The position numbers and the translations under genes were made by a program. Under the pieces are notes generated by a model, which was given only the letters and a program-made list of their open reading frames with translations, did no database searches and was not told the origin of the DNA. Positions 1 to 64,000 of a DNA stretch of 64,000 bases are shown in pieces. Within the stretch, counting starts at the first letter, position 1, and the number at the start of each line of letters is the position of its first letter. Origin of the DNA: Rufibacter roseus. GTDB taxonomy: Bacteria; Bacteroidota; Bacteroidia; Cytophagales; Hymenobacteraceae. Where the stretch lies: positions 248,001-312,000 of the forward strand of contig NZ_LRML01000002.1 in NCBI RefSeq assembly GCF_001647285.1, in the 5' to 3' direction.

Positions 1-792
1 AAAACAGCTGATGATGTAACGCTGCACCAGCGCCTGCTCCTCTATTTCTTTCTGCCGCCAAATGGCATCGGCAGAAGTCAAGCCCTCCGTCAGAGGTTGT
101 GTACCAGCCAATGCCACCGTTCTGAATACTTTGTGCTTGTCTATCTGCACCAGCAGCTCAGGGGTAGCTCCCAACCAAGTTCCCAACCCAGGCACCGCCA
201 CCAAAGAAACAAAGGCAGTGGGGTACAGTTGCGTTAGTTGGGTAAAAGTGTTCAGCAGGTTAAAGCCTTCATAAAGAGGCAACGTCTTCGTACGGGACAG
301 CACCACTTTCTCTAGGCAACCCGCCTGCATGGCCTCCACAGCGTTGGCTACACTTTTTTCAAAAGCATCGCGGGCAAGAAATTTAGCTGTTCCGTCAGGG
401 TGGGTTGGCCAAGTCAGGTCTGATGGCTGTTTTTGGGCTGTTTTTTTAAAAACTGCCCAAAAACGCTCAGGCAGCTCCTGCTCTCCGGTTTCTAAACTTT
501 CTTTTATTTTGCTGCAGAAATACAAAACGGCAGGCAAAAACACTTTTGGCGCAGCCTCAGAAAGCTGGAACGGACAAAAAGCAAAACCTTTCTGGCCGCC
601 TTCTAACTGCGGCAACTCATTTTGGCGCTCACCCGAAACCAGAACCTGTATGTCTTGAGAATTAGGTAATCGCCAAAGCGCCGCTGGTAACTCAGCCTGT
701 AAAGCAGCAGTGAATAAATGGTAAGCAATTTCTTCTGGAGAGGCATCAACTGAAGAAATCAGATTTTGAATGTGTGAGGTTGTATGGGGCAT
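1..792 (-). CDS. menF: Isochorismate synthase, N-terminal part (cut by window edge)
   Basis: The frame starts at ATG 790-792 and stays open to base 1, giving 264 residues with the C-terminus outside the window. The protein belongs to the chorismate-binding enzymes, which isomerise chorismate to isochorismate, the entry step to menaquinone or catecholate siderophores. Visible family segments include VVLSRTKTLPL, a stretch around WLGATPELLVQ and RTVALAGTQP, typical of the MenF/EntC core. It starts 7 bases after the thioesterase stop, so the two are surely cotranscribed. With that hotdog thioesterase beside it, menaquinone synthesis is more likely than siderophore synthesis. Oddity: a 36-nt interspersed palindrome (429-464) is read in frame as about residues 110-121 (FWAVFKKTAQK). 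The family call is firm; menF rather than entC is inferred. Confidence 0.85.
   Translation of the reverse strand, partial: MPHTTSHIQNLISSVDASPEEIAYHLFTAALQAELPAALWRLPNSQDIQVLVSGERQNELPQLEGGQKGFAFCPFQLSEAAPKVFLPAVLYFCSKIKESLETGEQELPERFWAVFKKTAQKQPSDLTWPTHPDGTAKFLARDAFEKSVANAVEAMQAGCLEKVVLSRTKTLPLYEGFNLLNTFTQLTQLYPTAFVSLVAVPGLGTWLGATPELLVQIDKHKVFRTVALAGTQPLTEGLTSADAIWRQKEIEEQALVQRYIISCF
429..464. repeat. 36-nt interspersed palindrome, copy 1 (inside a gene)
   Basis: Arms GTTTTTGGGCTG and ACTGCCCAAAAAC with a shifted loop. It lies within isochorismate synthase and, being 36 nt, keeps the frame; it is read as about residues 110-121. Confidence 0.85.
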
Positions 793-799
793 GAAATAA

Positions 800-1219
800 T
801 TATCTGTCCAAAACGGCCATGGTGATGCGGCTTATGCAAACTAAATCACCGGCCTCTGAGGTAATACGGATTTCCCAGACCTGGGTGCGGCGGCCCACAT
901 GAAGCGCAGTAGCTTTTCCATACACATACCCGCTGCGCACGCTCTTAATGTGGTTAGCGTTAATCTCCAGCCCCACGCAATACTGCTTACCCAAGTCTAA
1001 GAACATGGTGGCACCAACACTTCCTAAAGTTTCAGCTAGCGCTACAGATGCCCCCCCATGCAAAAGACCCATGGGCTGGTGCGTGCGGTGGTCTACCGGC
1101 ATACGCCCCACAAGGTAATCATCGCCAATTTCGGTATACTCTATACCAATGTGTTCGCCCATTGTATTTTTGTTCCAGCTATTTAGCTGCTCCAACGAGA
1201 CATCCGCGCGTCTTTTCAT
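800..1219 (-). CDS. Hotdog-fold thioesterase (YdiI/MenI-like)
   Basis: This 139-residue protein is a PaaI/YdiI-type hotdog thioesterase. The motif HGGASVALAET holds His54 and the probable general base Glu63, the same number as the catalytic Glu in E. coli YdiI. The length fits the family. It lies 7 bases upstream of isochorismate synthase on the same strand. In menaquinone synthesis a YdiI/MenI enzyme hydrolyses 1,4-dihydroxy-2-naphthoyl-CoA, and the neighbour makes that the best guess. A general acyl-CoA thioesterase (PaaI-like) or an EntH-like proofreading role remains possible. The start is ATG at 1217-1219; the opposite gene begins only 54 bases away, so the short gap must hold both promoters. 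Confidence 0.88.
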   Translation of the reverse strand: MKRRADVSLEQLNSWNKNTMGEHIGIEYTEIGDDYLVGRMPVDHRTHQPMGLLHGGASVALAETLGSVGATMFLDLGKQYCVGLEINANHIKSVRSGYVYGKATALHVGRRTQVWEIRITSEAGDLVCISRITMAVLDR

Positions 1220-1273
1220 CCGTAGTATTCGTATTTATGCCCTACCTTTAGGGTCTGCAAATTAGCGTAAAAA

Positions 1274-1888
1274 TTGAGCCTCAAAAAAATATACCTCATC
1301 CGCCACGGCCAAACTGACCTTAACCTACAGGGTATAGTGCAGGGAAGCGGCGTAGACAGTTCCCTCAATGATACCGGCCGCTGGCAGGCAGATAAATTCT
1401 TCGACGCCTACCAACATGTTCCTTTTGACAAAATCTATACGTCGGCGCTGCAGCGCAGTGTGCAGAGCGTGCAAAAGTTCATTGATTTAGGCATACCCCA
1501 TGAGCGGCACGCCGGGCTAAACGAGATAAGCTGGGGCCACCGTGAGGGCACCAGAATAACCCCAGAGGAAGATGCCTATTATTATGAGATGCTGGAGCGC
1601 TGGAACCAGGGAGAGACGGATGTGCCCATTGAGGGCGGTGAAAGCCCCCAGCAAGTAGCTGACCGCCAAAAACCGGTGCTGGACCTGATACTCTCCCGCC
1701 CCGAGGAAGAAACTATACTGGTTTGCATGCACGGCCGAGCCATGCGGGTACTGCTGGCTCAAATTCTGAACTACCCCCTGCACCAGATGGACCGCTTTGT
1801 GCACCAGAACCTTTGCCTGTATCTTCTGAACCATACTGGTTCTATGTATTGGGTTGAACGCTTTGCCGATGTATCACATTTGGCCTGA
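1274..1888 (+). CDS. Histidine phosphatase family protein
   Basis: This 204-residue protein belongs to the phosphoglycerate-mutase-like histidine phosphatases. The phosphoacceptor motif RHGQTDLN is at residues 10-17 (His11), the second catalytic His lies in the C-terminal MHGRA motif (His153), and Glu84 lies in GLNEISWG. The size and motif spacing fit small phosphatases such as PhoE or CobC-like enzymes; the substrate cannot be read from sequence. The start appears to be TTG at 1274, because the RHG motif must lie close to the N-terminus and there is no ATG before it. A TACCTTTA sequence just upstream (about 1241) is a weak match to the Bacteroidota -7 element. It is divergent from the thioesterase. 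Confidence 0.88.
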   Translation: MSLKKIYLIRHGQTDLNLQGIVQGSGVDSSLNDTGRWQADKFFDAYQHVPFDKIYTSALQRSVQSVQKFIDLGIPHERHAGLNEISWGHREGTRITPEEDAYYYEMLERWNQGETDVPIEGGESPQQVADRQKPVLDLILSRPEEETILVCMHGRAMRVLLAQILNYPLHQMDRFVHQNLCLYLLNHTGSMYWVERFADVSHLA

Positions 1889-1908
1889 AAATGAAAGTGA
1901 ACTTTACT

Positions 1909-1944
1909 GTTTTAGACCTGTTTTTTTGAAAATAGCTCAAAAAC
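1909..1944. repeat. 36-nt interspersed palindrome, copy 2
   Basis: Arms GTTTTAGACCTG and AGCTCAAAAAC, imperfectly paired. It lies between the phosphatase and the pyruvate dehydrogenase E2 gene and may slow or end readthrough. Confidence 0.7.
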
Positions 1945-2025
1945 GCCTGCATATTCTCTTTAAACCTTATTTGTATTAGAGCATTTTTGCCTCTATTTTT
2001 GAGGCAATAAAACTGAGCGACAACT

Positions 2026-3711
2026 ATGGCCGAAATCATACGAATGCCCAAGATGAGTGACACCATGACCGAGGGGGTCATTGCCTCATGGTTAAAGAAA
2101 GTTGGTGATTCTGTGAAATCTGGGGACATTCTTGCTGAAGTGGAAACCGACAAGGCGACCATGGAACTGGAGTCTTACGAAGACGGGACTTTACTATACA
2201 TTGGTCCAAAAGACGGTGAATCTGTACCTGTAGATGGTGTTTTGGCCATCATAGGGAAACAAGGAGAAGATATTTCAGGCCTTTTGGCCGAAGCAAACGG
2301 CGGCAGCGCCCCTGCCAAAACCGAAGAGCCTAAACAAGCCGAGGCCCCTAAGGCCGAAGCCAAACAAGAGGCTGCACCAGCTGCCTCTGCCCCTGCCGCC
2401 AATGTGAACGCTGAAGTGGTGCGTATGCCCAAAATGAGCGACACCATGCAGGAAGGCACTATTGTAGCCTGGCATAAAAGAGTAGGCGACAAAGTTAAGT
2501 CTGGCGACCTTTTGGCTGAGGTAGAAACCGACAAGGCCACCATGGAGCTAGAGTCTTATGAAGACGGTACTCTCCTTTACATAGGTGTAGAGGCCGGTAA
2601 CGCAGTTGAAGTAGACGGTATCTTAGCCATTATAGGTGAAGAAGGAGCTGATTACAAGTCCTTACTGAACGGTGGTGGAGGTGCTCCAAACACAGTCACT
2701 GGCTCACAGGAAGAAGTAAGCCGCGCTGAAAACCATAAAACCGACGCACAGACCCAATCTGGTGACGGTGTAAATCAGGCAGCCAACGCTCCTGTACCTG
2801 GCCAAGGCACATCTGCCTCTTCCGGTACAGGCAACGGTGGCCGTATTTTGGCTTCTCCGCTAGCTAAGAAAATTGCCCAGGAAAAAGGCATTAACCTTTC
2901 CGACGTGAAAGGTTCTGGTGAGAACGGACGTATTGTGCAACGTGACGTGGAGAGCTTCACTCCTAGCGCGGCTGCTCCAAAAGCTCAACCACAAGCCGCT
3001 TCGGCTGCTGCCCCTGTGGCCGCACCAGGTGAGGCTTATACTGAGGTTCCGGTATCGCAGATGCGTAAGGTGATTGCCCGCCGTCTTTCAGAGAGCTTGT
3101 TCACTGCGCCGCACTTCTACCTGACCATGGAAATTGACATGGACAAAGCCATGGAAGCGCGTACGGCCATGAACGAAGTATCTCCGGTGAAAGTATCATT
3201 TAATGACATGGTGATCAAAGCCGCTGCCGCTGCCCTTAAAAAGCACCCAGCCGTGAACTCTTCTTGGTTAGGCGACAAAATACGCTACAACAACGTGGTG
3301 AACATTGGCGTGGCCGTAGCCGTGGAAGAAGGATTGTTAGTACCTGTTGTTCGTAACGCTGACCAAAAGTCACTTTCTTCTATCTCTGCCGAAGTAAAAG
3401 ATTTAGGTGGAAAAGCCAAGTCTAAGAAACTTCAGCCTAGCGATTGGGAAGGCAGCACGTTCACTATCTCTAACTTGGGTATGTTTGGCATTGAAGAATT
3501 CACTGCCATTATCAACCCGCCAGATGCTTGTATCTTGGCTGTGGGTGGTATTAAACAAACGCCAGTGGTGAAAAAAGGTCAGATTCAGATTGGCAACGTG
3601 ATGAAAGTTACCTTGTCATGCGATCACCGAGTAGTAGATGGAGCCGTTGGGTCTGCTTTCCTTCAAACGCTGAAAGCATTCCTGGAGAACCCAGTAACCA
3701 TGCTAGTTTAA
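2026..3711 (+). CDS. pdhC: Pyruvate dehydrogenase E2, dihydrolipoamide acetyltransferase
   Basis: This 561-residue protein is the acetyltransferase core of the pyruvate dehydrogenase complex, passing acetyl groups from E1 to CoA. It has two N-terminal lipoyl domains (about residues 2-78 and 131-207), each with the lipoylation motif ETDKATMELES (Lys43 and Lys170). Ala/Pro-rich swinging linkers follow each one. A peripheral-subunit-binding domain lies at about 274-310 (ILASPLAKKIAQEKG). The catalytic domain holds the DHRVVDG signature (His534, Asp538). The two lipoyl domains are very alike at the base level, which suggests a recent duplication or gene conversion. No E1 or E3 gene is adjacent. 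The gene stands alone, with a palindrome before it and a strong terminator after it. Confidence 0.95.
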   Translation: MAEIIRMPKMSDTMTEGVIASWLKKVGDSVKSGDILAEVETDKATMELESYEDGTLLYIGPKDGESVPVDGVLAIIGKQGEDISGLLAEANGGSAPAKTEEPKQAEAPKAEAKQEAAPAASAPAANVNAEVVRMPKMSDTMQEGTIVAWHKRVGDKVKSGDLLAEVETDKATMELESYEDGTLLYIGVEAGNAVEVDGILAIIGEEGADYKSLLNGGGGAPNTVTGSQEEVSRAENHKTDAQTQSGDGVNQAANAPVPGQGTSASSGTGNGGRILASPLAKKIAQEKGINLSDVKGSGENGRIVQRDVESFTPSAAAPKAQPQAASAAAPVAAPGEAYTEVPVSQMRKVIARRLSESLFTAPHFYLTMEIDMDKAMEARTAMNEVSPVKVSFNDMVIKAAAAALKKHPAVNSSWLGDKIRYNNVVNIGVAVAVEEGLLVPVVRNADQKSLSSISAEVKDLGGKAKSKKLQPSDWEGSTFTISNLGMFGIEEFTAIINPPDACILAVGGIKQTPVVKKGQIQIGNVMKVTLSCDHRVVDGAVGSAFLQTLKAFLENPVTMLV

Positions 3712-3760
3712 TTATAGAAAGTTTGAATTAGTTATTCGTTATTAGACGGATAACTTTAAA

Positions 3761-3800
3761 AAAGGAGCCGCTGGAGAAATCTAGCGGCTCTTTTGTTTTG
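3761..3800 (+). terminator. Rho-independent terminator of pdhC
   Basis: The stem GAGCCGCT (3765-3772) pairs with AGCGGCTC (3783-3790) and is followed by TTTTGTTTT. It sits about 50 bases after the E2 stop. The T-run forms the start of the next 36-nt palindrome. Confidence 0.85.
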
Positions 3801-3830
3801 GGACTGTTTTTGAGAAAGTAAGCCGAAAAC
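3795..3830. repeat. 36-nt interspersed palindrome, copy 3
   Basis: Arms GTTTTGGGACTG and AAGCCGAAAAC, poorly paired in the middle, so probably a decayed copy. It abuts the pdhC terminator. Confidence 0.6.
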
Positions 3831-3846
3831 GAATGGCACGAGTGTA

Positions 3847-3869
3847 GAGACTAGGCACTGCCTCGTCTC
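3847..3869. repeat. Short GAGAC...GTCTC inverted repeat
   Basis: GAGACTAGGCA pairs with TGCCTCGTCTC across one base with a single mismatch. GTAGAGAC-type palindromes are common dispersed repeats in Bacteroidota (recall, not verified here). Only one copy is seen in this window. Confidence 0.45.
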
Positions 3870-3999
3870 CATCGCATTTCAAAACAGGTTGTTATTTTGC
3901 TGTGAGTTGAGTTTGCATCAGCACGCTTCGCACCGCCAGATAGCTAATCTCTCGAATGGCGTTGCTGTGTCAGAAGATTAAAAAATTTCTGCAGAGGCT

Positions 4000-4041
4000 A
4001 TTGGCACAGACACTCGCAGGTCTTGAAGACACTGCGAGATC
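4000..4041 (+). repeat. 42-nt repeat, copy A
   Basis: It starts ATTGGCACAGACACTCGCAG and matches 18959-19000 at 40 of 42 bases. It holds an internal dyad (CTCGCAG with CTGCGAG around GTCTTGAAGAC). A 36-nt palindrome follows 12 bases later, as at the second site. Confidence 0.85.
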
Positions 4042-4053
4042 TTTTGTGTTGGC

Positions 4054-4089
4054 GTTTTTGGCCTCTTTTCCAGAAATTAGGCCAAAAAC
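4054..4089. repeat. 36-nt interspersed palindrome, copy 4
   Basis: Arms GTTTTTGGCCT and AGGCCAAAAAC pair fully. The T:A pair at arm position 6 replaces the C:G or A:T seen in other copies. It lies downstream of the NagB fusion gene. Confidence 0.85.
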
Positions 4090-4103
4090 GAAAAGAAAAT
4101 TCA

Positions 4104-4145
4104 TAAAAAAAGCCGCTCCAGTTTCCTGAAGCGGCTTTTTTATCT
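4104..4145 (-). terminator. Terminator of nagB
   Basis: On the minus strand AAAAAAGCCGCTTC pairs with GGAGCGGCTTTTTTT (stem AAAGCCGCT / AGCGGCTTT). It sits 13-54 bases after the NagB stop. A-runs and T-runs on both sides mean it could stop transcription from either side. Confidence 0.85.
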
Positions 4146-4157
4146 TTAGGCTTTCTA

Positions 4158-6080
4158 TTAGTATTTGAAACGTACAAAGGCCTCCATGGCTTCATAATCA
4201 GCCAAGCCAAGTTTGTCGTAGCGGCGGGCGGTATCGCGGTTACGCTCTTGGGCACGTACCCAGAACTCACGTTCGTCGTCGCCTGGGAACACAGGACGGT
4301 CTTTTTGGCTTTGGTGCTTGAAAATGGCATTTTTCTTCCGCTCTACTTCCTGAGGAGAAAGCGGTACAGCCATTTCAATTTCATGAGTCTCAAACTCGTG
4401 CCAGGCTCCGCGGTACATCCACAGCCAGCAATCGGCTACCCAAGATTCCCCGGCATCGCGCAGCCTTCTCAGCGCCTCAACAATGATATTAAAACACACG
4501 ATGTGAGTACCATGGGGATCTTCAAAGTCACCGGCGGCAAACACCTGATGTGGTTTAATGCTCTGTAGCAACTGCATGGTCAGCTCAATGTCTCTGTCAG
4601 TTACCGGATTCTTCTTTGTCTTACCGCTCTCATAGAAAGGCAAAGCCTGGAAATGGATATGATCATCTTCAAGTCCAGCATAGCGTGCGCCTGCAATTGC
4701 CTCGCTTTTTCTGATAAAGGCTTTTACATTTTGAATTTCAGGGGTATCCACTTCATTGGGCTGCTTCTGCTCAATAAATGAACGCATATTCTCATAAATA
4801 CCCTTCAATTTGCTGTTGTCATCGCCAATACTAGCTTTGAAATCAATAGCAAACTCCATGTAGCGCAATACGTCATCATCCCAAACAGCAGTGTTTCCGG
4901 AGGTTTGGTACGCCACATGTACATCATGCCCCTGATCTACTAACCGAATGAAGGTACCACCCATAGAGATTACGTCATCATCAGGGTGCGGGGAGAAAAC
5001 AATAGACCGCTTTTTAGCAGGCTCTGCACGCTCAGGACGGCGTGAATCATCAGCGTTAGGTTTACCACCGGGCCAACCCGTAATGGTTTGCTGAAGTTTA
5101 TTAAAAATATCAATATTGATGTTGTACACAGGCCCACGGTCTACGGCTAACTGCGCCATGCCGTGGCTGTTATAGTCTTCTTCAGTAAGCTTCAGAATTG
5201 GTTTCTCTACCTCACAAGAAAGCCAAATAACTGCTTTCTTCGTCAGTTGTTCGTCCCACACGCAGTCTCTGGTCAACCAAGGCGTGTCAAATCGGGTAAG
5301 TTCAGATGCTGCATCCTGATCCAACACAAATTCTACGTTGTCAGACAACTGCAGGTATGTAGCCGGAACTTCCCCTGAAATCTCGCCTTCTACCGCTTTC
5401 TTTATGATGGAAGCTTTCTTGCCGTTCCATGCCATCAAAACGATTTCACGGGCTTTGAAGATGGTTCCGATACCCATGGTGATGGCCTTCGTGGGCACAT
5501 TCTCTTTACCACCGAAATCACGTGAGGCATCACGGCGGGTAAGGTCATCTAAAGTAACTAAGCGAGTACCTGAGTTAGGCGCAGAACCCGGTTCGTTAAA
5601 ACCTATGTGACCAGTACGACCAATACCCAGCACTTGCAAATCTAAGCCACCTAGTTCTTCTATCTTCCGCTCGTATTCTAAGCAGAACGCAGGAATTTCT
5701 TCTAATGGCAGAGTACCATCTGGAATATTAATGTTAGCCCGCTCTATGTCTATATGATCAAACAGGTTCTCATTCATGAACGTCACATAGCTCTGCTTGG
5801 CGGTTGGCTGCATAGGGTAATACTCGTCCAGATTGAACGTGACCACATCCCGGAAGCTCAGCCCCTCTTCTTTGTGCAGGCGCACTAACTCGGCATAAAC
5901 TCCTACAGGAGTAGCTCCAGTGGCCAAACCTAATACGGTTTTCTCGCCTTTGGCTTGTTTGGCTTTGATCAGTTCCGCAATTCTGCGGGACACAGTTTTA
6001 GAGGCAATATGCTGATCTGGATAAACGGTTACTGGGAGTTTCTCAAAACGGGTTTCTTCTAGCAGGTTTAAACGGCTCAT
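4158..6080 (-). CDS. nagB: Glucosamine-6-phosphate deaminase fused to LmbE-type deacetylase
   Basis: This 640-residue protein has two domains. Residues about 10-330 are NagB-like, with GLATGATPVGVY (51-62), FNLDEYYPM (Asp85) and GIGRTGHIGFNEPGS (152-166), so it should convert glucosamine-6-phosphate to fructose-6-phosphate and ammonia. Residues about 358-640 are a PIG-L/LmbE deacetylase domain with the zinc motif HPDDD (365-369) and a later PHGTH motif. The fusion is known in Bacteroidota and would pair deacetylation of an N-acetylated amino sugar with deamination, though the natural substrate of the second domain is inferred. Oddity: E. coli NagB has Asp141 two residues before His143; here that position is Thr (RTGH). 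A good promoter lies at 6116-6145. Confidence 0.92.
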   Translation of the reverse strand: MSRLNLLEETRFEKLPVTVYPDQHIASKTVSRRIAELIKAKQAKGEKTVLGLATGATPVGVYAELVRLHKEEGLSFRDVVTFNLDEYYPMQPTAKQSYVTFMNENLFDHIDIERANINIPDGTLPLEEIPAFCLEYERKIEELGGLDLQVLGIGRTGHIGFNEPGSAPNSGTRLVTLDDLTRRDASRDFGGKENVPTKAITMGIGTIFKAREIVLMAWNGKKASIIKKAVEGEISGEVPATYLQLSDNVEFVLDQDAASELTRFDTPWLTRDCVWDEQLTKKAVIWLSCEVEKPILKLTEEDYNSHGMAQLAVDRGPVYNINIDIFNKLQQTITGWPGGKPNADDSRRPERAEPAKKRSIVFSPHPDDDVISMGGTFIRLVDQGHDVHVAYQTSGNTAVWDDDVLRYMEFAIDFKASIGDDNSKLKGIYENMRSFIEQKQPNEVDTPEIQNVKAFIRKSEAIAGARYAGLEDDHIHFQALPFYESGKTKKNPVTDRDIELTMQLLQSIKPHQVFAAGDFEDPHGTHIVCFNIIVEALRRLRDAGESWVADCWLWMYRGAWHEFETHEIEMAVPLSPQEVERKKNAIFKHQSQKDRPVFPGDDEREFWVRAQERNRDTARRYDKLGLADYEAMEAFVRFKY

Positions 6081-6115
6081 AGTAGGGTTTCAGGTTTTTG
6101 CACACGTGGAATCTG

Positions 6116-6145
6116 CAAAGGTAAAAAGTCTAGTGAATGGTCAAA
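6116..6145 (-). promoter_or_regulatory. Bacteroidota-type promoter of nagB
   Basis: On the minus strand a TTTG (6142-6145) is followed after 18 bases by TACCTTTG (6116-6123), a full match to the Bacteroidota -33 TTTG / -7 TAnnTTTG promoter. The start codon follows about 35 bases downstream. Confidence 0.6.
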
Positions 6146-6307
6146 GGGTAAGGATGAAACTTTTTCATTTTTTTTACTAAGTCAGAAGCTTTCTTCTATT
6201 TTTATTTCTTTTTGCTTACTCTACAGAAATACTATATAGTTAGTTAAATCATATAAAATGAGACGGGCTTTCCCGTCCATTGCTACGCGGTTTCTCCTTT
6301 AAAAAAG

Positions 6308-6341
6308 TTTGTCGTAGCTTCGCACCACAACCTTACATTAG
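6308..6341 (+). promoter_or_regulatory. Possible hslV promoter
   Basis: TTTG (6308-6311) and TACATTAG (6334-6341, one mismatch to TAnnTTTG) are 22 bases apart, ahead of the ATG at 6369. The spacing is long, so this is tentative. Confidence 0.35.
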
Positions 6342-6368
6342 TAAGTGTGGTTTTAAAAGGAAAAAGAA

Positions 6369-6908
6369 ATGGTGAAAATAAGATCTACAACCGTAGTTGG
6401 CATTTACCACAATGGCGAGGTCGCACTTGGCGCTGATGGTCAGGCTACTATGGATAAATATATTGCCAAGAGCAACGTACGCAAGGTTAGAAAGCTGCAA
6501 GATGGTAAAATAGTAACTGGTTTTGCTGGTTCTACCGCCGATGCCTTTACCCTGCTGGAACGCTTTGAGGAAAAGTTGAACGCCTACAGCAACAACATGA
6601 AGCGAGCCGCCATTGAACTGGCCAAAGACTGGCGCAAAGACCAGTACCTGCGCAAGCTGGAGGCAATGATGGTAGTAGCTAACAAAGAGGAACTCCTGAT
6701 TATTTCTGGCACCGGCGATGTTCTGGAACCAGACCACCAGATTGCCGCTATCGGTTCAGGTAGCACCTATGCCCAGGCCGCAGCCCTGGCACTGAAAAAG
6801 CACGCTCCACATCTAACGGCTGAAGAAATGGTACGCGAAGCCCTTACCATCGCCGCCGATATCTGTATCTACACCAACCATAATCTTATAATAGAAAAAC
6901 CGAACTAA
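6369..6908 (+). CDS. hslV: ATP-dependent protease peptidase subunit HslV
   Basis: This 179-residue protein is the proteasome-like threonine peptidase of the HslUV protease. It aligns along its length with E. coli HslV (GADGQATM, FAGSTADAFTLLERFE, IAADICIYTNH). The catalytic Thr is probably Thr7, since TTVVGI matches the mature TTIVSV start of E. coli HslV. That leaves a six-residue MVKIRS propeptide to be removed, unlike E. coli, where only Met is removed. The ATPase partner gene hslU is not next to it, so it must be elsewhere in the genome. A deoxyhypusine-synthase-like gene follows after 100 bases with no clear terminator between them. Confidence 0.95.
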   Translation: MVKIRSTTVVGIYHNGEVALGADGQATMDKYIAKSNVRKVRKLQDGKIVTGFAGSTADAFTLLERFEEKLNAYSNNMKRAAIELAKDWRKDQYLRKLEAMMVVANKEELLIISGTGDVLEPDHQIAAIGSGSTYAQAAALALKKHAPHLTAEEMVREALTIAADICIYTNHNLIIEKPN

Positions 6909-7008
6909 GACGGTAGTGATAGTGTTTGCTTTTTGAACCTCAAAAAAGGATAAACCTACAGGTTCTGAAGCTATTTTTAACAAGCATAATAAAACTAGAA
7001 GAAACAGA

Positions 7009-7980
7009 ATGAAAGTAACGCAGTTCCTGAAAGACCATTACAAGCATTTTAATGCCGCAGCCTTAGTAGACGCAGCTGAGGGCTATAAAACACACTTGAA
7101 CAATGGCGGCAAAATGATGATTACCTTGGCTGGCGCCATGAGTACCGCCGAATTAGGAATCATCTTGGCTGAAATGATCCGTCAGGACAAAGTGCAGGCC
7201 ATTACCTGTACAGGTGCCAACTTGGAAGAAGATATCTTCAACTTAGTGGCCCACGATTTTTATGAGCGTATCCCGAACTACCGGGACCTTACTCCGCAGG
7301 ACGAGCAAGACCTGTTAGACCGACACCTGAACCGCGTTACCGATACCTGTATTCCAGAGGAAGAGGCTATGCGACGATTGGAGCACACAGTGTTGAAGTA
7401 TTGGCAAAAGGCTGATCAGGCCGGTGAGGCATATTTCCCGCACCAGTTCTTCTACCAGATCTTGTTATCAGGTGATTTGGAGCAATATTACCAGATTGAC
7501 CCTAAAAACAGCTGGATGTTGGAAGCAGCTAAAAAGAACCTGCCTATCTTCGTTCCGGGCTGGGAAGATTCTACTTTAGGTAACATTTATACTGGCCACG
7601 TGATCAGCGGTGATATCAAAAATGTTCATACCATGAGAACTGGTATTCAGTACATGATGGAGCTGGCTGAGTGGTATACCCAAACTGCTACTGAAGAGTC
7701 TACCATTGGATTCTTTCAGATTGGCGGTGGTATTGCCGGTGACTTCCCTATTTGTGTGGTTCCTATGCTGCATCAAGACTTACAACGCACAGGTGTTCCA
7801 CTATGGGGATACTTTGCTCAAATCTCTGACTCTACCACCAGTTACGGTTCTTATTCAGGTGCAGTGCCTAATGAGAAGATCACATGGGGTAAGTTAGGAA
7901 TAGATACCCCAAAGTTTGTGATAGAATCAGATGCTACTATTGTGGCACCACTTGTATTCGCCATAGTACTTGATTATTAA
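7009..7980 (+). CDS. Deoxyhypusine synthase family protein
   Basis: This 323-residue protein belongs to the deoxyhypusine synthase family, which transfers the aminobutyl group of spermidine to a lysine or amine. The C-terminal motif ITWGKLGID keeps the catalytic lysine (Lys295, matching Lys329 of human enzyme in its SWGK motif), and the NAD-binding core is present (MITLAGAMSTAELG, FFQIGGGIAGDFPI). In eukaryotes and archaea the target is eIF5A/aIF5A, which bacteria lack. Bacterial members are thought to make polyamines such as homospermidine or to have unknown targets. The active-site lysine argues for a working enzyme. No polyamine gene is adjacent. A terminator fused to a palindrome follows. 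Confidence 0.88.
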   Translation: MKVTQFLKDHYKHFNAAALVDAAEGYKTHLNNGGKMMITLAGAMSTAELGIILAEMIRQDKVQAITCTGANLEEDIFNLVAHDFYERIPNYRDLTPQDEQDLLDRHLNRVTDTCIPEEEAMRRLEHTVLKYWQKADQAGEAYFPHQFFYQILLSGDLEQYYQIDPKNSWMLEAAKKNLPIFVPGWEDSTLGNIYTGHVISGDIKNVHTMRTGIQYMMELAEWYTQTATEESTIGFFQIGGGIAGDFPICVVPMLHQDLQRTGVPLWGYFAQISDSTTSYGSYSGAVPNEKITWGKLGIDTPKFVIESDATIVAPLVFAIVLDY

Positions 7981-7989
7981 TACAAAGCC

Positions 7990-8025
7990 GTTTTAGGCAT
8001 ATATTTCAAAAAGCGGGGCTTAAAC
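7990..8025. repeat. 36-nt interspersed palindrome, copy 5 (merged with terminator)
   Basis: Outer arms GTTTTAGGCA and GGGGCTTAAAC are recognisable, but the inside has become part of the terminator hairpin at 8007-8042. Confidence 0.6.
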
Positions 8026-8042
8026 GTCCCGCTTTTTTTTTG
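8007..8042 (+). terminator. Terminator after the deoxyhypusine synthase-like gene
   Basis: AAAAGCGGG pairs with CCCGCTTTT and is followed by a run of T, ending about 60 bases after the stop codon. Confidence 0.85.
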
Positions 8043-8326
8043 CCTATACCTATAAAATCTCTATTAATCGACTGGTACTAAAAGTTGGCAGAGCATCTCA
8101 TAGCCACTTAAGCTATAGCCATGATGGCTTCTAAAATCATGAATTGATACTCTATATACCGTTTTACCTGCCATTAAAAATAATTATCACATTTTCAGTA
8201 GATTATGTTAAAAACTACTACCTTTAATATGTATTAAAAATTTAAGAAAAACATTATAAGATTCTAATAAAAAAATAAAACCTTAATTCATCAAGGCATC
8301 GTAAGTAACGGAAACACAAGTTCTTA

Positions 8327-8935
8327 ATGAGGATCAAAAAGATGAAGAAAAGCTACACATTATTCAAGCTGGCAATTTTGCTAATGGCTTGTGGCCTCAG
8401 CAGCTGCTTGGGGTTTGGCAACCGTAAATTTGGATCAGATTATAGCTATAAGGGAGCCTTCCATAAGTATAAAACCTTTAACTTCATTACCCATGCTTCT
8501 GCAGAAGACAGTGCTACCATACAACAATATCAGGTCCTTAAGAAATTCATAAGGGAAAGGCTGGAGATTCAGGGGTACGAATACTCTGAAAAGAAGCCAG
8601 ATCTTCTAGTGAGTTACTACCTCTATTACAATGACCTTAAAATGAAAGGTTATGAGCAAGAGGAATTTGACATTTGGCTTACTAAAAATGAGGAACCGTC
8701 TGAGGAGCACGAACCCTACCGTCCTGTGAAAATGTACATGAGCCAAGGTACTTTACTGGTGACGCTTCTAGATCATAAAAAGCAGAATGCCGTGTGGCAA
8801 GGTTATACCTCAGGTGTGTTAGCCGACCGGTCATCAGAAAATACCGCGTACCTGAACAGAGCTGTCAGAACAATTTTTGATCAATACAGAGTGTTCCGCA
8901 AAGGGTATCTACGGGAAACATCTCACGCAAATTAA
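8327..8935 (+). CDS. DUF4136 lipoprotein
   Basis: This 202-residue protein has a lipoprotein signal peptide: a basic start, a hydrophobic stretch and the lipobox LSSC with Cys27. The remainder resembles DUF4136 proteins (YKTFNFI near the start, KPDLLVSYYLYY, then LLVTLLDHKKQNAVWQGYTSGVL). These are envelope lipoproteins of unknown function in many Bacteroidota and Proteobacteria. ATG at 8327 and an in-frame ATG at 8342 (MKKSYTLF) are both possible; the second gives the more usual signal peptide. It is a single gene between an AT-rich, featureless 280-base spacer and its own terminator. Confidence 0.85.
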   Translation: MRIKKMKKSYTLFKLAILLMACGLSSCLGFGNRKFGSDYSYKGAFHKYKTFNFITHASAEDSATIQQYQVLKKFIRERLEIQGYEYSEKKPDLLVSYYLYYNDLKMKGYEQEEFDIWLTKNEEPSEEHEPYRPVKMYMSQGTLLVTLLDHKKQNAVWQGYTSGVLADRSSENTAYLNRAVRTIFDQYRVFRKGYLRETSHAN

Positions 8936-8983
8936 GAACTCAGAAAGCATTAATAATTGTATTTCCTCTCATTCTTCTTTAAG

Positions 8984-9027
8984 AACAGCGTTGCCATATT
9001 TAAATATGAGGTAACGCTGTTTTTATT
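8984..9027 (+). terminator. Terminator of the DUF4136 gene
   Basis: AACAGCGTT and CATATTT pair with AAATATG and AACGCTGTT around a short loop and are followed by TTTTATTTTA. Confidence 0.75.
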
Positions 9028-9136
9028 TTAATTACTGCTTAACTGCACAAAACCAAATTCTCTTATAGCACATACCTATAATCTTCTTTACTTTTATACA
9101 TGCTGCTTTTGTATCTTAGCACTTAAAGAACCTCTA

Positions 9137-10606
9137 ATGTCCCTAAATGAAATTGATTCCCTTCTTAACTTATTAGAACAGCAGGCAAGCGTACTTGAGC
9201 CAGATCTATTTCAAAGGCAGCAAGTACAGTCAGAAGTGGAACAATATGTTCAAACATTCCTCTCCCAATTACCTCAACGACCTTCCTTTGTTGTTACCCC
9301 AGACAAGGGAATTAAGATGTTGGACAGTCCAATTTCTGAGAATTCTATATCAATTCAGGAGGCACTGCAACTTCTAAACGATAATGTAGACACACCAGGT
9401 TTGAATCCTGCCTCTCCTCGGCACATGGGTTATATTCCGGGCGGCGGACTTTATTACTCTGGCTTAGGTGATTACTTGGCAGCGGTGACGAATAAATATG
9501 CCGGACTGTTCTACTCAGCACCCGGAGCTGTTCGAATGGAGAACATGCTGTTGCGTTGGATGGCGGGAATAATAGGCTTTCCTGAGGATGCGGCTGGAAA
9601 TCTTGCCTCAGGGGGTAGCATTGCTACTCTCATTGCATTGGCTACCGCCCGCGATGCCATGGGTGTAAAGGCTCGCCAGATTCCAGATTCAGTTGTTTAT
9701 ATGTCTGCACAGGCGCACCATTGCCTGGAGAAGGCGTTACGGATAGCAGGTTTAGGTGAATGCCCTGTGCGGATCTTGCCCATGGATGCTCAATACCGGT
9801 TGCAACCTGAAGCTCTAGAGCATGCCATTACAGCTGATCAAAAAGCTGGCTTACGGCCTTGGCTCTTAATTGCCACCGCCGGCACCACTGATGTAGGTGC
9901 CATTGACCCTCTTCTTGCTTTAAGTTCCATTGCCAAAAAGCATGGGCTATGGTACCACGTGGATGCTGCCTACGGCGGATTTTTCGCGCTAGCTCCTTCT
10001 GGCAAAGAGAAACTCTCAGGCATTGAGCAGGCAGACTCAGTAGTGCTGGACCCGCACAAAGGATTATTTGTACCCTTTGGTCTTGGGGCAGTACTAATAA
10101 AAAACAAGGCGCAGATGGCGCAGACGCACCACTACCAGGCCAATTATATGCAAGACACGCTCAGTGCCACTGAAGAAGCCTCCCCAGCTGACTTGTCTCC
10201 GGAGCTGACCAAACACTTCCGTGGCCTTAGGCTTTGGTTACCCCTGAAGTTGCACGGGGTGGCGCCTTTCCGTAGTGCCTTAGAAGAAAAACTACTGTTG
10301 GCTCAGTATGTGTACCAACGGCTGTGCCACATGCCTAATGTGGAAGTGCCCGTAGAGCCCGAATTATCAGTGGTAGTGTTTCGGGTGATTCCTTCTTCAG
10401 GAGCAGATATAAATACTTTTAACCAAAAATTAAGTTTGGCAGTACAGCAAGACGGAAGGGTATTTTTGTCTTCTACTAAATTGCAAGACAGCTTCATGCT
10501 TCGATTTGCTATTCTTTCCTTCAGAACCCATAAGGAAACACTGGATTTAGCCTTACAAATTTTACAGGAAAAAGCCGCTGAATTGGAAGCAAACTGGCAG
10601 GCCTAA
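9137..10606 (+). CDS. PLP-dependent group II decarboxylase
   Basis: This 489-residue protein is an aromatic-L-amino-acid / glutamate / diaminobutyrate decarboxylase relative. It has the PLP Schiff-base lysine in DPHKGLFVPFG (Lys308), the pyridine-binding Asp276 in HVDAAYGG and the His stacking pair in AQAHHC (residues 194-195). The family makes amines from amino acids; the substrate cannot be set from sequence. The gene is monocistronic and converges on the 2H phosphoesterase gene with only 3 bases between the stops. A TATCTTAG just ahead of the start (about 9112) is a possible -7 element. Aspartate 1-decarboxylase and tyrosine decarboxylase relatives are alternatives. Confidence 0.9.
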   Translation: MSLNEIDSLLNLLEQQASVLEPDLFQRQQVQSEVEQYVQTFLSQLPQRPSFVVTPDKGIKMLDSPISENSISIQEALQLLNDNVDTPGLNPASPRHMGYIPGGGLYYSGLGDYLAAVTNKYAGLFYSAPGAVRMENMLLRWMAGIIGFPEDAAGNLASGGSIATLIALATARDAMGVKARQIPDSVVYMSAQAHHCLEKALRIAGLGECPVRILPMDAQYRLQPEALEHAITADQKAGLRPWLLIATAGTTDVGAIDPLLALSSIAKKHGLWYHVDAAYGGFFALAPSGKEKLSGIEQADSVVLDPHKGLFVPFGLGAVLIKNKAQMAQTHHYQANYMQDTLSATEEASPADLSPELTKHFRGLRLWLPLKLHGVAPFRSALEEKLLLAQYVYQRLCHMPNVEVPVEPELSVVVFRVIPSSGADINTFNQKLSLAVQQDGRVFLSSTKLQDSFMLRFAILSFRTHKETLDLALQILQEKAAELEANWQA

Positions 10607-10609
10607 GCT

Positions 10610-11185
10610 TTACTTAAGGGAAGATAGCTTTAGGGCTGACGGCTCCCGCGAATCAAGGAGTGGAAACTCTCCGTCTTTCAAATAGTGGTCCCCATTCTTG
10701 GTGAGCAGTGTTAGATTAGTTAGCTCCATTTGCCAGCAATAGCTCTCTCTATTCAGGTAAAGCATCGCCTGCGCTACCAGTTCTGGTGTAGTGTCACCTA
10801 AGGCTAAAGAAAGGTGCGGCATCCAAAACTCAGGGTGATAGTAAGCCCCTGTTTCTTGACTGATGTTACTGATGGCATTGTGCAACTGATGGTGAAATCT
10901 GTTAAGTGCATAAGTGCGCAGAACAGGAATATACAAAACAGGATTTACTCCTGGGAAAACACCCAATCCAGTAGTTCTAACCATGAAACGGCAGCAAATC
11001 CCTGCTGCTTGTCCCAGCGCTGCCTTAATTTCGTCTATGCTCCCGTCGTTAGCAGTAAGCCAGGTGATGTGCGGATATGGAGTTGCTTGTACCCCTTTCA
11101 ACCCAAACTCCCGTTCAAGCTCATAAATCAGACTGTTCACCTTGTCTGAGTACTCGGCATCTAACAAAGAGACAATAGCAACCAT
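10610..11185 (-). CDS. 2H phosphoesterase (2'-5' RNA ligase family)
   Basis: This 191-residue protein has the two HxT/S motifs of the 2H phosphoesterase superfamily: YPHITW (His39, Thr41) and MPHLSLA (His124, Ser126), 85 residues apart as expected. Family members act as 2'-5' RNA ligases or cyclic phosphodiesterases on RNA or nucleotides. The exact substrate is unknown. It converges on the decarboxylase gene with 3 bases between the stops, so each transcript must end inside or past the other gene. A 36-nt palindrome lies 18 bases upstream of its start codon, in what should be its 5' leader or promoter. Confidence 0.85.
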   Translation of the reverse strand: MVAIVSLLDAEYSDKVNSLIYELEREFGLKGVQATPYPHITWLTANDGSIDEIKAALGQAAGICCRFMVRTTGLGVFPGVNPVLYIPVLRTYALNRFHHQLHNAISNISQETGAYYHPEFWMPHLSLALGDTTPELVAQAMLYLNRESYCWQMELTNLTLLTKNGDHYLKDGEFPLLDSREPSALKLSSLK

Positions 11186-11203
11186 ATTAAGGGGTTTAAA
11201 TGT

Positions 11204-11239
11204 GTTTTGGTGCCAATTTTCAAAAAACAGGGCAAAAAC
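11204..11239. repeat. 36-nt interspersed palindrome, copy 6
   Basis: Arms GTTTTGGTGCC and CAGGGCAAAAAC with mismatches. It is upstream of the 2H phosphoesterase start (11185), so unlike most copies it is in a 5' region. The rest of the spacer up to 11456 shows nothing clear. Confidence 0.65.
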
Positions 11240-11456
11240 AACTTTCCTTTGAAACGATTATTTTAAGCTATAGTTAAGTACCAACCCATATAGAAAACTA
11301 TAAAATGAATTGTTCTACTATAGAAACTAACTCAGCACTTCTAAAAAAATAATCTGGTTTTTAGAGCTGAAAAAAGTACACAATTGTAAGTAAATCAAAA
11401 TCTGTTTCTAATCCACTTTCAGAAAAGCTGAATGAAACGCCAACTGTTTTTCTTCA

Positions 11457-12617
11457 CTACAAAGAAGAGTTTTCAGTCAATTTAGGCTCACGCTTCAGCA
11501 GTTCCACAGCTAAACTATCGGCTAAGACTGCGTGAAAAGCAGCGGTGTAATGCACTTTATCTACATAAAGATACTCCTCACGGTTCTGCTGTATGTCGGC
11601 CAGCCAGATCAAATTCTTCCCTTCCCCCTTCTTCTGCCAAATCTGTCGCATCTGCTCATAACCACAATCAGGATAACAGTTCTGCCTTTCAGCTTCAGTC
11701 ATGAATATAGGTTCTTTCGGTGAATAGCCATAACAGGAAATTGGCTGCCACACAAAATACACCGGTATATTCAGTTGATTAGCCACCGCAGCAATCATCT
11801 GCTGGTTCAGCCAATACCGTTCATGTATAGTATTTACATCTGTTGCCTCGCAACTAATGTTAACTTCTTCTTCTGACTCCGGCGAAACACCCAACAACCG
11901 GTATCTAAATGACTGTACCATGCGGGACAAAGACAGGTTTTGCAGCCAGTAAGAAAACAAGGTGCTTGGCTTTTGCTCAAACAGCAATTTAGTCTCCTCT
12001 GTAAACTCTGGTTCTGGCTGGAAATATTCATTCAGCCCATCCACAAAAACTACCACATCAGGCTTAGCTCCTTCTAAAAGCAGCTTTTGAAAAAGTGCTC
12101 GCTCCTGCTCTGAATAATAAAACCCCCTGCCAAAGTTGTAGACCCTCACCTTCTTATTCACCTGTTGCAACGACTTCTGTAACTTAGAAGGCAGGGTTTC
12201 AGAATCTGCCACACCATAGCCGAAGGTTGTTGAACCGCCGAACATGAAAACGTTTACCAACTGAGTATCTAGCGGCCAAGGGCCTTGATTCAGACCTATG
12301 CGAAACCCGGCAACGTGCACGTTTAAGTATTTACCCTTAAACGGCGCCTCTTTGAAGCCTGTGAAACTCTCATATTGCTGCTTCCGTGTCCAGGTTTCAG
12401 TAAGCAACTCATCAAGCTCCTCTTTAGAATAGCCGGGGTAGACTTTCTGAAGCGCCTCGTAGCCGTACTTTTGGGCAATGGGGTTGGTTTGCTTTAGCTG
12501 ACGGTCTTTGTACTGGTAAAACACAGACAGCAACCCATTGAGCAACAGCAGCAACAGAACCAGCACCAGAAACTGCACTGCCACGAATTGAAACCCTCGC
12601 ACCCATTTGTTGATCAT
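11457..12617 (-). CDS. Membrane-anchored SGNH/GDSL hydrolase-like protein
   Basis: This 386-residue protein has one N-terminal membrane segment (about residues 8-33) and an outside domain of SGNH type. Block I is FGGSTTFGYG (Ser129), a block III-like segment is FVDGLNEYF, and block V is DKVHYT (Asp353, His356). Such proteins de-esterify or acylate sugars and lipids. It is divergent from the carbamoyltransferase gene, with only 49 bases between start codons, so shared control is likely. SGNH proteins are known next to SxtI/SxtJ-type carbamoylation cassettes, so it may act on the same glycan or metabolite (inference). Confidence 0.85.
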   Translation of the reverse strand: MINKWVRGFQFVAVQFLVLVLLLLLLNGLLSVFYQYKDRQLKQTNPIAQKYGYEALQKVYPGYSKEELDELLTETWTRKQQYESFTGFKEAPFKGKYLNVHVAGFRIGLNQGPWPLDTQLVNVFMFGGSTTFGYGVADSETLPSKLQKSLQQVNKKVRVYNFGRGFYYSEQERALFQKLLLEGAKPDVVVFVDGLNEYFQPEPEFTEETKLLFEQKPSTLFSYWLQNLSLSRMVQSFRYRLLGVSPESEEEVNISCEATDVNTIHERYWLNQQMIAAVANQLNIPVYFVWQPISCYGYSPKEPIFMTEAERQNCYPDCGYEQMRQIWQKKGEGKNLIWLADIQQNREEYLYVDKVHYTAAFHAVLADSLAVELLKREPKLTENSSL

Positions 12618-12666
12618 AAACTCTATATTACAGCTGCAATTTCAAAAAATTCAGAGAATTTAGCGC

Positions 12667-14469
12667 ATGACCGATTTTGTACTGGGTATTTCCGCTTACT
12701 ACCATGATTCAGCAGCGTGTCTGGTGGGTGAAGGAAAAATCATTGCGGCAGCCCAGGAAGAGCGATTCAGCCGGAAAAAGTTTGACGAGGCATTTCCAGA
12801 GCAGGTCATCCGCTACTGTCTCTCTGAGGCAGGAATTTCTTTAGCTCAGGTAAAGGCAGTAGTCTTCTATGATAAACCCATGCTCAAGTTTGAGCGACTG
12901 CTGGAGACGTATTACCACCATGCCCCCCGTGGCTTCACCTCATTTCAGGCTTCTATGCCCATTTGGCTAAAAGACAAGCTATTTCTAAGAACCACCTTAC
13001 AAAAAGCTCTAAAAGAAATAGACGCTGATGTTGAGTGTCCGCTCTACTTTTCTGAACACCATCTCTCCCACGCCGCCAGCGCCTTTTACCCTACTGCCTT
13101 TGAAGAGGCTGCCATTCTTACTATAGACGGAGTGGGCGAATGGGCTACCGCTGGCATACATCATGGGAAAGGTACCCAAATTGCCACGCTTTCTGAAATG
13201 AAATATCCCGACAGTGTAGGACTTCTGTACACGGCCTTCACCTATTTTTTAGGTTTCAGAGTAAACAGTGGCGAATATAAACTGATGGGACTTGCCCCCT
13301 ACGGCAGACCGGAACAGGCGGCTACATTGCGGCAGAAGCTTGAAAAGGAATTAGTTACCCTTTACCCCGACGGTTCTCTTTCGCTAAACCAAGATTACTT
13401 CCAGTACTCCACCAGTCTGAAGATGATTAAGGAGCGGAAGTGGCAGCAGTTATGGGGCTTTGGAACCCGTCAAACTTCAGAGCCTATTGCTCAGCACCAC
13501 GCAGACTTAGCCTTGGCTATTCAACAGTTTACTGAAGAAGTGGTCATTAGAATGGCAAAGACGGCTAAAGAACTCACCAACAGCCGCAATTTATGTTTGG
13601 CCGGCGGAGTTGCATTGAATTGTGTGGCCACGGGCAAATTAGAAAACTTAGGTCTCTTTGACCACATCTATACCCAACCTGCCAGCGGAGATGCCGGTGG
13701 TGCTATGGGAGCAGCCTTGGCTTTTTACCACCTGTACCTACAAAAACCTCGTCTGCTCACCAATGGTTATGATGCCTTACACGGCTCCTACTTGGGGCCA
13801 TCGTTCTCAGAACAGGAGCTGGAGCGGGTCGTGCGGAGAAGCGGCCTGCCCTACCAGTATTTTCCTGAGTTCAGCCAACTTACTTCTGCCGTAGCTGATC
13901 ATCTGGTTGAGGGGAAAGTAGTAGGCTGGTTCCAAGGCCGAATGGAGTGGGGCCCCAGAGCCTTGGGCAACCGCAGCATTTTAGCAGACCCTAGAAATCT
14001 GGAGATGCAGTCGGTGCTCAACCTCAAGACCAAAATGCGTGAAGATTTCCGCCCCTTTGCCCCAGCGGTACCTCAGGAAAGTAAAAGCCGATACTTTGAA
14101 AGCGAACGCCCCTCACCCTATATGACCACTACCTGCCTCGTAAAGCCGGAGCATAGAAGTGCGGTAGTTCCAAATTTTGCCGAGGCTGACATCACTATTA
14201 AGCTAAAAACAACCAAGAGCAGTTTACCCGCCGTTACCCACGCTGATTTCTCGGCTAGAGTTCAAACGGTAACAGAAGAGACGAACAGTCGCTTTTACCA
14301 GCTGTTAAAGTCATTTGAAGCTAAAACAGGCTGCCCAGTACTTATCAATACCAGTTTCAATGTGAATGAAGAACCCATTGTGGCCTCCCCGTCTGATGCC
14401 CTGCGTTGTTTTTTGAGCACCCAAATAGATTTGCTTGTATTAGGTAACTTTGTACTGACCAAACCTTAG
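12667..14469 (+). CDS. NodU/CmcH/SxtI-family O-carbamoyltransferase
   Basis: This 600-residue protein has the two-domain layout of the family. The N-terminal Kae1-like domain starts GISAYYHDSAACLV and has the metal site HHLSHAASAFY (His131, His135) followed by LTIDGVGEW. The C-terminal YrdC-like domain has GRMEWGPRALGNRSILADPR and FRPFAPAVP. The enzymes form carbamoyl-adenylate from carbamoyl phosphate and ATP and pass the carbamoyl group to a hydroxyl on a sugar, antibiotic or toxin. It is followed 10 bases later by the DUF5989 gene and then SxtJ-like, the same trio as in the saxitoxin operon and many polysaccharide loci. The acceptor is unknown; no glycosyltransferases are near. Confidence 0.93.
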   Translation: MTDFVLGISAYYHDSAACLVGEGKIIAAAQEERFSRKKFDEAFPEQVIRYCLSEAGISLAQVKAVVFYDKPMLKFERLLETYYHHAPRGFTSFQASMPIWLKDKLFLRTTLQKALKEIDADVECPLYFSEHHLSHAASAFYPTAFEEAAILTIDGVGEWATAGIHHGKGTQIATLSEMKYPDSVGLLYTAFTYFLGFRVNSGEYKLMGLAPYGRPEQAATLRQKLEKELVTLYPDGSLSLNQDYFQYSTSLKMIKERKWQQLWGFGTRQTSEPIAQHHADLALAIQQFTEEVVIRMAKTAKELTNSRNLCLAGGVALNCVATGKLENLGLFDHIYTQPASGDAGGAMGAALAFYHLYLQKPRLLTNGYDALHGSYLGPSFSEQELERVVRRSGLPYQYFPEFSQLTSAVADHLVEGKVVGWFQGRMEWGPRALGNRSILADPRNLEMQSVLNLKTKMREDFRPFAPAVPQESKSRYFESERPSPYMTTTCLVKPEHRSAVVPNFAEADITIKLKTTKSSLPAVTHADFSARVQTVTEETNSRFYQLLKSFEAKTGCPVLINTSFNVNEEPIVASPSDALRCFLSTQIDLLVLGNFVLTKP

Positions 14470-14479
14470 AATAGAAGAA

Positions 14480-14623
14480 ATGAACTCATTTAAAGAGCTG
14501 TGGCGGTACCTACGGGCACGGAAGAAGTGGTGGCTCACGCCTATTATTCTGCTTTTGTTTCTTTTGGGCCTGATGGTAGTAGTAGGTGGACCGGCGGCCT
14601 CATTTATATACGCTCTCTTTTAA
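14480..14623 (+). CDS. DUF5989 small membrane protein
   Basis: This 47-residue protein begins MNSFKELWRYLRARKKWWL, then has a single hydrophobic helix (about residues 20-38) and ends ASFIYALF. The pattern of a short amphipathic start, a basic/aromatic KKWW cluster, one membrane helix and a FIY..F tail is that of DUF5989 proteins found beside carbamoyltransferases. It starts 10 bases after the carbamoyltransferase stop and its TAA ends 3 bases before the SxtJ-like ATG, so translation is probably coupled. It may match SxtK of the saxitoxin cluster (recall, to be tested). Function unknown; a membrane anchor for the enzyme is a guess. Confidence 0.85.
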   Translation: MNSFKELWRYLRARKKWWLTPIILLLFLLGLMVVVGGPAASFIYALF

Positions 14624-14626
14624 TTG

Positions 14627-14983
14627 ATGCAATCTTCCAGAAGACAAACATTAGAGGCCACTGCCTCCCTCAGCCTGCTGCTGCTGATACTGTACCTGCT
14701 GTGGTTTCCTATTAGGGAGTTGGTCATTAGCTCGGCGGCAGTATTATTACTGGGTCTATTTTCGGTCCCTCCTATTCCGTGGCTACTCAGGCAATGGATG
14801 CGCCTGCTGCACCTATTAGGAATCATCAACACCAAAATACTGCTGGCCCTCATCTTCTTTGTGGTACTAACGCCCCTGGCTTGGATTTACCGGCTCTTCA
14901 ATAAAGAAAAACCCAAAGAAAATACCAATTTCACTCCTCGTCACCACACCTTCTCCGCCTCAGATTTCGAAAACCCGTTTTAG
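14627..14983 (+). CDS. SxtJ-family membrane protein
   Basis: This 118-residue protein has two to three membrane segments (about residues 10-28, 33-50 and 65-85) and a polar tail, like SxtJ-family proteins encoded with SxtI-type carbamoyltransferases. I start it at ATG 14627, as the TTG three bases earlier is less likely. The biochemical role of the family is unknown. Its TAG stop lies inside a 36-nt palindrome (14977-15012): the last codons CCG TTT TAG are the left arm of the repeat. The operon probably ends here, as a promoter for the ABC-F gene follows. Confidence 0.8.
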   Translation: MQSSRRQTLEATASLSLLLLILYLLWFPIRELVISSAAVLLLGLFSVPPIPWLLRQWMRLLHLLGIINTKILLALIFFVVLTPLAWIYRLFNKEKPKENTNFTPRHHTFSASDFENPF

Positions 14984-15012
14984 GGTTGTTTTCCGAAAAA
15001 CAGGTCTAAAAC
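14977..15012. repeat. 36-nt interspersed palindrome, copy 7 (carries a stop codon)
   Basis: Arms GTTTTAGGGTTG and CAGGTCTAAAAC. The TAG within the left arm is the stop codon of the SxtJ-like gene, so the element overlaps the coding end. Confidence 0.8.
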
Positions 15013-15063
15013 GTCCAGTCTCCCCAGCATCTGGTGGCCAGAGTAAGGTTTCTTTAATTTGCG

Positions 15064-15071
15064 TACCTTTG
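15064..15071 (+). promoter_or_regulatory. Possible -7 element of the ABC-F gene
   Basis: TACCTTTG matches TAnnTTTG and lies 22 bases before the ATG at 15093. No convincing -33 TTTG is at the right distance. Confidence 0.4.
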
Positions 15072-15092
15072 CGGTTTCAGAAGCTTTACTCC

Positions 15093-17027
15093 ATGATTTC
15101 CATAAATAACCTCACGTTCCATTTCGGGAGCCGCACCCTGTACGAAGACGCCAACCTGCACATCAAGCCCAAAGACAAAATAGGCTTGGTGGGCTTGAAC
15201 GGAACCGGAAAGTCAACCTTGTTGCGCTTGCTCGTGGGCGAATACAAACCAGATGGCGGCAGCATTCAAATGAGCCGCGACACTACATTGGGTTTCCTGA
15301 ACCAGGATTTGCTTTCTTATGACACCCATGAGAGCATCTTGAAAGTGGCTATGCAGGCGTTTGAGGAGGCCCTACAGCTGCAAAAGCAGATAGACGAGGT
15401 GCTGCACGAGATGGAAACCAATTACCAGGACGAGCACATTGACAAACTAGCCAAACTACAGGAGCAGTTTGAGGCGCTGGATGGCTACAACATTCAGGTA
15501 AAGGCCGAGGAAATTTTAGAAGGCTTAGGCTTCACTACTGAAGAATTACAGCAGCCCCTGAAAACTTTCTCCGGAGGGTGGCGCATGCGGGTGATGCTGG
15601 CCAAGATATTACTGCAGAAGCCTTCCCTCCTGCTCCTAGATGAGCCTACCAACCACTTGGACTTACCCTCCATCAAATGGATAGAAACCTACCTGAGTGC
15701 GTATGAAGGCGCGCTGGTGATAGTTTCTCACGATAGAGAGTTTCTGGATAAAACCACCAATACCACCGTAGAGGTGTCTGGGCAGAAGCTGAACGTGTAC
15801 GCAGGTAACTACAGCTTCTATCTGGAGGAAAAAGAGCTACGGAACGAGATACAAAAAGGTGCTTACGAGAACCAGCAGCAGCAAATAAAGCAAGCCGAGC
15901 AGTTCATCGCCCGTTTCAAGGCCAAAGCTACCAAAGCCAAACAGGCCCAGAGCCGTATGAAGGCGCTGGAGAAAATGGACCGCATTGAAGATGTGGCCGC
16001 TGATGCTCCCGTGGTCAATTTCAAGTTCCAGTTCAATGTGCAGCCGGGCCGCAACATTCTGCGCCTGGAGAACATGAGTAAGAGCTACGGCGACAAACTC
16101 ATCTTCCAGAACACGCACGTGAACATTGAACGTGGAGATAAAATCGCTCTTATAGGTGCCAACGGAAAAGGTAAATCTACGCTCATGCGCATCATTGCCG
16201 GTGATGAACCCATTAAAGGTGACCGCCAGCTGGGCCACAACGTCATCATGGCATTCTATGCGCAACACCAGCTGGAGAGTCTGAACGTGGAGAACGAGAT
16301 TCTGCAGGAGATGGTGCAGGCCGGCAGCAAACGTACCGAAATGGAATTGCGCGGCGTGCTAGGCTCCTTCCTGTTCACCGGCGATACTGTGTTCAAGAAA
16401 ATCAAAGTCCTTTCTGGAGGAGAGAAAAGCCGTGTGGCTCTGGCTAAAACTCTAATCTCAGAGGCCAACTTCCTGCTACTAGATGAACCCACCAACCACC
16501 TGGACATGCAGAGTGTGAATATTCTAATTCAAGCACTGGAGCAATACGAGGGTACGTTTGTAGTCATCTCCCACGACCGTTATTTCGTGGAGAGTGTGGC
16601 GAACAAAATCTGGTACATTGAGAACCACGAGCTGAAAGAATATCCTGGCACCTACCACGAGTATGAATATTGGATGGAGCAGCGCGAGAAAGACGCCAAG
16701 CGTTCAGGTCAGCAGCAACAGGCAAGCGCCGCAGCTAAAGCACAGGCCAAACCAAAGCCAACGCCAAGCCAGCAGCAGGAGCTGAAGCAGGAGTTGAAAA
16801 AAGCGAACCAAAAGCTGAAGCAGGTAGAGGGTTTGGTAAATGAACTGGAAGTGAAATTAAAAAACTGCGAAAACAAATTAGCCCTTCCCAGCACCTACGC
16901 CGATCCAAATGCCCTGCACGAGGCCACCCAGCAATTCAATAAAGTGAAAGCCCAACTGGACAAAGAACAGGCAGCATGGGAACAACTGATGGAGCAGGTA
17001 GACGAATTAGAAAACCAGCTGAAATAG
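15093..17027 (+). CDS. ABC-F family ATPase
   Basis: This 644-residue soluble protein has two ABC ATPase domains and no membrane segment. Domain 1 has Walker A GLNGTGKST, signature FSGGWRMR and Walker B LLLLDEPTNHLD. Domain 2 has GANGKGKST, LSGGEKSR and a second LLLDEPTNHLD. Between them is the charged ABC-F linker, and the C-terminus is a Gln/Ala/Lys-rich link plus coiled coil as in Uup. ABC-F proteins bind the ribosome E site and relieve stalls or protect from antibiotics. The Uup-like tail suggests a housekeeping factor. I place the start at ATG 15093 because a TTG further upstream would overlap the likely -7 promoter element. Confidence 0.93.
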   Translation: MISINNLTFHFGSRTLYEDANLHIKPKDKIGLVGLNGTGKSTLLRLLVGEYKPDGGSIQMSRDTTLGFLNQDLLSYDTHESILKVAMQAFEEALQLQKQIDEVLHEMETNYQDEHIDKLAKLQEQFEALDGYNIQVKAEEILEGLGFTTEELQQPLKTFSGGWRMRVMLAKILLQKPSLLLLDEPTNHLDLPSIKWIETYLSAYEGALVIVSHDREFLDKTTNTTVEVSGQKLNVYAGNYSFYLEEKELRNEIQKGAYENQQQQIKQAEQFIARFKAKATKAKQAQSRMKALEKMDRIEDVAADAPVVNFKFQFNVQPGRNILRLENMSKSYGDKLIFQNTHVNIERGDKIALIGANGKGKSTLMRIIAGDEPIKGDRQLGHNVIMAFYAQHQLESLNVENEILQEMVQAGSKRTEMELRGVLGSFLFTGDTVFKKIKVLSGGEKSRVALAKTLISEANFLLLDEPTNHLDMQSVNILIQALEQYEGTFVVISHDRYFVESVANKIWYIENHELKEYPGTYHEYEYWMEQREKDAKRSGQQQQASAAAKAQAKPKPTPSQQQELKQELKKANQKLKQVEGLVNELEVKLKNCENKLALPSTYADPNALHEATQQFNKVKAQLDKEQAAWEQLMEQVDELENQLK

Positions 17028-17033
17028 CTGAAC

Positions 17034-17068
17034 AAACCTCACTGGACTTGGTTGTCTAGTGAGGTTTT
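17034..17068 (+). terminator. Terminator of the ABC-F gene
   Basis: AAACCTCACT pairs with AGTGAGGTTT, followed by TTGCGTTTT. It sits directly before a 36-nt palindrome. Confidence 0.75.
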
Positions 17069-17070
17069 GC

Positions 17071-17106
17071 GTTTTCGGCCTATTTTCTGGAAAATAGGCC
17101 GAAAAC
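17071..17106. repeat. 36-nt interspersed palindrome, copy 8 (near perfect)
   Basis: GTTTTCGGCCTATTTT pairs fully with AAAATAGGCCGAAAAC. It carries C:G at arm position 6 and A:T at position 12 in place of the usual pairs. Confidence 0.9.
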
Positions 17107-17146
17107 GGCTAATTTGTTAAATACGTTAGAAACTCATGGCAACTCA

Positions 17147-17298
17147 ATGGCGCAAGCATCCGCTTGTGTCCGCACGCATTCTAAATGTAGGGTAATAGGG
17201 CAACCGCGGTTCTGGTTGTTGGTGAAAACACGCAACAACGGCGGGAGAATAAATTGTATTTCTCAATACCTGCGGACACGAGTGGACGCTTGCGCCAT
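17147..17298. mobile_element. 152-bp MITE-like element with 28-bp terminal inverted repeats
   Basis: The left end (17147-17174, starting ATGGCGCAAGC) and the reverse complement of the right end (17271-17298) agree at 25 of 28 bases. No clear target duplication is visible. The interior has a second weaker dyad (CAACCGCGG / CAACAACGGCGG area) and no coding frame of note. It fills most of the 328-base gap between the ABC-F and plug genes and ends about 45 bases before the plug promoter element. Confidence 0.65.
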
Positions 17299-17355
17299 GG
17301 ACAGATTCACTTCCAGATTCTTCCGTAGCGTTACAATACTTACTATCTTAGAACC

Positions 17356-18672
17356 ATGAATTGGAAAAAAGGAATAATTGCCTTCGCCCTCGCCGCTTTT
17401 TCACTGCATGGTTGCGTACCTGTAGAATCAACGGGATATGGCGCCGGCGCAACTGGCACGGGAAATACCCTGCAGTACAACGATGTGAACTATACCTCCG
17501 ATGTACGGTCGGTACAGCTCTACACCCAAAGCCGCAACGTAGGCGATGTGCTGGCTCCCCCGCTTCTATCCATGAACCAGTCTAACCCGCTTATTCTGGA
17601 GTTTGACCGTATGTCTGCCCCGCGCGGAAGAGCCGTTGTAAAACTCCACCACTGCGATATAAACTGGAAGCCATCTCAGCTTACCTCCATGCAGTTTGTA
17701 GCTGACTTCAATGAGTTCTTCATCAATGAAGTGGAAGCCTCTACCGCCACTAAAATTCCATACTGGCACTATTTCTTTCAGGTACCAAGGGTAAAACTTA
17801 GTGGCAACTACTTGATTGAAGTTTCTGAGGAGGGAGGGAATTTGCTCTTGAGCCGCCGGTTTGTTGTATTTGAGGAACTGGTGCAGGTAGGTATAAAGCC
17901 GATGGCCACACCCGGCGCCGGAGACCGCTTCGCTCGCCAGCAGATGGACCTGAATGTGTTTTATGCCCAATATCCACTAGTAAACCCGGCGCAGGAAATA
18001 AAGGTGGTGTTACGCCAGAACCACCGCTGGGACAATGCCAAATTCATCCTCCGCCCCACCTTCACCCATGAAGCGCAGCGCCGTCTGGAGTACCAGCTGT
18101 TTGACACTGATTATTCCTTCTTGGGCCTAAATGAGTTTAGAGCACTGGACACCCGCAGCGAACGCTTCAGCGGCATAGGCGTGGAGCGCCGTGACATTAC
18201 TACTTCTCCTGATCAAGTGTTCGCCACTGTGGGCAGAACCAGGGCAGATCAAGTATACAGCACCCAACCAGATGCCAACGGCAAGTATCTTTTCGGGAGC
18301 CGCGAGTACGGTCGAGCCGCCCTCAACGCCGATTACCAACGGGTGTTCTTCCGGTTATATTCCCCTGAACCTGCTCCCGGTCCTGTGTATGTTTTCGGAG
18401 GATTGACCGACTGGCAGATGGCAGAACCATTCCGGCTCACCTATAATGCAGAAAACCAATTATACACTGGTTCTGCGCTTCTTAAGCAGGGGTACTACAA
18501 CTATTACTTTGTGGTCAAAGGCGCCAACGGCCAGTCGAACGCGCAATACTATGAGGGTAGCCACTTCGCCACTGAAAATGTGTATGACGCCCTAGTTTAT
18601 TACCGCCCGCCAGGAACCAGAGCAGATTTAATCATCGGGTATTCTACCATTCAATTCAATCCGCAGCGATAA
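17356..18672 (+). CDS. Type IX secretion system plug protein (DUF5103)
   Basis: This 438-residue protein begins with a signal peptide and lipobox LHGC (Cys20), so it is probably a lipoprotein. The N-terminal half (VRSVQLYTQSRNVGDVLAPPLLSMNQSNPL and onward) is the DUF5103 domain, now linked to the Plug protein that seals the periplasmic side of the SprA translocon channel in Flavobacterium (family knowledge). The T9SS exports proteins with a C-terminal sorting domain, such as the subtilase at 59553. No other T9SS structural gene is nearby. TATCTTAG at 17344-17351, directly before the ATG, could be a -7 element, which would leave almost no leader. Confidence 0.85.
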   Translation: MNWKKGIIAFALAAFSLHGCVPVESTGYGAGATGTGNTLQYNDVNYTSDVRSVQLYTQSRNVGDVLAPPLLSMNQSNPLILEFDRMSAPRGRAVVKLHHCDINWKPSQLTSMQFVADFNEFFINEVEASTATKIPYWHYFFQVPRVKLSGNYLIEVSEEGGNLLLSRRFVVFEELVQVGIKPMATPGAGDRFARQQMDLNVFYAQYPLVNPAQEIKVVLRQNHRWDNAKFILRPTFTHEAQRRLEYQLFDTDYSFLGLNEFRALDTRSERFSGIGVERRDITTSPDQVFATVGRTRADQVYSTQPDANGKYLFGSREYGRAALNADYQRVFFRLYSPEPAPGPVYVFGGLTDWQMAEPFRLTYNAENQLYTGSALLKQGYYNYYFVVKGANGQSNAQYYEGSHFATENVYDALVYYRPPGTRADLIIGYSTIQFNPQR

Positions 18673-18715
18673 ACAGCTAAAAAACAATCAACTATAGCTT
18701 TTCAATTCAACATGT

Positions 18716-18751
18716 CTTTTTGGCTTATTTTTCAGAAAGCAGGTCGAAAAC
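18716..18751. repeat. 36-nt interspersed palindrome, copy 9
   Basis: Arms CTTTTTGGCTT and CAGGTCGAAAAC, decayed. It leads straight into the plug gene terminator. Confidence 0.65.
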
Positions 18752-18752
18752 G

Positions 18753-18793
18753 AAAAAGCCTGTGAAGCCTTGTTGGCTTCACAGGCTTTTTTT
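18753..18793 (+). terminator. Terminator of the plug gene
   Basis: AAAAAGCCTGTGAAGCC pairs with GGCTTCACAGGCTTTTT around TTGTT, followed by T. It is a strong 17-bp stem. Confidence 0.9.
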
Positions 18794-18958
18794 AAAGTTT
18801 AACAGCTACTTAGTCTGCAAATATTTACCTGTTGTGAGTAGAATTAGCACCAGCGCTCTTAGCACAATAGATTAGCCAACCTCCCAATAAACATTACTTT
18901 TAACAAGTAGGGTGTGCAAGAGTTCTGGGGCGGGTACAGCATTTATTTGGCTGAGGTA

Positions 18959-19000
18959 ATTGGCACAGACACTCGCAGGTCTTCAAGACACTGCGAGGTC
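18959..19000 (+). repeat. 42-nt repeat, copy B
   Basis: It matches 4000-4041 with two changes, one of them in the dyad centre (CTTCAAG for CTTGAAG). A 36-nt palindrome follows 21 bases later, in the same order and orientation as at copy A. Confidence 0.85.
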
Positions 19001-19015
19001 ATTTGAACAGGCTCT

Positions 19016-19062
19016 ATTTCTGTTTTAGGCTGTTTTTCAGAAAGCAGCCCTAAAACAGAAAT
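19016..19062. repeat. 36-nt interspersed palindrome, copy 10 (extended)
   Basis: The core (19022-19056, 35 nt) has arms GTTTTAGGCTG and CAGCCCTAAAAC. Flanks ATTTCT and AGAAAT lengthen the stem. It lies 35 bases past the stop of the minus-strand dehydrogenase gene. Confidence 0.85.
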
Positions 19063-19096
19063 CAGAATTCCCTTTATTATTGGTGAAAAATTTGGA

Positions 19097-20059
19097 CTAA
19101 TCCTGTCTCGTCCGCAAATATTCTTTCAATTTGGTCACCAATACCTTATTTATCCGTACATAAGATTCCTGCGTCCACCCCGCAATGTGGGGCGTCATTA
19201 TGACGCGTGGGTGTTGGTGCAGATAAACCAAACGCTCCTGTTGCTCTGGGGTTAAGGTGGAAAGCTTTTCATTCTCGTATACATCCAAAGCGGCTCCTTT
19301 CACCTGACCCAATTTCAGCCCATCCACTAAGGCGGTATGGTCTAACACCTCGCCACGGGCAGTGTTTAAAACCCACAGCTTATTCTTAAAGCCCGTAAGC
19401 AAGTCAGCATCAACAAACCTCTGATTATCTTTGGTGTATGGTATGTGTATGCTCAAAATTTGAGCATGTTCTTGCAGTTCTTCCAATGCTGTCATTCGCA
19501 CGTGCGGGTACGGATTCTCCAACTCCTGCTTGTCATACGCCAGCACCTCACAGTCAAACCCCGCCAATCGTTTGGCAAAGGCTTTGCCCATGTGGCCGTA
19601 CCCAATTAGTCCAATGGTTTTGCCGCCAATCTCTTCTCCGCGGTTTCCCTCCCGTAGCCACTGCCCCTCTCTTATTTGCCGGTCACCCTGGGTGATTTTC
19701 CGGAACAGCGCCAGCAGCAGACCTAAGGTGTGGTCGCCCACGGCATCTCGGTTCCCTTCGGGGGCATTTAGTAAGGTGATGTTTCTCGCTTCCAGAACAC
19801 CCTCGTCAATGTTGTCTACCCCTGCTCCGGCACGCGCTACTACTTCCAGATTGGGTGCGTGAGATAAGAGCTCCGCCGTTATCCGCATCTTACTACGGAC
19901 CACCAGCATGTGGTAGTCTGGCAACAAAGCAGGCACCTCCTCCTTCTTCACTTCGGGTAAGTAAGTATACGCCACCCCTAGCGCCTCCAGCATAGGCAGC
20001 AGGCTTTCATGCATGAGGTCAATGATGAGGCAGCGGAAAGGTTTGACAGAATTTATCAT
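19097..20059 (-). CDS. D-2-hydroxyacid dehydrogenase, phosphoglycerate dehydrogenase-like
   Basis: This 320-residue protein is a D-isomer-specific 2-hydroxyacid dehydrogenase. It has the NAD motif GLIGYGHMGKA (residues 150-160) and the catalytic triad Arg235 (NTARGEV), Glu264 (DVYENE) and His291 (TPHIAGW). It resembles the short forms of 3-phosphoglycerate dehydrogenase without an ACT domain, so serine synthesis is likely but not proven. It starts 6 bases after the mgtE stop and so is the last gene of the rsmA-mgtE operon. No serC gene is adjacent. The stop is followed by an extended 36-nt palindrome that may end the transcript. Confidence 0.9.
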   Translation of the reverse strand: MINSVKPFRCLIIDLMHESLLPMLEALGVAYTYLPEVKKEEVPALLPDYHMLVVRSKMRITAELLSHAPNLEVVARAGAGVDNIDEGVLEARNITLLNAPEGNRDAVGDHTLGLLLALFRKITQGDRQIREGQWLREGNRGEEIGGKTIGLIGYGHMGKAFAKRLAGFDCEVLAYDKQELENPYPHVRMTALEELQEHAQILSIHIPYTKDNQRFVDADLLTGFKNKLWVLNTARGEVLDHTALVDGLKLGQVKGAALDVYENEKLSTLTPEQQERLVYLHQHPRVIMTPHIAGWTQESYVRINKVLVTKLKEYLRTRQD

Positions 20060-20065
20060 ATTATG

Positions 20066-21418
20066 TTAAAGACTTAACAGTACATGAGCCACTAGAAAAT
20101 ATACCGCCAACCCCAGCAAGTCGTTGGCGGTTGTAATAAAAGGGCCGGCTGCAACAGCAGGGTTCACCCCATATTTGTCTAGAATCATAGGCGTAACCGT
20201 TCCCATGAAAGAGGCCAGCAGCACCACACTGAACAAGGCCACCGCTACTACTAAAGACAGCTCAAACTGCACCCCGAATAAGATGTTAAAGCCCATCACC
20301 AGCCCTGACATTACCAATCCGTTTATCACCGCCACCAGCAGCACCTTAATTAACCTGGTGCCAAAATTATCGAACATGATGGTCTTGTTGGCCAAGGTTT
20401 GGATGATGATGGAGGAGGATTGAATACCCACGTTTCCGCCGGTGGCGGTAATAAGCGGCGTAAACATGGCCAAGGCCGGAATGATGGCTATGTCGCCCTC
20501 AAAAAGACCAATAAAGCGGGCACCTAGCAAACCACCCACCATACCCACCATTAGCCAGGGCAAACGAGCGCGGGAAAGGCGGAATACGCTGTCATCTTCC
20601 TCAATGTTCTCGGTGATACCTGTCATGAGCTGGCGGCTCAATTCGGCCTGCTCCTGAATCACGTCAATCACGTCGTCAATGGTAATACGCCCCAGCAGGC
20701 GACCTTGTATGTTTACGACCGGAATGGCATCCAAGTCATATTTCTGCATCACGGCGGCCACTTCCTGCTCGTCTTTAAATGACTCTATGGAAATGACATC
20801 AGGGTCGTAGAGTTCAGAGATAGGCGTTTGGTCTGTAGAGAGGATGAGCGTTTTCATGCCTAGGCGGCCAACCAGCTTATCACGGTCATCTACCACGTAA
20901 ATGGCGTAGACTTTTTCCACGTCCTCGGCCTGACGCCTGATTTCCTCTATGCACTGCCCCACCCGCCAATGGATGTTCACCTTAATCAATTCCTTAGCCA
21001 TGAGACCACCAGCGCAATCCTCGTCGTAATGCAGCAGGTCGATGATGTAAGCCACATGCTCCCGGTCTTCCAGCAGGGCTATGATTTCCTCTTTGCGCTG
21101 CACGGGCTGCTCGTTGAGCAAATCCACGGCGTCGTCAGAGTCCATCTCGCCTATGTAGCGGGCAATTTCCTCGTTCGTGAAGTTCTTCAGGAAATTGATG
21201 CGTATGTCACGGTCCAGATCGCTGAGGATTTCTGCACCCAATTCAGCGGGTAGCAGGTCTACGACGTACTTGCTCTGCTCGGTGTTCAGCTCATAGAGAA
21301 CAGTGATAATATCAGCCGGGTACATATCCTCCATGTTGGAGAGAATGAACTCGGTATCGCGGCGCTCTACGGCGTCCTCAATCTGGTCAATAAACTCGCG
21401 GGTGATTTCAGACTGCAT
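20066..21418 (-). CDS. mgtE: Magnesium transporter MgtE
   Basis: This 450-residue protein has the full MgtE layout: an acidic N domain (about 20-125), a CBS pair (about 130-255, with VYVVDDRDKLVGRLG-like segments) and five membrane helices (about 275-450). It is a Mg2+ channel gated by Mg2+ bound between the N and CBS domains. The pore-lining TM2 region has PLITATGGNVGIQSSS, matching the conserved GGN motif of the family. Its ATG overlaps the end of rsmA by 11 bases, so translation is coupled. The link between an rRNA methylase and a Mg2+ channel is common only as gene order. Confidence 0.95.
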   Translation of the reverse strand: MQSEITREFIDQIEDAVERRDTEFILSNMEDMYPADIITVLYELNTEQSKYVVDLLPAELGAEILSDLDRDIRINFLKNFTNEEIARYIGEMDSDDAVDLLNEQPVQRKEEIIALLEDREHVAYIIDLLHYDEDCAGGLMAKELIKVNIHWRVGQCIEEIRRQAEDVEKVYAIYVVDDRDKLVGRLGMKTLILSTDQTPISELYDPDVISIESFKDEQEVAAVMQKYDLDAIPVVNIQGRLLGRITIDDVIDVIQEQAELSRQLMTGITENIEEDDSVFRLSRARLPWLMVGMVGGLLGARFIGLFEGDIAIIPALAMFTPLITATGGNVGIQSSSIIIQTLANKTIMFDNFGTRLIKVLLVAVINGLVMSGLVMGFNILFGVQFELSLVVAVALFSVVLLASFMGTVTPMILDKYGVNPAVAAGPFITTANDLLGLAVYFLVAHVLLSL

Positions 21419-22193
21419 TTTGTCCCTGTATCTGGAGCGTGAGCTGGATAAATTCGTCTACGGAGAGCTGCTCGGCCCGTTTATCAAACAGGGGCTGTTG
21501 CATAAACTCAGGGGGCAAATTGAATGGCTTCAAACAGTTCCGGAGGGTTTTGCGGCGCGTGGCGAAGCTGGCTTTCACTACTTTTATGAATAGTTTCTCG
21601 TCGCAGGGTAACTGCGCCACTTCATTACGCGTCAGCCGCACCACCGCAGATTTCACTTTGGGCGGCGGATTAAATACATGCTCATGCACCGTGAACAGAT
21701 ATTCAATATTATAAAACGCCTGCAGCAGCACGCTCATAATTCCGTAGGTTTTGGAGCCGTGCGGGGCGGCAATGCGCTCAGCTACTTCTTTCTGAATCAT
21801 GCCCACCACTTCGGGCACTTGGTCGCGGTGGTCCAGCACCTTGAAGAAAATCTGGCTGGAGATATTATAAGGGAAATTGCCTATCACCGCGAAGTTGCCG
21901 GAGAAAAGCGTTTTCAGGTCAGTTTTCAGAAAATCGGCGAAAAGTACGCGTCCTTCCAGTTGCGGGAAATGCTCGTTGAGCCATGCAATGGACTCCCGGT
22001 CTATGTCTACAATGGTGGTTTTATACTCGGGGTGCTGCACCAGATACTGCGTAAGCACACCCATGCCAGGGCCTACTTCCAGCACCTCCTGCACCCCATT
22101 GGGCAGCCGAAGCGCCTCCACAATCTTCTGGGCAATGTTGAGGTCGGTGAGGAAATGCTGACCGAGGTGTTTCTTGGGCTGGACGGGCTTCAC
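21408..22193 (-). CDS. rsmA: 16S rRNA (adenine1518/1519-N6)-dimethyltransferase
   Basis: This 261-residue protein is KsgA/RsmA, which dimethylates two adenines in the 3' end of 16S rRNA during small-subunit assembly. It has the SAM motif VLEVGPGMGVLTQYL and the catalytic motif NFPYNISSQIFF. I choose the GTG at 22191-22193 as the start: it gives MKPVQPKKHLGQHFLTDLN, the normal family start, while longer frames would run into the opposite pepA leader. It is first in the operon rsmA-mgtE-dehydrogenase. A TATCTTTG (22233-22240) is the likely -7 element. Confidence 0.94.
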   Translation of the reverse strand: MKPVQPKKHLGQHFLTDLNIAQKIVEALRLPNGVQEVLEVGPGMGVLTQYLVQHPEYKTTIVDIDRESIAWLNEHFPQLEGRVLFADFLKTDLKTLFSGNFAVIGNFPYNISSQIFFKVLDHRDQVPEVVGMIQKEVAERIAAPHGSKTYGIMSVLLQAFYNIEYLFTVHEHVFNPPPKVKSAVVRLTRNEVAQLPCDEKLFIKVVKASFATRRKTLRNCLKPFNLPPEFMQQPLFDKRAEQLSVDEFIQLTLQIQGQNAV

Positions 22194-22232
22194 AGGTTTT
22201 CGGTTTCCGTTTGTTAGGGCTATATTGCAGGC

Positions 22233-22240
22233 CAAAGATA
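22233..22240 (-). promoter_or_regulatory. Possible -7 element of rsmA
   Basis: TATCTTTG on the minus strand matches TAnnTTTG, 40 bases before the GTG start. It lies inside the 55-base gap shared with the divergent peptidase gene. Confidence 0.4.
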
Positions 22241-22248
22241 CACATCTT

Positions 22249-23685
22249 ATGCGCACAGAACTGACATATACCGCAACATTACCCGAACAAACCAACACGG
22301 TGGTGCTGGTTTCGGGCCGCGACCAACTCCCCCAAGAGCGATTCACTGCGGATGAACTGGATTATATCAACCGCCAGCTGGACCTGAAAAGCCCGTTGAT
22401 ATCCATCAACAAACTGTCGCACCAGCTGTACCTGCTCCACACTGAGCCTAAGCAAACGCAGGCTCAAACGAACGAGGCTCTACGTAAAGCCGGGCACGCT
22501 CTCCATCAGCGCCTACTTGCAGATAAAGTGTCTGAAGTAACTTTAGTTGACGCGAACAATGGCGAGTCTGCATTGTACGTAGCTGAGGGGCTTGTATTGA
22601 GCAACTATTCATTCCTGAAGTTAAAAACCGAAAAAGCCACCCCACCCTGCCTGCAAAAGGTAACGGTGAGTGGCAAGGCCGTGGGCGAAAAACAGGTTAC
22701 GGAGCTGTCCAACCTGCTGGAGGCCGTGTACCGCACCCGCGACTTAGTGAACACGCCCTATAACATGCAAACCGCCACCTTGCTCAGCGAGCAGGTAAAA
22801 AAGTTGGTAGAAGAAGCCGGCGTGCAGGTAGAGGTGCTGGACGAGGTGCAGATTCAAAGCCTGAAAATGGGCGGCCTCTTATCCGTAAACCAAGCCAGCG
22901 ACGAGCAGCCTACCTTTACCATTCTGGAGTGGAAGCCTGAGAACGCCACCAACTCCCAGCCAATCGTGTTAGTAGGCAAAGGCGTGGTATACGATACCGG
23001 CGGGCTTAGCATTAAGCCCACTCCTAACTCCATGGACCAAATGAAATCTGACATGAGCGGTGCGGCAGCCGTGGCTGGTACTTTTTATGCGCTGGCTAAG
23101 AATAAAGTTCCGCTGCACGTGATCGGATTGATACCTGCTACAGATAATCTGGTCAGCGGCAAAGCCTATGCCCCCGGCGATGTGATTACCATGTACAGCC
23201 GCCACACCGTTGAAGTGCTGAACACTGACGCTGAGGGTCGTTTGATTTTGGCTGATGCGCTGCATTTCGCGAAGAAGTATAATCCTTCTTTAGTGATTGA
23301 TATCGCTACCTTGACCGGTGCCGCCGCCAGAGCCATTGGCCGCGAGGGCATTGTAATGATGGGTACCGCTGATGATTTAGTAAAAACCGATTTGAAAGTA
23401 GCCGGGGACATATGCCACGAGCGACTGGTGGAGTTCCCGCTGTGGGATGAATACCAGGACCACCTGAAGTCAGAGATTGCGGACCTCAAAAATATAGGTG
23501 GAGCCGAAGCGGGGGCTATTTCGGCGGGCAAGTTCCTGCAGTTCTTCACTAATTACCCGTGGGTACACCTAGACATTGCCGGAACCGCTTTTTTAACCGG
23601 TCCCGACTCTTACCGTGGCAAGCAAGGCACCGGCTCCAGCGTCCGGTTACTGTACCATTTCTTAACCTCACAAGCCACCGCCTAA
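22249..23685 (+). CDS. M17 leucyl aminopeptidase family protein
   Basis: This 478-residue protein is an M17 leucine aminopeptidase. The metal-binding segments are VGKGVVYDTGGLSIKP and MDQMKSDMSGAAAV, followed by the family signature NTDAEGRLILADAL. It removes N-terminal residues from peptides and uses two metal ions. The start is ATG 22249; upstream frames run into rsmA on the other strand. pdxA begins 3 bases after its stop, so the two are cotranscribed. PepA proteins in some bacteria also bind DNA at recombination sites; nothing here shows that role. Confidence 0.93.
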   Translation: MRTELTYTATLPEQTNTVVLVSGRDQLPQERFTADELDYINRQLDLKSPLISINKLSHQLYLLHTEPKQTQAQTNEALRKAGHALHQRLLADKVSEVTLVDANNGESALYVAEGLVLSNYSFLKLKTEKATPPCLQKVTVSGKAVGEKQVTELSNLLEAVYRTRDLVNTPYNMQTATLLSEQVKKLVEEAGVQVEVLDEVQIQSLKMGGLLSVNQASDEQPTFTILEWKPENATNSQPIVLVGKGVVYDTGGLSIKPTPNSMDQMKSDMSGAAAVAGTFYALAKNKVPLHVIGLIPATDNLVSGKAYAPGDVITMYSRHTVEVLNTDAEGRLILADALHFAKKYNPSLVIDIATLTGAAARAIGREGIVMMGTADDLVKTDLKVAGDICHERLVEFPLWDEYQDHLKSEIADLKNIGGAEAGAISAGKFLQFFTNYPWVHLDIAGTAFLTGPDSYRGKQGTGSSVRLLYHFLTSQATA

Positions 23686-23688
23686 CCC

Positions 23689-24696
23689 ATGGAGCAAAAA
23701 AATAAGCCCCGGATAGGAATCACTATTGGAGACATCAGCGGCATTGGCCCTGAAGTAATTTTAAAAACCCTTGCAGACAACCGCGTGCTGCACTACTGCC
23801 AGCCCATCATCTACGGCATGGGTTCCGTGGTGAACCGCTACCGCAAAATGCTGGGCCTAGAGAACTTCGGGTTTCAGCAAATTCAAGGATTTGACCAGCT
23901 CCACCCTAAAAAGGTGAGCGTGGTGAATTGCTTAGAAGAGGATGTGGAGTTTACTCCCGGCACTCCCTCTCCTGCCACTGGCAACCTAGCCCGCACTGCC
24001 TTACTCAGAGCCGCACAGGATCTAAAAGAGGGGCATATTCAGGCGATAGTCACGGCACCCATTGACAAAGACAATACCCAAGGCGAGGGCTTTCAATTCC
24101 CAGGCCATACCGAGTTCTTCACTACCTACTTTGACGCTCCTGAGAGCCTGATGTTCTTAGTGTCTAATGACCTCAGAGTCGCTACAGCCACTGGGCATAT
24201 TCCGCTTAAAGAAGTAGTGAACCATATCACGCCAGAACTGCTCATCCGGAAGCTTACCATTTTGGATAAATCGTTGCGCCAGGACTTCGGTATTCAGAAA
24301 CCTAAAATTGCCGTTCTGGGCCTCAACCCTCATGCCGGCGAAAACGGCCTGCTCGGGAAAGAGGAAGAAGAAATTATTCGACCTATGATTGAGCAGTTAA
24401 AGGAAAAAGGGAATCTCGTGTTCGGCCCTTTCCCCGCCGATGGATTCTTCGGAACCCGCAGCTATAAAAAGTTTGATGCCACCCTTGCCCTGTACCACGA
24501 CCAAGGATTGATTCCTTTCAAAACGTTAGCATTTGAAACTGGGGTAAACTTTACTGCTGGACTTCCCATCGTGCGCACCTCCCCAGACCACGGAACCGCC
24601 TATGACATTGCCGGACAGAACAAAGCAGACGAGACTTCTTTCAGAGAGGCTTTGTTTGCCGCGGTTGATATTCTACGGACACGGGCTGGGGTTTAG
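23689..24696 (+). CDS. pdxA: 4-hydroxythreonine-4-phosphate dehydrogenase
   Basis: This 335-residue protein is PdxA, which oxidises 4-phosphohydroxy-threonine in the DXP-dependent path to pyridoxal phosphate. It has the family start GITIGDISGIGPEVILK, the metal/substrate motifs PGHTEFF and NPHAGENG, and TSPDHGTAYDIAG near the end. It follows the aminopeptidase by 3 bases. The stop TAG lies in GGGGTTTAGCC; the sequence after it loosely resembles a decayed left arm of the 36-nt palindrome. A true copy begins 24 bases later. Confidence 0.95.
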   Translation: MEQKNKPRIGITIGDISGIGPEVILKTLADNRVLHYCQPIIYGMGSVVNRYRKMLGLENFGFQQIQGFDQLHPKKVSVVNCLEEDVEFTPGTPSPATGNLARTALLRAAQDLKEGHIQAIVTAPIDKDNTQGEGFQFPGHTEFFTTYFDAPESLMFLVSNDLRVATATGHIPLKEVVNHITPELLIRKLTILDKSLRQDFGIQKPKIAVLGLNPHAGENGLLGKEEEEIIRPMIEQLKEKGNLVFGPFPADGFFGTRSYKKFDATLALYHDQGLIPFKTLAFETGVNFTAGLPIVRTSPDHGTAYDIAGQNKADETSFREALFAAVDILRTRAGV

Positions 24697-24714
24697 CCTT
24701 GTTTGAAACTGACA

Positions 24715-24760
24715 AAAGCGTTTTGGGGCTGGTTTTCAAAAAACGGCTCCGAAACGCTTT
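24715..24760. repeat. 36-nt interspersed palindrome, copy 11 (extended)
   Basis: The core (24720-24755) has arms GTTTTGGGGCTG and CGGCTCCGAAAC, extended by AAAGC and GCTTT outside. It follows pdxA. Confidence 0.8.
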
Positions 24761-24803
24761 ACAATTTCAAAGACACTTATCTCCCTCATTATGAACTAGT
24801 CTT

Positions 24804-24839
24804 GTTTTCCGCCTGTTTTCCCAAAAGCAAAGCGAAAAC
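24804..24839. repeat. 36-nt interspersed palindrome, copy 12
   Basis: Arms GTTTTCCGCCTG and CAAAGCGAAAAC, partly paired. It is the second copy in the same 233-base gap between pdxA and yceD. Confidence 0.65.
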
Positions 24840-24898
24840 ATTATTGTTCAACCCGTCGCAAAAAAGGCATTTGTATTTTACTATTCGAATATTCTTGC

Positions 24899-24906
24899 TA
24901 ATTTTG
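24899..24906 (+). promoter_or_regulatory. Possible -7 element of the yceD-rpmF operon
   Basis: TAATTTTG matches TAnnTTTG, 24 bases before the GTG start. A TTTG at 24870-24873 is 25 bases upstream, a longer spacer than usual. Confidence 0.4.
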
Positions 24907-24929
24907 CGACTTGCAAAAAAAGAGGCAAC

Positions 24930-25481
24930 GTGAAGGAGATTAAGAAATACGACATCAATCTCGTGAAGCTTGGCAACAAGAGCCACGTCTATGAGTTTGA
25001 TTTAGATAACCGCTTCTTTGAGTTGTTTGACCAGGAGTTAATCCAGGGCGGCAATTTAAAGGCGGACGTAACGCTGGATAAGTCGGAGCTTCTTTTGCAG
25101 TTTAACTTCCATATCAAAGGCAACGTCACTCTGAACTGTGACCGCAGCCTGGAGGATTTTGACTATCCGATGGATGTTTACCAAACGCTGCTCGTTCGCT
25201 ACGGCCAGGAAGACTTGGAACTGGATGTGAACGTGCTGCAGATAGTACCGGAGACGCAGTATATCAATGTGGCCCAACACCTGTATGATTATATAGGTCT
25301 GGCAGTACCCATGAAAAAACTGCACCCCCGGTTTGTAGAAGAAGACAAGGAGCTAGAAGAGGACCCAGAGGCCGAAGGCCTTTTGATTTACTCTACCGGC
25401 CCAGTTGATGAAGATGAGGACGACGATGATGAAGACGGGCCTGTTGACCCCAGATTCGCCGCCCTTAAGAATTTAAAATAA
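24930..25481 (+). CDS. YceD family protein (DUF177)
   Basis: This 183-residue protein is a YceD/DUF177 protein, needed in plants and E. coli for 23S rRNA accumulation (family knowledge). It sits directly ahead of rpmF, as it does in most bacteria, which is the best support for the call. The start is GTG 24930 (MKEIKKYDINLVKLG). The C-terminus has an acidic run, DEDEDDDDEDG, about residues 160-170. The expected Cys pair of some members is not seen. It is first gene of a conserved yceD-rpmF-plsX-fabH block. Confidence 0.88.
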   Translation: MKEIKKYDINLVKLGNKSHVYEFDLDNRFFELFDQELIQGGNLKADVTLDKSELLLQFNFHIKGNVTLNCDRSLEDFDYPMDVYQTLLVRYGQEDLELDVNVLQIVPETQYINVAQHLYDYIGLAVPMKKLHPRFVEEDKELEEDPEAEGLLIYSTGPVDEDEDDDDEDGPVDPRFAALKNLK

Positions 25482-25513
25482 GTTTCTAAACCAATTTGTA
25501 ATAATTACCCGAG

Positions 25514-25708
25514 ATGGCACATCCAAAGCGAAAAATCTCCAAAACCAGAAGAGATAAGAGAAGAACGCACTACAAGCTTACTGAGAAAACTATTGCCACT
25601 TGCCCAACCACTGGCGAGGTGCATCAGTACCACAGAGCGTATGTAGTAGACGGCGACTTATACCACAACGGTAAAGTGGCTATTAAAAATTATGCCTCTG
25701 TTGCTTAA
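25514..25708 (+). CDS. rpmF: 50S ribosomal protein L32
   Basis: This 64-residue protein is L32 of the large ribosomal subunit. It begins [20 protein letters not shown], the typical basic N-terminus (Bacteroidota form), and ends with [15 protein letters not shown]. The single Cys in ATCPTTG shows it lacks the four-Cys zinc ribbon of some L32 forms. It is 32 bases after yceD and 64 bases before plsX. A weak hairpin (AATAAAGC with GCTTTATT, 25707-25734) begins inside its stop codon and may reduce readthrough to plsX. Confidence 0.97.
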
Positions 25709-25772
25709 TAAAGCTTGCTGTTTCAGGCTTTATTTTAGTTACTTGTAGGATAATTTACGAAAATACGATTAC

Positions 25773-26714
25773 ATGAAAATAGCTCTGGATGCAATGGGAG
25801 GCGATTTCGCCCCCGAGGCAGTTGTAGAAGGCGCACTTTTGGCGGCTGAGACTTTGACGAATGATGTACAGATTTTCCTTATTGGAGATGAAGACACAGT
25901 TAAAAACCTCCTGCAAAAGCACGGCTATACCGGTTCCAGAGTACAGGTTGTTCACGCATCTCAAGTCATTGGGATGGGTGAACACCCTACCAAAGCCCTC
26001 ACCCAAAAGCCAGATTCAAGCATAGCTGTGGGCTATGGAATGCTGGCCACCAAGAAAGTAGATGCCTTTTGCAGTGCCGGCAACACCGGTGCCATGCTGG
26101 TAGGTGCTATTTTTAGCGTAAAGCAGGTGGAGGGTATTTTAAGGCCTGCGCTAGCCAGCTTCATACCTAAACTATCGGGAGGGTATGGCGTTTTGTTAGA
26201 TGTGGGTGCCATTGCCGACTGTAAACCAGAAGTACTGGAGCAGTTTGGAGAAATCGGCTCCATCTGTGCTGAGAACCTGCTGGATATAAAAAAACCACGG
26301 GTAGGTCTTATGAACTTGGGCGAAGAAGAAGGCAAAGGCACCATGGTGACCCAGCCAGCCCACAAGCTTCTCAAGGAAAACAAATCCATCAACTTTATCG
26401 GCAACATTGAAGGACGCGACCTGTTTAACGACAAGGCCGACGTAATTGTGTGTGACGGCTTTACCGGTAATGTCATTTTGAAAATGGCGGAGTCTATCTA
26501 TGACATCCTCCGCGAAAAAAACATCACTGACCCTTTCTTTGACCGCTTCAACTATGAGGCAGTAGGCGGTAGCCCTGTATTAGGCGTGAACGGTAATGCC
26601 GTGATTGGTCACGGCGTGTCCAGCCCAACAGCTATCTGCAACATGGTGCACCTGGCTCATAAAATGGCAGAGTCGCACATTTCAGAGAAATTCAGAAAAT
26701 ACTTTAGCGCCTAA
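25773..26714 (+). CDS. plsX: Phosphate acyltransferase PlsX
   Basis: This 313-residue protein is PlsX, which makes acyl-phosphate from acyl-ACP for phospholipid synthesis. It begins [20 protein letters not shown], the family signature, and has [12 protein letters not shown] and [15 protein letters not shown]. It precedes fabH by 28 bases in the standard fatty-acid block, so production of phospholipid starters and fatty acids is coordinated. Length and start fit the family. Confidence 0.96.
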
Positions 26715-26742
26715 TTGGCCCCACACAACCCATCAAACTGAT

Positions 26743-27741
26743 ATGAGTAAGATTACCGCCGCTATCACTGGGGTGAGCGGATATGCCCCTGACTATGTCT
26801 TAACAAACCAAGAGTTGGAGACTTATGTTGAAACCAACGACGAATGGATTGTTAGCCGGACAGGTATCAAAGAAAGGCGTATTCTAAAAGGTGAAAACCA
26901 AGGCACCTCAGCCATTGCTATTCCGGCGGTGCTTGACTTGCTCAAAAAAACCAACACCAAGCCCGAAGAGGTGGATATGCTCATTTGCGCCACTACCACT
27001 CCAGACATGGTGTTCCCTGCTACTGCCAACATTATCTGCGCCGAAGTAGGTGCGGTGAATGCTTTTGGCTATGACCTGCAGGCAGCTTGCTCAGGTTTCT
27101 TGTTTGCTCTTTCTACCGGTGCACAGTTCATTGAAACTGGCAAATACAAAAAAGTAATTGTGGTAGGTGCCGATAAAATGTCGGCCATTGTAGATTATAC
27201 AGACCGCGCTACCTGTATCATCTTCGGAGATGGGGGCGGATGCGTGATGCTAGAGCCGAATACCGAAGGCTTAGGCGTACAAGACAGTATTTTAAAGTCA
27301 GACGGTACTGGAGCTCAATTCCTGCACATGAAAGCCGGCGGAAGCCGCAGACCTGCCACCGCTGAAACCGTTGCCAACCGAGAGCACTTCGCTTTTCAGG
27401 AAGGGCAACAGGTATTTAAGTTCGCTGTGAAAGGCATGGCCGATGTTTCTGCCGAGGTTATGGAACGCAACAACCTTACCCATGAAGACATAGCCTGGTT
27501 GGTGCCACACCAAGCCAACAAGCGTATCATAGACGCCACCGCTAACCGTATGGGTGTGGGTCCTGAGAAAGTAATGCTAAACATTGAACGTTACGGCAAC
27601 ACCACCAGCGGTACTATTCCGCTGTGCCTCTGGGAGTATGAAAACCAACTAAAAAAAGGCGATAACTTGATTTTGGCTGCCTTTGGCGGCGGCTTTACCT
27701 GGGGTGCTATTTATTTGAAGTGGGCTTACGACCCTAAATAA
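26743..27741 (+). CDS. fabH: Beta-ketoacyl-ACP synthase III
   Basis: This 332-residue protein is FabH, which condenses acetyl-CoA with malonyl-ACP to start fatty-acid synthesis. The Cys-His-Asn triad is visible: Cys116 in DLQAACSGF, His256 in VPHQANKRI and Asn286 in YGNTTSGT. The start is ATG 26743 ([10 protein letters not shown]); a longer frame overlaps plsX and is not needed. In Bacteroidota FabH often accepts branched starters, but specificity cannot be read here. A terminator with a promoter-like loop follows, so efp may have its own transcript. Confidence 0.96.
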
Positions 27742-27780
27742 GCCCTTCCCTTTTTCAGCTTCAGTTAAGAATCTATCAGA

Positions 27781-27810
27781 AAATTCGGCTATCTTTGGCC
27801 GAATTTTTTT
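27781..27810 (+). terminator. fabH terminator whose loop is a -7 promoter motif
   Basis: AAATTCGGC (27781-27789) pairs with GCCGAATTT (27798-27806), followed by T. The 8-base loop is TATCTTTG, a perfect TAnnTTTG, facing efp, whose ATG is 57 bases beyond the T-run. Confidence 0.75.
27790..27797 (+). promoter_or_regulatory. Possible -7 element of efp
   Basis: TATCTTTG matches the Bacteroidota -7 box and is exactly the loop of the fabH terminator. No good -33 TTTG is seen at 18-22 bases upstream, which weakens the call. Confidence 0.4.
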
Positions 27811-27866
27811 ATGTTATCAAAGAGGCATATCCTCCGCAACATTTTAAACGACTCTAAAAAAACGCT

Positions 27867-28430
27867 ATGGCAACTACCGCTGATTTCCGCAACGGGCTAT
27901 GCATTGAATTTAACGGCGACTTATGGATCATATCTGAGTTTCAGCACGTGAAACCAGGCAAAGGACCAGCTTTCGTTCGTACAAAATTAAAAAACATTAA
28001 AACCGGTAAAGTAGTAGACAATACCTTTACTGCAGGTGTAAAAGTAACTACTGCCCGGGTGGAGCAGCGCCCTCACCAGTTTATCTACAAAGACGACTAC
28101 GGCTACAACTTCATGGATATGGAGTCTTTTGAGCAAGTGGTCCTGGAAGAGAAAATGGTGCCGTTTGCGGATCTCATGAAAGAGGGTCAGGAAGTAACGA
28201 TCTTGTTCCACGCTGAAACCGAGACACCGCTTACCGCTGAGTTGCCTACTTATGTTGAGTTAACCATTACCTATACTGAGCCAGGCATAAAAGGTGACAC
28301 CGCCACCAACGCCTCAAAGCCAGCCACAGTAGAAACAGGCGCTACTATTTCAGTGCCTCTGTTTATTGGCCAGGATGAGAAAATTAAAGTAGATACGCGT
28401 ACCTACACATATGCTGAACGAGTAAAATAA
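27867..28430 (+). CDS. efp: Elongation factor P
   Basis: This 187-residue protein is EF-P, which binds between the P and E sites and relieves stalls at polyproline. All three domains are present (length typical). The tip loop is KPGKGPAF, with Lys32 at the position that is modified in E. coli (Lys34); the Arg of rhamnosylated EF-Ps is absent. No modification gene (epmA, epmB, earP, ymfI) is in the window. Whether Lys32 is modified, and by what, is open. It is 4 bases ahead of accB, so the two are cotranscribed. Confidence 0.97.
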
Positions 28431-28434
28431 GACT

Positions 28435-28929
28435 ATGAAAGCAAAAGAAATTCAAGAACTGATTGATTTCATCGCGAAATCAGGCCTGAACAAAGTAGAC
28501 ATTGAGACTGAAGAGTTCAAGATCTCAGTTCAACGTGAAGCGAGCCAAAAGGTAAAATATTCAGCGGCTCCAGCCCAGCAGGCAGCACCAGCACCTGTAG
28601 CGGCTCCTCAGGCGGCAGCACCACAGCCACCAGCTGCTCCTGCCACTCCATCGGCCCCTGCTCAACCTGCCGCCGATGACACCAGCAAATACATAACCAT
28701 CAAAGCTCCTATGATAGGTACCTTGTACCGCTCTGCCAGTCCTGATAAACCTGTTTTTGTAAACGTAGGTGACGAAGTGAAAAAAGGACAGGTAATCTGT
28801 ATTATTGAGGCTATGAAACTGTTCAATGAAATTGAATCTGAGGTTTCAGGTAAAATTGTGAAAGTGTTGGTAGACAACGCCTCACCGGTAGAGTATGACC
28901 AGCCTTTATTCTTGGTAGACCCAAGCTAA
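28435..28929 (+). CDS. accB: Acetyl-CoA carboxylase biotin carboxyl carrier protein
   Basis: This 164-residue protein is BCCP, which carries biotin for malonyl-CoA formation. The C-terminal biotinyl domain (about residues 85-164) holds EAMKLFNE with biotinylated Lys128. An Ala/Pro-rich flexible linker (about 43-80) joins it to the short N-terminal part, which is usual for AccB. It starts 4 bases after efp. accC is 278 bases downstream, an unusually wide gap that is filled with inverted repeats. Confidence 0.96.
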
Positions 28930-28934
28930 CTAAT

Positions 28935-29199
28935 TATGAATTAAAAATTAAGAATTATGAAGGGGGGTATCTCTTCATAATTTTTGTTTCAAGTGAACCT
29001 GTTAAGGCTCCTTCCTAACCTAGTGAGATTAATATTTAATTGGGTTGTTCCATTTTAGGCATAATTTTCTGAAAACAAGCCTAAAACAAAAATTCAGGAG
29101 CCGTTGGCTAGCTACTTTTAACATAAAAGGTAAGAGTACTGAGCAAGCAAGTGAGACAGGTTCTTCAATTTTTAATTCTTAATTTCTAATTTTTAATTA
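28935..29199. repeat. Inverted AT-rich repeats bracketing the accB-accC spacer
   Basis: The left copy (28935-28971) contains AATTAAAAATTAAGAATTAT and the right copy (29163-29199) is largely its reverse complement. The left one also forms its own hairpin, AATTATGAAG with CTTCATAATT (about 28953-28982), followed by TTTTTG and so terminator-like. A 36-nt palindrome lies between the two copies. Confidence 0.7.
29052..29087. repeat. 36-nt interspersed palindrome, copy 13
   Basis: Arms ATTTTAGGCATAATTTT and GAAAACAAGCCTAAAAC. It sits in the middle of the accB-accC spacer. Confidence 0.8.
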
Positions 29200-29207
29200 A
29201 AAAAGAA

Positions 29208-30551
29208 GTGTTCAAAAAAATACTTATAGCCAACCGTGGCGAAATTGCACTAAGGATTATCCGGACGTGCAAAGAGATGGGAATCAAAACGGTAGCGGTT
29301 TATTCCACGGCAGACAAAGAAAGCTTGCACGTACGTTTTGCAGATGAGGCTGTTTGCATTGGTCCCGCCCCTAGCGCCAAATCTTACTTGAACATCCCAA
29401 ACCTGATTGCCGCCGCTGAAATAACCAACGCCGATGCCATTCACCCTGGTTACGGTTTCTTGTCTGAAAATGCTGAGTTTTCAAGAATTTGCACCGAAAA
29501 CGGTATTAAGTTTATTGGCGCCTCACCGGAGATGATCAACTCCATGGGTGACAAGGCCTCGGCCAAGGACACCATGAAAAAAGCCGGGGTGCCTACCATT
29601 CCGGGTTCAGATGGCTTGTTGACTTCAGCTGAGCAGGGTAAGAAAATAGCCGCCAAAATAAAATATCCGGTTATCATCAAAGCCACAGCGGGTGGCGGTG
29701 GACGCGGTATGCGGATTATCAAATCTGCCGAGGAATTTGACAAGGCCTGGAACGATGCCCGTCAGGAAGCCAAAGCTGCTTTCGGAAACGATGGCATGTA
29801 CCTGGAGAAGTTCGTAGAGGAGCCTCGCCACATAGAGATTCAGATTGTGGGCGACCAAAATGGCAGAGTGTGCCACTTGTCTGAGCGCGACTGCAGCATT
29901 CAGCGCCGTCACCAGAAATTAATTGAAGAGACTCCTTCACCGTTTATTGATGACGACCTGCGGGAGCGCATGGGCCAGGCTGCCATTGCCGGTGCCGCCG
30001 CCATCAACTACGAAGGTGTGGGGACTATTGAGTTCCTGGTAGACAAGCACAAAGATTTCTACTTCATGGAAATGAACACCCGTATTCAGGTGGAGCATCC
30101 TATTACGGAGGAAGTAGTGAACTATGACCTGATCAAGGAGCAGATCAAAGTAGCGGCTGGCATACCTATCTCTGGTAAGAACTACTACCCGCAGATGCAC
30201 GCCATTGAGTGCCGTATCAACGCTGAAGATCCAAAGGCTGGTTTTAGACCGAGTCCTGGAAAAATCAACGTACTGCACATACCTGGTGGTCACGGGGTAC
30301 GGGTAGATACGCACGTATATGCGGGCTACACCATTCCGGCCAACTATGATTCTATGATTGCCAAGCTGATTGTGAGTGCCCAAACTCGCGAAGAAGCCAT
30401 TGTAAAAATGAAACGTGCTTTGAGCGAATTTGTGATCGAAGGCATCAAAACCACCATACCTTTCCATTTGGCTATGATGGATGATGAGGGCTTTAAATCA
30501 GGAAACTTCACCACTAGCTACTTAGACAGCTACGATTTCAGCAAAGTCTAA
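29208..30551 (+). CDS. accC: Acetyl-CoA carboxylase biotin carboxylase subunit
   Basis: This 447-residue protein is biotin carboxylase, which uses ATP and bicarbonate to carboxylate biotin on AccB. It starts at GTG 29208 ([20 protein letters not shown]) and has the ATP-grasp glycine loop [12 protein letters not shown], the catalytic [10 protein letters not shown] and the lysine/arginine motifs of the family. The upstream spacer contains terminator-like and AT-rich inverted repeats, which may lower AccC output relative to AccB (inference). A strong terminator follows. Confidence 0.96.
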
Positions 30552-30563
30552 TTTTTTCAGGTG

Positions 30564-30619
30564 ATAACTAAAAACAGCAAGGGCAGCTCAATGGCTGCCC
30601 TTGCTGTTTTTAGTTATTT
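30564..30619 (+). terminator. Terminator of accC
   Basis: A perfect 24-bp stem: ATAACTAAAAACAGCAAGGG and onward pairs with its complement around TCAATG. It ends in TTTTTAGTTATTT. It is probably bidirectional, serving the converging DUF3109 gene too. Confidence 0.9.
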
Positions 30620-30636
30620 ATGTTTAAAAAGCCACT

Positions 30637-30672
30637 GTTTTCAGCCTATTTTCCAGAAAACTAGCCAAAAAC
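30637..30672. repeat. 36-nt interspersed palindrome, copy 14
   Basis: Arms GTTTTCAGCCTATTTT and GAAAACTAGCCAAAAAC. It lies between the convergent accC and DUF3109 genes, 30 bases from the latter's stop. Confidence 0.8.
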
Positions 30673-30701
30673 AACTTAAGAATTTATACAAATAAGAAAG
30701 T

Positions 30702-31277
30702 CTATTTAGCAATAGCCTCGTTAGACACCATTTCATCCAACTCTTGAAACCAGGCTTCACCGTACTTGCGGATCAAAGGCTCACGCAGGAATTTGTAAAC
30801 AGGCACTCCTAACTCTTGGCCGAAGGCACAGGCAGGGCTACAGATTTCCCAACGGTCATAGTTCAAGGCCTCAAAGCCATCGTACTTGGTGATCCGGATA
30901 GGGTATAAATGACACGAGATAGGTTTCTTCCAGTTAATCTTACCGTCTAAATAGGCTTGTTCAATGGCGCATTTCAAGGTAAGGTTCTCATCATAAATAG
31001 CATAGGCGCACTCACGGTTGCCAATTGTGGTGGTGCAGAACTCGCCTTCCCAATCCTCCACATACAGCCCTTGCTCCTCTACTGCCTTCACTCCTTCCGG
31101 CATCATATACGGCTTAACCTGCTCATACACCTCTGCTAGAATAGACAGCTCATCTTTATCTAACGGAGCGCCCATATCTCCTTCCACACAGCATGCTCCT
31201 TTGCACTTCTCCAAATTGCAGACAAAAAATTTGTCTTTGAGGTCATCAGAGAGTACGGTATTCTGTAAAACTATCAT
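30702..31277 (-). CDS. DUF3109 family cysteine-cluster protein
   Basis: This 191-residue protein is of the DUF3109 family, related to YkgJ-type cysteine-cluster proteins. It has many Cys that could bind a metal or Fe-S cluster: [11 protein letters not shown] near residues 20-30, then [18 protein letters not shown] and the pair in ICSPAC. The family has no established function. It is monocistronic and converges on accC. No partner gene suggests a role. Confidence 0.85.
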
Positions 31278-31367
31278 GTAGGTTTATCCTAAAATCAGAA
31301 GACAAAAGTACCGCTATTTAAGTTCGGCAACAAATTGTGAACTGTCACTGCTTCTAATTAAAAACAG

Positions 31368-31400
31368 AAGCGCCCATCTTGCAAAGCAAAATGGGCGCCT
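31368..31400 (-). terminator. Terminator of the 31421-31825 gene
   Basis: On the minus strand GCGCCCAT pairs with ATGGGCGC and is followed by TTCTGTTTTTAA. It starts about 20 bases after the stop. Confidence 0.6.
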
Positions 31401-31420
31401 TTATACAGTTGATTTATTCG

Positions 31421-31825
31421 TTATGCCTCCTCGCTCATGACCCATTCATAGGCATTTTGTTCATCTGGGAAAAAATGAGTCACAAACTTTATGACGTCAT
31501 TGCTCCGGGCAACAAGATTCTCAACAGCCATTTTATTGAAGATATCTTTTGCTACCACTACGGCCATTTTGCGCACTTTTCCCTCTCTTGAAAAAACCGG
31601 CGCCCACTCACGGGCTGTCCATTCTTGATCAGCCGGTCGAATGGCTTTAGCATCTGTATTGTTTCCTATCCAACGCACCACGTCCTTTTCACGAACCAAC
31701 TGCAGATAAATTCCCAATATTTCGCGGTATTCTTCGCTGTTGGCAAACCCATGCCACTTTGTACGGGCCAGCTTTTTATCCTCATCGTACTCAATAGTAA
31801 TGAGGTTACTTTTAAAATATTCCAT
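31421..31825 (-). CDS. Uncharacterised protein, 134 residues
   Basis: I do not recognise this gene with certainty. I use ATG 31825 (MEYFKSNLITIEYDEDKKL); a TTG 33 bases upstream is also possible. The protein has no signal peptide or membrane segment. The pattern of an N-terminal ITIEYDEDKKLARTKWHGF strand pair followed by helices and VRKMAVVVAKD is like small STAS/SpoIIAA-like proteins that are common as orphans in Hymenobacteraceae, but this is a weak resemblance. It stands alone between a terminator and a 417-base spacer. Confidence 0.65.
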   Translation of the reverse strand: MEYFKSNLITIEYDEDKKLARTKWHGFANSEEYREILGIYLQLVREKDVVRWIGNNTDAKAIRPADQEWTAREWAPVFSREGKVRKMAVVVAKDIFNKMAVENLVARSNDVIKFVTHFFPDEQNAYEWVMSEEA

Positions 31826-32242
31826 AGTAACAACAGGTAGCTCAGTAAAAGCAGCCAAACAGGTACAAAAAAACCTTGTACTGCTTATTAGGCACTTTTT
31901 CTAAATGAAACAGATGCAACTTGAACTTCCCCTATTCAAGTTCATTTCTATCCAAATCTATCAAAAATTTACTGATTTCTGTGCGGACGCTTCAAAGTAT
32001 TAATGTCTTATCTCTTTATAAAAGTGCAGTACCTGCTTACTGCCTCCAGCTTTCGGTTGAATTTTCGTCAGCTTTTTTCTTTTGTGCCGCAAATTAGTTG
32101 TTCTCGCCCCTACCCATTCCTTTGTTGAGCAATCACTGAATGTCTAATATTATTTAACAGCAATAATTGCTTCTTCATTTTTTATCTAAATAAAATATAA
32201 TAACTTGAGAGGGCATAACCCTTTATTTAACAGTACCTCTCA
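31826..32242. other. Intergenic spacer, 417 bases
   Basis: It separates the divergent orphan gene and the TonB-receptor operon. I see only a small dyad (AACTTGAA 31918-31925 with TTCAAGTT 31935-31942), which could be an operator, and an AT-rich stretch before 32243. No 36-nt palindrome and no RNA gene is seen. Confidence 0.5.
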
Positions 32243-32986
32243 ATGCTACATAAGCCGGAAGCCAAAGTCATTCTGTTGGCTACCATCTCTCTATTTATAG
32301 TGACTAACGTGTTTGCTCAACATAATGCAGCAGACACTCTCTCTTCACAAAAATTACTTTCCTACCCGGTTAGTCTCTTCCATAAGGCAACAGAAAGTCA
32401 GTCTCACCTTTTCAATGGGCCTCAGTACGTTGATTACAGAAAGCAGAATAGAGACGGTCATCAATATTTCTTTCATGACGAAGTAGCTACAGGCAAGGTG
32501 CTATATGACGGTGTGGTTTACGCCAACGTTCCCATGCTTTATGATGTGGTACGAGATGAGGTTGTAATTGAAATGAATGGCTTTCTGAAGCAAAAGCTAG
32601 TAAGCGAAAAGATTTCAGAATTTAATTTACATAACCGCTATTTCAGAAGGGTTATAGCACAGGATTCTACTTCTCTGTCAACTGGTTTTTATGATGTGCT
32701 GCACAACGGAAATGCAACTGATTTACTTGCCAAAAGACGAAAAGTGATCGAATACGTGATAGAAGACAATAAAGAACTAGAGAAGTTCATCTCTAAAGAC
32801 AAATTCTACATCGGAAAAAATAAAAAGTTCTATCTGGTCAACAGTAAATCATCGGTACTTAAAGTTTTCAGTGATAAAAAGAAGGAGCTGAAAAAATTTG
32901 CAAGAGCCAATAAGCTGCAGTTCAGGAAAGCACGCGAAGCCGCCATTCTGGCGCTTGTTCAACACTATGATTCTTTAACAAATTAG
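32243..32986 (+). CDS. Exported protein of unknown function
   Basis: This 247-residue protein has a signal peptide ending near VFAQ (residue 26) and no other membrane segment. I do not recognise a family. The body begins with SQKLLSYPVSLFHKATESQSHLFNGPQYVDY and has a highly basic C-terminus (KNKKFYLVNSKSSVLKVFSDKKKELKKF). It starts the operon 36 bases before the TonB-dependent receptor, so it should be a periplasmic or surface partner of that receptor. It is low in Cys and has no lipobox. Confidence 0.75.
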   Translation: MLHKPEAKVILLATISLFIVTNVFAQHNAADTLSSQKLLSYPVSLFHKATESQSHLFNGPQYVDYRKQNRDGHQYFFHDEVATGKVLYDGVVYANVPMLYDVVRDEVVIEMNGFLKQKLVSEKISEFNLHNRYFRRVIAQDSTSLSTGFYDVLHNGNATDLLAKRRKVIEYVIEDNKELEKFISKDKFYIGKNKKFYLVNSKSSVLKVFSDKKKELKKFARANKLQFRKAREAAILALVQHYDSLTN

Positions 32987-33022
32987 TCAGGGCAAACACC
33001 GGCACAGCCTAACCTTTCAAAA

Positions 33023-35812
33023 ATGCCTCACTTCTACAGATACTTATTCCTGCTGGCTTCGCTATTAACAGGAATTAACCTGCTGGGCCACGCTCAGACA
33101 GCGCAAGAACGACTTATTACCTTGTCCTTACAAGATGCGCCATTTGAAACCTTCGTAAAGGAGGTGGAGGCGCAAAGCAACTTTCATTTTTACTATAACC
33201 CTGCAGCGGTAGATAGTTTTTCGGTAACCATACAAGTAAACCAGCAGCCACTACAGCTAGTTTTGAATCAGGTATTCAAAGACAGTGATTACAGGTATGC
33301 GTTCACCCCACAAGGGTATGTTTTTATCACCAAGGGGAAAGATTTCCATGCTCAACTACCAAATAATTTCTTTCAGCGAAATACCAACACCTCTGACAGT
33401 CCTGCTTTGGCAGAAGGCATAGTTGATAAACCTTACATTGCTGGAGAACAAAGTAAAAAGCCTACTACCTCAGAAGCCAAGTTGCATGTATTTGGGGTAA
33501 AAAGAGAGGGGGTCACTGGCAATGCTAATTTAGCGGGCCACTTGCGCGACGCCAAAACAGGTGAGCCCATTATTGGTGCTACAGTTTACATACAGTCACC
33601 TCTTCTGGCTACAAATTCAGATCAATACGGCTATTATTCTATTACACTACCGGTTGGGGAACATGAATTATTGATAAGGGGCATAGGTGTTAAGAACTCA
33701 AAACGCCGCATTGCCTTGTACACCTCAGGTAAGCTAGACATTGAAGTAGAAGAAGATGTTCGTTCTTTGAAAGAGGTGCTGGTTGAGGCTGAAAAAGACA
33801 GAAATGTGGCGGGTATGCAAATGGGCTTAGAGCGCTTAGACATAAGAGCAATTAAACAGGTACCTACTGCTTTTGGAGAAACTGATGTGTTGCGGGTGGT
33901 GTTAACCTTGCCGGGAGTAAAATCAGTGGGCGAAGGAAGCACTGGTATGAACGTGCGCGGCGGATCCACTGATCAAAACCTTATCCTCTTCAATGATGCT
34001 ACTATATACAATCCCTCACATTTGTTTGGTTTTTTCTCGGCCTTCAACCCAGATATAGTAAAATCAGTTGAATTACATAAAAGTAATATTCCCGCCAGAT
34101 ACGGCGGCAGGCTTTCCTCTGTATTGGAAGTAACCACTAAAGATGGAAACAAAAAGAAGTTTGCGGGATCAGGCGGCTTAGGGCTTTTAACCAGCCGCCT
34201 CACCCTAGAGGGGCCTATCATGAAAGATAAAACCTCTTTCTTAGTAGCAGGAAGAACCACCTACTCCAATTGGCTTCTCAAGCAGCTGCCGCAGGAAACT
34301 TTCAGAAAGAGTTCTGCATCATTCTATGACTTGAATGCCCAAATCAATCATGAACTTAACAGCAAGAACACCCTGTATGTATCTGGGTATTTCAGCAAAG
34401 ACAACTTTCGGTTAGGGGCAGATTCACTTTATAATTTTACAAACCGCAATGCCAGTGTAAAGTGGAAGCACATTTTTCATAACCAGCTGTATGGAGTTCT
34501 GACCGGCGCCTACAGCCATTATGGCTACGGAGTGCAATCTGACAAGAACCCTGTAAGTGCTTCAGACATGAGCTTTGACATGAACCAAGCTAACCTTCAG
34601 GCTGACTTCAACTATTTCCTGAATTCAAAACATACCGTTGACTTTGGGGCCATCTCTATACTCTACAACGTTTCGCCGGGCAGCCTTACTCCAATTGGCT
34701 CAGAATCTCTGGTGATACCTGACGTGCTTCAGCGTGAAAAAGCAGTAGAAAGTGCTTTGTATGTGTCAGATCAAATTGATGTTTCAGCTCGCCTGTCAGT
34801 ATACATTGGGTTGCGCTATTCTTTTTTCAATTCCATAGGGCCAAGAGAAGTGTATACCTATGCACCCAATGCCCCAAAAACATTAAGCACCCTTATAGAT
34901 ACTGTTGCTTATTCTTCTGGGCAGAACATTGCCTTTTACCATGGGCCTGAGTACCGGTTCTCTGCCAGATACGGGCTTACCGACAATTCTTCGGTTAAAA
35001 TGAGCTACAACCGTATGCGCCAGTACATACACATGCTCTCCAATACTGCGTCTATGTCTCCTACTGATACCTGGAAACTATCCGACGGCAACATCAGACC
35101 ACAAGTGGGCGATCAGGTGGCTTTGGGATATTACCGCAACTTCCGCTCAAACACTATTGAGCTTTCAGTTGAAGGTTACTACAAGAAGATGCAAGATTTT
35201 CTGGATTACCGCAATGGGGCCGACATCATTTTGAACCACCACATAGAAACAGAAGTAGCCAACGCGGAAGGCAAAGCATATGGTGTTGAAGTAATGGTGA
35301 AGAAACTAACTGGTAAAGTGAATGGCTGGGTTAGTTACACCTACTCCCGCACTTTAGCCAGACTTAATAACCCCGCGGTGTCTGAAGTAATCAATAACGG
35401 TGAGTGGTACCCAAGTAATTACGATAAGCCCCATGACTTTACTTTAATCAGTAATTATCGCTTTAGCCAACGCTTTAGTACCTCTTTAAACTTTACGTAC
35501 AGTACCGGCAGGCCTATTACGCTACCCATTGCCAAGTACCAAGATGGTAATGCTCAGCGCATTTTCTACTCATCCCGGAATCAGTACAGGGTGCCCGACT
35601 ATTACCGAGTTGATTTCGCCATGAACATTGAAGGCAACCACAAAATAAAGAAGTTGGCGCACAGCTCCTGGACCTTAGCTGTCTATAACCTCACCGGCCG
35701 CAGAAACCCTTACTCAGTCTATTTCAGGTCTGAAGACGGAAAAATAAACGGTTATCAACTTTCTATTTTTGGGCAACCAATCCCTACCATTACTTATAAT
35801 TTTAAGTTTTAA
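33023..35812 (+). CDS. TonB-dependent receptor with STN and carboxypeptidase-like domains
   Basis: This 929-residue outer-membrane protein has a signal peptide (to about residue 25), an STN domain (about 32-108, LITLSLQDAPFETFVKEVEA...), a CarboxypepD_reg-like domain (about 169-250, GHLRDAKTGEPIIGATVYI), a plug (about 270-390, NVRGGSTDQNLILFNDATIYNPSHLFGFFSAFNPD) and a beta barrel ending in an aromatic residue (TYNFKF). STN domains normally signal to an anti-sigma FecR partner, yet none is here. Its TAA overlaps the DUF4249 ATG (TAATG), so they are translationally coupled. SusD is absent, so it is not a standard glycan-uptake pair. The cargo is unknown. Confidence 0.92.
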   Translation: MPHFYRYLFLLASLLTGINLLGHAQTAQERLITLSLQDAPFETFVKEVEAQSNFHFYYNPAAVDSFSVTIQVNQQPLQLVLNQVFKDSDYRYAFTPQGYVFITKGKDFHAQLPNNFFQRNTNTSDSPALAEGIVDKPYIAGEQSKKPTTSEAKLHVFGVKREGVTGNANLAGHLRDAKTGEPIIGATVYIQSPLLATNSDQYGYYSITLPVGEHELLIRGIGVKNSKRRIALYTSGKLDIEVEEDVRSLKEVLVEAEKDRNVAGMQMGLERLDIRAIKQVPTAFGETDVLRVVLTLPGVKSVGEGSTGMNVRGGSTDQNLILFNDATIYNPSHLFGFFSAFNPDIVKSVELHKSNIPARYGGRLSSVLEVTTKDGNKKKFAGSGGLGLLTSRLTLEGPIMKDKTSFLVAGRTTYSNWLLKQLPQETFRKSSASFYDLNAQINHELNSKNTLYVSGYFSKDNFRLGADSLYNFTNRNASVKWKHIFHNQLYGVLTGAYSHYGYGVQSDKNPVSASDMSFDMNQANLQADFNYFLNSKHTVDFGAISILYNVSPGSLTPIGSESLVIPDVLQREKAVESALYVSDQIDVSARLSVYIGLRYSFFNSIGPREVYTYAPNAPKTLSTLIDTVAYSSGQNIAFYHGPEYRFSARYGLTDNSSVKMSYNRMRQYIHMLSNTASMSPTDTWKLSDGNIRPQVGDQVALGYYRNFRSNTIELSVEGYYKKMQDFLDYRNGADIILNHHIETEVANAEGKAYGVEVMVKKLTGKVNGWVSYTYSRTLARLNNPAVSEVINNGEWYPSNYDKPHDFTLISNYRFSQRFSTSLNFTYSTGRPITLPIAKYQDGNAQRIFYSSRNQYRVPDYYRVDFAMNIEGNHKIKKLAHSSWTLAVYNLTGRRNPYSVYFRSEDGKINGYQLSIFGQPIPTITYNFKF

Positions 35813-36954
35813 TGAATATTCATTTCTTATACCGGAAAGGTTCACTTTATCTGCTTCTGGCGCTTTTTCTCTCATCGTGTGAAGAACCATACTCACCAGA
35901 GGTACTAGAGGCGTCAAATAACTTTTTAGTAGTGAGTGGCTTCATTAACAGTAACGGCCCTACCACCATTAAACTTTCCCGCACGCAAAACCTGTCAGAC
36001 AACTCCGCTCCCGCATTTGTGACAGATGCAGAGGTGAAGGTAGAAGCAGACAATGGGGCAGCATTTTTATTGCAGGAAACGTCAGATGGTACCTACACCA
36101 GCGGCACCCTACCTATTAATGTAAATCAACAGTACCGGCTTACCATCAACATAAACGGGAAAAGATATGCCTCAGACTATGTAGCGGTTAAACAGACTCC
36201 TGCTATTGATGAAGTCAGTTGGCAATTGGTAGATGACAAGGTTCTGTTTCAGGTCACCACTCATGATGCTCAAAATGACACCCGGTACTACAGATGGGAG
36301 TTTGAGGAAACATGGGAGTACAATGCCTACTTTTTTTCTGTCATAGAATTTGTAGACGGAGAACTAGTAACCAGACCTGAGGAAAACAACATTTACCTTT
36401 GCTGGCGCAACAATAACTCCAGCAATATCAACATCAGCAACACCATTAAACTTAGTCAAGATGTGGTAAGCAAGTTCCCGTTGTATTCTATTCCGCTCAA
36501 TTCAGAAAAATTCGCCAGAAAATACAGCGTGCTGGTTAAACAGTATGCACAAACAAAAGAGTCATACCAGTATTGGGAAAGCCTGAAGAAAAACACAGAA
36601 AGCATAGGAACTCTATTTGACCCACTTCCTACTCAGCTTACCGGCAACATACGTAACACGACCGATCCGTCAGAACCGGTAATCGGCTACATTCACGTTT
36701 CTTCCGTTTCTGAAAAAAGGATCTTCCTTAAGCAAACGGAACTGCCTTATGTTTATCGCGCGCCTAGTGTTTCATGTACACTCGATACCGTTGCTGTAGA
36801 AGAAGTACCTGAGTATTTTTCAGGGGGATCAAATTTACCAGTTGGCCCCATATATACAGAAAGCGGTACATTGATAGGATACTCTGGAGCCTGGAGATCT
36901 TGTGTAGATTGCAGAATTTTTGGCACCACCACCAGACCAAGTTATTGGCAGTAA
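35812..36954 (+). CDS. DUF4249 lipoprotein
   Basis: This 380-residue protein has a signal peptide and lipobox LSSC (about Cys23) followed by EEPYSPEV, then the DUF4249 pattern (NNFLVVSGFINSNGPTTIKLSRTQNLSD). DUF4249 proteins are surface or periplasmic lipoproteins usually encoded beside a TonB-dependent receptor; their function is not established. Its ATG overlaps the receptor stop, and the next gene starts 12 bases after its stop. Near the end are Cys residues (VSCTLDTV, RSCVDCRIF) that may pair. The position equals that of SusD in glycan systems, but the sequence is not SusD-like. Confidence 0.9.
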   Translation: MNIHFLYRKGSLYLLLALFLSSCEEPYSPEVLEASNNFLVVSGFINSNGPTTIKLSRTQNLSDNSAPAFVTDAEVKVEADNGAAFLLQETSDGTYTSGTLPINVNQQYRLTININGKRYASDYVAVKQTPAIDEVSWQLVDDKVLFQVTTHDAQNDTRYYRWEFEETWEYNAYFFSVIEFVDGELVTRPEENNIYLCWRNNNSSNINISNTIKLSQDVVSKFPLYSIPLNSEKFARKYSVLVKQYAQTKESYQYWESLKKNTESIGTLFDPLPTQLTGNIRNTTDPSEPVIGYIHVSSVSEKRIFLKQTELPYVYRAPSVSCTLDTVAVEEVPEYFSGGSNLPVGPIYTESGTLIGYSGAWRSCVDCRIFGTTTRPSYWQ

Positions 36955-36966
36955 AAGCAGGTAAAA

Positions 36967-39441
36967 ATGAGAGATAACAATTCTATTAATCAGCCTGCCC
37001 TACTATATTTCTACTGGTCTTTCATCCTCCAAAAGCTTGTGAAGGCAAACAGTGTTAAAGTAATGTTAGGGCTGATGCTGGCTTACTTTACTGCAGGCCA
37101 TGCAGCTGCTCAAAACGGATCATTACCCAATGTTTTGGCTGAATTCAAAGAATTCAGCAAGCAAGCTGTATCAGAAAAAATCTTCTTGCACCTAGACCGG
37201 CCTTCCTACGTCTGCGGTGACGTTATGTGGTTCAAAGTGTATAATGTAGATGGTACCTATCACCACCCCTTTGATCTCAGCAAAGTTGCTTATGTTGAAG
37301 TGCTAGACGCTGATAACATACCGGTTCAGCAAGCAAAAGTAGCACTCAAGAATGGGTCGGGCAGTGGCTCTTTTGTACTACCTGTCAGCTTGAAGTCTGG
37401 TAATTACAAAGTGAGAGCGTACACCAACTGGATGAAGAACTTTAGCCCAAACTTCTACTTTGAGCAGCCTGTCACGGTTATCAACACTTTCCAGAAATTA
37501 GGCCTAAAGCCTTTAGATGATACTGCAGCATATGCCATTCAGTTTTTCCCGGAAGGTGGTAGTTTGATCAATGGCATACCTGCTAAGGTTGCTTTCAAAG
37601 CTACCAATACAAAAACAGGGAAAGGAGTTGGCTTTCAAGGTAAGCTAATTGATAAAGCTGGTAATGAAATCACCAGTTTTTCGCCTACCATGCTTGGCAT
37701 TGGAAACTTCGTCTTCACTCCTAGCGCCACTGAAGAGTATACGGCAATACTTCAATATGCCGGCGGTAAAGTGACGCGCCAAAAGCTTCCTGCTATACAA
37801 GGGGATGGGTATAGCGTGCAATTTACAGAGTCTAAACCAGGCGAATTATTGATTACTGCCCAAGCCACTTACCAACAGCCAGAACAAATTTTCCTGTTGG
37901 GACACACCCGCCAGCAGGTAACTGTTGCGGCAACGGCTATCATGGCCAATGGTAAAGCATTTTTCTCTGTCCAAAAAGACTCACTTCCGGCAGGAATAAC
38001 CCACTTCACGGTTTTCAATGGCGTTAGAAAACCAGTAAGCGAACGCCTGTACTTTACCCGCCCTAAACAACAACTAGAAATTGAAGCAACTCTTTCTAAC
38101 ACCCAGTTTGGTGCCAGAGAAAAAGTAATAGCCAGCTTGTCTGCTGAAGTAACAGCAGGCACGGCGGTAGCAGCCAACCTATCTATGGCTGTTTTCAGGG
38201 CCGACAGTTTGGAAGCTACTGACTTAGCAGATATTAAATCTTACTTATGGCTCAACTCTGATTTAAAAGGAACCGTTGAAAACGCGGCCTCTTATTTTAA
38301 CCTAACAGACCCACAGGCAGAAGAGGCATTTGATAACTTAATGCTTACCCACGGCTGGAGCAGGTTTAAATGGGATGATGTTCTTTCCTCTGAACCCTTG
38401 AAGCTGCCTCACCTTCCTGAATTCAACGGGCATTTGATCTACGGAAAAGTGACCCATAAAAATACAGGTAGGCCTGCAGTGGGCATAAGAACATATCTTT
38501 CTTCGCCAAGTAGAAGCATTCGTTTTTACAACAGTATTAGCACTGAAAGCGGATCTGTTCTTTTTGATGTAAAAGACTTTTATGGCACAAAGGAAGTGGT
38601 AGTACAAACTAATTTTCTCAGAGACAGCACTTACCATCTGCAACTGTTAAGTCCTTTTTCTGAAAAATACACTGCTGTGCAGCTGCCTTTCTTCAATTTA
38701 TCTGAAACATTAGGAAATGCAGTTTCTCATCGACATTTAGATGTTCAGGCGCAGAATATTTACTTTGAATCTTACTTGAATCGTTTCAATGCTCCTGTCA
38801 CTGACACTATACCTTTTTATGGCAGGCCAAACCAGCAGTATTTTCAAGATGACTATATCCGGTTCAAAACCATGGAGGAAGTGATGAGGGAATATGTTTC
38901 TGGGGTAATGGTGAGAGCCCGGCGTGATGGTTTCCATTTTAGGGTAATGAACAGACAGCACGATTTATTTTTCGAGGACAATCCGCTGGTGCTGCTAGAT
39001 GGCGTACCTGTTTTTGATATTAACAAAATCATGGGGTTTGATCCCTTGAAAATTCAAAAACTGGATGTAATGACTAGTAATTACTACACGGGCACAATGG
39101 CTTCAAACGGCGTGGTGAGTTATACCACTTACAAAGGAGATTTAGCAGGTTTTCAGATAGATACCCGAGCTTTGCTACAGGAATACGAGGGGCTACAGTT
39201 ACAGCGTGAATTTTATGCCCCTATCTATGAAACAGAAGCTCAGAGACTCAGCAGGCTGCCTGACCTGCGGAATCTTCTTTACTGGAATTCTACGCTGCAT
39301 ACAGACAAAGACGGAAAAACGAGTGTGGAGTTCTTTACGGCAGATTTACCGGGAACTTTCACCGTTGTGGTACAAGGATTAACTAAGAATGGTCTACCCG
39401 GCAGCAAAACCTTTACGTTTCAAGTAAAAAAACCTCTATAG
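36967..39441 (+). CDS. Large surface protein with macroglobulin-like and TonB-plug-like domains
   Basis: This 824-residue protein has a signal sequence at about residues 28-48 after a long start, or begins at an inner Met. The N-terminal half has alpha-2-macroglobulin MG-like repeats (SEKIFLHLDRPSYVCGDVMWFKVY, KSGNYKVRAYTNWMKNF). Near residues 670-720 there is a TonB plug-like domain (VLLDGVPVFDINKIMGFDPLKIQKLDV). The C-terminus has another MG-like stretch (HTDKDGKTSVEFFTADLPGTFTV). It lacks a barrel, so it is not itself a receptor. It is the last gene of the four-gene operon and probably works at the surface with the receptor and DUF4249 lipoprotein. Function unknown. Confidence 0.8.
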   Translation: MRDNNSINQPALLYFYWSFILQKLVKANSVKVMLGLMLAYFTAGHAAAQNGSLPNVLAEFKEFSKQAVSEKIFLHLDRPSYVCGDVMWFKVYNVDGTYHHPFDLSKVAYVEVLDADNIPVQQAKVALKNGSGSGSFVLPVSLKSGNYKVRAYTNWMKNFSPNFYFEQPVTVINTFQKLGLKPLDDTAAYAIQFFPEGGSLINGIPAKVAFKATNTKTGKGVGFQGKLIDKAGNEITSFSPTMLGIGNFVFTPSATEEYTAILQYAGGKVTRQKLPAIQGDGYSVQFTESKPGELLITAQATYQQPEQIFLLGHTRQQVTVAATAIMANGKAFFSVQKDSLPAGITHFTVFNGVRKPVSERLYFTRPKQQLEIEATLSNTQFGAREKVIASLSAEVTAGTAVAANLSMAVFRADSLEATDLADIKSYLWLNSDLKGTVENAASYFNLTDPQAEEAFDNLMLTHGWSRFKWDDVLSSEPLKLPHLPEFNGHLIYGKVTHKNTGRPAVGIRTYLSSPSRSIRFYNSISTESGSVLFDVKDFYGTKEVVVQTNFLRDSTYHLQLLSPFSEKYTAVQLPFFNLSETLGNAVSHRHLDVQAQNIYFESYLNRFNAPVTDTIPFYGRPNQQYFQDDYIRFKTMEEVMREYVSGVMVRARRDGFHFRVMNRQHDLFFEDNPLVLLDGVPVFDINKIMGFDPLKIQKLDVMTSNYYTGTMASNGVVSYTTYKGDLAGFQIDTRALLQEYEGLQLQREFYAPIYETEAQRLSRLPDLRNLLYWNSTLHTDKDGKTSVEFFTADLPGTFTVVVQGLTKNGLPGSKTFTFQVKKPL

Positions 39442-39621
39442 TACCAACCAATAGTTTAATGCTTCAGAAAAGCCCTTAAAAACTAATTATAATGGCGTTT
39501 TCTTTTAACTGTTTTCCCTTCAATAGACTTAAATAATGTAAAATACACTCCTTCAGAAATTATACAATGTTAATACAGGTCAACAGCCGCTCAGGCTTCT
39601 AAGAATTCGGGCATAATTGCT

Positions 39622-39629
39622 TAATTTTG
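39622..39629 (+). promoter_or_regulatory. Possible -7 element of the UvrD helicase gene
   Basis: TAATTTTG matches TAnnTTTG, 32 bases before the ATG at 39661. No -33 element is clear. A possible decayed 36-nt palindrome (about 39454-39484) lies upstream. Confidence 0.35.
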
Positions 39630-39660
39630 TAATCCCTCTGTAGAAAGAACCTTAGTGCGC

Positions 39661-41898
39661 ATGGATTACCTGAAACTTCTGAATGAATCACAGCGAGCAG
39701 CTGTTTTAAATACTGAAGGCCCCTGCATGATCATTGCGGGTGCCGGCTCGGGAAAGACCCGGGTGCTGACCTACCGTATCGCCCACTTGCTGGAGAAAGG
39801 GGTTGATCCGTTCAACATCCTCTCCCTCACCTTTACAAACAAAGCCGCCAAAGAAATGCGCGGCCGTATTGAAAAAGTAGTGGGCGCTGAGGCTAAGAAT
39901 CTTTGGATGGGTACCTTCCACTCTGTTTTCTCCCGCATATTACGTGCCGAGGCCCAAAAAATTGGGTACCCCAGCCACTTTACAATCTATGATTCCGACG
40001 ACTCTAAGACCTTGATCCGGAATATTGTGAAGGAAATGAACCTGGACGATAAGCTATACAAGGCAAACTTGGTTTTAGGTCGCATCTCTGCTGCAAAAAA
40101 CAAATTGATCTCTGTGGCTCAATACTTACGAGACCCTGCTATTCAGGCAGATGACGAGGCGGCACTGCGGCCAAAAATCGGGCAGATATTTAAAGTATAT
40201 GCCGAACGCTGTTTTAAAGCTGGCGCCATGGATTTTGATGATTTGTTGTTTAATACCAATGTCTTGTTCCGCGACCATGTAGATGTGCTGAATAAATACC
40301 AGCACATTTTCAAGTACGTAATGGTTGATGAGTACCAGGATACGAACTACAGCCAGTACCTGATTACCCGCAAACTGGCCGCCAAAGACCGGAACATTTG
40401 CGTGGTAGGTGATGACGCCCAAAGTATCTACGCCTTCCGCGGAGCCGATATTCAGAATATCCTCAACTTTGAGCGTGACTACCCTGAGCTGGCGGTTTTC
40501 AAACTGGAGCAGAACTATCGCTCCACCCAACACATTGTAGAGGCGGCCAACTCTGTTATAAAAAACAACAAAGCTCAGCTGCGCAAAAACGTTTTCTCTG
40601 AAAACGAAGAAGGCCAGCTAATTGACGTGATCAAAGCCAGCTCAGACAATGAGGAAGGCAAGCTGGTGGCACACGCAATCTTTGAGGAGAAGATGAACCA
40701 ACACCTCTCTTATGAGGACTTTGCGATATTGTACCGCACCAACGCCCAAAGCCGTGCTATGGAAGAGGCGCTGCGTAAAATGAACATTAAGTACCGCATT
40801 GTGGGCGGGCTATCGTTCTACCAACGCAAGGAGATAAAGGATCTGATTTCATACCTGCGCCTGGCCATTAACCACAACGATGAGCAGGCGCTGCGCCGTG
40901 TCATCAATTACCCCAAGCGCGGTATTGGTGACACCACCGTAGAAAAGCTGATTGTCACGGCCAATGAGTACGATCATTCGCTTTGGGAAATTGTAAGCAA
41001 CGCCACTCAGGTGGTAGGAGGAAGAGCCGGTGCCGCCATCAATGACTTCGCCACCAAGATCAAGAGTTTTGCTGTGATGGCCGAGCAGAAAGATGCCTTT
41101 GAAGCCGCCACGTATATTGCCAAACACTCTGGTCTGGTTGATGACTTGTATGCCGATAAATCAGTGGAGGGGCTAGCGCGTTACGAGAACATTCAGGAGC
41201 TATTGAACGCTATCAAAGAATTTGTGGATGACCCGGAAAAAGAAGACCAATCTTTGGCTTCTTTCCTGCAAGACATAGCCCTGCTCACTGATGCTGATAC
41301 CAAAAAAGAAGAAGAAGGTGAGTTTGTAACCATGATGACCATTCACTCGGCCAAGGGTCTTGAGTTTCGCAACGTATTTATTGTAGGTATGGAGGAAAAC
41401 CTGTTCCCGAGCCAGATGATGCTGCAAAGCCGTGCCGATCTGGAGGAAGAACGCCGTCTATTCTACGTTGCCATTACCCGTGCAGAGAAGAAGCTGACCC
41501 TCTCCTACGCCACCAGCCGTTACCAGTGGGGAAACCTCCGCGCCTGCGAGAAGAGCCGGTTTATTGATGAGATAGATCCTAAATACCTGAACTTCAAATT
41601 TGGCGAAGAGCGTCCGGTTTTTGAGAAAGTGTTGCAGCGGAAAACACCAGCGGCGCAGCTCATAACTCCAGCTAAAAAGCCTGCCGCAGCCCCCAATTAC
41701 ACCCCTCCGGCAGACTTCACCCCCAGTGATACTTCTAACCTACAGGCCGGTATGCGCGTAGAGCATCCTAAGTTCGGGTTTGGCAAAGTTACTAAAATGG
41801 ACACCCAAGGTAACTCAACCAAGGCCATTATAGAGTTTGAAGGTGTTGGTGAGAAAACCCTGCTCCTGAGCTTTGCTAAGCTACGTATACACGTTTAG
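39661..41898 (+). CDS. UvrD/PcrA-family ATP-dependent DNA helicase
   Basis: This 745-residue protein is a superfamily 1A helicase. Motif I is AGAGSGKTRVLTYRI, motif II DEYQDTN, motif III GDDAQSIYAFRGA, motif IV LEQNYRS and motif V/VI MTIHSAKGLEF and YVAITRAEKKL. The C-terminal region ends with a Tudor-like GMRVEHPKFGFGKVTKMD typical of PcrA/UvrD, which binds RNA polymerase. It unwinds DNA in repair and replication restart. I take ATG 39661 as the start rather than GTG 39655. The gene is followed by the 131-base double hairpin. Confidence 0.95.
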   Translation: MDYLKLLNESQRAAVLNTEGPCMIIAGAGSGKTRVLTYRIAHLLEKGVDPFNILSLTFTNKAAKEMRGRIEKVVGAEAKNLWMGTFHSVFSRILRAEAQKIGYPSHFTIYDSDDSKTLIRNIVKEMNLDDKLYKANLVLGRISAAKNKLISVAQYLRDPAIQADDEAALRPKIGQIFKVYAERCFKAGAMDFDDLLFNTNVLFRDHVDVLNKYQHIFKYVMVDEYQDTNYSQYLITRKLAAKDRNICVVGDDAQSIYAFRGADIQNILNFERDYPELAVFKLEQNYRSTQHIVEAANSVIKNNKAQLRKNVFSENEEGQLIDVIKASSDNEEGKLVAHAIFEEKMNQHLSYEDFAILYRTNAQSRAMEEALRKMNIKYRIVGGLSFYQRKEIKDLISYLRLAINHNDEQALRRVINYPKRGIGDTTVEKLIVTANEYDHSLWEIVSNATQVVGGRAGAAINDFATKIKSFAVMAEQKDAFEAATYIAKHSGLVDDLYADKSVEGLARYENIQELLNAIKEFVDDPEKEDQSLASFLQDIALLTDADTKKEEEGEFVTMMTIHSAKGLEFRNVFIVGMEENLFPSQMMLQSRADLEEERRLFYVAITRAEKKLTLSYATSRYQWGNLRACEKSRFIDEIDPKYLNFKFGEERPVFEKVLQRKTPAAQLITPAKKPAAAPNYTPPADFTPSDTSNLQAGMRVEHPKFGFGKVTKMDTQGNSTKAIIEFEGVGEKTLLLSFAKLRIHV

Positions 41899-41899
41899 A

Positions 41900-42030
41900 A
41901 GACACAAGACGTAAGACACAAGATGAAAGAGCACATATTTATGTTTATAGCCTGTTTTTCTGAAATCAGGCTATAAACATAAATATGTGCTTGGGAGTTG
42001 GAAAAATCTTGTGTCTTACGTCTTGTGTCT
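41900..42030. repeat. 131-base nested double hairpin
   Basis: Outer arms 41900-41924 and 42006-42030 are a perfect 25-bp inverted repeat built from AGACACAAG units. Inner arms 41930-41954 and 41967-41991 are a second perfect 25-bp inverted repeat whose core is the 36-nt palindrome 41943-41978. It fills most of the spacer between the helicase and DUF4290 genes. Confidence 0.9.
41943..41978. repeat. 36-nt interspersed palindrome, copy 15
   Basis: Arms GTTTATAGCCTG and CAGGCTATAAAC pair fully, with compensatory changes (T-A to A-T) against the consensus. It is the core of the 131-base double hairpin. Confidence 0.85.
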
Positions 42031-42053
42031 TACGTCTATCCAATATAAATTTC

Positions 42054-42061
42054 TAATTTTG
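42054..42061 (+). promoter_or_regulatory. Possible -7 element of the DUF4290-murA operon
   Basis: TAATTTTG matches TAnnTTTG, 24 bases before the ATG at 42085 and directly after the double hairpin. Confidence 0.4.
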
Positions 42062-42084
42062 ACACAGCAACACATATCCATAGC

Positions 42085-42738
42085 ATGGTAGCTAGTTCCA
42101 CTTTCAAACAAGAGCTTTTACTGCGGGAGTACGGCCGTAATGTGCAGAACATTGTACAGTACATTTTAACAGTTGAAGACCGCAACAAGCGCACCCAACT
42201 GGCACAGCTGCTGGTGAACCTCATGGGTAGGCTCAACCCAAATGTGAAAGACGTTCAAGATGCCCAGCAAACCCTCTGGAATCACTTATATGTGATGTCA
42301 GATAACCAACTGGACGTTGATACTCCGTTTCAACTTAGTGCCATGGAGTACCTGAACGATAAGCCCCAAACGGTGGAGTATCCAAGTCAGAACCCTAAGT
42401 ATAAACACTACGGCACAAATCTGGAGCGTCTCATAGACAAGGCAAAAGGTATAACTGACCCACAAGAGCGAGAAGCTGCCATTATCTCCATTGGCAAGCT
42501 TATGAAGGTTTTGTACCGCACCTACAACAAAGACAGCGTTACTGACAATGTCATTCTGGAAAACATCCGTGATTTGTCTAAAGGTGAACTTGACCTTGAT
42601 GCAGCTTTGCTAGAGAAAGGGAATTTGTTTGAAAGTGCTGTTAAAACTTCGCAGGGTCCTGGCAACAGCCATGGTTCTAACCAGAAGTACAAAAACAACC
42701 AGAACAACAAGAATCAAAACAGAGGTAAGAATAAATAA
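42085..42738 (+). CDS. DUF4290 domain protein
   Basis: This 217-residue soluble protein is a DUF4290 member, a Bacteroidota-only family of unknown function, usually found just ahead of murA. It begins with LLLREYGRNVQNIVQYILTVEDRNKR, a conserved helical section, and ends with a low-complexity Asn/Lys/Gln tail (about residues 195-217). It is 6 bases ahead of murA, so the pair is cotranscribed, pointing to a link with cell-wall synthesis (inference). The tail looks disordered and could bind RNA or DNA, though this is speculation. Confidence 0.88.
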   Translation: MVASSTFKQELLLREYGRNVQNIVQYILTVEDRNKRTQLAQLLVNLMGRLNPNVKDVQDAQQTLWNHLYVMSDNQLDVDTPFQLSAMEYLNDKPQTVEYPSQNPKYKHYGTNLERLIDKAKGITDPQEREAAIISIGKLMKVLYRTYNKDSVTDNVILENIRDLSKGELDLDAALLEKGNLFESAVKTSQGPGNSHGSNQKYKNNQNNKNQNRGKNK

Positions 42739-42744
42739 AAGCAA

Positions 42745-44049
42745 ATGGCTTCTTTTGAAGTAATTGGTGGCCAACCATTAAAAGGCGAAATTATCCCGCA
42801 GGGAGCAAAAAACGAGGCGCTGCAAATTCTTTGTGCGGTACTCCTGACCGCTGAGCCGGTTATAATCTCCAACATACCCAACATACGGGACGTGAATAAG
42901 CTCATTGAGCTGCTGCGTGACATGGGCGTTGAAATAGAGCAAACTGCTCCGGATACCTACATCTTCAAGGCTGAGAACGTAAACCTTGATTATCTTACCT
43001 CTCCAAAATTTGTAGAGCAGGCGCGTGCTATTCGTGGTTCCGTTATGATTCTGGGGCCGTTATTGGCTCGTTTCGGAACGGCTAAACTACCAAAGCCAGG
43101 GGGCGATAAAATAGGCCGCCGCCGGTTAGATACCCACTTTGAGGCTTTCGTGAAGTTGGGTGCTACGTTTACTTATGACTCTAACGACAGCTTCTTTCAC
43201 CTGGAGGGCAAGAACCTGAAAGGAACGTACATGTTGTTAGATGAGGCATCAGTAACCGGTACGGCAAATATTGTCATGGCCGCCGTAATGGCTGAAGGCA
43301 TCACCACCATCTACAATGCTGCCTGTGAGCCTTACTTACAGCAGCTTTGCAAAATGCTGAACCGCATGGGGGCCAAAATCACCGGTATAGGTTCTAACCT
43401 GCTGCGCATTGAAGGCGTGGAGCAGTTAGGAGGCACGGAGCACCGCATGCTACCTGATATGATTGAGATTGGCTCTTTCATTGGTTTGGCGGGTATGACA
43501 GGATCAGAGATCACCATCAAAGACGCCCAAATAAGAGAATTGGGGCTGATACCAGACACATTCCGCCGTTTAGGTATAAAGATGGAGTTCCATGGTGACG
43601 ATATCTTTATTCCGGCACACGACCGCTACGAGGTAGATACCTACATTGACGGCAGTATCTTAACGGTGTCTGACCATACCTGGCCAGGCTTTACCCCAGA
43701 TTTGCTAAGCATTGCGTTAGTGGTAGCTACACAGGCAAAGGGAACAGTGCTAATACACCAGAAAATGTTTGAGAGCCGCCTGTTCTTCGTAGATAAACTG
43801 ATTGACATGGGAGCACAGATTATCCTTTGTGATCCTCACCGCGCCACAGTGATTGGTTTGAACAAACAAATGCCACTACGCGGAATTTCCATGACCTCAC
43901 CGGATATTCGTGCCGGTGTAGCCTTGCTCATGGCAGCTCTCTCTGCCGAAGGCCGCAGCGTGATTCATAACATTGAGCAGATTGACCGTGGCTACCAGAA
44001 CATTGATGGCCGCTTAAATGCCCTAGGCGCACAGATCAATCGTATATAA
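42745..44049 (+). CDS. murA: UDP-N-acetylglucosamine 1-carboxyvinyltransferase MurA
   Basis: This 434-residue protein is MurA, which adds enolpyruvate to UDP-GlcNAc in the first committed step of peptidoglycan synthesis. It starts with the family motif around GGQPLKGEI and QGAKNEALQ. The active-site loop is KPGGDKIGRRRLDTH: the residue matching Cys115 of E. coli (PGGCTIGARP) is Asp121, codon GAT 43105-43107. Asp at this place is known from Mycobacterium and Chlamydia and makes MurA insensitive to fosfomycin. The gene follows DUF4290 by 6 bases and ends in a strong terminator. Confidence 0.96.
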   Translation: MASFEVIGGQPLKGEIIPQGAKNEALQILCAVLLTAEPVIISNIPNIRDVNKLIELLRDMGVEIEQTAPDTYIFKAENVNLDYLTSPKFVEQARAIRGSVMILGPLLARFGTAKLPKPGGDKIGRRRLDTHFEAFVKLGATFTYDSNDSFFHLEGKNLKGTYMLLDEASVTGTANIVMAAVMAEGITTIYNAACEPYLQQLCKMLNRMGAKITGIGSNLLRIEGVEQLGGTEHRMLPDMIEIGSFIGLAGMTGSEITIKDAQIRELGLIPDTFRRLGIKMEFHGDDIFIPAHDRYEVDTYIDGSILTVSDHTWPGFTPDLLSIALVVATQAKGTVLIHQKMFESRLFFVDKLIDMGAQIILCDPHRATVIGLNKQMPLRGISMTSPDIRAGVALLMAALSAEGRSVIHNIEQIDRGYQNIDGRLNALGAQINRI

Positions 44050-44073
44050 TCACTAGCATCGTACAAGATTTAA

Positions 44074-44108
44074 AAGAAGGGCCTCCGTTGGAGGCCCTTC
44101 TTTTTTTG
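44074..44108 (+). terminator. Terminator of murA
   Basis: AAGAAGGGCCTCC pairs with GGAGGCCCTTCTT around GTT, followed by TTTTT. The stem is 13 bp and perfect. Confidence 0.92.
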
Positions 44109-44120
44109 CCATTACAGCCT

Positions 44121-44156
44121 GTTTTTGACCTCTTTTCATGAAAATAGCCCTAAAAC
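44121..44156. repeat. 36-nt interspersed palindrome, copy 16
   Basis: Arms GTTTTTGACC and TAGCCCTAAAAC, imperfect, with outer CT/AG pair. It lies just after the murA terminator. Confidence 0.75.
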
Positions 44157-44236
44157 AGGAACCGACGCTCACGCATTGATTGGGTTACCTTCTTGTGTTG
44201 CAACGCATTAATAAGTACACCAAACTATGAGAGCCT

Positions 44237-45061
44237 ATGAAAACGCCCCTTTCTCTTCGTGTTATATTATCTGTTTTTGTGCTTATCAATTTACTAAGCG
44301 CATGCTCGGCCAAGGAGTCTTCTCACACCGTAGAGTCAACCGCACATGCACCTGTTTCTGAAGATATGGTCGCAAAAGCAGCCACTAAAAACAAAGCCAC
44401 AACTGATCCTCTTCCCCAAGATCATGTCATCAGGCAGGCGAATGTAAAGTTTCAGGTAAAGGATCTTGAAACCAGCACGCAACGGATTGAGGGCATGGTA
44501 GAAAAATTAGGGGCTATGCTCACCAGCTCCACACAAACCCAGAATGATTATGCTCAGGAAACAGACTTTGTGATAAGGGTAAAACCTGCTCAGTTCTTGC
44601 CCCTACTCCGTCAGCTACAGAAAGAAAGTGTGCAGCTAGATGAGCGGTCTGTCTCTACAGAAGATGTTGGACTGGAGTATGTTGATTTGCAGGCCCGCCT
44701 TCAGGCGAAACGTGCGGTGGAACAGCGATATATGGGTTTGCTCAGAGAAGCCAAAAACATGGAGGAAATTATGAAAGTGGAAGAACAGATTCAGGCAATA
44801 CGAGAGGACATTGAAAGAACCGATGCCCGCCTGCGTTACCTCCAGAACCAAACCGCCTACAGCACTATTCATTTGCACATTTACCAGCCTTTGCCCATCA
44901 GTGTGCCTACCGCTCCCAGCTTTTTTTACCGTGTTTTAGATGCTATGAACACAGGTTGGCAATTGATGCTCTCATTAATCGTAGGTTTGTTCTATGTATG
45001 GCCAATTTTGATTATTGGGGCAGGGGCGTACTTTCTTATGCGACGAAGGAAGCTTGTTTGA
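44237..45061 (+). CDS. DUF4349 lipoprotein
   Basis: This 274-residue protein has a lipoprotein signal with lipobox LSAC (about Cys23), a DUF4349 domain (VIRQANVKFQVKDLETSTQRIEGMVEKLGAML) with a long coiled coil (about 140-205), and a C-terminal membrane helix (about 235-265) ending in RRRKL. It is therefore held in the membrane at both ends. The family has no settled function. It is monocistronic and converges on the alpha/beta hydrolase gene, with a palindrome shared as a terminator. Confidence 0.88.
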   Translation: MKTPLSLRVILSVFVLINLLSACSAKESSHTVESTAHAPVSEDMVAKAATKNKATTDPLPQDHVIRQANVKFQVKDLETSTQRIEGMVEKLGAMLTSSTQTQNDYAQETDFVIRVKPAQFLPLLRQLQKESVQLDERSVSTEDVGLEYVDLQARLQAKRAVEQRYMGLLREAKNMEEIMKVEEQIQAIREDIERTDARLRYLQNQTAYSTIHLHIYQPLPISVPTAPSFFYRVLDAMNTGWQLMLSLIVGLFYVWPILIIGAGAYFLMRRRKLV

Positions 45062-45070
45062 TTTTTCTCT

Positions 45071-45124
45071 GCCCTCTGTTTAGGCCTGCTTTTAGAAAAT
45101 CAGGCCTAAAACAGAGGGCTTTTA
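45071..45124. terminator. Bidirectional terminator built on the 36-nt palindrome (copy 17)
   Basis: AGCCCTCTGTTTAGGCCTG pairs with CAGGCCTAAAACAGAGGGCT with one bulge, followed by TTTT. The core is 45078-45112. It sits between two convergent genes (stops at 45061 and 45122), with no other terminator in the 60-base gap. Confidence 0.88.
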
Positions 45125-46081
45125 ATATTGACTTAAAAACCCTTTGACGTCTGCAGTCCACTCTCCTTCGTACCTGAGTAGATAGTTCTCATGTCCTGCG
45201 TCCGGATAGGTCCTTAGGTTTTTGGGGCCTCTTAAATTTCTAAATATTTCCTCGGTCTCCTGGTAAGTTACTTTAGAATCTTTTTCACCATACAGCAATA
45301 AGGTAGGCACTTGAATAGACGCGGCATACTCTGATGGCACATGGGAAAAAGCATTGAAGCCGTTCAAGGCACCTCCCCAAAATGTAAGCAAGTAAGCCAT
45401 AGGAAACATAGGTACCCCCATCATCTTGAACCTGTTCTGCACAGTCTGTAGCACAGACCCGTACGGGCACTCCAGAATAATTCCGTCCACACGTACTGAT
45501 GGATCTTGTAAAGCGTGCATAATGGCTACCGCTCCCATAGAAGTCCCGAACAGAATCAGCCGTTCTTCTCCCCTGTTCCGGCAATACTCCAAAGCCAACT
45601 TCACTTCCTGTGCTTCTTTGTAACCTATGGTGGTTTGGTTTCCGCCAGAATTGCCTGCCCCTCTAAAGTCCATCAGAAAAGTGTTGTATCCCAAACTCCT
45701 GAAGATATTGGCTTTGTCAAGCATGGATGACTTCTCACCGCCATAGCCGTGGCAAAGAATGACCGTCCCCCTAGCATTTTCAGTTGGAATAAACCACGCC
45801 TCAATGGGCACAGCAGCAGGCAAAGAAACAAGCTCAAAAGGAGCTTCTGGTAAGGTTGAATTCTCAGGTCTAGGATTGCTGACCCCAAATAGAAGAATAC
45901 CTGCTTTCTGGGCAAGGGTAAAATCTTGGTTGCTGTTCGTTTTAGCGGTTGCTGAAGAAGAGAAATGAGTAAAGGTATAGGCATGAAACGCAGCCAATAC
46001 ATTCATCACCAAAAAAAGGCACACCAGAGCAACGGAAACTAGTTTAATGGGTTTTCGTGGGCGTAAATGAAAGGCAGGCAC
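45122..46081 (-). CDS. Alpha/beta hydrolase with N-terminal membrane helix
   Basis: This 319-residue protein has a membrane helix at about residues 13-35 followed by an alpha/beta hydrolase domain. The nucleophile elbow is FGTSMGAVA; the acid lies in LLYGEKDSKVTY and the base in DAGHENYL. It looks like the BAAT/YqkD-type hydrolases (HGYGGEKSSMLDKANIFRSLGYN). Substrate unknown; a lipid or cell-envelope ester is a guess. The nearest minus-strand gene upstream is DoxX, 79 bases away with a degenerate 36-nt palindrome between, so cotranscription is uncertain. Confidence 0.88.
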   Translation of the reverse strand: MPAFHLRPRKPIKLVSVALVCLFLVMNVLAAFHAYTFTHFSSSATAKTNSNQDFTLAQKAGILLFGVSNPRPENSTLPEAPFELVSLPAAVPIEAWFIPTENARGTVILCHGYGGEKSSMLDKANIFRSLGYNTFLMDFRGAGNSGGNQTTIGYKEAQEVKLALEYCRNRGEERLILFGTSMGAVAIMHALQDPSVRVDGIILECPYGSVLQTVQNRFKMMGVPMFPMAYLLTFWGGALNGFNAFSHVPSEYAASIQVPTLLLYGEKDSKVTYQETEEIFRNLRGPKNLRTYPDAGHENYLLRYEGEWTADVKGFLSQY

Positions 46082-46105
46082 TTACAGGGCTTTTGCACAA
46101 GATAA

Positions 46106-46139
46106 CTTTTTTGACCTGTTTTTAAATCAGCCTTAAAAC
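46106..46139. repeat. 36-nt interspersed palindrome, copy 18 (34 nt)
   Basis: Arms CTTTTTTGACCTG and CAGCCTTAAAAC. It is shortened by 2 nt in the loop and lies between the alpha/beta hydrolase and DoxX genes. Confidence 0.7.
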
Positions 46140-46160
46140 GTTTTAAGAAATATAAAAAAA

Positions 46161-46583
46161 TCACTTCACCAAGAGTCTATCAGTTGACCAGCGACCGCCG
46201 CCTTTAATAAGCAGGAAGATAGAACCTAACAACATAGCCCAGTCTGTTCGGCTGGCATGCAGCATCTCCCAAACTCCTTGGTCAGCCAGAATTTCTACTT
46301 TAGTGGCTAAAAAAGCGGATAGCATGATAATTATTAGTGGAGCAGCGGCCAAACGGGTCACCAGCCCCACCAGAATGAGAAAGCCGCAGTTGATCTCTAT
46401 AAACCCAACCAGATTACCCAGCATTTCGGGTTCAGGCAAACCCAGCTTCTCAAAGCGCCCCACTCCCCTGTCGTCTGGGAACAAAAACTTCTGAACTCCC
46501 TCAGACAGAAACACTACCCCTACCATTAATCTGATTAAAATAGTGGCACTGTCGCGGTCTGTGGAGAGTAGTTTTCGGAACAT
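46161..46583 (-). CDS. DoxX family membrane protein
   Basis: This 140-residue protein has four membrane helices and the DoxX pattern (ILIRLMVGVVFLSEGVQKFLFPDDRGVGRFEKLG, then GLVTRLAAAPLIIIMLSAF). DoxX proteins are membrane partners in thiol or redox stress, but many members have no known role. It is on the minus strand 73 bases after the THUMP methyltransferase start codon region. Cotranscription with the alpha/beta hydrolase is possible. Confidence 0.88.
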   Translation of the reverse strand: MFRKLLSTDRDSATILIRLMVGVVFLSEGVQKFLFPDDRGVGRFEKLGLPEPEMLGNLVGFIEINCGFLILVGLVTRLAAAPLIIIMLSAFLATKVEILADQGVWEMLHASRTDWAMLLGSIFLLIKGGGRWSTDRLLVK

Positions 46584-46656
46584 ATAATTAGAAAAGGCTA
46601 TATATAGCTTACTCTAATTAACAGGGCAAAGGTTACAGGAATTTTGATGAACTGTT

Positions 46657-47841
46657 CTACTGTGAAGATTCCTTCTCTCTACGGCTTCCTCTATACAATT
46701 CATACTTAAACAGGCGGCACTCAATAGGACCGTTATAAAGCGGAATCCGGCGCGATGGTTTCAGTCCTATTCTCTTGGCAGCCTCTAAGTTTCCTGTGAA
46801 AACATATGCCTCCCAGTTCTGGAAATTAGTTTTGAGCGAGTCACCAATCATTTGGTAAAGCGCCTCCATTTCGGTTTCACGGCCAATTCTCTCCCCGTAA
46901 GGCGGATTCATAATCAAAAGGCCTTCTTCCTCAGGCTTGGTGGCGGTTTTAAAATCTTGCACCTGCGGAGGCTGCACATATTGTTCAATCTCAGCATACT
47001 CAAGGTTCAGCTGAGTTGCCTCCACAAAGTCTGGGTCTACATCAGAACCGTAAATCTTAACTTCTGAGTCTGTGTTTTCCTGATCTAAGGCATCTTGATA
47101 TACCCGCTTGTATAGATCAGCATCATAATCGGGCCAACGCATGAAGCCGTAATCACGGCGGTACATGCCGGGGGCAATGTTATGGGCCATGAGGGCCGCT
47201 TCAATCAGAAGGGTACCTGAACCGCACATGGGGTCGTAGAGCGGAGTCTTTTTATCCCAACCGCTCAGGTATAATATTCCGGCAGCAAGCACCTCATTTA
47301 AAGGCGCCACGTTGGTTTGCTGACGGTACCCCCGGCGGTGCAAAGAATCTCCCGACGCATCTAGCGCCAATGTCACAATATTCTCGTGCATGTGCAGGTT
47401 AATACGCACATCAGGAGTGGTGACGTCAACGCTGGGGCGTTGGCCAGTTTTGTCGCGGAACTGATCAACAATGGCATCTTTGGCCAACTGCGAAACAAAC
47501 AGCGAGTGCTCAAAAGTAGAACGTGACACTACCGCATTTATGGCGAAGGTCATGCTGTTGGTCAGGTACTTGCTCCAGTCCTGCTCGCGCACCTTCAGGT
47601 ACAGCTCCTTCTCATCACGAGCTTTAAACTGCGCGAAAGGTTTTAAAATACGGATGGCGGTGCGGCACCACAAGTTGGCTTGGTACAACAGATACTGGTT
47701 TCCGCTAAAGGTCACCGCCCGCGTGCCCACCTTCACATACTTCGCTCCTAAGTCTTCCAGCTCCTGGGCCAGTACCTCCTCCAGTCCTGCTAAAGTGGTG
47801 GCGGTCATGTTAAAGTTGGCAGATGATTTTGGTGCGGCCAT
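46657..47841 (-). CDS. THUMP-domain class I RNA methyltransferase
   Basis: This 394-residue protein has an N-terminal THUMP RNA-binding domain (about residues 10-165) and a Rossmann methyltransferase domain with the catalytic NPPYGERIGRE motif IV. It resembles the RlmL half of E. coli RlmKL (23S rRNA G2445 N2-methylation) and TrmN-like enzymes. The DPMCGSGTLLIEAALMAHNIAPG segment is the SAM-binding motif I. Either rRNA or tRNA could be the target; RlmL-type is more likely from length and motifs. Confidence 0.92.
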   Translation of the reverse strand: MAAPKSSANFNMTATTLAGLEEVLAQELEDLGAKYVKVGTRAVTFSGNQYLLYQANLWCRTAIRILKPFAQFKARDEKELYLKVREQDWSKYLTNSMTFAINAVVSRSTFEHSLFVSQLAKDAIVDQFRDKTGQRPSVDVTTPDVRINLHMHENIVTLALDASGDSLHRRGYRQQTNVAPLNEVLAAGILYLSGWDKKTPLYDPMCGSGTLLIEAALMAHNIAPGMYRRDYGFMRWPDYDADLYKRVYQDALDQENTDSEVKIYGSDVDPDFVEATQLNLEYAEIEQYVQPPQVQDFKTATKPEEEGLLIMNPPYGERIGRETEMEALYQMIGDSLKTNFQNWEAYVFTGNLEAAKRIGLKPSRRIPLYNGPIECRLFKYELYRGSRREKESSQ

Positions 47842-47958
47842 GGCAAAATAAGTAAGGTGATAAAAAGCACAAACGGCTCCCGTTTGTTTGAAGCTGCAAT
47901 TTGGCGAAAAATATGGGCAAGTGCAGTAATCAGTTTAATTCTGCCTCTGCTGATTAGC

Positions 47959-47994
47959 GTTTTGGAGCTGTTTTATGAAAAATGAGCCCAAAAC
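47959..47994. repeat. 36-nt interspersed palindrome, copy 19
   Basis: Arms GTTTTGGAGCTG and TGAGCCCAAAAC, imperfect. It lies in the 260-base divergent gap between the methyltransferase and murB, in a 5' region for both. Confidence 0.75.
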
Positions 47995-48101
47995 ACCTTC
48001 GTCTAGTTTTTCGCATTTATGTAGTACACTCAGTGGCTTCATGCAGACTTAGCTTTCTTTCGTACTTTTACCAAATAAAATTCACGCCCTCAGACCCGCG
48101 C

Positions 48102-49121
48102 ATGGAATTACATAAAAATGCCTCTTTAAAAGCCTATAACACCTTCGGGATTGATGCCAAAGCAGCCGTTCTGGCTCAGTTTACATCGGTGGAAGAACTA
48201 CGGGAACTGCTGCAGCACCCTGAAGTAAAGTTGCTCCCCCTGCTTATTTTAGGCGGCGGTAGCAACGTGTTGTTTACCCAAGATGTAGAGGCTGCTGTTT
48301 TACTTAACCGCATAAAGGGCATTGACATAGCACCGGCTACTGATGGCCACGTGTTTGTAAGGGCCGGCAGCGGAGAAACCTGGCACGATTTAGTACTTTT
48401 CACCATTGAGCAGAATTTAGGTGGAATTGAAAACCTCTCGTTGATTCCGGGCACCGTTGGCGCCGCTCCCTTACAAAACATTGGAGCATACGGAGTTGAG
48501 TTGAAAGACACGTTTCATTCACTAGAAGCATTAGAAATTGCCACTGGAAACCTTGTGACTTTCAACCGGGAGCAATGCGGCTTTGGCTACCGCGAAAGTG
48601 TATTTAAACGCGAGGCAAAAGGGAAATACATTGTCACCTCGGTCACACTACAGCTTACCAAAGAGCTGCATCAGTACAACACTTCCTATGGTGCTATTAA
48701 AGACACCTTGGCCGAACAGCAGGTAAAAGAACTGAGTTTAAAGTCAATTAGTGAGGCCGTGTGTCATATCCGGAGAAGCAAACTACCTGATCCGTCCAAA
48801 ATAGGCAACGCTGGCTCTTTTTTCAAGAACCCAGAAATTCCTGTTCATCAGTTTGAGCAACTGAAACAGCAGTATCCGGCCATGCCGGGTTACCCAGTAA
48901 GTGAGCAAGCGGTGAAAGTACCGGCTGGCTGGTTAATAGAGCAGTGTGGCTGGAAGGGCAAAGTTTTAGGCCAGCATGGAGTACACAAAGATCAGGCCTT
49001 GGTACTGGTGAATTATGGCGGCGCCACCGGAAACGAAGTGAAAGAGCTTGCTTTTGAAGTGATAAGATCTGTGCAGGAGAAGTTTGGTATTGCGCTCACC
49101 CCCGAGGTGAATATCATTTAA
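48102..49121 (+). CDS. murB: UDP-N-acetylenolpyruvoylglucosamine reductase MurB
   Basis: This 339-residue flavoprotein reduces enolpyruvyl-UDP-GlcNAc to UDP-MurNAc, the step after MurA. It begins MELHKNASLKAYNTFGIDAKA, the usual E. coli-like type I MurB start, which fixes ATG 48102 over a longer frame that starts at 47982 within a repeat. It has the FAD motif LGGGSNVLF and the catalytic Ser in GNAGSFFKNP, with Glu near the end (LTPEVNII). A possible -7 TACTTTTA lies at 48063. murA is 4 kb upstream, in the same direction but not one operon. Confidence 0.96.
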   Translation: MELHKNASLKAYNTFGIDAKAAVLAQFTSVEELRELLQHPEVKLLPLLILGGGSNVLFTQDVEAAVLLNRIKGIDIAPATDGHVFVRAGSGETWHDLVLFTIEQNLGGIENLSLIPGTVGAAPLQNIGAYGVELKDTFHSLEALEIATGNLVTFNREQCGFGYRESVFKREAKGKYIVTSVTLQLTKELHQYNTSYGAIKDTLAEQQVKELSLKSISEAVCHIRRSKLPDPSKIGNAGSFFKNPEIPVHQFEQLKQQYPAMPGYPVSEQAVKVPAGWLIEQCGWKGKVLGQHGVHKDQALVLVNYGGATGNEVKELAFEVIRSVQEKFGIALTPEVNII

Positions 49122-49147
49122 CCTAATTTAAAACTAAGACTTTTTAT

Positions 49148-49190
49148 AAAACAAAAGCACCAGCCCTGGGGCTGGTGCTTTTGTTTTACA
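49148..49190 (+). terminator. Terminator of murB
   Basis: AAAACAAAAGCACCAGCCC pairs with GGGCTGGTGCTTTTGTTTT. It is a long, almost perfect stem between convergent murB and mutS2 and may work in both directions. Confidence 0.92.
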
Positions 49191-49194
49191 TCGT

Positions 49195-49230
49195 GTTTTA
49201 GGGCTCTTTTAAAGAAAATAACCCTAAAAC
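49195..49230. repeat. 36-nt interspersed palindrome, copy 20
   Basis: Arms GTTTTAGGGC and AACCCTAAAAC. It lies between the murB terminator and the mutS2 stop. Confidence 0.8.
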
Positions 49231-49235
49231 AAGTA

Positions 49236-51641
49236 CTACTTTAGCACAATGACTGATGCTCCGTCGCCGCCACGCTCAATGTGCTCATCACTCACGCTGG
49301 CTACTTCCCGTAGGGTCCGCACGTAATCTCTAATCATTTGTTTTAAAACACCGCTGCCACGGCCATGGATGATCTTCACCTCCGGTATACCCAGCATTAT
49401 GGCATCATCCATAAAGTTCATGACTGTAGTTAGTGCATCTTCGGCATATTTCCCGCGCACGTCCAAAGAATGCACAAAATCAGCCATACGCTGGGTAACA
49501 TCAAGTCCTCTGGAAGGTGCAGCATTAGCAGTTTCTTTGTCTTTCTTCGCTTTCTCTCGCACCATGTTTGGATCTGGACGTTCCAGTTTCTCCAGCTTCA
49601 CAATGGTTTTCAAGCCTCCAAAACTTACCTCAGCGGTTTTGCCTTTGATAGCCAGCAACTCCCCTACCGAGTCTTGGCCTTCCACCGTTACTTTCTCGCC
49701 TACTTGCAGAGGTCCGGTTGGTACCGTTCCGTTGCGCCTGATGACTGGTTTTGGCTCAGGAGTCAATTTTTCTTTGAACTCATCTAACTGCTGGCGAGCC
49801 GCCTTGGTTTGTTCCTTATCCGCCTGGCTCCGCTTGATCTGCTCAATGGTGCTCTCAATCTGCTGGTTCGCATCTTTCAACAAAAGCTTAGCCTGACCTT
49901 TGGCCGTCCGGATAATGTCTTGCTTGCTGTCTTCCAGGTGCTGCTTCAGGGCGGTGTATTCTTCTACTGCTTTCTGTAGCTTCCGTTCCTGTTTGGCAAC
50001 GGTGGCATTTCGTCTCTCAAAGTCGGTTTTTTCCTGCTCCAGCTGTTCCAGCAACTTGTCATACCTGATTTTTTCTTTCCCCACCAACGTACCTGCTTTC
50101 TCAATGATGTTTTTTGGGAGGCCAATTTTACGGGCAATCTCCAAGGCAAACGAAGAACCCGGTTTGCCTATTTCCAACTGGTACAGCGGCTGCAGTTCTG
50201 CAGGATTGTACCGCATGGCCCCGTTCACAATGCCCGAGGTGTGTTCAGCAAAGTTTTTAAGGTTAGTGTAGTGAGTGGTGATCACGCCATACACTCGCTG
50301 CTGGTGCAGCTGCCCTAAAACAGATTCTGCTATAGCCCCACCTAGCACAGGCTCCGTTCCGGTTCCAAACTCATCTATCAGCACCAGAGACTTCTTGCCG
50401 GAAAACAGCAGAAACTGCTTCATGTTCTGCAAGTGAGAACTATAGGTGCTCAAGTCGTTTTCAATAGATTGCTCATCGCCCATGTCCAGGAAAACGTCTT
50501 CGAACAAACCAGCTTCAGAGCCCTCGGCCACCGGAATCAACAGACCGCACTGCAGCATGTACTGCAACAGCCCTACCGTTTTCATAGCCACCGATTTACC
50601 TCCGGCGTTAGGCCCAGAAATAAGAAGAATGCGCTGCTCAGGGTTTAGATCTAAGTTCAGAGGAACCGCCTTTTTCCCCTGAGCCTGCAGCGTTAGGTGC
50701 AAAATTGGGTGTCTGGCTCCTTTCCATTTGATTAGGGGCTGCTTGTGCAGCGTAGGCATTACTGCTCCCAGTCTGTTCGCTAATACTGCTTTGGCCCTGA
50801 TAAAATCTAACAAAGCAAGGAACTGGTAGGCTCTTTTCAGTTCGGGCAAGTGGTGCCGCACCTGATTTGTTACCGCCGTCAGTAACCGTATTAGCTCACG
50901 GTGGTAAGCGTTTTCCAGATCCTTAATGTCATTGTTCAGTTCAAATACACTTTCCGGCTCCAGATAAACGGTTTGTCCAGTTGCAGATTCGTCGTGAATA
51001 AGACCTTTTATGCGGCGCTTGTACTCTGCAATAACGGGTATAACCAAGCGGCCTCCCCGTACGGTTGGTTCCGCATCAGAAGGTGTCCAGCCTTCGTTTT
51101 TGGCGTGGCGCATGATACTGCTGATCTGCTTCCGCAATTGGGTTTGCTGCCCAATCAGGTCACGCCTAACCCGCTGTAGCTCAGGCGAGGCATCATCTTT
51201 CACATTGCCGCTGTCGTCAACCAATTTCTCCAAAGCAGCCACCAGCTGGCGGTCTACTTCCACGTCTTTCGTCAAGGCTTTTAGTGCCGGGAAGGCTCCT
51301 TCCTCAGACTCTACAAAAAAGCCCAGCGCCTGCCGGATAGCCCGCAGCGACATTTTAATTTCATACACGCCCCGCACCTCCAGAAATGCTCCTTCAAGGG
51401 CAGCTCGGTTTAGGTGTTCGGTTACATCAAAGTAATAGCTGGAAGGGAAATCTTCGCCGGAGCGCAAAATTTGTGCAAATTCATCGGCTTGTTGCAACAG
51501 GCGCTGCACCAGATCAAACCGATCCAGAAACTGTACCCGCTGCACAAACTTCCGCCCCAACGGACTTAAACAGGCATCGGCCAGCATTTCTCTTATCTGA
51601 CCAAAACCTATTTTCTGTTCAAAATTTACTGGATATATCAA
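49236..51641 (-). CDS. mutS2: Endonuclease MutS2
   Basis: This roughly 801-residue protein is MutS2: a MutS-like ATPase core (Walker A GPNAGGKSVAMKT, then DEFGTGTEPVLGG), a KOW-like segment and a C-terminal Smr nuclease domain (LDVRGKYAEDALTTVMNFMDD, IHGRGSGVLKQMI). MutS2 suppresses recombination and resolves collided ribosomes in some bacteria. I favour the TTG at 51639-51641, giving MIYPVNFEQKIGFGQIREML, the usual family start. An ATG at 51680 would add 13 residues (ACSLSTRKEKVRL) not typical of homologues. It converges on murB. Confidence 0.93.
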   Translation of the reverse strand: MIYPVNFEQKIGFGQIREMLADACLSPLGRKFVQRVQFLDRFDLVQRLLQQADEFAQILRSGEDFPSSYYFDVTEHLNRAALEGAFLEVRGVYEIKMSLRAIRQALGFFVESEEGAFPALKALTKDVEVDRQLVAALEKLVDDSGNVKDDASPELQRVRRDLIGQQTQLRKQISSIMRHAKNEGWTPSDAEPTVRGGRLVIPVIAEYKRRIKGLIHDESATGQTVYLEPESVFELNNDIKDLENAYHRELIRLLTAVTNQVRHHLPELKRAYQFLALLDFIRAKAVLANRLGAVMPTLHKQPLIKWKGARHPILHLTLQAQGKKAVPLNLDLNPEQRILLISGPNAGGKSVAMKTVGLLQYMLQCGLLIPVAEGSEAGLFEDVFLDMGDEQSIENDLSTYSSHLQNMKQFLLFSGKKSLVLIDEFGTGTEPVLGGAIAESVLGQLHQQRVYGVITTHYTNLKNFAEHTSGIVNGAMRYNPAELQPLYQLEIGKPGSSFALEIARKIGLPKNIIEKAGTLVGKEKIRYDKLLEQLEQEKTDFERRNATVAKQERKLQKAVEEYTALKQHLEDSKQDIIRTAKGQAKLLLKDANQQIESTIEQIKRSQADKEQTKAARQQLDEFKEKLTPEPKPVIRRNGTVPTGPLQVGEKVTVEGQDSVGELLAIKGKTAEVSFGGLKTIVKLEKLERPDPNMVREKAKKDKETANAAPSRGLDVTQRMADFVHSLDVRGKYAEDALTTVMNFMDDAIMLGIPEVKIIHGRGSGVLKQMIRDYVRTLREVASVSDEHIERGGDGASVIVLK

Positions 51642-51999
51642 TCTTACTTTTTCTTTTCTAGTTGATAAACTACAAGCCACCCCTAAGCTTAATAAAATAC
51701 TTGTAGAGGATTGTGTAGCATTTTAGAACATCGTGATTCTACTTGTTGTTCCTTCTCTGGAGGATATTTCTACACGGATTTACTATTGCTTAACATAATT
51801 TTTAAAATAAAGAAACTCCTTCTTTGATCTTACTTTACCATCAATTAAGATTCACAAATTGCTCACCTTCTGAACACCTCTTTAAGAAAAGACTCATCAA
51901 AAATCTTTCAGCAAAAAAAAGAAAAACCCTGATCAAGAGAAGTTAGGCTGGACAATGCAAAAGCACCTTCCTACCCCATAACAGTATCTGCCACCACTT
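51642..51999. other. Intergenic spacer, about 360 bases
   Basis: It separates the mutS2 start from the trkA stop on the same strand. It is AT-rich and must hold the mutS2 promoter and the end of the trk transcript. I see no 36-nt palindrome, RNA gene or strong terminator. Confidence 0.45.
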
Positions 52000-52686
52000 T
52001 TATCTTTCGTGCAACAGGCGGTCAATGTCTTGTATTTTCCCGAACACTACTAAAATGTCGCCTTCTTCAAAGATGGTATCGCCACTTACCACCCCAAGTA
52101 CAGATGGTTTCAGCTGTTTATTCCCGAATATATTGCGGCTTTCTTTGTGACGGAGAATGGTAAGCACGTTCACTTGATATTTTTCCCTGAAGTTAGATTG
52201 GGCAATGGTTTTCCCCACATACCGCGCAGGCACGGTGGCTTCAATGATGTTGTAATCTTCAGCCAGGTCAAATGAATCGATTACTCCACGCATTTCCAGC
52301 TTTTTGGCCAATCGCTCAGCACTTTCCTGCTCAGGTCTGATAATTTCATGCACCCCAATGGCTTCCAGTACCGTCTGGTGAAGGGGTGAGATGGCCCGGC
52401 TCATAAGTCGCTTCGCTCCTAGCTGCTTGAATATTGCCGTAGCCATAACCGAAGCCCCGAAGTCTTCCCCAATCCCCACAATCACAATGTCTGTTTCGGC
52501 AATGGGTAATGTAGAAAGGGACTGAATATCGCTAGCGTCGAGACTTACCGTGTGGGTAACCCTGTTTTTGTACTGTTCTACCTTGTGCATATTAAGGTCC
52601 ACGGCTATTACTTCGTGTCCCATTTCAGTTAATCTAATAGACAGAGATGATCCAAAATACCCCAGACCTACAACTATATAGCGCAT
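52000..52686 (-). CDS. trkA: Potassium uptake regulator TrkA/KtrA
   Basis: This 228-residue protein is a cytosolic RCK subunit that gates a K+ channel. The N-terminal NAD/ATP-binding domain begins VVGLGYFGSSL (GxGxxG), and the TrkA-C domain covers about residues 140-225. Its size fits KtrA-type single-RCK proteins. It starts 9 bases after the trkH stop, so the two form one operon. K+ uptake is probably driven by the Na+ or proton gradient. Confidence 0.93.
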   Translation of the reverse strand: MRYIVVGLGYFGSSLSIRLTEMGHEVIAVDLNMHKVEQYKNRVTHTVSLDASDIQSLSTLPIAETDIVIVGIGEDFGASVMATAIFKQLGAKRLMSRAISPLHQTVLEAIGVHEIIRPEQESAERLAKKLEMRGVIDSFDLAEDYNIIEATVPARYVGKTIAQSNFREKYQVNVLTILRHKESRNIFGNKQLKPSVLGVVSGDTIFEEGDILVVFGKIQDIDRLLHER

Positions 52687-52695
52687 AATTTGATG

Positions 52696-54519
52696 TTAAG
52701 TAATGATAATGGTTTCTTTAGGATACCTGTAGCGCAATGAAGCTACCTGCCGGAAAAGCCCAATAATCAAAGTAAGTGTACCAACTCTACCTAAAAACAT
52801 GGTTATAACCATGACAAACTTACTTGGTGTGCTTAAAGAAGGCGTTATGCCTAATGAAAGGCCTACAGTACTAAACCCAGAGAAACTTTCAAACGCAACA
52901 GCCGACAAGTCAAGCTCTGGGTCAAACACGGTGATAAGAAAGACTGAAAGCCCAATAACTAACAAAGAAAGTAAAACTATGGCAAACGCTTTTTGTACCG
53001 TCTCCGCCTCAATTTCGCGCCTGAACACCTCCACACGGTCTTTTCCACGTGCCAGACTGAATATATTAAGCATTGCCACGGCGAACGTGGTGGTTTTGAT
53101 ACCACCCCCTACTGAGGCCGGAGAGGCGCCAATCCACATCAGCAACAGGTACAGCAAAACAGTTGGAGCTGAGAGAGAGGCCATATCTACCGTATTGAAT
53201 CCGGCGGTACGGGGTGTCACTGCCCCAAAGAAAGCTCCCACTATTTTTCCGGTCAGCGAATGCTCTGCCAAGGTGTTGTTATATTCCAGAATAAAATATA
53301 AAAACATACCCGCCGCCAATAATATAAAGGTAGTGATACCTACCAGCCTCGTATTTACATTAAATAGTCTGGGCGGGTGTTTTACCATTTTCTTGTTTAC
53401 AAAACCATAGAAGAATTGCTTTACAGTCTGGCGGCCGCTCCGGTATAATTGAAACACTATAGGAAAGCCTAAACCACCCATAATAATCAAGAAGGCCAAC
53501 ACCAGCTGCATGTTATAGTTAAACCTGATAGCTGGGTCATACAAACCTAAACTTAAAGTAGAAAAGCCGGCGTTGCAGAAGGCAGAGATAGAGTGAAAAA
53601 CAGAAAAGCTTAGCCGGTCCGGAATAATGTCCGGTGGCAAACTACTTATGGAAAAATAAACTAAAACTGCTCCCAGCATTTCTATGCCTAAGGAGATACT
53701 TACTATTTTAAAGAGGGTGCGGGTTATTTGGCTTAGGTTTTCTTCGTTTATCCAGTCTTTCATAAACAAAGAACTTTTGAGCGAAGAACCCTGAAAGAAA
53801 ATGCCGAAAAAACTGGCAAAGGTCATAATACCCAAAGCTCCAACCTGGATGAGAATAAGAATAATGACTTTACCTGTGGGTGTAAAGACAGTAGCCGTGT
53901 CTAAGGTAATAAGGCCCGTTACGCATACGGCACTTGTAGAGGTAAACAAGGCATCAATAAAACTAATTGGAACATACGTTGCCTGTGGCAATAGCAGTAA
54001 ACCTGTGCCTATGGCAATTAAAACCAAAAAGCTGAGGACAAAAAGCTGCGCCGGGTGGTAACTAGATCTATAAAACAGCAGCGTTTTCTTAGAGAACTCT
54101 ACAAAAAAGACATAAAAGATAATTCCGTAGATCAACTCATTTGCTTCAAATACACGCAAGAGTGTACTGGCACTGGTTATTTTGTACCGTAGAATAACGC
54201 GGGCCACTACCGCTACCAGCATAAATCCCAAGAGCAGTCCTTCAAAAATTAGCGACGGATGCCGGTGTTTATTTTTCAGCATGAGCCAAGTGCGTATACC
54301 TAGGCTCAGAAGAACAGCACCAAACAAGAAATTGTAGAAAAAAAGCAGGATTGGAGGCTCATAAGCAGCATGCTCAAAACCTATATCATAAATAAAAACC
54401 AGCAGGCCTACCCCACTTAAGTTTAGCAGAAAGTTATCTAACCATTTTGTGACTACTGGTAAGCCAGGGAAATCTTCCTGCCAAAACTTTTTAGAGAAAT
54501 TGCCCTTCTGTTGTTTCAT
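52696..54519 (-). CDS. trkH: Potassium channel TrkH/KtrB
   Basis: This 607-residue membrane protein has the four pore repeats of the family, with filter-like segments TSTSAVCVTGL, SAFCNAGFS, TPRTAGFN and SGFSTVGLS. An N-terminal extension of about 160 residues holds four to five extra membrane helices before the usual KtrB start near residue 165. That is longer than E. coli TrkH (about 480) and is usual in Bacteroidota. It pairs with trkA 9 bases downstream. Confidence 0.92.
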   Translation of the reverse strand: MKQQKGNFSKKFWQEDFPGLPVVTKWLDNFLLNLSGVGLLVFIYDIGFEHAAYEPPILLFFYNFLFGAVLLSLGIRTWLMLKNKHRHPSLIFEGLLLGFMLVAVVARVILRYKITSASTLLRVFEANELIYGIIFYVFFVEFSKKTLLFYRSSYHPAQLFVLSFLVLIAIGTGLLLLPQATYVPISFIDALFTSTSAVCVTGLITLDTATVFTPTGKVIILILIQVGALGIMTFASFFGIFFQGSSLKSSLFMKDWINEENLSQITRTLFKIVSISLGIEMLGAVLVYFSISSLPPDIIPDRLSFSVFHSISAFCNAGFSTLSLGLYDPAIRFNYNMQLVLAFLIIMGGLGFPIVFQLYRSGRQTVKQFFYGFVNKKMVKHPPRLFNVNTRLVGITTFILLAAGMFLYFILEYNNTLAEHSLTGKIVGAFFGAVTPRTAGFNTVDMASLSAPTVLLYLLLMWIGASPASVGGGIKTTTFAVAMLNIFSLARGKDRVEVFRREIEAETVQKAFAIVLLSLLVIGLSVFLITVFDPELDLSAVAFESFSGFSTVGLSLGITPSLSTPSKFVMVITMFLGRVGTLTLIIGLFRQVASLRYRYPKETIIIT

Positions 54520-54657
54520 GCGTGCGTAATACCATGTTCTGACGTAATCTTTCGCTCCTAAGCATTTCCTACTTCAATATTCTGGAGCAGTTAAATTCAG
54601 AACATTTTTGGCGCGCCAAAGTACTTAAATATTAATGATAACCCAAAAACGACTACT

Positions 54658-54954
54658 ATGGATACCTATAACATGAAACCAGAAAATATGCGGGCTCCTC
54701 AGCACTTAAATGAGAAAGAGATAAGGCAAAGCCTGGAGGAGTTAGATAATAAAATAAAGGTACTGCAAGGTAGAGCCAACGCCACCACTGCTGATTCAAA
54801 CAATACCTACCATGAGCACATTGCCGCCCTTGAAGCCAAACGTGCTTTGATTGCGGGCAAGCTGAACGATACCTCCAGTGCGAATGAAGGGACATGGAAA
54901 GAAATCAAAAACAGCATTGATGATTTAGGCGAGAGTATCAAAAAGATGTTTTAG
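54658..54954 (+). CDS. Small coiled-coil protein, sll1863-like
   Basis: This 98-residue protein is highly helical: heptads in KEIRQSLEELDNKIKVLQGRA and HEHIAALEAKRALIAGKLND, then a GTWKEIKNSIDDLGESIKKMF tail. The pattern resembles sll1863-type stress proteins and apolipoprotein-like coiled coils. No signal or membrane part. It is alone and divergent from trkH. Its stop TAG is formed by the left arm of a 36-nt palindrome (ATG TTT TAG), so the element trims or defines its end. Confidence 0.75.
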   Translation: MDTYNMKPENMRAPQHLNEKEIRQSLEELDNKIKVLQGRANATTADSNNTYHEHIAALEAKRALIAGKLNDTSSANEGTWKEIKNSIDDLGESIKKMF

Positions 54955-54983
54955 CACTGGTTTTTCTAAAACAAGGCTAAAAT
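54948..54983. repeat. 36-nt interspersed palindrome, copy 21 (carries a stop codon)
   Basis: Arms GTTTTAGC and GGCTAAAAT with a degenerate middle. The TAG is the stop of the small coiled-coil gene, as with copy 7. Confidence 0.7.
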
Positions 54984-55055
54984 GCACCTGCCAGAGCTTC
55001 AACATTAAGCTGGTGTAGTTCTACTGTACAAAAAAACACAACAATTCTGCGAATA

Positions 55056-55105
55056 AAAAAACGGTACAGGCTGGTGAGTAACCCACAGCCTGTACCGTTT
55101 TTATC
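55056..55105. terminator. Bidirectional terminator
   Basis: AAAAACGGTACAGGCTG pairs with CAGCCTGTACCGTTTTT around GTGAGTAACCCA. It lies between the convergent small coiled-coil gene and response regulator gene. Confidence 0.9.
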
Positions 55106-55118
55106 TATCTACCCTGTA

Positions 55119-55529
55119 TTAAGTGGCGGTATAGTGTTCTGAAATAATGTTCAAAATATCTGTAGTGAGGGGCTTAGAGAAGAAGTCTGACACCTCTGAC
55201 AAGTTACGGGCATGTGTGATATCATTCTTATCTACCGCCGAGGAAAGCACGAACAACAGACAGTTCTGGGTCAGCTCATTGGGTAGCTTCTTATATTCCT
55301 CTATAAACTCCCAACCGTCCATACCCGGCATGTTAATGTCCAGGAAAATAATTTCCGGAAAGCCAGCTGGGTCTTGCTCCGTTATTTTTGTTAATGCCTC
55401 TAGAGCCTCTTCTGCCCAAAGAAAGCTAGAAACTGATGAAGCAAACTGATGATTCCTGATGACACTCTCACATAAGAAATTGTGGATCTCATCATCATCT
55501 ATCAAAAAAACCTTCTGGTACTTACTCAT
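55119..55529 (-). CDS. Single-domain response regulator
   Basis: This 136-residue protein is a CheY-like receiver with no output domain. The acid pocket is IDDDE (residues 10-14), the phosphoacceptor is Asp64 in FLDINMPGMDG, Ser is in VLSSAV and the conserved Lys in FFSKPL. Its ATG overlaps the kinase stop by 4 bases (ATGA), so it is surely the kinase's partner. With no DNA-binding part, the output is probably a protein target or a further phosphorelay step. Confidence 0.93.
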   Translation of the reverse strand: MSKYQKVFLIDDDEIHNFLCESVIRNHQFASSVSSFLWAEEALEALTKITEQDPAGFPEIIFLDINMPGMDGWEFIEEYKKLPNELTQNCLLFVLSSAVDKNDITHARNLSEVSDFFSKPLTTDILNIISEHYTAT

Positions 55530-57400
55530 TTCTTTGCCGGTACTTGAAAAAATACTTTGAATGTGGTTCCTACGTTTACGGTACTGTCTACCTCTATTCT
55601 TCCGCCAATGCTTTCTATCTGTATTTTGGTCATGTGCAGGCCTAATCCCTTCCCTTCAATGTGAGGATGAAACCGGCGGTACAAACCAAATAACTTCTGG
55701 CGTTGCTTTGCTAAATCTATGCCCAAGCCATTGTCTTGGTAATGCAGACATAAAACGTCGTTTGAAAATACGGTATAAATATGAATTTCCAAATTCCTAT
55801 CTGGTGCACGATACTTTATCGCATTGGAGGTCAAGTTAAAAAAAATACTATTTATATATCCTTTCACTCCAAGAACTGTTGAGCCGCCGCTAAAATTTGC
55901 CTTGATGGTTGCTTCGCTCCTGCTTAACTCCGGCCCCAACTCTTCCTGGACCTCCGCCAGCACCGTTTCTAAACTTACTTCCTCCAGGTCTTGGTTTGAA
56001 GTGTTTCTGATAGTTAAAATCTCGTTCAGGTCCTTTATTGTTGCATCTAAACGGTGGCTTGTCCGCTCCAACTTGTTTACCAGCATCTGGTTGAGTGGAT
56101 CAGAGGCATCTTTATAATTGTACAAGCTAAGGAGGCCAACAATATTAGCCACCGGAGCTCTTAAGTTATGTGATACTATATAAGCAAATTGCTGCAGATG
56201 CTCATTCTGCCTGATTGTTTCTTCCGTTAAATTTTCTTTTTCACCTTCTACCTTTTTACGATCAGTTATATCTCTTATTGAGCTGAAGCTATAGGCCTCA
56301 TTATTGAAGGTGAAATAGTTTAATTGAATTTCTACAGGACGAATCTGTCCATCTTTGCTTTTGAGAGAACTTTCGAACACAAGGCTTTTAGCCTCTTCTA
56401 AGGCTTGCCAATGTTCTCCCCAATTTTCAGAGAAAAAGTTTGTATTGAAGTCAAAAACTTTAAGTTTCAGAAACTCTTCCTCTGAATACCCCAACATGGT
56501 GCAGGCAGCCCTGTTCACCCGCATTACCTGAGCATCAGACCTTACCCATATAAAGGCTTCAGAGGCTCTCTCAATAGAAAAATCGGCAAATTTCAGGCGC
56601 TCTTGGGTTTGCTTTTGTTCAGTAATGTCATGTGCGCTGCCATCCATTCTGATCATTTTACCGTTTTCGTCTAGAGTAGCCGTACAACGGGTAATGGCCC
56701 ATCGCTCTTCTCCGGCAGCAGTCATGACCCGGTACTCTATCTGCATCTGCTCTCCTGTTTTCTTTAATTGGGGCAAGGCAATTTCAAATAGTTTGCGGTC
56801 TTCCGGATGAACAATGTTGAACCACAAATACTTGTCTTGGTAAAACTGCTCCGGCCTATAACCTAGGGTAGCGTAGCACTGCGGACTTACATAGGTCATT
56901 TCCATTTTCTCATTGAACGAGAAAACTATTTCTACGATATTCTGCAGAATAGAACTGGCCATAGCCTCAGCCTCTTTCAGCTTCGTTTCAGCTATTACTC
57001 TGGCGGTGATGTCATGTACCACCACCAGGCGCCTAGCTATACCCTCTACCTCTGGCAATACATGAGAATCAACTTCAACATGCATAAGAGTACCATCTTT
57101 CTTCAGGTGGGTCCACTCCCCTGATTGATTAAAATCATCTCGGTCAGAATTGACCATCTCCATCAGGTCTGCGACATCAGAAGAGCGCCTGATGTCTTTG
57201 ATGGTCATCTGCATAAATTCCTCTCTGCTATAACCGTACAACTTCACCGCAGCCTCGTTCACCATCAAAAACCGGAGGTTGTGAGTAGCAAACACCCACA
57301 TGGGCAAGGGATTGTTCTCAAATAAAATTCTGTAATATCCCTCGTGGCTATTTCCCTGCACCGACAGTTGGTCTCCAGATCCCTTTTTAGGTATCATCAT
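55526..57400 (-). CDS. Cytosolic triple-PAS sensor histidine kinase
   Basis: This 624-residue protein has three PAS domains (about residues 20-140, 150-270 and 275-395), each followed by a PAC-like end (VVVHDITARV, GSAHDITEQK, SSIRDITDRK). Then comes a DHp domain with the H-box FAYIVSHNLRAPVANI and a HATPase domain (NLTSNAIKYRAP, DNGLGIDL, GKGLGLHMTK). No membrane segment is seen, so it senses a cytosolic cue such as redox, light or a metabolite; no cofactor residue can be named. Its response regulator follows with a 4-base overlap. Confidence 0.92.
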   Translation of the reverse strand: MMIPKKGSGDQLSVQGNSHEGYYRILFENNPLPMWVFATHNLRFLMVNEAAVKLYGYSREEFMQMTIKDIRRSSDVADLMEMVNSDRDDFNQSGEWTHLKKDGTLMHVEVDSHVLPEVEGIARRLVVVHDITARVIAETKLKEAEAMASSILQNIVEIVFSFNEKMEMTYVSPQCYATLGYRPEQFYQDKYLWFNIVHPEDRKLFEIALPQLKKTGEQMQIEYRVMTAAGEERWAITRCTATLDENGKMIRMDGSAHDITEQKQTQERLKFADFSIERASEAFIWVRSDAQVMRVNRAACTMLGYSEEEFLKLKVFDFNTNFFSENWGEHWQALEEAKSLVFESSLKSKDGQIRPVEIQLNYFTFNNEAYSFSSIRDITDRKKVEGEKENLTEETIRQNEHLQQFAYIVSHNLRAPVANIVGLLSLYNYKDASDPLNQMLVNKLERTSHRLDATIKDLNEILTIRNTSNQDLEEVSLETVLAEVQEELGPELSRSEATIKANFSGGSTVLGVKGYINSIFFNLTSNAIKYRAPDRNLEIHIYTVFSNDVLCLHYQDNGLGIDLAKQRQKLFGLYRRFHPHIEGKGLGLHMTKIQIESIGGRIEVDSTVNVGTTFKVFFQVPAKK

Positions 57401-57610
57401 TACAAATCTTTTAATGATTCTATTTAAATAGCCTTTTAGGGGTATTATAGCTATAAAATTTCATATCAATCTAATATAGAAAAGTTATCTATGACTTCAC
57501 AAGCTCTCATGCAAATCTTTAGACAAATAGAATTTATACTATAATTATCAATAATAGACATAGAGACAACGGTAAGTTAAATTTTGAAATCATACAGCCC
57601 GTTAAAAAAC

Positions 57611-57662
57611 CAGGAGTCGTTTTAAGGCTGTTTTTCAAAAAACAGCCCTAAAACGACTCCTG
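57611..57662. repeat. 36-nt interspersed palindrome, copy 22 (extended, terminator-like)
   Basis: CAGGAGTCGTTTTAAGGCTG pairs with the matching arm ending CGACTCCTG, giving a stem of about 24 bp with one G/A mismatch. The core is 57619-57654. It lies 26 bases past the paaN stop and probably ends that transcript. Confidence 0.88.
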
Positions 57663-57687
57663 AACAATTCTAATAAAGTGAATAAAC

Positions 57688-59391
57688 TTAGTCTATGGCA
57701 GGTTCTCTGAAGCCAACCCAGGTAAAGCGTTTGATTACAAATTCGGGGTTAGTGAATGAGGCATTTCCAGCGGGGTTACCTCCTGTGACATGGAAATCTG
57801 AAAAAGCTGCGTTCTGGTTCAGGTAAATACCTCCCGTCAGGTTAAAGCTAACCGGAGTCCCGGCCAAGCCCATCTGATCCATAATCTGTTCCTTTAACGC
57901 GGCATCAGTGGTGTAGGCTCCGCAGGAGATAGCTCCGTGCTCTAGTGCCATTTGCTTAGCCACCTCAATAGATTCTTGGGTATCTCTGGTTTTTATAATC
58001 AGAGAAATTGGCCCAAAAAGCTCCTGGCTGTATACATCTTTGTCTGAAGCCTCTACTTCATATAAAACAGGAGTACAAATGCGGGCATTTGCAAAGGCAG
58101 GGTTTACAATTTCACAGGTGTCTAACACAGACCTTCCTTTCATATTCTGCAACTGGCTTACCCTTTGCTGGGTGGCCGGATTCTGAATAGAACCTAACAC
58201 ATGTGGACCTGCTTTAGGGTTATTCACCAGCTCTGTAATTGCCTCTGCCAGTTTCTGAACCACCTGCTCGTAAGGCACTATCTCCTCGCCAACTTTTATT
58301 CCAGATGAAGGAATAAAGAAGTTTTGTGGGGCAGTACACATTTGGCCAGAGTAAAGGGTCAAAGAGAACGCCAGGTTCTGAGCTACCTTGTCTAAATCTT
58401 CAACTGAATCTAAAATAACAGAATTTACCCCTGCTTTTTCAGTGAATACAGTTTTACCCTGCAGGCTTTCTAAATAATTACCGAATGCCGAGCCTCCGGT
58501 ATAGTCAATTAGTTTTATAGCAGGGTGTTCAGCCAGGTCTTTGGTGATTAATTTATCATCTGGGTCTACAGCCAACTGGCAAATTGCCGGTGGAAGTCCG
58601 TTTTCGGTTAGCACCTTCTGCAACTCCGCTATAACAATGGCGATAGGCAATATGGCTTTAGGGTGGGGTTTCACTATCACTGGGTTACCCGTCACCAGAC
58701 TGGCATACATACCGGGCACTGTGTTCCAGGTAGGGAACGTGGAACAGCCAACTACCAGCCCCAACCCTTTTGGCACTGCTCTCCAAGACTTGTTCAGCTT
58801 AATGTTGAACTTACCCATTGGCTTCTCCCACACCTGTGTTTCCGGAAAACGAGTCTGCTCTTCATAACCGGCGGCAACGGCTTCCAAGGCCCTGTCTGCG
58901 GCGTGGGGCCCTGACGCCTGAAAAGACATCATAAACGCCTGCCCTGTTGTGTGCATAGTGGCATACGCAATCTCAAAAAAGCGTTCTTTTACCCGCTCTA
59001 ATGACTCTATCAAGACCGAAGCTCGCTCTAACGGTGAAAGTTTTCTCCAGACATCAAAAGATTCCTGGCCTTGCTGAATTAAGGTATCAACTTCATAAAA
59101 TGGGTAAGTAATGCTCAGGCTTTCCTGCTCGTAAGGAGATTCCTCCTGCCCTACCCATGTTTGCGGGTATCCTTGCTGCAATTCCTCAAACTTTTTGCCT
59201 ACTAATTGATTATACTTTTCTAGGCCGGCTTTATCTGCTCCCTCGCCATAAATAGCCGGCGAAGGATGTTCAGGATATTGTGAATAAAACGTACGTTCAT
59301 GTAAAGCCTGAACAGCACGGTCTAAAAGTGCCTGGTGCTGTTGGGTCAGGCCAGCCAAGTCAGTTCTCTCCTTTGCATTTGATGTGATCAT
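57688..59391 (-). CDS. paaN: Phenylacetic acid degradation protein PaaN
   Basis: This 567-residue protein is an aldehyde dehydrogenase superfamily member of the PaaN type. It has the nucleotide-site segment VVGCSTFPTWNTVPGMYASLVTGNPVIVKPHP, EKAGVNSVIL, and the catalytic Cys in LYSGQMCTAPQNFF. PaaN and PaaZ ALDHs oxidise a ring-opened semialdehyde in phenylacetate breakdown, though PaaN lacks the hydratase domain of PaaZ. No other paa gene is in the window, so the pathway link rests on family only. The start is ATG 59391. Confidence 0.92.
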   Translation of the reverse strand: MITSNAKERTDLAGLTQQHQALLDRAVQALHERTFYSQYPEHPSPAIYGEGADKAGLEKYNQLVGKKFEELQQGYPQTWVGQEESPYEQESLSITYPFYEVDTLIQQGQESFDVWRKLSPLERASVLIESLERVKERFFEIAYATMHTTGQAFMMSFQASGPHAADRALEAVAAGYEEQTRFPETQVWEKPMGKFNIKLNKSWRAVPKGLGLVVGCSTFPTWNTVPGMYASLVTGNPVIVKPHPKAILPIAIVIAELQKVLTENGLPPAICQLAVDPDDKLITKDLAEHPAIKLIDYTGGSAFGNYLESLQGKTVFTEKAGVNSVILDSVEDLDKVAQNLAFSLTLYSGQMCTAPQNFFIPSSGIKVGEEIVPYEQVVQKLAEAITELVNNPKAGPHVLGSIQNPATQQRVSQLQNMKGRSVLDTCEIVNPAFANARICTPVLYEVEASDKDVYSQELFGPISLIIKTRDTQESIEVAKQMALEHGAISCGAYTTDAALKEQIMDQMGLAGTPVSFNLTGGIYLNQNAAFSDFHVTGGNPAGNASFTNPEFVIKRFTWVGFREPAID

Positions 59392-59552
59392 GCGAATACG
59401 TTTAAGTGGTGAACGGTCGTTTGTTTTGTGAGAAACCTAAAACTAATAGTAAAGTATGTAAGTACCTATGGTTAAAGATGAATTCAGCATGTAATTACGT
59501 TGTTTCATCGTATTTTTGATTAACACCAGAATATTTTCTCTAATTTTTACGG

Positions 59553-62360
59553 ATGAAGCATTTATACCTTATACTAATAAGCATCGGTTTATTAGTACCT
59601 TATGTTGCTGGTGCTCAGAGCGCCCCACTAACTGAACCTAATAAACTGGTATTCAAGCTAAAGCCAGCAGCATCTGCTTCTCTGGCTAAAAACAACACCA
59701 GCAACTCTGTACAGCAGGTAGTTAAGAAAGTAGCTAAAATACCGGCTAAACAGAAGTTCCCAAACTCAGCACCAGATGCTAGAACCAGAGCACTGCATAA
59801 AAATGCTGTAGATCTCTCCCTCATCTACGAACTGAACTACACGCCTGGCCAGTCATATGAACAAATCAAAAAAGAGTTGCTCTCTACAGGCATGGTTGAG
59901 TATGTTGAGCCACTCTACCGGTATGAGCCATTATTCATTCCCAATGACCCAAGAGCCCATCCTGCCACTGGCAATCAGGAATACCTAAGTAAAATTGAAG
60001 CCTATGCCGCATGGGACGTGACTCAAGGTGACACTAACGTAGTGATTGGTATTTTAGATACGGGTGTGCGCCTACAGCATGAAGATTTGAAAGGAAACAT
60101 CAAATACAACTACAACGACCCCATTGACGGCATTGACAATGATAACGATGGCTATGTAGATAATTTCTACGGTTGGGATCTGGCAGACAACGACAACAAC
60201 CCAACTGCAGATGGTAATGGCCACGGCACTCTGGTTGCCGGTGTTGCCGCCGCCGCTACAAATAATGAAGTAGGCATTGCCGGAGTTGGCTTTAAATGTA
60301 AATTTCTTCCCATCAAAGTTTTTGCTTCAACGGAAAACGGAGCTTTTAGTGGATATGAAGGCATTGTATATGCCGCAGACCAAGGTTGTAAAATCATCAA
60401 CCTATCATGGGGAGGAGTTGGCTTTCCTTCAGCCTTTGAGCAAGATGTAGTAAACTACGCCTCTATAAACCGCAATGTAGTTATTGTAGCGGCCGCCGGT
60501 AACACAAACCAAGACCTAGACTTTTACCCTGCTTCCTACTCAAATGTATTATCAGTAGGTTCTGTAACCCGAGACGATATAAAATCACCCAACCACACGT
60601 ACAGTTACGCCATTAAAATAGCAGCACAGGGTTCCGCAGTGTACACTACCGGAAATAACAGTAACAGTCACTATGGCTTAGGCTCAGGGTCATCTTACGC
60701 AACTCCCATGGTGTCTGGTGCAGCTGCTCTGGTAAGAAGCCATTTTCCTGAATTAACTGCGCCCCAGGTGGTAGAAAGGTTAAGAGTGACCTCAGATGAC
60801 ATCTATGATTTACCAGAAAATGAACCTTATAAAGAGAAACTGGGAAGAGGCCGACTAAACGTTAATCGAGCATTGACTGAAGTTTCCCCAAAATCCACCA
60901 GGCTACAGACTTGGCAAATTGAAGGAGGATTAACAGGTAAACCAGGGGAAGTGCTAGACTTGACGGCCACATTTAAAAACTTTCTGGCTCCAACCTCCGA
61001 TCTTACTATTACCGTTACCTCTGCCAGCCCTCACCTTGAAATTGTTCAGGGGCAGTTCACTGCCGGAAGCATGGCTACCTTAGAGGTAAAAGGCAATAAA
61101 AGCGAACCCTTCAGAATCAGAGTGGCCGAAAACACTCCGGCCAATAGTCAGGGGGTTTTGCGTTTCGGTTTTACTGATGGCACCTACACCGATTTTCAAT
61201 ACATCAAGTTTAACCTGAACCCAGATTTCGTGACAACTGATGTAAACCATATTATCACCTCTATCATGAGCCGCGGGAACATTGCCTACGAGGGCATGAA
61301 CCTACAGATTGGGAATGGCTTTACTTACCGAGGAAGCAATCCATTACTGGCAGAAGGAGGGTTATTAATTGGCTACTCGCCAACGTTGGTGTCAGATAAC
61401 ATCAGAAATGATAAAGGAAAAACTGATAATGATTTTTACGCTGTCAGTATAATACAGCGAGTGCAGAATTCACCTATGGCAGATTTTGTGGCTACCAATA
61501 TCATGGAAGACTCGCTTACTGCCACTAAAAATCTGAGTACCCGAATTACTCAAAATGTTTATGCCTGGGCAGATGCTCCCAATCAGGACTTTGTGATTCT
61601 GCAATATGTATTAACCAACCGTTCTGAGCAGCCCATAACAGAGGCTTATGCGGGCATGTATGCTGACTGGGATGTGCTTTCTGCCGCTCGCAACGTAACC
61701 GAGTGGAACAACAATTTGAAATTAGGTATTATCAGACACACTTCTGACACTTCCGTATGGGTGGGCATTCAAGTATTGTCAAAAGGGACGCCAGGTTTCT
61801 ACGCCCTTGAAAATTCTATACAGAAGGAGGGCGTTATAAATATTTCAGACGGCTTTACTACCCAAGAGAAATACGAGGCTCTTTCCGGAGGAGTACAGCG
61901 CACCAATGCCGGCACCCCAGAAACGGGATCTGATGTTTCGTACATCATCTCCAGCAAAATTGCCCCACTGGCTCCCACAGAACAAGATACTGTGGCCTTT
62001 GCTTTAGTTGCCGGTTTAACGCGCCAACAGATCTACCAGCATGCGGCGGCGGCGGCAGCCAAATATGAGCAACTGCGCGGTCGTGTTACCAGTGCACCTG
62101 ATGAAGTGCTGGCTAAGGCTGTCATATTGTATCCTAACCCAACTTCGGGCGGAGTAAGTATTACCCTTCCCACCGCCCTGCAGAAATCACCTCTTACTAT
62201 TCAGTTGGTAGACAGTAAAGGAAAAACTGTACACACTACTTCGTTTTCTCAAGCGGAGGTTGCCAATCTGAACACTGCTCATTTACCAAACGGCCTGTAT
62301 TTTGTCAGAATCAGCTCAAAGGATAAAGTAGTTGTGAAAAAGCTGTTAATTCAGCGGTAG
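59553..62360 (+). CDS. Subtilisin-like serine protease with T9SS sorting domain
   Basis: This 935-residue protein is an S8 peptidase made for export. It has a signal peptide (to about residue 21), a prodomain (about 30-125) and a catalytic domain with Asp169 (ILDTG), His224 (NGHGTLVAG) and Ser381 (GSSYATP), plus oxyanion Asn317 (AAAGN). An acidic DNDNDGYVDN stretch (about 195-204) may bind Ca2+. A long beta-rich region follows. The last 80 residues (YPNPTSGGVSITLP ... LPNGLYFVRI ... KLLIQR) are a type A T9SS sorting domain, so it should be secreted or held at the cell surface. The plug gene at 17356 serves the same system. Confidence 0.95.
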   Translation: MKHLYLILISIGLLVPYVAGAQSAPLTEPNKLVFKLKPAASASLAKNNTSNSVQQVVKKVAKIPAKQKFPNSAPDARTRALHKNAVDLSLIYELNYTPGQSYEQIKKELLSTGMVEYVEPLYRYEPLFIPNDPRAHPATGNQEYLSKIEAYAAWDVTQGDTNVVIGILDTGVRLQHEDLKGNIKYNYNDPIDGIDNDNDGYVDNFYGWDLADNDNNPTADGNGHGTLVAGVAAAATNNEVGIAGVGFKCKFLPIKVFASTENGAFSGYEGIVYAADQGCKIINLSWGGVGFPSAFEQDVVNYASINRNVVIVAAAGNTNQDLDFYPASYSNVLSVGSVTRDDIKSPNHTYSYAIKIAAQGSAVYTTGNNSNSHYGLGSGSSYATPMVSGAAALVRSHFPELTAPQVVERLRVTSDDIYDLPENEPYKEKLGRGRLNVNRALTEVSPKSTRLQTWQIEGGLTGKPGEVLDLTATFKNFLAPTSDLTITVTSASPHLEIVQGQFTAGSMATLEVKGNKSEPFRIRVAENTPANSQGVLRFGFTDGTYTDFQYIKFNLNPDFVTTDVNHIITSIMSRGNIAYEGMNLQIGNGFTYRGSNPLLAEGGLLIGYSPTLVSDNIRNDKGKTDNDFYAVSIIQRVQNSPMADFVATNIMEDSLTATKNLSTRITQNVYAWADAPNQDFVILQYVLTNRSEQPITEAYAGMYADWDVLSAARNVTEWNNNLKLGIIRHTSDTSVWVGIQVLSKGTPGFYALENSIQKEGVINISDGFTTQEKYEALSGGVQRTNAGTPETGSDVSYIISSKIAPLAPTEQDTVAFALVAGLTRQQIYQHAAAAAAKYEQLRGRVTSAPDEVLAKAVILYPNPTSGGVSITLPTALQKSPLTIQLVDSKGKTVHTTSFSQAEVANLNTAHLPNGLYFVRISSKDKVVVKKLLIQR

Positions 62361-62397
62361 AGGAAGAGATATCAATATCTTTTAACATAATACGGCT

Positions 62398-62433
62398 GTT
62401 TTAGCCCTTTTTTTGCCAAAACAGCTCTAAAAC
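62398..62433. repeat. 36-nt interspersed palindrome, copy 23
   Basis: Arms GTTTTAGCCC and GCTCTAAAAC, imperfect. Its right arm is shared with the perfect palindrome at 62423-62474. Confidence 0.75.
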
Positions 62434-62474
62434 AGAAGAGGCAGCCAATTGGCTGCCTCTTCTGTTTTAGAGCT
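62423..62474. terminator. Perfect 52-base palindrome, bidirectional terminator
   Basis: AGCTCTAAAACAGAAGAGGC and its exact complement meet at AATT, giving a 26-bp perfect stem with no true loop spacer. It sits between convergent subtilase and aconitase genes and overlaps copy 23, so the two hairpins exclude each other. Confidence 0.9.
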
Positions 62475-62484
62475 GAAATTCAGC

Positions 62485-64000
62485 TTATGCATTTTGCTGT
62501 TGCAAACGAATCAAGTTAAGTGCAGATCCTGCTTTAAACCACTCAATCTGTCCTTGGTTATAGGTGTGGTTCGCTTCAAAGGTGTGGGTTGTACCATCTT
62601 TGTGGGTAAGTTTCACCTGCAACGGAACACCAGGTGCGAAGCTGGTCAAACCGATCACATCTATCAAATCTGCTTCTTGTACCAGATCATAGTCTGCTTT
62701 GTTGGCAAACGTAAGCGCCAGCATGCCTTGCTTTTTCAGGTTGGTTTCGTGAATACGGGCGAAAGATTTCACCAATACCACTTTCACCCCTAAATGACGA
62801 GGCTCCATGGCCGCGTGCTCACGAGAAGATCCTTCTCCGTAGTTCTCATCACCGACAACTACGGTTCCGATTCCTGCAGCTTTATAAGTCCGGGCAACCT
62901 GAGGAACCTCATCGTACCCTTCGCCTTGCATCAGGAAGTTCTTCACGCTGTTAGCTTCACCGTTAAATGCGTTGATGGCACCAATCAGCATGTTGTTGGA
63001 AATGTTATCTAAGTGACCACGGTATTTCAACCACGGACCGGCCATGGAAATATGGTCAGTAGTACACTTACCCTGTGCTTTGATCAACAGACGCAAACCA
63101 GTATAGTCTTGTCCGTTCCAAGGCTGGAATGGCTCTAACAACTGCAGACGGTCTGAAGTAGGGTCTACTACCACTTCCACTTTGCTGCTGTCTTCTGCTG
63201 GCGCAACATAACCGGCGTCTTCAGCGGCAAAACCTTTTTCTGGGTATTCAATACCGCGCGGCTCATCTAAACGAACAGCCTCACCGTTTTTGTTTATCAA
63301 CGTATCGGTTAACGGGTTAAACGTTAAGTCACCGGCAATGGCGAAGGCGGTCACTATCTCTGGAGAGGCCACAAACGCGTGGGTGTTAGGGTTACCGTCG
63401 TTCCGCTTGGCAAAGTTACGGTTGAACGAAGTGATGATGGAGTTTTTGCGTTTTGGGTCATCAGTATGACGTGCCCACTGGCCAATACAAGGTCCGCAGG
63501 CATTTGCCAGCACTACTCCACCAATCTCAGAGAATTTCTCCAAAATACCATCGCGTTCAGCAGTGTAACGCACTACTTCAGAACCTGGAGTAATAGTGTA
63601 TTCTGCCTTCACGGTGAGTCCTTTCTCTACCGCTTGCTGCGCCAGAGAGGCGGCACGGGTAAGGTCTTCATAGGAAGAGTTGGTGCAGGAACCGATCAAG
63701 CCTACTTCCAGCTCCTGTGGCCAGCCATGTTCACGAACGGCAGCGGCAAACTCAGAAATTGGCCAGGCAGCGTCTGGTGTAAACGGTCCGTTCACGTGCG
63801 GCTCCAAGGTGCTCAGGTCAATCTCGATCAATTGGTCATAGAAAGCGGCTGGGTCAGCATACACCTCATCATCGGCACGTAAGTGCTCGGCAACCTGGTC
63901 AGCTAGATCAGCAATTTCAGCACGCTCAGTGGCGTACAAATACTTGCTCATTTCTTGGTCATAGGCGAAAACAGAGGTAGTAGCCCCAATTTCAGCACCC
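62485..64000 (-). CDS. acnA: Aconitate hydratase, C-terminal part (cut by window edge)
   Basis: The frame runs from the stop at 62485 to the window edge. The ATG at 63951 is internal, since the frame stays open upstream with [16 protein letters not shown], which is aconitase sequence. Over 500 residues are present. It interconverts citrate and isocitrate through a 4Fe-4S cluster; the cluster Cys are in GSCTNSS and [11 protein letters not shown]. The C-terminal swivel domain has [15 protein letters not shown]. It looks like the mitochondrial-type aconitase (about 750 residues) found in Bacteroidota, so acnA is a loose symbol. Confidence 0.94.

Follow-up and report, generated by a model that had tools for sequence, protein, structure and literature searches.

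What are the 36-bp palindromes that recur between the genes of Rufibacter roseus, and what do they serve? The window, a 64-kb stretch of contig NZ_LRML01000002.1, had been described in an initial annotation as holding a dense family of 23 such palindromes, all but three of them 36 nt long, with fixed ends and arms that change in pairs. The motif is indeed present at all 23 places, 20 of them exactly 36 nt in length, and the paired arm changes quoted in that annotation proved correct on re-check. The element reads GTTTT-N-GGCC/GGGC-TG-TTTT, then four loose bases, then the mirror image. The copies, and the one terminator that will be needed below, are as follows.

429 to 464, no strand: copy 1.
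1909 to 1944, no strand: copy 2, 20 nt past the stop of the + strand gene at 1274-1888.
3795 to 3830, no strand: copy 3, in a convergent gap, directly 3' of a strong + strand hairpin with a T run.
4054 to 4089, no strand: copy 4, in the convergent gap of copy 3, adjoining a - strand terminator-like hairpin at 4106-4141.
7990 to 8025, no strand: copy 5, 9 nt past the stop of a + strand gene.
11204 to 11239, no strand: copy 6, in a tandem (- -) gap.
14977 to 15012, no strand: copy 7, beginning 7 nt short of the end of a small called + strand gene.
17034 to 17067, + strand: hairpin of a classic intrinsic terminator belonging to the ABCF gene; copy 8 abuts on its T run.
17071 to 17106, no strand: copy 8, 43 nt past the ABCF gene stop, with perfect pairing (16 of 16).
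18716 to 18751, no strand: copy 9, in a convergent gap, a strong hairpin adjoining it on the right.
19022 to 19056, no strand: copy 10, 35 nt, sharing the convergent gap of copy 9.
24720 to 24755, no strand: copy 11, with 5 extra flanking pairs.
24804 to 24839, no strand: copy 12, in the gap of copy 11.
29052 to 29087, no strand: copy 13, in a tandem (+ +) gap.
30637 to 30672, no strand: copy 14, in a convergent gap.
41943 to 41978, no strand: copy 15, with 13 more perfect flanking pairs on each side (41930-41942 with 41979-41991).
44121 to 44156, no strand: copy 16, 3' of a strong + strand terminator-like hairpin.
45078 to 45112, no strand: copy 17, 35 nt, in a short convergent gap.
46107 to 46139, no strand: copy 18, 33 nt, a degenerate, poor copy missed by the profile.
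47959 to 47994, no strand: copy 19, in a divergent gap, the only one so placed among the 22 copies with called genes on both sides.
49195 to 49230, no strand: copy 20, in a convergent gap, directly 3' of a strong + strand terminator-like hairpin.
54948 to 54983, no strand: copy 21, in a convergent setting, sharing 7 nt with the end of a small called + strand gene.
57619 to 57654, no strand: copy 22, with 8 more perfect flanking pairs on each side.
62398 to 62433, no strand: copy 23, in a convergent gap, adjoining a strong - strand hairpin.

A scan of the window for the ends together with pairing returned 19 matches, compared with 0-3 in each of 10 first-order random sequences; two of the 19, of 30 and 31 nt, we judge not to be family members. 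A position-specific profile that does not demand pairing was derived from 258 copies with exact ends, of which the window contributes 14; it recovers every window copy except the one at 46106 and adds none. Searching the window against Rfam gave no match at the gathering threshold.

The family occurs in high copy number, and is larger than first described. In 1.264 Mb of R. roseus, about a quarter of the genome, the profile finds 411 copies against none in the reversed control, which extrapolates to about 1,660 (roughly 1,600) copies per genome, and in a second species of the genus, G302, it finds 168 copies in 400 kb, again with none in reverse. The pattern GTTTT-N26-AAAAC occurs 1,010 times in the whole R. 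roseus genome and only 27 times when read backward. All 16 genus members searched lie above control, with 84 to 1,747 exact-ended copies compared to 15 to 38. The low exact counts in some of them are partly due to a spelling of their own, since in eight relatives, once the ends are relaxed, each stretch of 62-80 kb yields 20-41 copies (reversed control 0-3), the densities in these relatives agreeing within about twofold. In an order-wide count of 291 genomes four genus members stand out; the other 287, of which 41 belong to the same family, hold at most 100 matches, and none is markedly above control, although some are slightly over it (largest gap 40 vs 23). Five further relatives have 26-52 matches with controls of 22-63, G303 exceeding its own control with 49 vs 35. 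A covariance model detects the element in all 11 Rufibacter-group sources and, weakly, in one of 15 others (L009, E about 1); applied to six sister-genus genomes, with 150 candidates scored per genome out of 1,917 to 14,320, it matched twice in G303 (best E 4.4e-5) and not at all in the other five. The nearest named match of the window's ABCF protein is Rufibacter ruber (95%). Among open-licence publications, we found no title or abstract opening that describes the Rufibacter 36-bp family.

The length of the element is nearly fixed. With a half-site profile that was itself derived from 36-mers, at a threshold of 13, 318 of 338 partner pairs in R. roseus lie 36 bp apart (8 at 35, 5 at 37, 5 at 47 and 2 elsewhere), as do 153 of 154 in G302. 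Direct scanning of 400 kb gave 98 matches of 36 nt among 116, the 18 of other lengths being close to the 14 of the reversed control. We did not count a 47-bp class (36+11; 15 cases at low threshold), because it may follow from an internal 11-bp repeat: each arm repeats a CTGTTTT-like unit at an interval of 11 bp, with the opposite arm as its mirror image, and among the 411 left arms in R. roseus the exact CTGTTTT stands 148 times at the outer place and 143 times at the inner place, 11 bp inward. Beyond the 36 bp the dyad is extended by TTCT/AGAA in R. roseus and by TTTCC/GGAAA in G302, so that with its weaker TTCT...AGAA edge the R. roseus dyad spans about 44 bp. Base frequencies are symmetric, and a tetranucleotide tag is not present. 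The half-sites vary largely independently, their left and right scores being uncorrelated in R. roseus (r=-0.10); in G302 the correlation is 0.47. Strong half-sites without a partner number 69 compared with 411 copies in R. roseus, and 5 compared with 168 in G302.

A dyad of fixed spacing with independent half-sites is what a protein site would look like, a description qualified here by the G302 correlation and by covariation at pair 6-31 (see below). Our preferred reading, to which we give a probability of roughly 45%, is that the element is a genus-wide double-stranded DNA dyad site, built of 11-bp units and mostly present once per occupied gap, for a putative protein that co-evolves with it. 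We place this reading ahead of a selfish repeat of the REP type, and that in turn ahead of a mainly RNA hairpin. A protein site was among the proposals of the initial annotation and is the one we favour, but no binding protein was found in the quarter of the genome read, with ParB-type genes as the one candidate family counted.

The initial annotation took the compensation between the arms to mean that the folded form is selected. Paired changes do exist, but not throughout the stem. For the 23 window copies the covariation score is 0.168, compared to 0.123 (sd 0.016) in shuffles, only three of 500 of which score as high, and it also exceeds slid controls; six pairs show change on both sides, with no excess over shuffles (248 of 500 as high). 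Over the 411 R. roseus copies, pairs 6-31 (211 paired changes vs 116 expected) and 9-28 (214 vs 171) show an excess, which is weaker at 5-32, 7-30 and 8-29, and compensation is absent at the inner pairs 10-27, 11-26, 12-25, 13-24 and 17-20, though these positions vary. G302 shows the excess at 6-31, 12-25 and 5-32, and falls below expectation at 13-24.

Much of this signal is concentrated in copies whose stem continues into the flanks. In R. roseus 79 of the 411 copies have at least three flanking pairs, and their per-copy covariation is several-fold stronger than that of the remaining 332. Of 16 possible pairs, the copies with 0-2 flanking pairs form 11.39 vs 11.21 and 11.74 vs 11.46 for half-sites joined at random, and the flanking-stem copies 13.23 vs 12.05 and 13.77 vs 12.42. 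In G302 none of the four classes departs much from random joining (13.10/13.00, 12.75/12.90, 13.37/13.41 and 15.24/15.02). Flanking-stem copies thus appear to supply much of the covariation seen in the first reading, and where an element runs on into such a stem, selection appears to act on hairpin pairing as well. Pair 6-31 still covaries where flanking pairs are few or absent (65 vs 49 and 78 vs 47 expected), with smaller excesses at 8-29 and 9-28. Moreover, perfect palindromes outnumber those expected from random joining of half-sites, 21 vs 1.3 in R. roseus and 38 vs 18.5 in G302. Since a pure double-stranded dyad predicts neither the 6-31 covariation nor this surplus, both observations count against our preferred reading and leave room for an effect of the hairpin or of birth as a palindrome.

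Could the element instead act in RNA, as a hairpin at mRNA 3' ends that terminates transcription or caps the message and is conserved by base pairing? We regard this as quite improbable. It would agree with the position of most copies at gene 3' ends, convergent gaps being the richest, and with the flanking stems described below. Overall polarity of the arms relative to transcription was not found (p=0.35 for 234 tandem copies in R. roseus, p=0.44 for 103 in G302); by position, only one of 26 (position -5) reaches an uncorrected p of 0.006 in R. roseus. The ratio of G.U to A.C over 17 pairs is 289:252 in R. roseus (p=0.12) and 111:81 in G302 (p=0.036), which for the pooled oriented copies gives 400 vs 333 (p=0.015), a weak excess in favour of RNA, alongside compensation confined to the outer pairs in R. 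roseus. In an RNA stem one would expect G.U to outnumber A.C by far more, and the flanking stems show no such excess at all (156:165 in R. roseus, 48:57 in G302, pooled 204 vs 222). Lack of overall polarity together with a weak G.U excess gives no clear pointer to a folded RNA. The length of the element also hardly varies, whereas that of a hairpin loop could, and copies occupy divergent gaps as well (43 of 411 in R. roseus, 24 of 168 in G302).

The relation to terminators is more differentiated. An intrinsic terminator, a GC-rich stem followed by a T run, is not what the stand-alone majority resembles on average: the 184 tandem R. roseus copies with 0-2 flanking pairs have no mean T-rich stretch 3' of them. 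Tandem copies with at least three flanking pairs do, T making up about half of the bases at +6 to +15. The suggestion that the family is a spread terminator module applies to some of the copies, not to the stand-alone majority. At the ABCF gene all 11 loci compared, the window included, have the element 41-49 nt past the stop, where it comes after a separate terminator and its T run; two of these matches are weak (E 0.12 and 0.05). The rule that this locus would suggest, that each copy adjoins a terminator, was rejected, an upstream-adjacent terminator being present for only 38 of 234 tandem copies in R. roseus and 16 of 103 in G302. In convergent gaps of 60-600 nt, separate terminators are equally common in R. 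roseus with the element (44/85) and without it (14/30), which speaks against an RNA role; in G302 they occur in 11/25 gaps with the element and 4/4 without, as if the element could stand in for a terminator, though these numbers are small.

At least six flanking pairs are found in 35 of 411 R. roseus copies (about 1 expected), many of them forming terminators, and in 21 of 168 in G302 (about 3 expected). These stem extensions are of arbitrary sequence and reach 18 bp. About half of the copies in this class are, by eye, terminators composed of A run, stem, element, stem and T run, and the others are without a T run. One case lies 3' of the ProDH gene, where nine of 16 loci keep the neighbourhood and all nine have the element inside the stem (L204 by eye). 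The sequence of the flanking stem varies by species in these nine, yet it remains paired, mostly with T runs, as selection on an RNA hairpin would have it. The seven other ProDH loci (L202, L203, L205, L207-L210) have a different sequence 3' of the gene, and for L202, L209 and L210 there is an element-like match elsewhere. The metallophosphoesterase gene has the element at a terminator tip in six of 16 loci (two by eye) and the other ten are without it; the NUDIX gene has it on the 3' side in five of eight orthologous loci (one by eye), with flanking arms not in all. Such stems could also arise by template switching at quasi-palindromes, in which one arm or flank serves as template for the other and mutation makes covariation without selection on the fold. 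Long, perfect, arbitrary flanking arms beside imperfect cores fit that process, as does the correlation of pair status between neighbouring positions; we nevertheless consider it a very unlikely explanation, as the flanking arms are paired across species, mostly with T runs, and the inner pairs show no correction.

The copies are intergenic and under-dispersed, mostly one per occupied gap. By hexamer-based gene calls made for this analysis rather than taken from annotation, 234 of the 411 R. roseus copies lie in tandem gaps, 104 in convergent and 43 in divergent ones and 28 inside called genes, two being at stretch ends without context; the density is 3.3 per kb in convergent gaps, compared to 0.93 in divergent ones. 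Among gaps of at least 36 nt, the element is held by 95/138 convergent, 219/537 tandem and 39/147 divergent gaps in R. roseus, and by 33/37, 89/157 and 21/37 in G302. When copies were placed in simulation by gap length and type, 255±7 occupied gaps were expected in R. roseus (287±6 with gap length capped) and 352 of 810 were observed; gaps with at least two copies numbered 28 instead of 79±5 (74±5 capped). G302 behaves alike, with 143 of 229 gaps occupied (89±5 simulated, 112±4 capped) and 20 holding at least two copies (36±3 and 38±3).

The strongest competitor of the protein-site reading is a REP-like selfish repeat, that is, a tiny non-autonomous element, copied by an enzyme unrecognised so far, tolerated hardly anywhere but between genes and kept vertically as a population within the genome, with its own master sequence in each species. 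We think this possible, though on balance unlikely. The element is a short extragenic palindrome whose copies exceed 100; it is prominent in a single genus, shows perfect palindromes in excess, and is richest in convergent and then in tandem gaps, the order reported for REPs (PMC3733652). R. roseus has no identical pair among its 411 copies, a point against a repeat of this type; G302 has 167 identical pairs (43 expected), with sets of 13 and 12. Together with its half-site correlation of 0.47, this suggests that G302 may be amid a wave of copying or conversion, and since a recent copying wave would leave just these traces, they weigh against a double-stranded DNA site and in favour of a repeat.

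Traces of insertion are scarce. Target duplications of at least 5 bp are absent from the 411 R. roseus copies, and there is one 5-base match among the 168 of G302. Shorter flanking repeats in R. roseus are slightly in excess at 2 bp (23 vs 12) and 4 bp (5 vs 2) and fall below expectation at 3 bp (2 vs 6); neither the 2-bp nor the 4-bp excess is present in G302. Simple transposition with target duplication is hence unsupported, and the duplications that mark a MITE were not found. The initial annotation had further proposed that the family might be moved by a transposase and that a RAYT should be sought. RAYT-like genes do occur in 15 of 16 genus members, but G240, assembled as one contig with 1,041 exact copies, has none by either the family model or a genus-RAYT query, and we rejected RAYT as the mobiliser. 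None of the six PF01797 (Y1_Tnp) genes in R. roseus has close copies on both sides. The RAYT loci L100 and L101 each have one copy within 300 nt; at L105, in R. roseus, an element-like palindrome lies immediately upstream. Palindromes of a different sequence accompany the RAYT-like genes at L102-L104, and sister genera have RAYT-like genes without the element. The absence of RAYT from G240, the other palindromes at L102-L104, the RAYT-like genes of sister genera and the density that agrees within about twofold across the eight relatives argue against a REP-like repeat.

The element is partly retained in orthologous gaps and is spelled differently from species to species. Its half-site reads GTTTTnGGcCTGTTTT in R. 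roseus, GTTTTCGGGCTCATTTC in G302, GTTTAGGGGCT in G293 and GTTTTTGGCCTGTTTTC in G297 and G240, where T stands at position 6 in 96% of 27 and 86% of 25 copies (both arms); a consensus was drawn only for rows with at least five copies, which left out L002 and L003. Comparing G302 with R. roseus, 14 orthologous gaps hold the element in both species, 5 in one only and 11 in neither (Fisher 0.0006), and nine of the other 40 species pairs, which are not independent and mostly comprise 8-12 gaps, have an uncorrected p below 0.05. Over 650 gene-end comparisons, likewise non-independent, the element is in both species in 256, in one in 231 and in neither in 163. Part of the association may stem from gap type and length. 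The distance from stop to element differs by a median of 9 nt in the 256 both-present, non-independent ortholog pairs, compared to 28 nt when permuted; between R. roseus and G302, the two distances lie within 12 nt of each other in 10 of 24 cases and further apart in 14, which indicates that elements also turn over. Retention of this kind, and a change of dialect inside the same composite terminator, are further points against a REP-like repeat.

Re-spelling in place is, on the other hand, expected of biased recombination, and one may ask whether the element is a DNA-uptake-type signal, maintained by biased transformation and with dialects that isolate species. The DNA uptake sequences of the Neisseriaceae are likewise high-copy species dialects associated with terminators (PMC3630211). 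Uptake sequences are about 10-12 bases long and common in genes, whereas the element has 36 bp, lies inside called genes in only 28 of 411 cases and seldom appears as a single strong half-site. This explanation is accordingly highly improbable.

The preferred reading, a double-stranded dyad site, suggests the following mechanism. A putative sequence-specific protein would most likely bind as a dimer, or a dimer of dimers, on one face of the helix, and would read the site and co-evolve with the spelling of each species. So bound, the site may mark or insulate the boundary of a transcription unit at gene 3' ends. A minority of copies form the tip of an intrinsic terminator hairpin or follow a terminator T run directly. 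A bolder version is a boundary-element system with one dyad per gap and a putative genus-specific protein, in which well over 1000 sites, re-spelled in place several times during the radiation of the genus, would insulate or mark the ends of transcription units chromosome-wide; we hold this extension to be speculative and rather unlikely.

Extragenic palindromes have been known for four decades, and whether they are selfish or useful is still debated. The Rufibacter family offers a clean natural test, comprising 16 species with probably well over 1000 sites each, their own spellings and partly orthologous positions, and at least one copy-rich species without a detected RAYT adds to its value. 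If a protein co-evolves with the spelling, genome comparison should expose it, and the element would then belong to an unusually dense system of sequence-specific, chromosome-wide binding for a bacterium.

Four known systems invite comparison. Chromosome-organising nucleoid proteins act at palindromic double-stranded sites such as parS and matS, and the element would resemble these if it is read by its putative protein; its centre, TGTTTTCNNGAAAACA, presumably resembles parS. It differs from them in its number, an extrapolated 1,600 or so per genome, and in standing mostly once per occupied gap. ParB-type genes matched in 44 of 45 genomes, one gene in all but four of these 44, and no extra gene of this type was present in the nine genus members sampled. 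The minority of copies that serve as apical stem in a terminator, complete with A run and T run, approach intrinsic terminators, unlike the stand-alone copies with no T run on average; overall strand polarity is also lacking. The DNA uptake sequences of the Neisseriaceae share high copy number, species dialects and a frequent position within terminators; as short, directed motifs, frequent in genes and occurring singly, they are unlike the element, a fixed dyad of far greater length that is rare in coding sequence and seldom single. REPs and REPINs with their RAYTs differ from the element in several ways. It is symmetric and has no GTAG or CGTC tag, its length is nearly fixed at 36 bp, most copies show little compensation of the hairpin type, a gap usually holds no more than one, and the dialect changes in place; one copy-rich species has no RAYT, and other palindromes accompany some RAYT loci. 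The element fails the tag and RAYT tests of a REP and shares the outline of one: short extragenic palindromes, hundreds to thousands per genome within one lineage, enriched in convergent and tandem gaps, persisting vertically over long times, with a master sequence for each species.

Copy 5 of the 36-bp dyad element (36-mer; 7990..8025) starts 9 nt past the stop of a gene of the deoxyhypusine synthase family, which is known best from eukaryotes and archaea. The window genes concerned here are:

7009-7980, deoxyhypusine synthase family gene (PF01916)
4158-6080, gene for a single protein that combines glucosamine-6-phosphate isomerase and PIG-L deacetylase domains

A second structured repeat, distinct from the 36-mer, has CTCGCAGGTCTT...AAGACACTGCGAG as its core, with a run of T-rich sequence after it. 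It is low-copy, with about 7 copies in 1.26 Mb of the source genome:

window 4013 and 18972
source genome sequence C1, 338375 and 381152
source genome sequence C33, 346304, 353136 and 358741

Both window copies adjoin a 36-mer and lie in convergent gaps. When four of its sub-strings were sought in 400 kb of a second Rufibacter-group species, three were not found and one was found once.

In a genome of the sister genus g116, the covariance model built for the 36-mer gave at least 2 matches (best E 4.4e-5), and the GTTTT-N26-AAAAC pattern count was slightly above that of the reversed control (49 vs 35), which could be traces of the 36-mer family outside the genus.

At locus L105 of the source genome, a palindrome resembling the 36-mer (TGTTTCCGGCCTGTTT...AAACAGACCGGAAAC; 1364-1408) lies immediately upstream of a RAYT-like gene. 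Three other loci carry RAYT-like Y1 transposase genes with their own adjacent palindromes:

L102, 1369-2008
L103, 1202-1339
L104, 1225-1826

These palindromes, of GGCGCGGAAGT type on both sides of the L102 gene and of GGAAGTTTA type on both sides of that at L104, are at all three loci unrelated to the 36-mer.
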